Below, piece after piece: positions 1 through 64,000 of a stretch of 64,000 nucleotides of DNA (position 1 is its first letter; every line of letters starts with the position of its first letter). Below the pieces are notes generated by a model, which saw nothing but the letters and a program-made list of their open reading frames with translations, was not told the DNA's origin and did not search any database. The DNA comes from Ianthella basta (taxonomy: Eukaryota; Porifera; Demospongiae; Verongiida; Ianthellidae). Location: NCBI GenBank assembly GCA_964019415.1, contig OZ025884.1, positions 783,501 to 847,500 of the forward strand, read 5' to 3'. Both the position numbers and the translations under genes were made by a program.

Positions 1-56
1 CATAAAGAACTAAGGTGAGGACTCAATGGGAGAGCGAGGGGTGTGGCTCCACTCAC

Positions 57-1374
<1,318 letters not shown>

Positions 1375-1527
1375 GCTGCTAAAAGCGAATAGGGATTCCC
1401 TTCATGGTGCCGGTTGCATTTTATACAGGTTACTACAGGGTACTTTAGTACAAATTGCTGGGCACTGCGTGGATTCATGGGCGTTTCAATGTAGTCTAGT
1501 TCCTTCTTTCTTCATTAGCAAGGCGCA
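1375..1527. promoter_or_regulatory. Divergent promoter between nucleotidyltransferase and SCAP
   Basis: Only 153 bases separate the two opposed start codons (minus ATG at 1374, plus ATG at 1528), so both 5'UTRs and core promoters must lie here or overlap the coding exons. I see no TATA box and no CACGTG in it. Confidence 0.6.
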
Positions 1528-12568
<11,041 letters not shown>

Positions 12569-13238
12569 AGGACTGGACTTTGTATATTATCTTGTACAGT
12601 ATTTTTAGCCTGTTTGTCTGCTGTATTTTAATTGTACCATGAATCATGAGTTTGTAAATTAATTGCTGAAATTTCAAACTGATCAAAGTGTTATGTGATG
12701 GCTGGATGTGATGCAAACCAATGTAAATGTAATTATACTAGTCACAATGTGTAATAACTGTATTGCTGTATATTGATCTGTTGTATACCTCACACTGTAT
12801 TATATGTCAGGTATGCAACTCCCCAGCTATGTCATGCAAGAATTGTTCATTTAAGTCTAATTAAGGACTGGAATTGATTTGTAATTCAGACAGTCCTAAT
12901 TTGCTATAAAGTGTATAATTTTTTGAGGTAAGACAAGCCATGCATGTTACATACACACAGAAATCTTGATCTGCCCTTAGCGCCAGCTCAATCTTTTCAC
13001 AGATTTAAATTAATATCATGAAAATATGAATTACGCATAAAGTCATACATGATTGAAGGTAACTGCATTACAAGATAAGAGTCAGGGGATATAAGGCAAA
13101 GTAGATTAAAACACAGGTAATTAAAATGATATTGAAAAGGTCACAACTGCAATCGGACATGTAAAATAACAGACATGCACCAGAAAGAGACGTGTGTAGA
13201 GAGATATAAGAAAGTGAAGGTCATAGAGATGAACATGG
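12569..13238. other. Convergent intergenic region
   Basis: AT-rich 670 bases between the SCAP stop and the stop of the minus-strand SAM gene, presumably both 3'UTRs. I see no exon, no clear AATAAA and no RNA gene. Confidence 0.6.
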
Positions 13239-14387
13239 TTACTTGGCATGCTTCCTCAGTAATGATTGAGGTGAATAGACCCCTAAGGCCAGTTTCTTCA
13301 GTCTCAAGCGATGTAGGCTACTATCTACTCCAAGTTCCTTCAACTCTGTGTCGCCTAAACTGGTGAGCAGCTCTCCATCAATCTGCTCTTCGGCAAATTT
13401 CTTTTTGTACTTTGAGAGGTTCATGGCATCCAGTAGTTGACCAACTGCACTCTCAGACAGGGTCTTCATTAAGGCTACATTTCCCTCAGGGCTACCTGTG
13501 GCTGAGGTGATGAGGGAGGCGAGGGGACGGACAGTGGCAAAAGGTGGTTCTTTGCTCCTATTCTTCTGCACATTGGATGTGGGTTGGAGTATGGAGGGGG
13601 ACGGTTGTACCATCACGTGGGTACCACTGGTCAGAGCAATGGGCTGGCTGATGGTCAGACCTGCACTGACTGTCTGTGATGTGGGGAGGAAGGTCAGATC
13701 ATTCACCTGTGATGGACCTCCAGCTCCATCGACTGAGGTGTTACTATCTCGGCCTGCCTTGGAGGAGGAGGAGGTGGATGGAGGAAGGGGACTGGTCGGT
13801 GGGAGGGGCTCCAAGGGTAGATCAGCACCTCTGGTCTGCACAAGATCGTGCAGTGCCTGCACTAGAGGTGAAGGCTGAGTGCTCTCCTTCCACTGCATCG
13901 CAGGCCCCAGTGCTGGCACACTAGACTTGGTCTTCTCCTTTTCCACAGCACCTGTTGTCTTTTTGTTACTAAGTGGCTTAAGCTTCCTCTTTCCTGCAGG
14001 GCTGGACCTGAGCTGGTCTTCATGTCTCAGCCAGTGCTCCACCAGTTTGACAGATACTCCGAACAACCTTGCGGTGTCCTTTCTACTGTTCCCTTGCTTG
14101 TGGTGGTCGATAGCCATGAGCTTGAAGGCGGCTGGAAAGGACCGTCGCGCTTGCTTGGCATGAATTGCGATACTGCTTGGCGCTAGCGCTGTCGATTGGA
14201 TCGGGCTTATAGGCTGTGGCACAGACACAACGCAAGATGGCGCCGCACCACTGTCGTCTTTCACCTCTCCCTTGACACTGACCGCCATAGGCTCACTTTC
14301 GGAAGGCTCTTCGACTGTTCGGATACCGATGCCTCCGGCTGCCGTCTCTGAAACAGTCCCTTCCATGTCGTTCTGCGTTGAATTCAT
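13239..14387 (-). CDS. Brinker-type HTH plus SAM-domain protein
   Basis: One intronless reading frame of 382 aa. Residues about 81-127 (RRSFPAAFKLMAID ... VSVKLVEHWLRHEDQL) look like a Brinker/pipsqueak-class helix-turn-helix: basic start, GNSRKDTARLFGVS turn, and the conserved W of the recognition helix. A basic stretch (GKRKLKPLSNKK) follows and may be a nuclear signal. The middle, about 145-310, is low-complexity Ser/Pro/Thr. Residues about 310-372 (VGQLLDAMNLSKYKKKFAEE ... LGVDSSLHRLRLKKL) are a typical SAM domain. I infer a DNA-binding regulator that oligomerises or recruits partners through SAM. I do not recognise a named orthologue. The start at 14387 is the first ATG in frame. It diverges from SDHAF4 across 251 bases. 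Confidence 0.8.
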   Translation of the reverse strand: MNSTQNDMEGTVSETAAGGIGIRTVEEPSESEPMAVSVKGEVKDDSGAAPSCVVSVPQPISPIQSTALAPSSIAIHAKQARRSFPAAFKLMAIDHHKQGNSRKDTARLFGVSVKLVEHWLRHEDQLRSSPAGKRKLKPLSNKKTTGAVEKEKTKSSVPALGPAMQWKESTQPSPLVQALHDLVQTRGADLPLEPLPPTSPLPPSTSSSSKAGRDSNTSVDGAGGPSQVNDLTFLPTSQTVSAGLTISQPIALTSGTHVMVQPSPSILQPTSNVQKNRSKEPPFATVRPLASLITSATGSPEGNVALMKTLSESAVGQLLDAMNLSKYKKKFAEEQIDGELLTSLGDTELKELGVDSSLHRLRLKKLALGVYSPQSLLRKHAK

Positions 14388-14638
14388 AAGCCAAGAAATA
14401 TAAAACTGGGAACTTATAAAGTTGGCAGTTGACTGAGAGAATCACGTGCCTATAACGACGTCAGACGAGTCATATCCTAAACGCCCTGGGCTACAAGTGT
14501 TGTTAAGCTCTCCAGGAGACTAGTACATTGCAACTAGCGCATTGGTGCGAACTCCGGAAGGTAGCTGCTGGCTACAGGTAATAAGACGTGGATTCAGAGA
14601 GTGTGGGCCATCGCCTGGCGCACGAGTGGTTTGGGTGA
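14388..14638. promoter_or_regulatory. Divergent promoter, SAM gene / SDHAF4, with CACGTG at 14443-14448
   Basis: 251 bases between opposed ATGs. A CACGTG E-box lies 56 bases upstream of the minus-strand ATG, with an ACGTCA half-site (14457-14462) beside it. Confidence 0.5.
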
Positions 14639-14911
14639 ATGCAAATGGCTCTTTATAGATTTTCCTTTACTCGTTTCGTCCTTCGATGGCGTTCGTTCTC
14701 TCAAGGCAGAGCAACAGGTGATGAGTGCGGAGTGGAGCTCCCGTTTAAGAAGCGCAAGGGAACGGAGGAACATCCTGATGGAGAGAAAGACCCTCTTCCT
14801 GAGTGGCCCGGTGGCGTTAATCCGCACACTGGAGAGCGAGGCGGGCCGCGCGGTCCAGAACCAACCAGATACGGCGACTGGGAGAGGAAAGGAAGAGTAT
14901 CAGACTTTTAA
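14639..14911 (+). CDS. SDHAF4: Succinate dehydrogenase assembly factor 4
   Basis: Single exon, 90 aa. The C-terminal third contains [20 protein letters not shown] followed by DWERKGR and a final DF, nearly identical to the human C-terminus, which is the family signature. The N-terminus ([20 protein letters not shown]) is basic and free of acidic residues, as expected for a mitochondrial targeting peptide. The protein binds flavinated SDHA in the matrix and helps its assembly into complex II. ATG 14639 is the first in frame; a second at 14645 would lose two residues. Length is close to the human 108 aa. Confidence 0.95.
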
Positions 14912-15133
14912 AGTTGTTGCACGGATGCTGTTATTTCTTATATGTTTGTCAATCATTAATTTATTTGCTCATGAAAATGACTGACCGGAGAGCCTGGGGA
15001 GGCGCTTATTGCGTGTCTACTTATACGACAAGGCGTTACGTCTTAGTACAATGAAGCATTGTATCGCTTATACATTGAGACTCACTTTGTGTATACACTT
15101 CTCTGTCTGTGATTGCAGGCATCGGGCGAAGAA

Positions 15134-17461
15134 ATGGCTCTGTCCTGTATTGCAGGTCTTCTATACGCCTGCGTGTTCCTTCTGGTGGTAGAATGGGGCC
15201 AAGGGTACAGTATGGCGAACGAGCAGTTTACGCACGGATTTAACCTGGCGGAAGACGCCGTGGTGACGGAGCAGGTTTATTTGGACATTGCTATTGGAGA
15301 AGAAGACCCGAAGAGAGTAGTGGTTGGTCTCTTTGGAGCCATGACACCCAAAACGGTCAGGAATTTTGTAGCCCTCGCGAACCACGAAGTGAGTGACGGA
15401 GATCTAATGACAGTCAAGTAGAATCTGAATTGGCAACACGTAATTTGTGACTTGTGTTGTTCACTCTATTTCTTGGCAGTATGGCTATGGCTATAGGGAG
15501 AGCACCTTTCACCGCATCATTCCCAACTTCATGATGCAAGGGGGTGACTTTACCAATCACGATGGCACAGGAGGTGTGTGGGTGTGTGTGTGCGTATGTG
15601 TATGTTTGTGTATATGTGTGATGTTTGTGGGCGTACATATGCATATGTGTATGTACATGTGTATGTACATGTGTATGTACATGTGTATGTACATACATGT
15701 GTGTGTACATGTGTATGTACATGTGTATGTACATGTGTATGTACATGTGTATGTACATGTGTATGTACATGTGTGTGTACATGTGTGTATGTACATGTGT
15801 ATGTACATGTGTATGTACATACATGTGTGTGTACATGTGTGTATGTACATGTGTATGTACATGTGTATGTACATACATGTGTGTATGTACATGTGTATGT
15901 ACATGTGTATGTACATACATGTGTGTGTACATGTGTGTATGTACATGTGTATGTACATGTGTATGTACATACATGTGTGTATGTACATGTGTATGTACAT
16001 GTGTATGTACATACATGTGTGTGTTTGTGTGTGCATATGTGTATCACAGTCTTCTGTATGTGTGTGGATGAACATGGTGCAGCTGAACAGGTTACTGGTA
16101 TAGTATCCCTCATACTACTGGTCAGAGGGGATCCCGGGTGCAATATCCACTGTGTAGCATTTTATTAGTGTGCACACCCAGACCGCCATTTTGTTCAACC
16201 TCCACAGAAGATGTATTCTGTGCAGGTGGAGTCAAAGCGGATCGATGATCGATCAATGGTCTGGCTGGCTATGTAAGAGTTGTGTAACATAAAGATCAGC
16301 TTCTTGTATATTCTGCTAAGCCAAGGCAGCTAGGACTCCATGTGTCAAGGGACAGATTTAGAAGCCGTTCTTTACGACAGAAAATCCTGCACTGTTTTTG
16401 GAATTCCCATCCTGTCCAGAAATCCCCTACTTTACCTTATATGGTGTGTGTTTCCTCCAGGGTACAGTATTTTTGGAGAAAAGTTCCGTGATGAGAACTT
16501 TGTTCTGAAGCACTACGGCCCTGGTTGGGTGTGCATGGCCAACGCTGGGCCGGACACCAATGGCTCTCAGTTCTACATCACTGTGGTGAAGTGCCCCTGG
16601 ATCGATGGCACTCACACCTGCTTCGGGAAGGTCTTGGCAGGGATGGTAAGTGGAGTGTGGTGGTGTGCAGTGGGAGTGTGTGGTGGAGTGAGGTGTGGCA
16701 CAAGGGAGTGGGGTGTGGCATAGGGGAGTGGGGTGTAGTAGTAAGGAGTGGGGTGCAGTAGTAAGGAGTGGGGTGTGGCATAGGGGAGTGGGGTGCAGTA
16801 GTAAGGAGTGGGGTGTGGCATAGGGGAGTGGGGTGTAGTAGTAGGGAGTGGGGTGCAGTAGTAAGGAGTGGGGTGTGGCATAGGGGAGTGGGGTGTAGTA
16901 GTAGGGAGTGGGGTGCAGTAGTAAGGAGTGGGGTGTGGCATAGGGGAGTGGGGTGCAGTAGTAAGGAGTGGGGTGTGGCATAGGGGAGTGGGGTGCAGTA
17001 GTAAGGAGTGGGGTGTGGCATAGGGGAGTGGGGTGTGGCATAGGGGAGTGGGGTGTGGCATAGGGGAGGGGGTGTGGCATAGGGGAGGGGGTGTGGCGTA
17101 GGGAGTGGGGTGTGGCACAGGGGAGGGGTGTGGCGCAGGGGAGTGGGGTGTGGCATAGGGGAGTGGGGTGTGGCATAGGGGAGTGGGGTGTGGCATAGGG
17201 GAGTGGGGTGTGGCATAGGGGAGGGGGTGTGGCGTAGGGAGTGGGGCGATTGCTCTGCCCATGCATTGTGAAGACCTGACCATCTGACACTGTTTTGTCC
17301 CTGGACTGCAGGACCACGTATATCGTGCATGTAATGAAGTGGAGACTGATGCTCGTGACAAACCTGTCGAACCAGTGACCATCACAGACAGTGGTTCTCT
17401 CTCAATGCACCAACCCTTCAAGGTGGCCAAGGCAGGTGTAGGGGAAGGAGACAGTCTCTAA
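15134..17461 (+). CDS. Secreted/ER cyclophilin-type peptidyl-prolyl isomerase
   Basis: Exons 15134-15388, 15480-15573, 16461-16645 and 17312-17461 join in frame to 227 aa. Residues 1-26 ([20 protein letters not shown]) form a signal peptide, so the protein enters the ER as cyclophilin B does. The catalytic Arg and Gln are present in [15 protein letters not shown], and the Trp and His of the binding pocket in [34 protein letters not shown] is the diagnostic core. It should speed proline isomerisation in secretory proteins. The tail ([12 protein letters not shown]) shows no KDEL-type signal. A 5'UTR intron ending at TTGCAG (15119) is possible. Introns 2 and 3 are filled with tandem repeats. It is closest in type to PPIB, but orthology is not proven. 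Confidence 0.92.
15583..16030. repeat. 12-bp TGTGTATGTACA array, cyclophilin intron 2
   Basis: Units of CATGTGTATGTA with some 4- and 8-bp variants, beginning after a short (GT) stretch at the donor GGAG|GTGTGTGG. TGTACA and ACATGT palindromes recur in each unit. The rest of the intron, 16031-16460, shows nothing I can name. Confidence 0.9.
16646..17245. repeat. GGAGTGGGGTGTGGCATA-type minisatellite (about 20 bp), cyclophilin intron 3
   Basis: Two alternating unit types, GGGGAGTGGGGTGTGGCATA and a variant ending GCAGTAGTAA, begin just after the donor ATG|GTAAGT. The minus-strand open frames of about 250-300 aa across it (repeated Pro-Tyr-Ala-Thr-Pro-His) are repeat artefacts. Confidence 0.9.
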
Positions 17462-17737
17462 CTCACTCCAGCACACTTAACTTTAATTACTCTCACCGTC
17501 ATAATACAATGCTGAAGGTAAACAGGTCTATCAGTTTCTTTCAACAAATTAATTTTATTGTGATTAGAGTATTAATTAATTTAATTTGTGCCAACATCTG
17601 AGCATATGACATAGCATGAATGGACCAGCCCAGCTCCATAGGGTTTCACAGCAGACTGCACCATGTAGTCTCACAGGGGGGGGCTGTGTACGGTGGGAGC
17701 CTCTGCAGCATTATCTAACATGTATACACATTTAATA
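17462..17737. other. Convergent intergenic region
   Basis: 276 bases between the cyclophilin stop and the C9orf85-like stop; AT-rich near 17540-17590, with no visible feature beyond probable 3'UTRs. Confidence 0.5.
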
Positions 17738-19133
17738 CTATAGGGAGTCTTGGTTACCAGAATGTTCTAATAATGAGTCAGTGCCACATACGGTATCCAG
17801 TCCTTGCAATCTATCCTGACTGTCGTCAATATCGCTGCTCTCTGACGCATCCGAGTTCTCCTCATCATCGCTCTGCATGCTTTCCTGTCCATCACTGTCC
17901 TCCCCACACCCAGCTCTGCCCAGGGGCTTTGGCTCATCAACACCCAACACCTCCTCTTCCTCACGTGAGGTGGGCTTGGTGCTAGCCATAGCTTGTTGCC
18001 TCAAGAAGGTCCCTACAGTGACAGCACGGCGTACAAGTCAGCTCTGTTTCAGCACACATGGCTATAATAGGATGGTGGTGTGTAAATTCACGCCATTGTT
18101 ATACAACTAGAGGCTAACCCGTACACAGTGTGCTGGTAAGGTAGTGTATAGCACAAAGCAAGAACTCATCACTGGTAGCAGACAATTTGATCACAGAGGT
18201 CTTTATTCCGCACTGAACACTGGCAGCACAACTAACAGCACTAGTGAAAGGTGTTTGGTGTGTGGGTCGTCTCGTCCTGCCATCGCTGCTTCTCCATACA
18301 CGTACCAACAAAACACTCGCTGACAACAACAGACAGACAGTGCATGACTTGGATAGCACATACGTTTCTCTCTCTCTGTCATTTGCTTCAAGAGGAAGCG
18401 AAACTCCGCCTCTTCACTTGCTCGTTCACTGTCACTCTGAGGGAAACTGCACATTGGAGGTAAGCATAGGAGCACACATCCCAATATTCACAGTTGAGGT
18501 AGCTGGTTGTGAACATTCAGTTGCCATGGTGATAGTAATATTCATTGTGATCAATAAACTACATATACAGCAAGTCTGGAATATGCTCAAACCCAACATC
18601 ATCCTACGAAACCAGCAGGACTAGCTAATAACACTGACATACAATACGCATGCCCGCCTGTCAACTTGCTCCTTGTGTGCTCACCTTTCTACAATGTCCA
18701 CCCCACCCCTCCCACATTTCGCACACACCCCTTGCCTCTGGCCACACTGGTCACAGATGGTGTAATACGCTCTCTTCACTGCCTTCTGCTGACACAGAAC
18801 ACTGTACAAGGGAGTATGGTACACAACACAGGTTCCATTTAATATGTACACATACACACATGTAAACATACAAATACTAAGCTTGCGGCTGCATGCTTGT
18901 CTCTGAGCAAGACGTGGGTTCACATACCACTTCTTTGGTGCTGTCAAAGGCTTGTACTTTTGGTATTTTATTTTCCACTCAATCGTCTCTTTGCAATGAG
19001 CACACACCCCACCAATCACTAGAGAGTTAAACACCTTCGCCTGCTTGTTCTTGTCGTGGAGGTCGTTACGGAAGGCCTTGGCATTCTGGTACTTCTGGCC
19101 CTTCTTTCTCGTGTCTCCTTTTCGCGTGGTCAT
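17738..19133 (-). CDS. C9orf85: C9orf85-like (DUF2039) zinc-binding protein
   Basis: Exons 18928-19133, 18685-18801, 18364-18446 and 17738-18012 join in frame to 226 aa. The N-terminal half matches human C9orf85: KGDTRKKGQKYQNAKAFRND, GVCAHCKETIEWKIKYQKYK, PLTAPKK, then the CxxC pairs VLCQQ, ICDQCG and VCAKCG. Four CxxC knuckles point to two zinc sites. The C-terminal part (FPQSDSERASEEAEFRFLLK onward) is predicted coiled and then very acidic and serine-rich (QSDDEENSDASESSDIDDSQ), a likely CK2 target. Function in animals is essentially unknown. It shares a 47-bp divergent promoter with KXD1. Intron 3 (18013-18363) and intron 1 show nothing notable. Confidence 0.9.
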
Positions 19134-19180
19134 GTTCAGATCACGTGACTATTGGGGAACCCCCTATGTAATTGCAGAAA
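19134..19180. promoter_or_regulatory. Ultra-short divergent promoter C9orf85-like / KXD1 with palindromic TCACGTGA
   Basis: Only 47 bases separate the ATGs. ATCACGTGAC at 19140-19149 differs by one base from the vertebrate CLEAR/TFEB box GTCACGTGAC, and an inverted CCAAT (ATTGG, 19151-19155) lies beside it. A 5'UTR intron ending at TTGCAG (19172-19177) is possible for KXD1, in which case its promoter may be further upstream. Confidence 0.55.
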
Positions 19181-19633
19181 ATGGCCGACAATTCAATAGC
19201 GGACGACTTTGATATTTTGAGTGCGGATGAAGTACCTGTAGAAGAGTGTGATGTTGCATCGGGTAGTAACACCACTCCAGGAGTGCTTTTTTGCGAGAAA
19301 TTTGCTGGAGCGCTTGACAGAAAGACTGTCGCAGCCATTACAGAACAGCAGACAGATATGTGAGGAAGTAGATATAGTGTATATGGTACGACACACACAC
19401 ACACGCGACAGACAGGCGAGCACAAATGCATATTACTTTGGGTGCACACACCCACACTAGTGTACACTGTACATAGACACACCAGTATGCAGCACAGAAC
19501 ATTATCCATGTACACAGTAGCCAAAGCAACTTCCACTCACCCCCCCCCCCTCACTGCTATGTACACACACACACACACACGCACACACAACACACACACA
19601 CACAACATACACACACACACACACTCACGCGCA

Positions 19634-19665
<32 letters not shown>

Positions 19666-20794
19666 ACATACACACACACATGCACACACACACACACATA
19701 CACACGCACACGCGCACGTAGGTTGCAGAAGTTGGAGGTATCACAGATGAAACTGAGCAGTTGTATGTCTCTGTCAGACATGAAATATGAACATGCAGCA
19801 CAAGTCTTCAAGGCACACACCAGACGGCTTGTCTCCATGAAGCAAGACGTGGAGTCAATCCACAGGAGAATAAGGTAGGCATTATTGACAGCATTATTGT
19901 AACTCCTTGGTGGATACAACCGTGGCTATTACAGTGGCCAAGTGCAGTGACTGTGGGTGTGCACGTTAGGGCAGTGTATTAGTGGAATAGCTGACTTAGT
20001 GTGTTATTTTGTATGTATTTGGAGTTTATAGCCAGCAGTCCTCCACTGACTCTCCACACACCTGTACATGAGACATGCGCGCACTTGCTGAGCCACTGGC
20101 CTGGGAGGGAGGGACAAAAGATGTACTGTGTACATGTTGGAATAATAACATGGTGTGTCTGTCCTATGCGCTACCTCTTGTGGTCCTGTCATGTCTGATC
20201 ATGTCCTCTCAGAGCCTTAAAAGCTAAACTAGCCAAGGAGTACCCAGCGGTTGTGGCAGGTGAGTAGTGTGACCGACACAATGAGGGACAGCAACACGTA
20301 CAGTTGTGTATATCACCAACCTAATTGGCCTAATGTGAAGGGTGATGCAAGGCATGCAGTGGGTGTGTCTCTACACTGTGGTTACCATGGGAACATGCAT
20401 GTGTTTCATCACCTGCAGTGCGTATGGCCATGTAGCTTCTCCTAACTCAATAACTTGCACTGTACCTCTGTAACAGAGCTAACTGTTTACAGCAGCAGTG
20501 TCAGGTTATACAGGTGGACCGGTCTGATTAGACAGGTCCCACTGTATGCACGAAAGAGACATGACATTAAAGTCATTGTCAGTTACATGAAATTGATTAG
20601 TCACTCGTCATGGTGTCATGTGTCATTGTATTAAGTGCAGGTCGTGACAATATGAAGTGACATTGGTCACAAGTGATTTTGGGTGTGTGTGTCACCATGC
20701 AGAGAATGAGAGAAAATTTGCAGTTCGTGTTCGTGACGATGATGACAGTGACGATGACAGTGACAGAGAGCCCAGACACAGTCATGACAGTTGA
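19181..20794 (+). CDS. KXD1: KxDL motif-containing protein 1 (BORC subunit)
   Basis: Exons 19181-19359, 19722-19874, 20213-20259 and 20703-20794 join in frame to 156 aa. Residues about 36-110 (VLFCEKFAGALDRKTVAAIT ... LVSMKQDVESIHRRIRALKA) align with human KXD1 (FCGRILSMVNTDDVNAII ... [20 protein letters not shown]). The eponymous KxDL reads KQDV here, Val for Leu. The N-terminal 35 residues and the Asp/Ser-rich tail (DDDDSDDDSDREP) are less conserved. KXD1 is a coiled-coil subunit of BORC, which recruits ARL8 to lysosomes for kinesin-driven movement. Intron 1 (19360-19721) holds a CA-rich tract; intron 3 (20260-20702) shows nothing notable. Confidence 0.93.
19562..19715. repeat. CA-rich microsatellite, KXD1 intron 1
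   Basis: CACA with CACG, AACA and CATA interruptions; runs into the acceptor ACGTAG|G at 19721/19722. Confidence 0.9.
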
Positions 20795-21271
<477 letters not shown>

Positions 21272-21841
21272 ATGGCCGCCTACGAACCGCAGGAGAGCGT
21301 TCTAGACCAGCTTTACCGCCAGTTAAAGTACTTTAGAGACTGCAATGCGACCCTGTCGAACAGATTGAGGACGAGATTGTCGGACGGTGTGATGAGAGAA
21401 CTGGCGAATGCTCTCACGGATGGGACAGTGTTCGAAATAGTTCGCGAGCTGGAAGACATCCAACAACTGAAGGAGAAGCGCTTGCATCAGAGAAGAAAGC
21501 AAGTACTGCAAAGTCACAATCAGAAGAGAAATGAACTTGTCATGCAACAGAAGAGAGATCGCGCGGTTTGTCCGCGTGCGCGCTTGGAGAGTTTGGCGAG
21601 GAAACAGCTTGAACAGAGAGGTGCCTTGGACGACAAATTGCGGAGAGAATTACAGGAAGCCGATCAGTCTATCGTTAAAGAATTGGACGCCATTCTAAAG
21701 GAGCAACAAACTACTTTGTGTCAAGCTGCTGTCCCGTTCTTCAGAGTTGTAAGCGACGAATCACAGCAAAGCGAAATTGAATTTCAGATGCAATTGCTGG
21801 ACTTGATACAAAAGACGATGTACGCCAGTGTAACAGTTTAG
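21272..21841 (+). CDS. DGCR6: DGCR6 family protein
   Basis: Single exon, 189 aa. The match to human DGCR6 is clear: [20 protein letters not shown] versus [30 protein letters not shown], then the long charged coiled coil (about 70-150), [20 protein letters not shown] versus LDRKVADQQSTLEKAGV, and [12 protein letters not shown] at the end. The family lies in the 22q11 DiGeorge region in humans; its molecular role is poorly defined. The ATG sits in a good context (ACATGGCCGCC). The gene is intronless and followed within 104 bases by the DUF1152 gene on the same strand. Confidence 0.93.
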   Translation: [189 protein letters not shown]

Positions 21842-21945
21842 AACGGCTGGATGTTCTGGTCCTTTCAGTGTACAGCTTGTAATATATCATTTTGTCTCAC
21901 ACGCACTTACGGCAGCCATTTTATGATTTGAAAATTGCGCAACCA

Positions 21946-22935
21946 ATGCTCAAAATGGCCGCTAAAATGAGCACTGCTAGTCGCTCTCTGAGTAGCATTC
22001 GCATCTTTGAGCTCCTGTCACCCGCCAAGAACGTGCTCATTACAGGGATAGGAGGAGGCTACGACTTCATGAGCGGGCTTCCTATATTCTTCCATCTCAT
22101 GGAGCAAGGAAAAGGCGTCTACCTCTCCAATTTATCCTTCTCCGCCACTGCTTTCGGTCCCGACAGTGCGAAGGTGACTCCGCATTGCATCCAAGTAACT
22201 CCAGAGTCGCCAGCCACGTCAAAGTACTTCCCGGAGAAGTACTACGCACAGTGGCACGAACGACACTTCGGTTCAAGAGCGCAGATGTATGCATTTCCGC
22301 TGGTGGGGGCCAAACTGCTTAGGGAGGCCTACCAGTACATCGTCAAGACGCACAACATCGACGCCATTTTGGCGGTGGACGGGGGAACCGACAGCTTGAT
22401 GTTCGGCGACGAAGAGGAGCTCGGCACTCCCTCAGAAGATCACAGCAGCATTGCAGCCATCATACACTTGGAGAATGTGCCCGTGAAGCTACTAGCATGC
22501 CTGGGGTTTGGAGTGGACAAATTCCACGGTGTTTCTCACGGTCTGTTGCTTGAGAATGTGGCTGCTATTGAACGTGACGGGGGCTTCCTCGGTGCTTTTT
22601 CGGTTTTGCGGGACACAAAAGAGGGAGAGCTCTACATGAAGGCATATGAGTACGTTCAGAGCAAGATGCAGCCTTCAATTGTCTGCTCATCCATCATTGG
22701 TGCAATGGAAGGGAAGTTTGGCGACTTCCACCCGACACACCGAACCAAAGGATCCAAACTGTTCATCAACCCTTTGATGTCTATGTATTGGACATTTGAC
22801 CTAGCAACTGTTGCTAAGCACATACATTACCTTGACGACATCAAAGACTGTGATGACATGAATGCCGTTGGTATAATCATAATGGACAAACATTCAAAAA
22901 CCACACAACGCAAGTGCTTACCGCTACCAATGTAA
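21946..22935 (+). CDS. DUF1152 family protein
   Basis: Single exon, about 330 aa from ATG 21946; a second ATG at 21955 (AAAATGGCC) has the better context. The body begins FELLSPAKNVLITGIGGGYD, a Rossmann-like glycine loop typical of DUF1152, then LPIFFHLMEQGKGVYLSNLS, an ILAVDGGTDSLMFGDEEELG block with the conserved DGGTDS, LACLGFGVDKFHG, and a C-terminal lobe ending MDKHSKTTQRKCLPLPM. DUF1152 is best known from bacteria and archaea and has no assigned reaction that I know; a nucleotide- or cofactor-dependent enzyme is only a guess. No introns, tail-to-tail with RPRD2-like (175 bases). Patchy presence in animals would suit lateral gain. Confidence 0.8.
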   Translation: MLKMAAKMSTASRSLSSIRIFELLSPAKNVLITGIGGGYDFMSGLPIFFHLMEQGKGVYLSNLSFSATAFGPDSAKVTPHCIQVTPESPATSKYFPEKYYAQWHERHFGSRAQMYAFPLVGAKLLREAYQYIVKTHNIDAILAVDGGTDSLMFGDEEELGTPSEDHSSIAAIIHLENVPVKLLACLGFGVDKFHGVSHGLLLENVAAIERDGGFLGAFSVLRDTKEGELYMKAYEYVQSKMQPSIVCSSIIGAMEGKFGDFHPTHRTKGSKLFINPLMSMYWTFDLATVAKHIHYLDDIKDCDDMNAVGIIIMDKHSKTTQRKCLPLPM

Positions 22936-23110
22936 CATTGGTTAACTGTTGGTTACAATTCCTGTATTATATGCAATACACAGTTATGCAAATTATATAA
23001 ACTACAAAGGTAGTGAGTTGTGCAATCTAAGTTTCTATGCACCCTGATTGATGTGCTATAGGCCTCAAACTTATAGAGTGGCCAAAAACAAACCTCTTAA
23101 AGGGGGCCAG

Positions 23111-25922
23111 TCACAGAGGGGCCCTTTTGGGGGGAGGAGGAGGCAGCCAGCCAGGCGATCTCTTCCCACCTGCAAACCAAGGTGGGGGAGGGGGCCTGCG
23201 CTCAAAACCCCTTGGGGGATGGCCTCTGTGGACATCCATCGGTGGTGATCTTCGCATGGGTGGGTGCGGGTGGCCATAAGAGGGGGGAGGGGAGCGTCCT
23301 GGAGGAGGGGCTGGGCGCCAATGTGGCTGTTCCCGGCCCCAGTGGGGCCTGTCACCCGGGGGGAGTGGGTGGGGGTGCCAGTTGGGAGGTAACGTGTCCT
23401 CGCTGTAGTCCTCGGGATGTGACTGGACTGGGTGCCAGCTCGGAGGAGGGGTGCGTCTGGAGAACTCATGATGCCTGTAATCCTGAGGATTGATTTCAAC
23501 ACCCTCTCCCCCTTCACCCTCATAAGACTGTTGTTCTGTCTCAGGAGGATCATGGGAGTCATATCCAGCTTCCTCGGAGTAGTTCCACCCAGTGTCATCT
23601 TCTCCATTATACTCGGCCTGATTCATGACGGCACCTTCATGGTGTGAGGCTTGCCAGTGGTGCTCGCGAGGACTGTTCTCCGGAGGGTCCTGCATCATTG
23701 CCATCCTGTCTGGTAATTCCTGTGACATGTCATCTGGTTCAAACGCCTCCTCACTCCACTCTGCACCACGGTCGTATGGCTTCTCAAGACCCGGATCCAC
23801 TTGCGAAGGACTCCTCGCTGGCCATTCCTCCTGACTGCCACTACGGTGGGGAATACCGGGGGGTACCCTTCCATCTGCCGGGAACTCCCGATTTGAAGTG
23901 TAGGGCTGATTGAACTCTTCATCTCTGCCTCTGTTGAAAGGGTGAGGTGGAACAAGAGAGTGTGGGCTGCCTGGCCTTCCAGTGCACTCTGGAGGAGGTC
24001 TGGCCCGTAGCCACTGATCTGGTCTCGCGGGGCGCTCCCTGTACGGCAGAGGGTGCGGGGGCCTATCCATCCAAGGTCGTCCCCTTGGTGGGAGTGGTCC
24101 TTCCTCGGGAGGGAATGAATGACGAGGGCGTCCATGAGGTGAGAATGGGGGAGGGGGGCTGCGGTCCCAATCCCAGGGTCTTCCCCTTGGGGGAGGCCCT
24201 CTCTCATGAAACGGAGGAGGTGCATGTGGAGGGATATCATCATAGGATGGCCTGCGATGACCTGTTGGTCTATGGCTTGGAGACAGTGGATGGTCTGATG
24301 GCTCTGTGTCGTGCATCATCTCTTCCTCTGCCTCTGCCTTCTTAATGTTGTCCCCATCTCGCTTCATCCAGAGTTCCAGGACCTTCTTCAGTGACTCCTG
24401 GGTGGACACAGTGTTCACAAGAGCGTTGCCCACCTTTAGTGTGATGTCGTCACTCTTTGGCTGCTCCTCAGTGCCGCTGCTTGCAGGTGGATGCGAGGAC
24501 GAGGTGAGATGAGGGGACTTTATCTGATGTACCCCAAGTAATGCTTTGAGTGCATTTGTATCAAAGGTTACTGCAGGTTTGGCTTGCTTCGATGCTACAG
24601 CTGTAGACGCTGTCTGCTCTGGTGGGCTGGCTCCTCTTCCTTCAGCAGTTGAGCCCTGTGGCATGGCTTGTTTCTGGTCCTTTTGGTTGTTGTCCTGAGG
24701 CTTCCACAGGTTACCACGGAACTCAGTCTGCTTCTTCAGTATGTTACTTACACGTTCATCCAGGGTTGCTGTCTTCTTCTCTGCCATTTCCTCCCCTTGC
24801 GTTGATGTAGGGTGCTCACTGTTAGCATGCTGTTGGCTCTTTGGTTGAAGGACTTCAGCCTTCGGTGGAAGAGGAGTTGGCGTGGGAGGAAATGGCATGG
24901 GTGGAGCTTGCATGGGATAGGCCTGCATAGGAGGGGCTTGCATGGGCGGGGCTTGCATGGGCGGGGCTTGCATGGGCGGAGCTTGCATGGGCGGAGCTTG
25001 CATGGGTGGACCGTGCATTGGTGGCACTTGCATGTGAGGAGCCTGCATTGGTGGCAATGGCATATGTGGTAGTTGGAATCCCATGGTTGGCAAGGACATT
25101 GGAAGGTGTGGAAGTGGGGATGCAAACAGCGAAGGAGGCTGCTGAGGTCCCATCATTGGAGAGACAGGGATGGGTGGCATGGCCGGGCTCAGAGTCTGCC
25201 CCATCGCAGATGGCTGGGAAGGAGCAAGTGAAGCAGGCTGAGAGGCCTGCTGAGCAGCTGTCCCCACATCCTTGTCTACCACAGGAGCAGTGGCAGAAAC
25301 CGTTGTAGTGTCATTGTCTTCTTCTTCACTGCTGTCTAGCTCCATGTCACCCACCTCTTTGATGTCAGACTTGGCCTGCGAGAGGTCTGTTGCTGCTGTG
25401 GAGTGTGCTCTCTGCAACTCGGACACCCTCCCTTCCAGTTGTTTGTGGATACTGTCGGCTTTCTTGGAGAGCTCCTCATAGTCCTTCGTTGTGAACAGAA
25501 GGAAAATTACAGTAGAAATCAATAGCACACACATACACACATACACATGCACACACCTTCAACAGCTGTCTACAGGCAGGTAGCCTCCTGGCGTTGGCAA
25601 GGCGGCAGTCAATGAGCAGTTCCACGAGGTCCACCCTCTTCTGTACATCGAGGACTAGTGAGTCACAGTAGTCATCAAGCTTGTGCGCAATGTGACGGAT
25701 CTCCTGCCCAAAACGACCTCCTTCGGATTTGTCTGCAGACAGAGAAGAAACAGGTTGCACGAGGTTGAGGGATTGTGTTGTGTCAATCAGATCATGCACA
25801 CCATACAGACACACACACACACAAACATGCATGCACACATGCACACAACACACACACAGACACACAGACTCACACAGACACACACACAGACACACAGACT
25901 CACACACACACAGACACACAGA

Positions 25923-25997
<75 letters not shown>

Positions 25998-27119
25998 TTG
26001 AGCCTGGTCAACACCGAGGGGTCTGTCACATCCACTTTGAGGTTCTGCACGTTGCTTGACCTGATGGCCAACTCGGACTCCAGCTTCTCCATTGCGGACA
26101 CCACACTCTCCAGAGCCTTGTACTGTACACACACACACACAACATGTTAAAAAAGTACGGTACTATAAACTACCATTGGGTGTATTGCTACACATTTGTA
26201 CACTTTAGTATTAATACATACACTACTAGAACTCCATACTGCGGTACTGATACATGGCTAAACATACACTTTAATACTGTTACATACACTACTGCAACTC
26301 GGTACTGCTATAATAGGCTTTACCGAAAAGCCTGGGTCCATTTGGCTATCTGTTGCCGTAGAGATGGTTGCCATAGTAGCACTTCCAGGTCCATCCTTCT
26401 CATTCATGGCAGTCGTCAGTTCGCTGATGAAGGACCCGCTGTAAACCTTCCTCTCCCTCCACACACGGATCATCCTCATCACATTAGGTCGAAGAGAGGT
26501 CGCCCTACAGTGGAAGAGGTGGGTACCACCACTTACAGCATACACAGTGGTCTCTGTTGAAAGTAGTTTAAGATAGGTGTAATGGACCGTTAGCTCCATG
26601 TTATGAACGGCTAGTGAATGGTTGGGTGTGGGAGAAAGTGTTGTCTTTCTATACAAAGGGCAGAAGAGTCTCATGGCACAGTGTATAACACATGCAAACT
26701 ATTGCCCAGAGCACATGACTAGTGGTGTCTTTCAAGGTACAGTGCCATGTTTATAGCCTCAAGAAGGGTTTATTTGGGAGCACGAAGGGTTCTGTACCCT
26801 TCAAACACAGCCTAGAGAGAACACTGCTTTCCTGCCTCCCGATGATGTCATCAAAAATGGAGGCAGTACAGGGGTCTGGGATAGGCACACCCTACTACAC
26901 ACTACCCCTCCCCATTCCCGCACCACCCACCTGACCAACTTGAACACCTCTTTCAGCGGTTCCCTGAACAACTCATGGAACACCTCAGCTCCTCTTCGCC
27001 GACCATTCTGTAACACGTCATTAGCAACATACAGCAACAGCAGCAGGTGGTCCAAGTCTGTCACTATTGGCAGGACAGAGAGGGGAGGGGAGGAGAGGGG
27101 AGGGGAGGGTGTAACAGTG

Positions 27120-27182
<63 letters not shown>

Positions 27183-27620
27183 TCCACACACACACACACA
27201 CACATCCACACACACACACACACACACACTCCAAGTAACACAATACGGTACTAAACAATGCCAAGCCAGCCACTGTCGGCATTAAAACTGCACGACGAGT
27301 GCTGATATCAGAAACACATTGCGTAGCAGTGCAATACATAAACATTACATAACAAAACAATGGTGGAATACGATCAATGCATAGCACCAGTAGCACTGAT
27401 GCCATCATCTTTAATATAATACTCTGAACAGCTGCCCTCAGCATGGAGTCAACAAACTTGACTCACACGAACTCTTTATATCTTCAAACCAAACGGACAC
27501 TGTAGTCGCAGCGTCCGACTTGTGGTGTATGATCCACAATGACAACGTCTCTATACTCTCTTGCGAGCCTGACAAACGAGAAAATTTATCCCTCAGCGCT
27601 TGTACACTATAAGAAGACAT
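23111..27620 (-). CDS. RPRD2: RPRD-type CID protein with long proline-rich tail (RPRD2-like)
   Basis: Exons 27467-27620, 26931-27063, 26324-26504, 25996-26122, 25557-25732 and 23111-25483 join in frame to 1,047 aa. Residues 1 to about 135 are a CTD-interacting domain: ALRDKFSRLSGSQESIETLS, SLWIIHH, LLLLYVANDVLQNGRRRGAE and MRMIRVWRERKVYSG match RPRD1B blocks. About 155-300 is the helical RPRD region. The last exon alone (2,373 bases) encodes 790 residues rich in Pro, Met, His and Arg, with an Asp/Glu patch (SSEEEDND) and MQAPP pentapeptide repeats. RPRD proteins bind phosphorylated RNA polymerase II CTD. The long tail favours RPRD2 over RPRD1. Introns 2-4 carry CA or GGGGA repeats. The ATG lies 134 bases downstream of the NARS1 stop on the same strand. 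Confidence 0.85.
24893..25030. repeat. 15-bp exonic repeat encoding MQAPP
   Basis: Plus-strand units GCTTGCATGGGCGGG recur about nine times in exon 6 of the RPRD2-like gene, giving Met-Gln-Ala-Pro-Pro pentapeptides at about residues 409-455, with Met-Gln-Val-Pro-Pro and Met-His-Gly-Pro-Pro variants at the upstream end. Confidence 0.9.
25805..25995. repeat. (CA)n / CAGACA microsatellite, RPRD2-like intron 4
   Basis: On the gene strand a pure (GT)n run begins exactly at the donor AAAG|GTGTGTG (25996/25995) and grades into TCTG-interrupted repeats. Confidence 0.95.
27069..27230. repeat. (GGGGA)n and (CA)n, RPRD2-like intron 1
   Basis: The GGGGA tract 27078-27112 is the polypyrimidine tract of the acceptor on the gene strand; the CA tract covers 27124-27230. 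Confidence 0.9.
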
Positions 27621-27754
27621 TTTTGTGCGCCTTCGTGCACGTGCTGCTCACGTGATACCTCGTACCCTACCTATGAATACAATCTGAATACAATGATGAA
27701 TTGTTCTATATACGAGAAAAAATCATTCTCTACATTTAATTCTCTAGTCCTTGT
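27621..27754 (-). promoter_or_regulatory. Spacer NARS1 stop to RPRD2-like start with two CACGTG boxes
   Basis: CACGTG occurs at 27638-27643 and again at 27649-27654, 11 bases apart (about one helical turn), starting 18 bases upstream of the RPRD2-like ATG. Confidence 0.5.
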
Positions 27755-32827
<5,073 letters not shown>

Positions 32828-33099
32828 GGCCCCTTCTCCTGCTCCGCAGAACGGTGTGCGAATCACGTGTGGAAGAAGCTCAAATACGCAATATTGTTCG
32901 ATACGAATATTATGCAATTTTCCCACAACATTACATCATAACTAAGTGACGATGACGCAATCACCCGTAGTAAATCCGGCCATTGATGAGAGATGATGAA
33001 AAAGGTGAATATACAGAGAAATGTATTAAATACACGCAGTCCATTAACCACACATACTAGGTACATTAGAATGGTGCGCTGAGGACACCCTCCTTCCTC
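32828..33099. promoter_or_regulatory. NARS1 promoter / IDH3A 3' region
   Basis: 272 bases between the NARS1 ATG and the IDH3A stop, both minus strand. CACGTG at 32864-32869; otherwise AT-rich sequence likely to include the IDH3A 3'UTR. Confidence 0.45.
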
Positions 33100-36000
33100 C
33101 TAGTCCTCTCCAAGATTCCTGATGATTTCTTTGGTGAACTCTGAGCAGGATGCATTACCACCGAGGTCTCCAGTCACATGCTAGTCACATGCACATCACA
33201 TGACAAGGGAGAGAAAAATGCAGAGAAAATCAAGAAGAAGAAAGGCCAGGAATACCTTACTTTTATACTTAAAACACATGTGTATGTAAATTCTGTGTAT
33301 TTCACACAAGAAAAACACTACAGTGAATTTTCACTGCTAAAGCATTGCTACATACAAACAATAGGATTTACTAACTTTGTACATGAGTAACATAGGAGAG
33401 GACACTATTAAATGGGTAGTGTCTAGGGGGACACTATTAAATGGGTAGTGTCTAGGGGGACACTATTAAATGGGTAGTGTCTAGGGGGACACTATTAAAT
33501 GGGTAGTGTCTAGGGGGACACTATTAAATGGGTAGTGTCCAGGGGGACACTATTAAATGGGTAGTGTCCTAGGGGGATACTATTAAATTGGTAGCATCTA
33601 GGGGGACACTATTAAATGGGTAGCGTCTAGGGGGACACTATTAAATGGGTAGTGTCCAGGGGGACACTATTAAATGGGTAGTGTCCTAGGGGGACACTAT
33701 TAAATTGGTAGCATCTAGGGGGACACTATTAAATGGGTAGCGTCTAGGGGGACACTATTAAATGGGTAGCGTCTAGGGGGACACTATTAAATGGTTAGTG
33801 TCTAGGGGGACACTATTAAATGGGTAGCATCTAGGGGGACACTATTAAATGGGTAGTGTCTAGGGGAACACTATTAAATGGGCAGTGTCTAGGGGGACAC
33901 TATTAAATGGGTAGCGTCTAGGGGGACACTATTAAATGGGTAGCGTCTAGGGGGACACTATTAAATGGGTAGCGTCTAAGGGGACACTATTAAATGGGTA
34001 GTGTCTAGGGGGACACTATTAAATGGGTAGTGTCCAGGGGGACACTATTAAATGGGTAGTGTCCTAGGGGGACACTATTAAATTGGTAGCATCTAGGGGG
34101 ACACTATTAAATGGGTAGTGTCTAGGGGGACAATATTAAATGGGTAGTGTCTAGGGGGACACTATTAATGGGTAGTGTCTAGGGGGACACTATTAAATGG
34201 GTAGTGTCTAGGGGGACACTATTAAATGGATAGCATCTAGGGGAACACTATTAAATGGGTAGTGTCTAGGGGGACACTATTAAATGGGTAGCGTCTAGGG
34301 GGACACTATTAAATGGGTAGCGTCTAGGGGGACACTATTAAATGGGTAGCATCTAGGGGGACACTATTAAATGGGTAGTGTCTAGGGGGACACTATTAAA
34401 TGGGTAGTGTCCTAGGGGGACACTATTAAATGGGTAGCATCCTAGGGGGACACTATTAAATGGGTAGTGTCTAGGGGGACACTATTAAATGGGTAGTGTC
34501 TAGGGGGACACTATTAAATGGGTAGTGTCTAGGGGGACACTATTAAATGGGTAGCGTCTAGGGGGACACTATTAATGGGTAGTGTCTAGGGGGACACTAT
34601 TAAATGGGTAGCATCTAGGGGGATACTATTAAATGGGTAGCATCTAGGGGGACACTATTAAATGGGTAGTGTCTAGGGGGACACTATTAAATGGGTAGTG
34701 TCCTAGGGGGACACTATTAAATGGGTAGTGTCTAGGGGGACACTATTAAATGGGTAGCATCTAGGGGGACACTATTAAATGGGTAGCATCTAGGGGGACA
34801 CTATTAAATGGGTAGTGTCTAGGGGGACACTATTAAATGGGTAGCGTCTAGGGGGACACTATTAAATGGGTAGCGTCTAGGGGGACACTATTAATGGGTA
34901 GTGTCCTAGGGGGACACTATTAAATGGGTAGCATCTAGGGGGACACTATTAAATGGGTAGCGTCTAGGGGGACACTATTAAATGGGTAGCGTCTAGGGGG
35001 ACACTATTAAATGGGTAGTGTCCTAGGGGGACACTATTAAATGGGTAGCATCTAGGGGGACACTATTAAATGGGTAGCGTCTAGGGGGACACTATTAAAT
35101 GGGTAGTGTCCTAGGGGGACACTATTAAATGGGTAGTGTCCTAGGGGGACACTATTAAATGGGTAGTGTCCTAGGGGGACACTATTAAATGGGTAGTGTC
35201 CTAGGGGGACACTATTAAATGGGTAGTGTCCTAGGTGGACACTATTAAATGGGTAGCGTCTAGGGGGACACTATTAAATGGGTAGTGTCCTAGGGGGACA
35301 CTATTAAATGGGTAGTGTCCTAGGGGGACACTATTAAATGGGTAGCGTCTAGGGGGACACTATTAAATGGGTAGCGTCTAGGGGGACACTATTAAATGGG
35401 TAGTGTCCTAGGGGGACACTATTAAATGGGTAGTGTCCTAGGGGGACACTATTAAATGGGTAGCGTCTAGGGGGACACTATTAAATGGGTAGCGTCTAGA
35501 GGGACACTATTAAATGGGTAGCGTCTAGGGGGACACTATTAAATGGGTAGTGTCCTAGGGGGACACTATTAAATGGGTAGTGTCTAGGGGGACACTATTA
35601 AAAGGGTAGTGTCCTAGGGGGACACTATTAAATGGGTAGTGTCTAGGAAAACACTATTAAATGGGTAACGTCTAGGGGGACACTATTAAATGGGTAGTGT
35701 CTAGGGGGACACTAATAATGGGTAGCGTCCTAGGGGGACACTATTTAATGGGTAGCGTCCTAGGGGGACACTATTAAATGGGTAGCGTCCTAGGGGGACA
35801 CTATTAAATGGGTATTAAATGGGTAGCGTCCTAGGGGGACACTATTAAATGGGTAGTGTCTAGGGGGACACTATTAAATGGGTAGCGTCTAAGGAGACAC
35901 TATTAAATGGGTAGTGTCTAGGGGAACACTATTAAATGGGTAGTGTCTAGGGGGACACTATTAAATGGGTAGTGTCTAGGGGGACACTATTAAATGGATA

Positions 36001-39000
36001 GTGTCTAGGGGGACACTATTAAATGGGTAGCGTCTAGGGGGACACTATTAAATGGGTAGTGTCTAGGGGGACACTATTAAATGGGTAGTGACTAGGGGGA
36101 CACTATTAAATGGGTAGTGTCTAGGGGGACACTATAAAATGGGCAGTGTCTAGGGGGACACTATTAAATGGGTAGTGTCTAGGGAGACACTATTAAATGG
36201 GTAGCATCTAGGGGGACACTATTAAATGGGTAGCGTCTAGGGGGACACTATTAAATGGGTAGCGTCCTAGGGGGACACTATTTAATGGGTAGCGTCCTAG
36301 GGGGACACTATTAAATGGGTAGTGTCTAGGGGGACACTATTAAATGGGTAGTGTCCTAGGGGGACACTATTAAATGGGTAGTGTCTAGGGGGACACTATT
36401 AAATGGGTAGTGTCCTAGGGGGACACTATTAAATGGGTAGTGTCCTAGGGGGACACTATTAAATGGATAGCGTCTAGGGGGACACTATTAAATGGGTAGT
36501 GTCCTAGGGGGACACTATTAAATGGGTAGTGTCTAGGGGGACACTATTAAATGGGTAGCGTCTAGGGGGACACTATTAAATGGGTAGTGTCTAGGGGGAC
36601 ACTATTAAATGGGTAGTGTCTAGGGGGACACTATTAAATAAGTAGCGTCTAGGGGGACACTATTAAATGGGTAGTGTCTAGGGGGACACTATTAAATGGG
36701 TAGTGTCTAGGGGGACACTATTAAATAAGTAGCGTCTAGGGAGACACTATTAAATGGGTAGCGTCTAGGGGGACACTATTAAATGGGTAGTGTCTAGGGG
36801 GACACTATTAAATGGGTAGCGTCTAGGGGGACACTATTAAATGGGTAGCGTCTAGGGGGACACTATTAAATGGGTAGTGTCCTAGGGGGACACTATTAAA
36901 TGGGTAGTGTCTAGGGGGACACTATTAAATGGGTAGCGTCTAGGGGGACACTATTAAATGGGTAGTGTCTAGGGGGACACTATTAAATGGGTAGCGTCTA
37001 GGGGGACACTATTAAATGGGTAGTGTCTAGGGGGACACTATTAAATGGGTAGTGTCCTAGGGGACACTATTAAATGGGTAGTGTCCTAGGGGGACACTAT
37101 TAAATGGGTAGTGTCCTAGGGGGACACTATTAAATGGGTAGTGTCTAAGGGGACACTATTAAATGGGTAGTGTCTAGGGGGACACTATTAAAAGGGTAGT
37201 GTCCTAGGGGGACACTATTAAATGGGTAGTGTCCTAGGGGGACACTATTAAATGGGTAGTGTCTAGGGGGACACTATTAAATGGGTAGTGTCTAGGGGGA
37301 CACTATTAAATGGGTAGTGTCCTAGGGGGACACTATTAAATGGGTAGTGTCCTAGGGGGACACTATTAAATGGGTAGTGTCTAGGGGGACACTATTAAAT
37401 GGGTAGTGTCTAGGGGGACACTATTAAATGGGTAGCGTCCTAGGGGGACACTATTAAATGGGTAGTGTCTAGGGGGACACTATTAAATGGGTAGCGTCTA
37501 GGGGGACACTATTAAATGGGTAGTGTCTAGGGGGACACAATTAAATGGGTAGTGTCTAGGGGGACACTATTAAATGGGTAGTGTCCTAGGGGGACACTAT
37601 TAAATGGGTAGTGTCTAGGGAGACACTATTAAATGGGTAGTGTCTAGGGGGACACTATTAAATGGGTAGCGTCTAGGGGGACACTATTAAATGGGTAGTG
37701 TCTAGGGGGACACTATAAAATGGGTAGTGTCCTAGGGGGACACTATTAAATAGGTAGTGTCCTAGGGGGACACTATTAAATGGGTAGCGTCTAGGGGGAC
37801 ACTATTAAATGGGTAGTGTCTAGGGGGACACTATTAAATGGGTAGCGTCTAGGGGGACACTATTAAATGGGTAGTGTCTAGGGGGACACTATTAAATGGG
37901 TAGTGTCTAGGGGGACACTATTAAATGGGTAGCGTCCTAGGGGGACACTATTAAATGGGTAGTGTCTAGGGGGACACTATTAAATGGGTAGCGTCTAGGG
38001 GGACACTATTAAATGGGTAGTGTCTAGGGGGACACTATTAAATGGGTAGTGTCTAGGGGGACACTATTAAATGGGTAGTGTCTAGGGGGACACTATTAAA
38101 TGGGTAGTGTCTAGGGGGACACTATTAAATGGGTAGTGTCTAGGGGGACACTATTAAATGGGTAGTGTCTAGGGGGACACTATTAAATGGGTAGCGTCCT
38201 AGGGGGACACTATTAAATGGGTAGTGTCTAGGGGGACACTATTAAATAAGTAGTGTCTAGGGGAACAGTATTAAATGGGTAGTGTCTAGGGGGACACTAT
38301 TAAATGGGTAGTGTCCTAGGGGGACACTATTAAATGGGTAGCGTCTAGGGGGACACTATTAAATGGGTAGTGTCTAGGGGGACACTATTAAATGGGTAGT
38401 GTCTAGGGGGACACTATTAAATGGGTAGTGTCTAGGGGGACACTATTAAATGGGCAGTGTCCTAGGGGGACACTATTAAATGGGTAGTGTCCTAGGGGGA
38501 CACTATTAAATGGGTAGCGTCCTAGGGGGACACTATTAAATGGGTAGCGTCCTAGGGGGACACTATTAAATGGGTAGTGTCTAGGGGGACACTATTAAAA
38601 GGGTAGCGTCCTAGGGGGACACTATTAAATGGATAGTGTCTAGGGGGACACTATTAAATGGATAGCGTCTAGGGGGACACTATTAAATGGGTAGTGTCTA
38701 GGGGGACACTATTAAATGGATAGCGTCTAGGGGGACACTATTAAATGGGTAGCGTCTAGGGGGACACTATTAAATGGGTAGCGTCTAGGGGGACACTATT
38801 AAATGGGTAGTGTCTAGGGGGACACTATTAAATGGGTAGCGTCTAGGGGGACACTATTAAATGGGTAGCGTCTAGGGGGACACTATTAAATGGGTAGCGT
38901 CTAGGGGGACACTATTAAATGGGTAGTGTCTAGGGGGACACTATTAAATGGGTAGTGTCCTAGGGGGACACCATTAAATGGGTAGCGTCTAGGGGGACAC

Positions 39001-42000
39001 TATTAAATGGGTAGCGTCTAGGGGGACACTATTAAATGGGTAGCATCTAGGGGGACACTATTAAATGGGTAGCATCTAGGGGGACACTATTAAATGGGTA
39101 GTGTCTAGGGGGACACTATTAAATGGGTAGCGTCTAGGGGGACACTATTAAATGGGTAGTGTCTAGGGGGACACTATTAAATGGGTAGCGTCTAGGGGGA
39201 CACTATTAAATGGGTAGCGTCTAGGGGGACACTATTAAATGGGTAGCATCTAGGGGGACACTATTAAATGGGTAGCGTCTAGGGGGACACTATTAAATGG
39301 GTAGTGTCTAGGGGGACACTATTAAATGGGTAGCGTCTAGGGGGACACTATTAAATGGGTAGCATCCTAGGGGGACACTATTAAATGGGTAGTGTCCTAA
39401 GGGGACACTATTAAATGGGTAGTGTCCTAAGGGGACACTATTAAATGGGTAGTGTCCTAGGGGGACACTATTAAATGGGTAGTGTCTAGGGGGACACTAT
39501 TAAATGGGTAGCGTCTAGGGGGACACTATTAAATGGGTAGCATCTAGGGGGACACTATTAAATGGGTAGCATCTAGGGGGACACTATTAAATGGGTAGTG
39601 TCTAGGGGGACACTATTAAATGGGTAGCGTCTAGGGGGACACTATTAAATGGGTAGTGTCTAGGGGGACACTATTAAATGGGTAGCGTCTAGGGGGACAC
39701 TATTAAATGGGTAGCGTCTAGGGGGACACTATTAAATGGGTAGCATCTAGGGGGACACTATTAAATGGGTAGCGTCTAGGGGGACACTATTAAATGGGTA
39801 GTGTCTAGGGGGACACTATTAAATGGGTAGCGTCTAGGGGGACACTATTAAATGGGTAGCATCCTAGGGGGACACTATTAAATGGGTAGTGTCCTAAGGG
39901 GACACTATTAAATGGGTAGTTTCCTTAGGGGGACACTATTAAATGGGTAGCGTCTAGGGGGACACTATTAAATGGGTAGTGTCTAGGGGGACACTATTAA
40001 ATGGGTAGCATCCTAGGGGGACACTATTAAATGGGTAGCGTCTAGGGGGACACTATTAAATGGGTAGCATCCTAGGGGGACACTATTAAATGGGTAGTGT
40101 CCTAGGGGGACACTATTAAATGGGTAGTGTCCTAGGGGGACACTATTAAATGGGTAGTGTCCTAGGGGGACACTATTAAATGGGTAGTGTCCTAGGGGGA
40201 CACTATTAAATGGGTAGCGTCTAGGGGGACAGTATTAAATGGGTAGTGTCCTAGGGGGACACTATTAAATGGGTAGTGTCCTAGGGGGACACTATTAAAT
40301 GGGTAGTGTCCTAGGGGGACACTATTAAATGGGTAGTGTCCTAGGGGGACACTATTAAATGGGTAGTGTCTAGGGGGACACTATTAAATGGGTAGCGTCT
40401 AGGGGGACACTATTAAATGGGTAGTGTCTAGGGGGACACTATTAAATGGGTAGCGTCTAGGGGGACACTATTAAATGGGTAGTGTCTAGGGGGACACTAT
40501 TAATGGGTAGCGTCCTAGGGGGACACTATTTAATGGGTAGCGTCCTAGGGGGACACTATTAAATGGGTAGTGTCTAGGGGGACACTATTAAATGGGTAGT
40601 GTCTAGGGGGACACTATTAAATGGGTAGTGTCTAGGAGGACACTATTAAATGGGTAGTGTCCTATGGGGACACTATTAAATGGGTAGTGTCCAAGGGGGA
40701 CACTATTAAATGGGTAGTGTCCTAGGGGGACACTATTAAATGGGTAGTGTCAAGGGGGACACTATTAAATGGGTAGCGTCTAGGGGGACACTATTAAATG
40801 GGTAGTGTCTAGGGGGACACTATTAAATGGGTAGCGTCTAGGGGGACACTATTAAATGGGTAGCGTCTAGGGGGACACTATTAAATGGGTAGTGTCCTAG
40901 GGGGACACTATTAAATGGGTAGCGTCTAGGGGGACACTATTAAATGGGTAGTGTCTAGGGGGACACTATTAAATGGGTAGTGTCCTAGGGGGACACTATT
41001 AAATGGGTAGTGTCTAGGGGGACACTATTAAATGGGTAGTGTCTAGGAGGACACTATTAAATGGGTAGTGTCTAGGGGGACACTATTAAATGGGTAGTGT
41101 CATAGGGGGACACTATTAAATTGGTAGCATCTAGGGAGACACTATTAAATGGGTAGCGTCTAGGGGGACACTATTAAATGGGTAGTGTCTAGGGGGACAC
41201 TATTAAATGGGTAGTGTCTAGGGGGACACTATTAAATGGGTAGTGTCCTAGGGGGACACCATTAAATGGGTAGCGTCTAGGGGGACACTATTAAATGGGT
41301 AGTGTCTAGGGGGACACTATTAAATGGGTAGTGTCTAGGGGGACACTATTAAAAGGGTAGTGTCTAGGGGGACAGTATTAAATGGGTAGTGTCTAGGGGG
41401 ACACTATAAAATGGGTAGTGTCCTAGGGGGACACTATTAAATGGGTAGTGTCTAGGGGGACACTATTAAATGGGTAGTGTCTAGGGGGACACTATTAAAT
41501 GGGTAGTGTCTAGGGGGACACTATTAAATGGGTAGCGTCTAGGGTGACACTATAAAATGGGTAGTGTCCTAGGGGGACACTATTAAATGGGTAGTGTCTA
41601 GGGGGACACTATTAAATGGGTAGTGTCTAGGGGGACACTATAAAATGGGTAGTGTCCTAGGGGGACACTATTAAATGGGTAGTGTCTAGGGGGACACTAT
41701 TAAATGGGTAGTGTCTAGGGGGACACTATTAAATGGGTAGTGTCTAGGGGGACACTATTAAATGGGTAGTGTCTAGGGGGACACTATTAAATGGGTAGCG
41801 TCTAGGGGGACACTATTAAATGGGTAGCGTCTAGGGGGACACTATTAAATGGGTAGTGTCTAGGGGGACACTATTAAATGGGCAGCGTCCTAGGGGGACA
41901 CTATTAAATGGGTAGTGTTTAGGGGGACATTATTAAATGGGTAGCGTCTAGGGGGACACTATTAAATGGGTAGTGTCTAGGGGGACACTATTAAAAGGGT

Positions 42001-45000
42001 AGTGTCCTAGGGGGACACTATTAAATGGGTAGTGTCTAGGGGGACACTATTAAAAGGGTAGTGTCTAGGGGGACACTATTAAATGGGTAGCGTCTAGGGG
42101 GACACTATTAAATGGGTAGTGTCTAGGGGGACACTATTAAAAGGGTAGTGTCCTAGGGGGACACTATTAAATGGGTAGTGTCCTAGGGGGATACTATTAA
42201 ATGGGTAGTGTCTAGGGGGACACTATTAAATGGGTAGCGTCTAGGGGGACACTATTAAATGGGTAGTGTCTAGGGGGACACTATTAATGGGTAGTGTCCT
42301 AGGGGGACACTATTTAATGGGTAGCGTCCTAGGGGGACACTATTAAATGGGTAGTGTCTAGGGGGACACTATTAATGGGTAGTGTCCTAGGGGGACACTA
42401 TTTAATGGGTAGCGTCCTAGGGGGACACTATTAAATGGGTAGTGTCTAGGGGGACACTATTAAATGGGTAGTGTCTAGGGGGACACTATTAAATGGGTAG
42501 TGTCTAGGGGGACACTATTAAATGGGTAGTGTCTAGGGGGATACTATTAAAAGGGTAGTGTCTAGGGGGACACTATTAAATGGGTAGCGTCTAGGGGGAC
42601 ACTATTAAATGGGTAGTGTCTAGGGGGATACTATTAAAAGGGTAGTGTCTAGGGGGACACTATTAAATGGGTAGCGTCTAGGGGGACACTATTAAATGGG
42701 TAGTGTCTAGGGGGACACTATTAATGGGTAGTGTCCTAGGGGGACACTATTTAATGGGTAGCGTCCTAGGGGGACACTATTAAATGGGTAGTGTCTAGGG
42801 GGACACTATTAATGGGTAGTGTCCTAGGGGGACACTATTTAATGGGTAGCGTCCTAGGGGGACACTATTAAATGGGTAGTGTCTAGGGGGACACTATTAA
42901 ATGGGTAGTGTCTAGGGGGACACTATTAAATGGGTAGTGTCTAGGAGGACACTATTAAATGGGTAGTGTCCTATGGGGACACTATTAAATGGGTAGTGTC
43001 CAAGGGGGACACTATTAAATGGGTAGTGTCCTAGGGGGACACTATTAAATGGGTAGTGTCAAGGGGGACACTATTAAATGGGTAGCGTCTAGGGGGACAC
43101 TATTAAATGGGTAGCGTCTAGGGGGACACTATTAAATGGGTAGCGTCTAGGGGGACACTATTAAATGGGTAGTGTCCTAGGGGGACACTATTAAATGGGT
43201 AGCGTCTAGGGGGACACTATTAAATGGGTAGTGTCTAGGGGGACACTATTAAATGGGTAGTGTCCTAGGGGGACACTATTAAATGGGTAGTGTCTAGGGG
43301 GACACTATTAAATGGGTAGTGTCTAGGAGGACACTATTAAATGGGTAGTGTCTAGGGGGACACTATTAAATGGGTAGTGTCATAGGGGGACACTATTAAA
43401 TTGGTAGCATCTAGGGAGACACTATTAAATGGGTAGTGTCTAGGGGGACACTATTAAATGGGTAGTGTCTAGGGGGACACTATTAAATGGGTAGTGTCTA
43501 GGGGGACACTATTAAATGGGTAGTGTCTAGGGGGACACTATTAAATGGGTAGTGTCCTAGGGGGACACCATTAAATGGGTAGCGTCTAGGGGGACACTAT
43601 TAAATGGGTAGTGTCTAGGGGGACACTATTAAATGGGTAGTGTCTAGGGGGACACTATTAAATGGGTAGTGTCTAGGGGGACACTATTAAATGGGTAGTG
43701 TCTAGGGGGACACTATAAAATGGGTAGTGTCCTAGGGGGACACTATTAAATGGGTAGTGTCTAGGGGGACACTATTAAATGGGTAGTGTCTAGGGGGACA
43801 CTATTAAATGGGTAGTGTCTAGGGGGACACTATTAAATGGGTAGCGTCTAGGGTGACACTATAAAATGGGTAGTGTCCTAGGGGGACACTATTAAATGGG
43901 TAGTGTCTAGGGGGACACTATTAAATGGGTAGTGTCTAGGGGGACACTATAAAATGGGTAGTGTCCTAGGGGGACACTATTAAATGGGTAGTGTCTAGGG
44001 GGACACTATTAAATGGGTAGTGTCTAGGGGGACACTATTAAATGGGTAGTGTCTAGGGGGACACTATTAAATGGGTAGCGTCTAGGGGGACACTATTAAA
44101 TGGGTAGTGTCTAGGGGGACACTATTAAATGGGTAGCGTCCTAGGGGGACACTATTAAATGGGTAGTGTTTAGAAGGACATTATTAAATGGGTAGCGTCT
44201 AGGGGGACACTATTAAATGGGTAGTGTCTAGGGGGACACTATTAAAAGGGTAGTGTCCTAGGGGGACACTATTAAATGGGTAGTGTCTAGGGGGACACTA
44301 TTAAAAGGGTAGTGTCTAGGGGGACACTATTAAATGGGTAGCGTCTAGGGGGACACTATTAAATGGGTAGTGTCTAGGGGGACACTATTAAAAGGGTAGT
44401 GTCCTAGGGGGACACTATTAAATGGGTAGTGTCTAGGGGGACACTATTAAATGGGTAGTGTCCTAGGGGGACACTATTAAATGGGTAGTGTCTAGGGGGA
44501 CACTATTAAATGGGTAGTGTCTAGGGGGACACTATAAAATGGGTAGTGTCCTAGGGGGATACTATTAAATGGGTAGTGTCTAGGGGGACACTATTAAATG
44601 GGTAGCGTCTAGGGGGACACTATTAAATGGGTAGTGTCTAGGGGGACACCATTAAATGGGTAGTGTCTAGGGGGACACTATAAAATGGGTAGTGTCCTAG
44701 GGGGACACTATTAAATGGGTAGTGTCTAGGGGGACACTATTAAATGGGTAGTGTCTAGGGGGACACTATTAAATGGGTAGTGTCTAGGGGGACACTATTA
44801 AATGGGTAGTGTCTAGGGGGACACTATTAAATGGGTAGTGTCTAGGGGGACACTATTAAATGGGTAGCGTCCTAGGGGGACACTATTAAATGGGTAGTGT
44901 CTAGGGGGACACTATTAAATGGGTAGCGTCTAGGGGGACACTATTAAATGGGTAGTGTCTAGGGGGACACTATTAAAAGGGTAGTGTCCTAGGGGGACAC

Positions 45001-48000
45001 TATTAAATGGGTAGTGTCTAGGGGGACACTATTAAAAGGGTAGTGTCTAGGGGGACACTATTTAATGGGTAGTGTCTAGGGGGACACTATTAAATGGGTA
45101 GTGTCTAGGGGGACACTATTAAAAGGGTAGTGTCCTAGGGGGACACTATTAAATGGGTAGTGTCTAGGGGGACACTATTAAAAGGGTAGTGTCCTAGGGG
45201 GACACTATTAAATGGGTAGTGTCTAGGGGGACACTATTAAATGGGTAGTGTCCTAAGGGGACACTATTAAATGGATAGCGTCTAGGGGGACACTATTAAA
45301 TGGGTAGCGTCTAGGGGGACACTATTAAATGGGTAGTGTCTAGGGGGACACTATTAAATGGGTAGTGTCTAGGGGGACACTATTAAATGGGTAGTGTCTA
45401 GGGGGACACTATTAAATGGGTAGCGTCTAGGGGGACACTATTAAATGGGTAGCGTCTAGGGGGACACTATTAAATGGGTAGTGTCTAGGGGGACACTATT
45501 AAATGGATAGTGTCTAGGGGGACACTATTAAATGGGTAGTGTCTAGGGGGACACTATTAAATGGGTAGCGTCTAGGGGGACACTATTAAATGGGTAGTGT
45601 CTAGGGGGACACTATTAAATGGGTAGCGTCTAGGGGGACACTATTAAATGGGTAGCGTCTAGGGGGACACTATTAAATGGGTAGTGTCCTAGGGGGACAC
45701 TATTAAATGGGTAGTGTCCTAGGGGGACACTATTAAATGGGTAGTGTCCTAGGGGGACACTATTAAATGGGTAGCGTCTAGGGGGACACTATTAAATGGG
45801 TAGCGTCTAGGGGGACACTATTAAATGGGTAGTGTCTAGGGGGACACTATTAAATGGGTAGTGTCTAGGGGGACACTATTAAATGGGTAGTGTCTAGGAG
45901 GACACTATTAAATGGGCAGTGTCTAGGGAGACACTATTAAATGGGTAGCGTCTAGGGGGACAGTATTAAATGGGTAGTGTCTAGGGGGACACTATTAAAT
46001 GGGTAGTGTCCTAGGGGGACACTATTAAATGGGTAGTGTCTAGGGGGACACTATTAAATGGGTAGCGTCTCGGGGGACACTATTAAATGGGTAGCGTCTA
46101 GGGGGACACTATTAAATGGGTAGAGTCTAGGGGGACACTATTAAATGAGTAGAATCTAGGGGGACACTATTAAATGGGTAGTGTCTAGGGGGACACTATT
46201 AAATGGGTAGTGTCCTAGGGGGATACTATTAAATAAGTAGTGTCTAGGGGGACACTATTAAATGGGTAGCATCTAGGGGGACACTATTAAATGGGTAGTG
46301 TCTAGGGGGACACTATTAAATGGGTAGTGTCCTAGGGGGACACTATTAAATGGGTAGTGTCTAGGGGGACACTATTAAATGGGTAGTGTCTAGGAGGACA
46401 CTATTAAATGGGTAGTGTCTAGGGAAACACTATTAAATGGGTAGTGTCCTAGGGGGACACTATTAAATTGGTAGCATCTAGGGGGACACTATTAAATGGG
46501 TAGCGTCTAGGGGGACACTATTAAATGGGTAGTGTCTAGGGGGACACTATTAAATGGGTAGTGTCTAGGGGGACACTATTAAATGGGTAGTGTCCTAGGG
46601 GGACACTATTAAATTGGTAGCATCTAGGGGGACACTATTAAATGGGTAGCGTCTAGGGGGACACTATTAAATGGGTAGTGTCTAGGGGGACACTATTAAA
46701 TGGGTAGTGTCTAGAGGGACACTATTAAATGGGTAGTGTCCTAGGGGGACACTATTAAATGGGTAGCGTCTAGGGGGACACTATTAAATGGGTAGTGTCT
46801 AGGGGGACACAATTAAATGGGTAGTGTCTAGGGGGACACTATTAAATGGGTAGAATCTAGGGGGACACTATTAAATGGGTAGTGTCTAGGGGGACACTAT
46901 TAAATGGGTAGTGTCCTAGGGGGATACTATTAAATAAGTAGTGTCTAGGGGGACACTATTAAATGGGTAGTGTCCTAGGGGGACACTATTAAATGGGTAG
47001 CATCTAGGGGGACACTATTAAATGGGTAGTGTCTAGGGGGACACTATTAAATGGGTAGTGTCCTAGGGGGACACTATTAAATGGGTAGTGTCTAGGGGGA
47101 CACTATTAAATGGGTAGTGTCTAGGAGGACACTATTAAATGGGTAGTGTCTAGGGGGACACTATTAAATGGGTAGTGTCCTAGGGGGACACTATTAAATT
47201 GGTAGCATCTAGGGGGACACTATTAAATGGGTAGCGTCTAGGGGGACACTATTAAATGGGTAGTGTCTAGGGGGACACTATTAAATGGGTAGTGTCTAGG
47301 GGGACACTATTAAATGGGTAGTGTCCTAGGGGGACACTATTAAATGGGTAGCGTCTAGGGGGACACTATTAAATGGGTAGTGTCTAGGGGGACACTATTA
47401 AATGGGTAGTGTCTAGGGGGACACTATTAAATGGGTAGTGTCCTAGGGGGACACTATTAAATGGGTAGCGTCTAGGGGGACACTATTAAATGGGTAGTGT
47501 CTAGGGGGACACTATTAAATGGGTAGCGTCCTAGGGGGACACTATTAAATGGGTAGTGTCTAGGGGGACACTATTAAATGGGTAGCGTCTAGGGGGACAC
47601 TATTAAATGGGTAGTGTCTAGGGGGACACTATTAAAAGGGTAGTGTCCTAGGGGGACACTATTAAATGGGTAGTGTCTAGGGGGACACTATTAAAAGGGT
47701 AGTGTCTAGGGGGACACTATTAAATGGGTAGCGTCTAGGGGGACACTATTAAATGGGTAGTGTCTAGGGGGACACTATTAAAAGGGTAGTGTCCTAGGGG
47801 GACACTATTAAATGGGTAGTGTCTAGGGGGACACTATTAAATGGGTAGTGTCTAGGGGGACACTATTAAATGGGTAGTGTCTAGGGGGACACTATTAAAT
47901 GGGTAGTGTCTAGGGGGACACTATAAAATGGGTAGTGTCCTAGGGGGACACTATTAAATGGGTAGTGTCTAGGGGGACACTATTAAATGGGTAGCGTCTA

Positions 48001-51000
48001 GGGGGACACTATTAAATGGGTAGTGTCTAGGGGGACACTATTAAATGGGTAGCGTCTAGGGGGACACTATAAAATGGGTAGTGTCCTAGGGGGACACTAT
48101 TAAATGGGTAGTGTCTAGGGGGACACTATTAAATGGGTAGTGTCTAGGGGGACACTATTAAATGGGTAGTGTCTAGGGGGACACTATTAAATGGGTAGTG
48201 TCTAGGGGGACACTATTAAATGGGTAGTGTCTAGGGGGACACTATTAAATGGGTAGCGTCCTAGGGGGACACTATTAAATGGGTAGTGTCTAGGGGGACA
48301 CTATTAAATGGGTAGCGTCTAGTGGGACACTATTAAATGGGTAGTGTCTAGGGGGACACTATTAAAAGGGTAGTGTCCTAGGGGGACACTATTAAATGGG
48401 TAGTGTCTAGGGGGACACTATTAAAAGGGTAGTGTCTAGGGGGACACTATTTAATGGGTAGTGTCTAGGGGGACACTATTAAATGGGTAGTGTCTAGGGG
48501 GACACTATTAAAAGGGTAGTATCCTAGGGGGACACTATTAAATGGGTAGTGTCTAGGGGGACACTATTAAAAGGGTAGTGTCCTAGGGGGACACTATTAA
48601 ATGGGTAGTGTCTAGGGGGACACTATTAAATGGGTAGTGTCCTAAGGGGACACTATTAAATGGATAGCGTCTAGGGGGACACTATTAAATGGGTAGCGTC
48701 TAGGGGGACACTATTAAATGGGTAGTGTCTAGGGGGACACTATTAAATGGGTAGTGTCTAGGGGGACACTATTAAATGGGTAGTGTCTAGGGGGACACTA
48801 TTAAATGGGTAGCGTCTAGGGGGACACTATTAAATGGGTAGCGTCTAGGGGGACACTATTAAATGGGTAGTGTCTAGGGGGACACTATTAAATGGATAGT
48901 GTCTAGGGAAACACTATTAAATGGGTAGTGTCAAGGGGGACACTATTAAATGGGTAGTGTCTAGGGGGACACTATTAAATGGGTAGCGTCTAGGGGGACA
49001 CTATTAAATGGGTAGTGTCTAGGGGGACACTATTAAATGGGTAGCGTCTAGGGGGACACTATTAAATGGGTAGTGTCTAGGGGGACACTATTAAATGGGT
49101 AGTGTCCTAGGGGGACACTATTAAATGGGTAGTGTCCTAGGGGGACACTATTAAATGGGTAGTGTCCTAGGGGGACACTATTAAATGGGTAGCGTCTAGG
49201 GGGACACTATTAAATGGGTAGCGTCTAGGGGGACACTATTAAATGGGTAGTGTCTAGGGGGACACTATTAAATGGGTAGTGTCTAGGGGGACACTATTAA
49301 ATGGGTAGTGTCTAGGAGGACACTATTAAATGGGCAGTGTCTAGGGAGACACTATTAAATGGGTAGCGTCTAGGGGGACACTATTAAATGGGTAGTGTCT
49401 AGGGGGACACTATTAAATGGGTAGTGTCCTAGGGGGACACTATTAAATGGGTAGTGTCTAGGGGGACACTATTAAATGGGTAGCGTCTAGGGGGACACTA
49501 TTAAATGGGTAGCGTCTAGGGGGACACTATTAAATGGGTAGCGTCTAGGGGGACACTATTAAATGGGTAGAATCTAGGGGGACACTATTAAATGGGTAGT
49601 GTCTAGGGGGACACTATTAAATGGGTAGTGTCCTAGGGGGATACTATTAAATAAGTAGTGTCTAGGGGGACACTATTAAATGGGTAGTGTCCTAGGGGGA
49701 CACTATTAAATGGGTGGCGTCTAGGGGGACACTATTAAATGGGTAGTGTCTAGGGGGACACTATTAAATGGGTAGTGTCCTAGGGGGACACTATTAAATG
49801 GGTAGTGTCCTAGGGGGACACTATTAAATGGGTAGTGTCCTAGGGGGACACTATTAAATGGGTAGCGTCTAGGGGGACACTATTAAATGGGTAGTGTCTA
49901 GGGGGACACTATTAAATGGGTAGTGTCTAGGAGGACACTATTAAATGGGCAGTGTCTAGGGAGACACTATTAAATGGGTAGCGTCTAGGGGGACACTATT
50001 AAATGGGTAGTGTCTAGGGGGACACTATTAAATGGGTAGTGTCCTAGGGGGACACTATTAAATGGGTAGTGTCTAGGGGGACACTATTAAATGGGTAGCG
50101 TCTAGGGGGACACTATTAAATGGGTAGCGTCTAGGGGGACACTATTAAATGGGTAGCGTCTAGGGGGACACTATTAAATGGGTAGAATCTAGGGGGACAC
50201 TATTAAATGGGTAGTGTCTAGGGGGACACTATTAAATGGGTAGTGTCCTAGGGGGATACTATTAAATAAGTAGTGTCTAGGGGGACACTATTAAATGGGT
50301 AGTGTCCTAGGGGGACACTATTAAATGGGTAGCATCTAGGGGGACACTATTAAATGGGTAGTGTCTAGGGGGACACTATTAAATGGGTAGTGTCCTAGGG
50401 GGACACTATTAAATGGGTAGTGTCTAGGGGGACACTATTAAATGGGTAGTGTCTAGGAGGACACTATTAAATGGGTAGTGTCTAGGGGGACACTATTAAA
50501 TGGGTAGTGTCCTAGGGGGACACTATTAAATTGGTAGCAGCTAGGGGGACACTATTAAATGGGTAGCGTCTAGGGGGACACTATTAAATGGGTAGTGTCT
50601 AGGGGGACACTATTAAATGGGTAGTGTCTAGGGGGACACTATTAAATGGGTAGTGTCCTAGGGGGACACTATTAAATGGGTAGCGTCTAGGGGGACACTA
50701 TTAAATGGGTAGTGTCCTAGGGGGACACTATTAAATGGGTAGCGTCTAGGGGGACACTATTAAATGGGTAGTGTCTAGGGGGACACTATTAAATGGGTAG
50801 CGTCTAGGGGGACACTATTAAATGGGTAGTGTCTAGGGGGACACTATTAAATGGGTAGTGTCTAGGGGGACACTATTAAATGGGTAGCGTCTAGGGGGAC
50901 ACTATTAAATGGGTAGTGTCTAGGGGGACACTATTAAATGGGTAGTGTCTAGGGGGACACTATTAAATGGGTAGTGTCCTAGGGGGACACTATTAAATGG

Positions 51001-54000
51001 GTAGCGTCTAGGGGGACACTATTAAATGGGTAGTGTCTAGGGGGACACTATTAAATGGGTAGTGTCTAGGGGGACACTATTAAATGGGTAGTGTCTAGGG
51101 GGACACTATTAAATGGGTAGTGTCTAGGGGGACACTATTAAATGGGTAGTGTCTAGGAGGACACTATTAAATGGGTAGTGTCTAGGGGGACACTATTAAA
51201 TGGGTAGTGTCTAGGGGGACACTATTAAATGGGTAGTGTCTAGGAAGACACTATTAAATGGGTAGCGTCTAGGGGGACACTATAAAATGGGTAGTGTCCT
51301 AGGGGGACACTATTAAATGGGTAGTGTCTAGGGGGACACTATTAAATGGGTAGTGTCTAGGGGGACACTATTAAATGGGTAGTGTCCTAGGGGGACACTA
51401 TTAAATGGGTAGTGTCTAGGGGGACACTATTAAATGGGTAGTGTCTAGGGGGACACTATTAAATGGGTAGTGTCTAGGGGGACACTATTAAATGGGTAGT
51501 GTCTAGGGGGACACTATTAAATGGGTAGTGTCTAGGGGGACACTATTAAATGGGTAGTGTCTAGGGAAACACTATTAAATGGGTAGCGTCCTAGGGGGAC
51601 ACTATTAAATGGGTAGTGTCTAGGGGGACACTATTAAATGGGTAGCGTCTAGGGGGACACTATTAAATGGGTAGTGTCTAGGGGGACACTATTAAAAGAG
51701 TAGTGTCCTAGGGGGACACTATTAAATGGGTAGTGTCTAGGGGGACACTATTAAAAGGGTAGTGTCTAGGGGGACACTATTAAATGGGTAGCGTCTAGGG
51801 GGACACTATTAAATGGGTAGTGTCTAGGGGGACACTATTAAAAGGGTAGTGTCCTAGGGGGACACTATTAAATGGGTAGTGTCTAGGGGGACACTATTAA
51901 ATGGGTAGTGTCCTAGGGGGACACTATTAAATGGGTAGTGTCTAGGGGGACACTATTAAATGGGTAGTGTCTAGGGGGACACTATAAAATGGGTAGTGTC
52001 CTAGGGGGACACTATTAAATGGGTAGTGTCTAGGGGGACACTATTAAATGGGTAGCGTCTAGGGGGACACTATTAAATGGGTAGTGTCTAGGGGGACACT
52101 ATTAAATGGGTAGTGTCTAGGGGGACACTATAAAATGGGTAGTGTCCTAGGGGGACACTATTAAATGGGTAGTGTCTAGGGGGACACTATTAAATGGGTA
52201 GTGTCTAGGGGGACACTATTAAATGGGTAGTGTCTAGGGGGACACTATTAAATGGGTAGTGTCTAGGGGGACACTATTAAATGGGTAGTGTCTAGGGGGA
52301 CACTATTAAATGGGTAGCGTCCTAGGGGGACACTATTAAATGGGTAGTGTCTAGGGGGACACTATTAAATGGGTAGCGTCTAGGGGGACACTATTAAATG
52401 GGTAGTGTCTAGGGGGACACTATTAAAAGGGTAGTGTCCTAGGGGGACACTATTAAATGGGTAGTGTCTAGGGGGACACTATTAAATGGGTAGCGTCTAG
52501 GGGGATACTATTAAATGGGTAGTGTCTAGGGGGACACTATTAAAAGGGTAGTGTCCTAGGGGGACACTATTAAATGGGTAGTGTCTAGGGGGACACTATT
52601 AAATGGGTAGTGTCCTAGGGGGACACTATTAAATGGGTAGTGTCTAGGGGGACACTATTAAATGGGTAGTGTCTAGGGGGACACTATTAAATGGGTAGTG
52701 TCTAGGGGAACACTATAAAATGGGTAGTGTCCTAGGGGGACACTATTAAATGGGTAGTGTCGAGGGGGACACTATTAAATGGGTAGCGTCTAGGGGGACA
52801 CTATTAAATGGGTAGTGTCTAGGGGGACACTATTAAATGGGTAGTGTCTAGGGGGACACTATAAAATGGGTAGTGTCCTAGGGGGACACTATTAAATGGG
52901 TAGTGTCTAGGGGGACACTATTAAATGGGTAGCGTCTAGGGGGACACTATTAAATGGGTAGTGTCTAGGGGGACACTATTAAAAGGGTAGTGTCCTAGGG
53001 GGACACTATTAAATGGGTAGTGTCTAGGGGGACACTATTAAATGGGTAGTGTCTAGGGGGACACTATTAAATGGGTAGTGTCTAGGGGGACACTAATAAA
53101 TGGGTAGTGTCTAGGGGGACACTATTAAAAGGGTAGTGTCCTAGGGGGACACTATTAAATGGGTAGTGTCTAGGGGGACACTATTAAAAGGGTAGTGTCC
53201 TAGGGGGACACTATTAAATGGGTAGTGTCTAGGGGGACACTATTAAATGGGTAGTGTCCTAAGGGGACACTATTAAATGGATAGCGTCTAGGGGGACACT
53301 ATTAAATGGGTAGCGTCTAGGGGGACACTATTAAATGGGTAGCGTCTAGGGGGACACTATTAAAAGGGTAGTGTCCTAGGGGGACACTATTAAATGGGTA
53401 GTGTCTAGGGGGACACTATTAAATGGGTAGTGTCTAGGGGGACACTATTAAATGGGTAGCGTCTAGGGGGACACTATTAAATGGGTAGCGTCTAGGGGGA
53501 CACTATTAAATGGGTAGTGTCTAGGGGGACACTATTAAATGGATAGTGTCTAGGGGGACACTATTAAATGGGTAGTGTCTAGGGGGACACTATTAAATGG
53601 GTAGCGTCTAGGGGGACACTATAAAATGGGTAGTGTCCTAGGGGGACACTATTAAATGGGTAGTGTCTAGGGGGACACTATTAAATGGGTAGTGTCTAGG
53701 GGGACACTATAAAATGGGTAGTGTCCTAGGGGGACACTATTAAATGGGTAGTGTCTAGGGGGACACTATTAAATGGGTAGTGTCTAGGGGGACACTATTA
53801 AATGGGTAGTGTCTAGGGGGACACTATTAAATGGGTAGTGTCTAGGGGGACACTATTAAATGGGTAGTGTCTAGGGGGACACTATTAAATGGGTAGTGTC
53901 TAGGGGGACACTATTAAATGGGTAGTGTCTAGGGGGACACTATTAAATGGGTAGTGTCTAGGGGGACACTATTAAATGGGTAGCGTCCTAGGGGGACACT

Positions 54001-57000
54001 ATTAAATGGGTAGTGTCTAGGGGGACACTATTAAATGGGTAGCGTCTAGGGGGACACTATTAAATGGGTAGTGTCTAGGGGGACACTATTAAAAGGGTAG
54101 TGTCCTAGGGGGACACTATTAAATGGGTAGTGTCTAGGGGGACACTATTAAAAGGGTAGTGTCAAGGGGGACACTATTAAATGGGTAGTGTCTAGGGGGA
54201 CACTATTAAATGGGTAGTGTCTAGGGGGACACTATTAAAAGGGTAGTGTCCTAGGGGGACACTATTAAATGGGTAGTGTCTAGGGGGACACTATTAAAAG
54301 GGTAGTGTCTTAGGGGGACACTATTAAATGGGTAGTGTCTAGGGGGACACTATTAAATGGGTAGTGTCCAAAGGGGACACTATTAAATGGGTAGTGTCTA
54401 GGGGGACACTATTAAATGGGTAGCGTCTAGGGGGACACCATTAAATGGGTAGTGTCTAGGGGGACACTATTAAATGGGTAGTGTCTAGGGGGACACTATT
54501 AAATGGGTAGTGTCTAGGGGGACACTATTAAATGGGTAGCGTCTAGGGGGACACTATTAAATGGGTAGTGTCTAGGGGGACACTATTAAATGGATAGTGT
54601 CTAGGGGGACACTATTAAATGGGTAGTGTCTAGGGGGACACTATTAAATGGGTAGCGTCTAGGGGGACACTATTAAATGGGTAGTGTCTAGGGGGACACT
54701 ATTAAATGGGTAGCGTCTAGGGGGACACTATTAAATGGGTAGTGTCTAGGGGGACACTATTAAATGGGTAGTGTCCTAGGGGGACACTATTAAATGGGTA
54801 GTGTCCTAGGGGGACACTATTAAATGGGTAGTGTCCTAGGGGGACACTATTAAATGGGTAGCGTCTAGGAGGACACTATTAAATGGGTAGCGTCAAGGGG
54901 GACACTATTAAATGGGTAGTGTCTAGGGGGACACTATTAAATGGGTAGTGTCCTAGGGGGACACTATTAAATGGGTAGTGTCTAGGAGGACACTATTAAA
55001 TGGGCAGTGTCTAGGGAGACACTATTAAATGGGTAGCGTCTAGGGGGACACTATTAAATGGGTAGCGTCTAGGGGGACACTATTAAATGGGTAGTGTCTA
55101 GGGGGACACTATTAAATGGGTAGTGTCTAGGGGGACACTATTAAATGGGTAGTGTCTAGGAGGACACTATTAAATGGGCAGTGTCTAGGGAGACACTATT
55201 AAATGGGTAGCGTCTAGGGGGACACTATTAAATGGGTAGCGTCTAGGGGGACACTATTAAATGGGTAGTGTCTAGGGGGACACTATTAAATGGGTAGTGT
55301 CTAGGGGGACACTATTAAATGGGTAGTGTCTAGGGGGACACTATAAAATGGGTAGTGTCCTAGGGGGACACTATTAAATGGGTAGTGTCTAGGGGGACAC
55401 TATTAAATGGGTAGCGTCTAGGGGGACAGTATTAAATGGGTAGTGTCTAGGGGGACACTATAAAATGGGTAGTGTCCTAGGGGGACACTATTAAATGGGT
55501 AGTGTCTAGGGGGACACTATTAAATGGGTAGTGTCTAGGGGGACACTATTAAATGGGTAGTGTCTAGGGGGACACTATTAAATGGGTAGTGTCTAGGGGG
55601 ACACTATTAAATGGGTAGTGTCTAGGGGGACACTATTAAATGGGTAGCGTCCTAGGGGGACACTATTAAATGGGTAGTGTCTAGGGGGACACTATTAAAT
55701 GGGTAGCGTCTAGGGGGACACTATTAAATGGGTAGTGTCTAGGGGGACACTACTAAAAGGGTAGTGTCCTAGGGGGACACTATTAAATGGGTAGTGTCTA
55801 GGGGGACACTATTAAAAGGGTAGTGTCTAGGGGGACACTATTAAATGGGTAGTGTCTAGGGGGACACTATTAAATGGGTAGTGTCTAGGGGGACACTATT
55901 AAAAGGGTAGTGTCCTAGGGGGACACTATTAAATGGGTAGTGTCTAGGGGGACACTATTAAAAGGGTAGTGTCCTAGGGGGACACTATTAAATGGGTAGT
56001 GTCTAGGGGGACACTATTAAATGGGTAGTGTCCAAAGGGGACACTATTAAATGGATAGCGTCTAGGGGGACACTATTAAATGGGTAGCGTCTAGGGGGAC
56101 ACTATTAAATGGGTAGTGTCTAGGGGGACACTATTAAATGGGTAGTGTCTAGGGGGACACTATTAAATGGGTAGTGTCTAGGGGGACACTATTAAATGGG
56201 TAGCATCTAGGGGGACACTATTAAATGGGTAGTGTCTAGGGGGACACTATTAAATGGGTAGCGTCTAGGGGGACACTATTAAATGGGTAGTGTCTAGGGG
56301 GACACTATTAAATGGGTAGTGTCCTAGGGGGACACTATTAAATGGGTAGTGTCCTAGGGGGACACTATTAAATGGGTAGTGTCCTAGGGGGACACTATTA
56401 AATGGGTAGCGTCTAGGAGGACACTATTAAATGGGTAGCGTCTAGGGGGACACTATTAAATGGGTAGTGTCTAGGGGGACACTATTAAATGGGTAGTGTC
56501 TAGGGGGACACTATTAAATGGGTAGTGTCTAGGAGGACACTATTAAATGGGCAGTGTCTAGGGAGACACTATTAAATGGGTAGCGTCTAGGGGGACACTA
56601 TTAAATGGGTAGTGTCTAGGGGGACACTATTAAATGGGTAGTGTCTAGGGGGACACTATTAAATGGGTAGTGTCTAGGAGGACACTATTAAATGGGTAGC
56701 GTCTAGGGGGACACTATTAAATGGGTAGTGTCCTAGGGGGACACTATTAAATGGGTAGCGTCTAGGGGGACACTATTAAATGGGTAGCGTCTAGGGGGAC
56801 ACTATTAAATGGGTAGCGTCTAGGGGGACACTATTAAATGGGTAGCGTCTAGGGGGACACTATTAAATGGGTAGAATCTAGGGGGACACTATTAAATGGG
56901 TAGCGTCTAGGGGGACACTATTAAATGGGTAGTGTCCTAGGGGGATACTATTAAATGGGTAGTGTCCTAGGGGGACACTATTAAATGGGTAGTGTCCTAG

Positions 57001-60000
57001 GGGGACACTATTAAATGGGTAGCATCAAGGGGGACACTATTAAATGGGTAGTGTCTAGGGGGACACTATTAAATGGGTAGTGTCCTAGGGGGACACTATT
57101 AAATGGGTAGTGTCTAGGGGGACACTATTAAATGGGTAGTGTCTAGGAGGACACTATTAAATGGGTAGTGTCTAGGGGGACACTATTAAATGGGTAGTGT
57201 CCTAGGGGGACACTATTAAATTGGTAGCATCTAGGGGGACACTATTAAATGGGTAGCGTCTAGGGGGACACTATTAAATGGGTAGTGTCTAGGGGGACAC
57301 TATTAAATGGGTAGTGTCTAGGGGGACACTATTAAATGGGTAGTGTCCTAGGGGGACACTATTAAATGGGTAGCGTCCTAGGGGGACACTATTAAATGGG
57401 TAGTGTCTAGGGGGACACTATTAAAAGGGTAGTGTCTAGGGGGAAACTAATAAATGGGTAGCGTCTAGGGGGACACTATTAAATGGGTAGTGTCTAGGGG
57501 GACACTATTAAATGGGTAGCGTCTAGGGGGACACTATTAAATGGGTAGTGTCCTAGGGGGACACTATTAAATGGGTAGCGTCTAGGGGGACACTATTAAA
57601 TGGGTAGCGTCTAGGGGGACACTATTAAATGGGTAGTGTCTAGGGGGACACTATTAAATGGGTAGTGTCTAGGGGGACACTATTAAATGGGTAGTGTCTA
57701 GGGGGACACTATAAAATGGGTAGTGTCCTAGGGGGACACTATTAAATGGGTAGTGTCTAGGGGGACACTATTAAATGGGTAGTGTCTAGGGGGACACTAT
57801 TAAATGGGTAGTGTCTAGGGGGACACTATTAAATGGGTAGCGTCTAGGGGGACACTATAAAATGGGTAGTGTCCTAGGGGGACACTATTAAATGGGTAGT
57901 GTCTAGGGGGACACTATTAAATGGGTAGTGTCTAGGGGGACACTATAAAATGGGTAGTGTCCTAGGGGGACACTATTAAATGGGTAGTGTCTAGGGGGAC
58001 ACTATTAAATGGGTAGTGTCTAGGGGGACACTATTAAATGGGTAGTGTCTAGGGGGACACTATTAAATGGGTAGTGTCTAGGGGGACACTATTAAATGGG
58101 TAGTGTCTAGGGGGACACTATTAAATGGGTAGCGTCCTAGGGGGACACTATTAAATGGGTAGTGTCTAGGGGGACACTATTAAATGGGTAGCGTCTAGGG
58201 GGACACTATTAAATGGGTAGTGTCTAGGGGGACACTATTAAAAGGGTAGTGTCCTAGGAGGACACTATTAAATGGGTAGTGTCCTAGGGGGACACTATTA
58301 AAAGGGTAGTGTCTAGGGGGACACTATTAAATGGGTAGCGTCTAGGGGGACACTATTAAATGGGTAGTGCCTAGGGGGACACTATTAAAAGGGTAGTGTC
58401 CTAGGGGGACACTATTAAATGGGTAGTGTCTAGGGGGACACTATTAAATGGGTAGTGTCCTAGGGGGACACTATTAAATGGGTAGTGTCTAGGGGGACAC
58501 TATTAAATGGGTAGTGTCTAGGGGGACACTATAAAATGGGTAGTGTCCTAGGAAGACACTATTAAATGGGTAGTGTCTAGGGGGACACTATTAAATGGGT
58601 AGCGTCTAGGGGGACACTATTAAATGGGTAGTGTCTAGGGGGACACTATTAAATGGGTAGTGTCCTAGGGGGACACTATAAAATGGGTAGTGTCCTAGGG
58701 GGACACTATTAAATGGGTAGTGTCTAGGGGGACACTATTAAATGGCTAGTGTCTAGGGGGACACTATTAAATGGGTAGCGTCTAGGGGGACACTATTAAA
58801 TGGGTAGTGTCTAGGGGGACACTATTAAATGGGTAGTGTCTAGGGGGACACTATTAAATGGGTAGCGTCTAGGGGGACACTATTAAATGGGTAGCGTCTA
58901 GGGGGACACTATTAAATGGGTAGTGTCTAGGGGGACACTATTAAATGGGTAGTGTCTAGGGGGACACTATTAAATGGGTAGCGTCTAGGGGGACACTATT
59001 AAATGGGTAGTGTCTAGGGGGACACTATTAAATGGGTAGTGTCTAGGGGGACACTATTAAATGGGTAGTGTCTAGGGGGACACTATTAAATGGGTAGTGT
59101 CTAGGGGGACACTATTAAAAGGGTAGTGTCCTAGGGGGACACTATTAAATGGGTAGTGTCTAGGGGGACACTATTAAAAGGGTAGTGTCTAGGGGGACAC
59201 TATTAAATGGGTAGTGTCTAGGGGGACACTATTAAATGGGTAGTGTCTAGGGGGACACTATTAAAAGGGTAGTGTCCTAGGGGGACACTATTAAATGGGT
59301 AGTGTCCTAGGGGGACACTATTAAATGGGTAGTGTCTAGGGAGACACTATTAAAAGGGTAGTGTCCTAGGGGGACACTATTAAATGGGTAGTGTCTAGGG
59401 GGACACTATTAAATGGGTAGTGTCCTAAGGGGACACTATTAAATGGATAGCGTCTAGGGGGACACTATTAAATGGGTAGCGTCTAGGGGGACACTATTAA
59501 ATGGGTAGTGTCTAGGGGGACACTATTAAATGGGTAGTGTCTAGGGGGACACTATTAAATGGGTAGTGTCTAGGGGGACACTATTTAATGGGTAGCGTCT
59601 AGGGGGACACTATTAAATGGGTAGCGTCTAGGGGGACACTATTAAATGAGTAGTGTCTAGGGGGACACTATTAAATGGATAGTGTCTAGGGGGACACTAT
59701 TAAATGGGTAGTGTCTAGGGGGACACTATTAAATGGGTAGCGTCTAGGGGGACACTATTAAATGGGTAGTGTCTAGGGGGACACTATTAAATGGGTAGCG
59801 TCTAGGGGGACACTATTAAATGGGTAGTGTCTAGGGGGACACTATTAAATGGGTAGTGTCCTAGGGGGACACTATTAAATGGGTAGTGTCCTAGGGGGAC
59901 ACTATTAAATGGGTAGTGTCCTAGGGGGACACTATTAAATGGGTAGCGTCTAGGGGGACACTATTAAATGGGTAGTGTCTAGGGGGACACTATTAAATGG

Positions 60001-63000
60001 GTAGTGTCTAGGGGGACACTATTAAATGGGTAGTGTCTAGGAGGACACTATTAAATGGGCAGTGTCTAGGGAGACACTATTAAATGGGTAGCGTCTAGGG
60101 GGACACTATTAAATGGGTAGTGTCTAGGGGGACACTATTAAATGGGTAGTGTCTAGGGGGACACTATTAAATGGGTAGCGTCTAGGGGGACACTATTAAA
60201 TGGGTAGCGTCTAGGGGGACACTATTAAATGGGTAGCGTCTAGGGGGACACTATTAAATGGGTAGCGTCTAGGGGGACACTATTAAATGGGTAGAATCTA
60301 GGGGGACACTATTAAATGGGTAGCGTCTAGGGGGACACTATTAAATGGGTAGTGTCCTAGGGGGATACTATTAAATGGGTAGTGTCCTAGGGGGACACTA
60401 TTAAATGGGTAGTGTCCTAGGGGGACACTATTAAATGGGTAGCATCAAGGGGGACACTATTAAATGAGTAGTGTCTAGGGGGACACTATTAAATGGATAG
60501 TGTCTAGGGGGACACTATTAAATGGGTAGTGTCTAGGGGGACACTATTAAATGGGTAGTGTCTAGGGGGACACTATTAAATGGGTAGTGTCTAGGGGGAC
60601 ACTATAAAATGGGTAGTGTCCTAGGGGGACACTATTAAATGGGTAGTGTCTAGGGGGACACTATTAAATGGGTAGCGTCTAGGGGGACACTATTAAATGG
60701 GTAGTGTCTAGGGGGACACTATTAAATGGGTAGTGTCTAGGGGGACACTATTAAATGGGTAGTGTCCTAGGGGGACACTATTAAATGGGTAGCGTCTAGG
60801 GGGACACTATTAAATGGGTAGTGTCTAGGGGGACACTATTAAATGGGTAGTGTCTAGGGGGACACTATTAAATGGGTAGTGTCTAGGGGGACACTATAAA
60901 ATGGGTAGTGTCCTAGGGGGACACTATTAAATGGGTAGTGTCTAGGGGGACACTATTAAATGGGTAGTGTCTAGGGGGACACTATTAAATGGGTAGTGTC
61001 TAGGGGGACACTATTAAATGGGTAGCGTCTAGGGGGACACTATAAAATGGGTAGTGTCCTAGGGGGACACTATTAAATGGGTAGTGTCTAGGGGGACACT
61101 ATTAAATGGGTAGTGTCTAGGGGGACACTATAAAATGGGTAGTGTCCTAGGGGGACACTATTAAATGGGTAGTGTCTAGGGGGACACTATTAAATGGGTA
61201 GTGTCTAGGGGGACACTATTAAATGGTTAGTGTCTAGGGGGACACTATTAAATGGGTAGTGTCTAGGGGGACACTATTAAATGGGTAGTGTCTAGGGGGA
61301 CACTATTAAATGGGTAGCGTCCTAGGGGGACACTATTAAATGGGTAGTGTCTAGGGGGACACTATTAAATGGGTAGCGTCTAGGGGGACACTATTAAATG
61401 GGTAGTGTCTAGGGGGACACTATTAAAAGGGTAGTGTCCTAGGAGGACACTATTAAATGGGTAGTGTCCTAGGGGGACACTATTAAAAGGGTAGTGTCTA
61501 GGGGGACACTATTAAATGGGTAGCGTCTAGGGGGACACTATTAAATGGGTAGTGCCTAGGGGGACACTATTAAAAGGGTAGTGTCCTAGGGGGACACTAT
61601 TAAATGGGTAGTGTCTAGGGGGACACTATTAAATGGGTAGTGTCCTAGGGGGACACTATTAAATGGGTAGTGTCTAGGGGGACACTATTAAATGGGTAGT
61701 GTCTAGGGGGACACTATAAAATGGGTAGTGTCCTAGGAAGACACTATTAAATGGGTAGTGTCTAGGGGGACACTATTAAATGGGTAGCGTCTAGGGGGAC
61801 ACTATTAAATGGGTAGTGTCTAGGGGGACACTATTAAATGGGTAGTGTCCTAGGGGGACACTATAAAATGGGTAGTGTCCTAGGGGGACACTATTAAATG
61901 GGTAGTGTCCAGGGGGACACTATTAAATGGCTAGTGTCTAGGGGGACACTATTAAATGGGTAGTGTCTAGGGGGACACTATTAAATGGGTAGTGTCTAGG
62001 GGGACACTATTAAATGGGTAGTGTCTAGGGGGACACTATTAAATGGGTAGCGTCCTAGGGGGACACTATTAAATGGGTAGTGTCTAGGGGGACACTATTA
62101 AATGGGTAGTGTCTAGGGGGACACTATTAAATGGGTAGTGTCTAGGGGGACACTATTAAAAGGGTAGTGTCCTAGGGGGACACTATTAAATGGGTAGTGT
62201 CTAGGGGGACACTATTAAAAGGGTAGTGTCTAGGGGGACACTATTAAATGGGTAGTGTCTAGGGGGACACTATTAAATGGGTAGTGTCTAGGGGGACACT
62301 ATTAAAAGGGTAGTGTCCTAGGGGGACACTATTAAATGGGTAGTGTCTAGGGAGACACTATTAAAAGGGTAGTGTCCTAGGGGGACACTATTAAATGGGT
62401 AGTGTCTAGGGGGACACTATTAAATGGGTAGTGTCCTAAGGGGACACTATTAAATGGATAGCGTCTAGGGGGACACTATTAAATGGGTAGCGTCTAGGGG
62501 GACACTATTAAATGGGTAGTGTCTAGGGGGACACTATTAAATGGGTAGTGTCTAGGGGGACACTATTAAATGGGTAGTGTCTAGGGGGACACTATTTAAT
62601 GGGTAGCGTCTAGGGGGACACTATTAAATGGGTAGCGTCTAGGGGGACACTATTAAATGAGTAGTGTCTAGGGGGACACTATTAAATGGATAGTGTCTAG
62701 GGGGACACTATTAAATGGGTAGTGTCTAGGGGGACACTATTAAATGGGTAGCGTCTAGGGGGACACTATTAAATGGGTAGTGTCTAGGGGGACACTATTA
62801 AATGGGTAGCGTCTAGGGGGACACTATTAAATGGGTAGTGTCTAGGGGGACACTATTAAATGGGTAGTGTCCTAGGGGGACACTATTAAATGGGTAGTGT
62901 CCTAGGGGGACACTATTAAATGGGTAGTGTCCTAGGGGGACACTATTAAATGGGTAGCGTCTAGGGGGACACTATTAAATGGGTAGCGTCTAGGGGGACA

Positions 63001-63765
63001 CTATTAAATGGGTAGTGTCTAGGGGGACACTATTAAATGGGTAGTGTCTAGGGGGACACTATTAAATGGGTAGTGTCTAGGAGGACACTATTAAATGGGC
63101 AGTGTCTAGGGAGACACTATTAAATGGGTAGCGTCTAGGGGGACACTATTAAATGGGTAGTGTCTAGGGGAACACTATTAAATGGGTAGTGTCTAGGGGG
63201 ACACTATTAAATGGGTAGTGTCTAGGGGGACACTATTAAATGGGTAGCGTCTAGGGGGACACTATTAAATGGGTAGCGTCTAGGGGGACACTATTAAATG
63301 GGTAGTGTCCTAGGGGGACACTATCAAATGGGTAGTGTCTAGGGGGACACTATTAAATGGGTAGTGTCTAGGGGGATACTTTAAAATGGGTAGCGTCCTA
63401 TGTAGAAGTCAGTGCAAGAGAGTGTTGTTAGAAACAATCACTTCTACTGTAAATTGAATACACACCACACTTACTCACACACTCAATCAACTAAAACTTC
63501 ATACAAACTTCATACGTATACTCCAAGAAACTAATGCAAGCAAATGCCGCTTTTGTGAAATAAAGGTACATGGACACACACTTATCTACATCCCAAAACA
63601 CCCCCACCTCACCTTCTTCTCCCTGATGGTCTTAAAGACTGCCCTCTCAATGTTCTGTGCATGCTTGGGCAGCTCCATATACCTCAACATCATCACTGCA
63701 CTCAGGAGTAGAGCAGTGGGGTTGGCCTTGTCCTGGCCAGCTATGTCAGGGGCCGTGCCATGAAC
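33100..63765 (-). CDS. IDH3A: Isocitrate dehydrogenase [NAD] subunit alpha, last two exons split by a 30-kb intron
   Basis: Penultimate exon 63613-63765 (51 codons: [46 protein letters not shown]) and last exon 33100-33180 (26 residues and stop: [20 protein letters not shown] then RNLGED) join in frame, phase 0, donor AAG|GTGAGG and acceptor ACTAG|CAT. The joined C-terminus follows human IDH3A ([20 protein letters not shown] ... [20 protein letters not shown]), and DLGGNA is typical of the alpha rather than the beta/gamma subunits. The enzyme oxidises isocitrate to 2-oxoglutarate in the mitochondrial matrix. Upstream exons lie beyond the right edge; acceptor CCCCAG|GTT at 63766-63765 shows this. 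The intron 33181-63612 is almost wholly the 29-bp array, very unusual here. I see no other exon inside it. Confidence 0.9.
33398..63402. repeat. 30-kb tandem array of a 29/30-bp unit, about 1,000 copies, in IDH3A intron
   Basis: The unit reads TAGTGTCTAGGGGGACACTA followed by TTAAATGGG (29 bp); a frequent 30-bp form has TCCTAG for TCTAG. By length there are about 1,020 copies, not counted one by one. Common variants are TAGCGTC and TAGCATC for TAGTGTC, AAAGGG for AAATGGG, and ATAAAA for ATTAAA; rare ones include CTATGGGG, GAAGGACATT, and a dropped A (ATTAATGGG). Copies are highly similar end to end, with variants grouped in longer repeated blocks. Every unit carries stops in all frames (TAG, TAA), so there is no open frame above 60 codons on either strand. 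No other sequence interrupts it. Flanks 33181-33397 and 63403-63612 are ordinary intron sequence. Confidence 0.98.
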
Positions 63766-63766
63766 C

Positions 63767-63852
63767 TGGGGAGGGGAGGGGAGGGGAGGGGAGGGGAGGG
63801 GAGGGGAGGGGAGGGGAGGGAAGGGGAGGGAAGGGGAGGGGAGGGGAGGGGA
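63767..63852. repeat. (GGGGA)n tract upstream of the IDH3A penultimate exon
   Basis: About 16 GGGGA pentamers, forming an uninterrupted CCCCT polypyrimidine tract on the gene strand next to the acceptor at 63766. The rest, 63853-64000, is intron with no visible exon. Confidence 0.9.
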
Positions 63853-64000
63853 TACATACCTCTTACAAGCTAGAATATCTTTACACGTACAGCCCCAAGG
63901 CAACATCACATTACAGTACAAAGGAATAAAGAAACTTCATTGTGTGTGTCTGTGACCACAGCATGCATGTGGATTTGGAGGGGAGGGGAGATGAGGTGTA

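Follow-up and report, generated by a model that had tools for sequence, protein, structure and literature searches.

The locus studied here raises the question of how some 30 kb of tandem repeat came to fill the last intron of IDH3A, a core metabolic gene, and whether its presence matters to that gene. The window, i.e., the whole stretch of DNA that was analyzed, comprises 64,000 nucleotides of Ianthella basta (contig OZ025884.1, positions 783,501 to 847,500 of the forward strand). The features needed for the argument are, in window positions:

33400..63397, plus strand: array of about 1,026 minisatellite units, each of 29/30 bp, with the consensus GGACACTATTAAATGGGTAGTGTC(C)TAGGG (TRF and unit split)
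63613..63765, minus strand: penultimate coding exon of IDH3A, 153 nt, 51 codons (the open stretch containing the exon matches Pfam Iso_dh at 3.4e-19; protein alignment)
33100..33180, minus strand: final coding exon of IDH3A, with 26 codons followed by the stop (assembly search, protein alignment, in-frame join)
33181..63612, minus strand: last intron of IDH3A, 30,432 bases, as placed by protein alignment, with GT-AG ends
63398..63612, minus strand: 215 non-array bases at the 5' end of the intron
33181..33399, minus strand: 219 non-array bases at the 3' end of the intron, where a pyrimidine-rich tract precedes the acceptor
31772..32410, minus strand: open stretch matching asparaginyl-tRNA synthetase domains (Pfam AsnRS_N and tRNA_anti-codon), the next gene downstream

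TRF reports the repeat as one array with a period of 29, 1026.8 copies, 94% matches, and 1% indels. A unit split made independently of TRF yields 1,026 units, spaced by 29 bases in 784 cases and by 30 in 237, in agreement with the roughly 1,000 head-to-tail copies of an earlier note on this DNA, while counting with a 23-base core gives 1,017 units. The array is thus present in the assembly far above chance, and its head-to-tail units fall within the roughly 10-100 bp of a minisatellite. The GC skew lies between 0.425 and 0.497 across the 29 kilobases of 34001-63000, which are wholly array. The earlier note also described the repeat as pure from exon to exon; this holds for the array, which is uninterrupted, but not for the ends of the intron, which together hold 434 non-array bases.

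Long tandem arrays are a usual site of assembly errors, and one could suppose that the array exists but that its length or order is wrong. However, its units comprise 99 distinct sequences, the commonest in 413 copies, and the longest exact repeats within it measure 682, 679, and 472 bases, so that it could be placed by reads of at least 10 kb; an artefact of collapse or expansion is therefore unlikely. Non-repeat sequence flanks the array at both sides, and the assembly consists of 209 Mb in 96 contigs. An artefact of this kind is accordingly given little credence here. If the assembly is correct, some 30 kb of repeat have to be traversed by the polymerase.

Other repeats occur in the neighborhood. 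TRF finds a second tight minisatellite at 10184-11663 (41-bp unit, 36 copies, 98% matches), a 21-bp unit at 9241-9814 (27 copies, 91% matches), and several CA/TG arrays in the window. Beyond the window, a CT-rich short-period repeat of about 4 kb (L017:9330-10000 and L018:1-3463) is open over long distances in each of the three minus-strand frames.

The host gene was identified from the penultimate and the last coding exon of IDH3A, the sequence just past the window end reading N. The two exons join in frame to give a 77-residue product, residues 1-74 of which align without a gap over the junction with human IDH3A (PDB 5gre_A, E 1.3e-26), and the ends of the intron are GT-AG (donor AAG|GTGAGG, acceptor TGACTAG|CAT). 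From this alignment we infer the splice junction. The gene, the position of the array in its last intron, 26 codons before the stop, and the size of the array are therefore as the earlier note had proposed. The array makes up 29,998 of the 30,432 bases of the intron.

With the junction placed by protein alignment, it could be argued that the array has cut the gene, such that IDH3A ends elsewhere and exon 33100-33180 is now disused. However, this exon retains an open frame matching the IDH3A C terminus, the acceptor retains its pyrimidine-rich tract, and read-through of the donor would add only 8 codons before a stop. Moreover, when the 77-residue product was searched against the 209-Mb assembly, only these two exons matched, with no second copy of the IDH3A tail. 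We consider a severed gene highly improbable. Two further uninterrupted frames were noticed in the window, one at 21955-22932 matching DUF1152 (PF06626) and one at 13242-14441 combining a SAM domain with a DNA-binding domain of the Brinker type.

An alternative 3' end within the intron, which the earlier note had suggested, finds no backing in the signals. On the sense (minus) strand, AATAAA is absent from the whole 30.4-kb intron and ATTAAA from the 434 non-array bases, while the array holds 11 ATTAAA on this strand against 970 on the other; as mentioned above, read-through meets a stop after 8 codons. Orientation-dependent avoidance of poly(A) signals was considered and rejected, because a lone array built on a fixed unit represents just one event and its strand bias is therefore no evidence of selection. 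The delayed or limited expression, the heterochromatin, and the recombination site also suggested in the earlier note are not indicated by any of the tests made here.

The unit is not peculiar to IDH3A, contrary to what the earlier note had implied. In the 209-Mb assembly, a 24-mer of the unit is matched 5,339 times when up to 2 mismatches are allowed, compared to 0 times for the reversed control. The window accounts for 992 of them, and the window together with the other stretches examined for 4,731; the remaining 608 were not located, and further arrays may exist among them. Besides the window array, which lies on the contig here called C17, long arrays of the unit are found on three other contigs:

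C3, 11,255,766-11,262,557 (6.8 kb) and 11,263,427-11,279,896 (16.5 kb): sister arrays
C8, 7,969,805-8,000,515 (30.7 kb): sister array
C10, 1,857,912-1,888,805 (30.9 kb), 1,889,210-1,912,144 (22.9 kb), and 1,916,716 to at least 1,934,890 (at least 18.2 kb): sister arrays

As these places are unrelated, the location of the window array in IDH3A looks incidental. The C3 array, for example, terminates some 0.3 kb away from an ADP-ribosylglycohydrolase open frame. The variant and spacer make-up differs from array to array, so that the four contigs together carry what is expected of a satellite family, namely several long arrays, each with its own composition. The closest pair is the window array and that of C8, whose cores differ by 4.5-4.6%, compared to 4.0% and 4.2% within the arrays. 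Decay of CpG as the origin of the TAGCGTC/TAGTGTC/TAGCATC variants is plausible, but it rests on one site and was not retained.

As to how the unit spread, a carrier shared by the array flanks (0.4-3.1 kb each) was sought, and the flanks proved to share a single 56-base match, which lies some 2 kb from the window array. A search for MITE-like single copies with a strict pattern (the exact unit followed by two non-G bases at the expected start of the next unit), which would miss diverged copies, gave 1 match, inside an array. The exact 24-mer has 0 matches in genome_contigs and viral_contigs, which are prokaryote and viral collections in which its absence is little informative.

Several observations were made around the sister arrays. 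In the region C8:7966800-8003500, the C8 array has direct copies of one segment, 75-84% identical, on either side, and the same contig carries four related segments, each of at least 4-5 kb with main pieces 82-94% identical, each with a short degenerate array of 8-12 units; these short arrays are possibly an older state of the repeat family. Scattered diverged units are also present at C17:6.852-6.855 Mb. Inside the C10 arrays lies an LTR element (C10:1912144-1916716), whose 255-base end repeats are 100% identical in the compared pieces and which is probably a recent insertion; its open frame is, judging by its motifs, Ty3-like.

The unit is an imperfect palindrome, in which the inverted repeats GGACACTA and TAGTGTCC flank a short loop. 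A 32-base piece of it folds as DNA with -4.6 kcal/mol (z -5.1). One 290-base stretch of the array was folded as RNA, with an energy of -91.4 kcal/mol for the IDH3A sense strand (z -13.4 relative to shuffles) and -133.3 kcal/mol for the opposite strand (z -15.6); in the predicted folds, distant units are paired together in long stems.

Such folding, far better than that of shuffles on both strands, would be compatible with a hairpin under selection in the transcript, e.g., for looping of the intron that joins the splice sites, or as double-stranded RNA. In the window array, Watson-Crick pairs account for 94.4% of the arm cells, G.U pairs in the sense RNA would account for another 5.0%, and the left arm is less variable than the loop (0.58% and 1.70%, respectively). 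However, the right arm (5.06%) is more variable than the loop, and the G.U excess is due mainly to a single T-to-C variant at core position 20, present in 284 units. Arms changing together, as expected of a functional RNA hairpin, are scarcely seen, with 2 compensatory double changes against 397 one-sided ones in the window array, and 9 against 1,142, 1 against 415, and 24 against 1,473 in C3, C8, and C10, respectively. In C10, the variability is 6.06% in the left arm, 5.94% in the loop, and 3.18% in the right arm. Since the arms seldom covary and show no consistent deficit of variation relative to the loop, the palindrome appears to be inherent in the unit rather than a retained RNA structure. 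The same palindrome is, in addition, present in the arrays at other loci. Selection on the hairpin is thus very unlikely. Rfam gives 0 matches in the window at gathering score.

A bolder suggestion, which we rate as improbable, is that the nascent last intron, because every unit is palindromic, would fold into kilobases of near-continuous double-stranded RNA in every cell that expresses IDH3A. Such a fold could loop out the 30 kb for splicing and steadily feed editing or small-RNA pathways. If true, this would tie an endogenous supply of double-stranded RNA to a housekeeping gene.

The order of the unit variants bears on how the array grew. Recurring 8-unit words are held by 247 of the 1,019 8-unit positions, compared to a mean of 2.9 and a maximum of 19 in 200 shuffles. 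The identity of neighboring units is flat, 0.212 at lag 1 against 0.210-0.213 at lags 20-499, and runs of identical units are shuffle-like, the longest having 8 units (shuffle mean 7.2) and runs of 5 or more comprising 45 units (37.2 in shuffles). Taken together, these results favor the copying of multi-unit blocks, by unequal exchange or break repair, over single-unit slippage. Slippage may have made a local contribution, as the identity at lags 2-5 is slightly raised (0.239) and that of the core peaks at lag 5 (0.429 compared to 0.371 expected).

On the basis of these sequence comparisons, we consider it likely that the array is one member of a dispersed family of hairpin minisatellites, that it has grown mainly by duplication of multi-unit blocks, and that it is transcribed, spliced out, and mainly a passenger. 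A few units would have arisen in, or been copied into, an otherwise 434-base intron of IDH3A, and the array would then have expanded by unequal exchange or break repair shifting blocks of units. It would be transcribed along with IDH3A on every pass and removed by ordinary splicing, and its tolerance may be explained by the intactness of the two splice sites with their flanks and by the small number of poly(A) signals on the sense strand. One result for which the passenger reading gives no account is the near-equal length of the window array (30.0 kb), the C8 array (30.7 kb), and the first C10 block (30.9 kb).

The array might instead act on IDH3A, with about 30 kb of structured repeat slowing elongation or splicing, or inducing silent chromatin, and thereby lowering or timing the output of the gene. 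The intron is 70 times as long with the array as without it, and precedents for an influence of intronic repeats can be found. Long alleles of TRACT, an intronic repeat of human CACNA1C, accompany lower CACNA1C expression in cultured fibroblasts and lower levels of a nearby non-coding RNA in testis, the other 47 tissues being unchanged (PMC13131567). The satellite introns of Drosophila kl-3 and kl-5 depend on a pair of RNA-binding proteins to be transcribed or processed (PMC6508621). However, the other arrays of the family sit in unrelated places, and we regard an acting array as rather unlikely. As long TRACT alleles are associated with lower expression in fibroblasts and testis while the other 47 tissues are unchanged, a modest effect on IDH3A output is, by analogy, possible.

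The locus offers a clean natural case in which to ask whether structured repeat, extending over tens of kilobases within a housekeeping gene, comes at any price in transcription or splicing, and the sister arrays outside IDH3A provide controls for array growth. If the length of the array does affect IDH3A output, minisatellite turnover would be linked to central metabolism. Literature searches on an IDH3A intron minisatellite and on sponge and repeat work gave, among the matches listed, nothing on this array in titles and starts of abstracts.

Satellite families whose arrays are dispersed through gene-rich DNA are known, e.g., the Drosophila 1.688 family. The present family resembles them in that one unit family occupies several chromosomal sites with differing local make-up.

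The closest known case for the array itself is TRACT, which is an intronic VNTR with a 30-bp unit, many unit variants, and a length of 3-30+ kb (PMC13131567). The two share the unit size, the many variants, and the confinement to one intron, and by arithmetic TRACT reaches up to about 1,000 copies. They differ in that the growth of TRACT is read as proceeding via perfect repeat tracts (PMC13131567), whereas here runs of identical units equal those of shuffles and multi-unit blocks are duplicated. The IDH3A array, moreover, has a palindromic unit common to arrays on other contigs and is known from a single assembly. The introns of kl-3 and kl-5 are likewise filled by tandem repeats, but these are megabases of simple satellites in spermatocyte genes whose transcription is shown (PMC6508621), whereas here a 30-kb minisatellite of 29/30 bp in a core metabolic gene is known from sequence alone. 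Intronic minisatellites of such size are thus already known from TRACT, and satellite-filled introns at a much larger scale (PMC6508621). The less usual traits of the IDH3A array are its palindromic unit and its sister arrays on other contigs.
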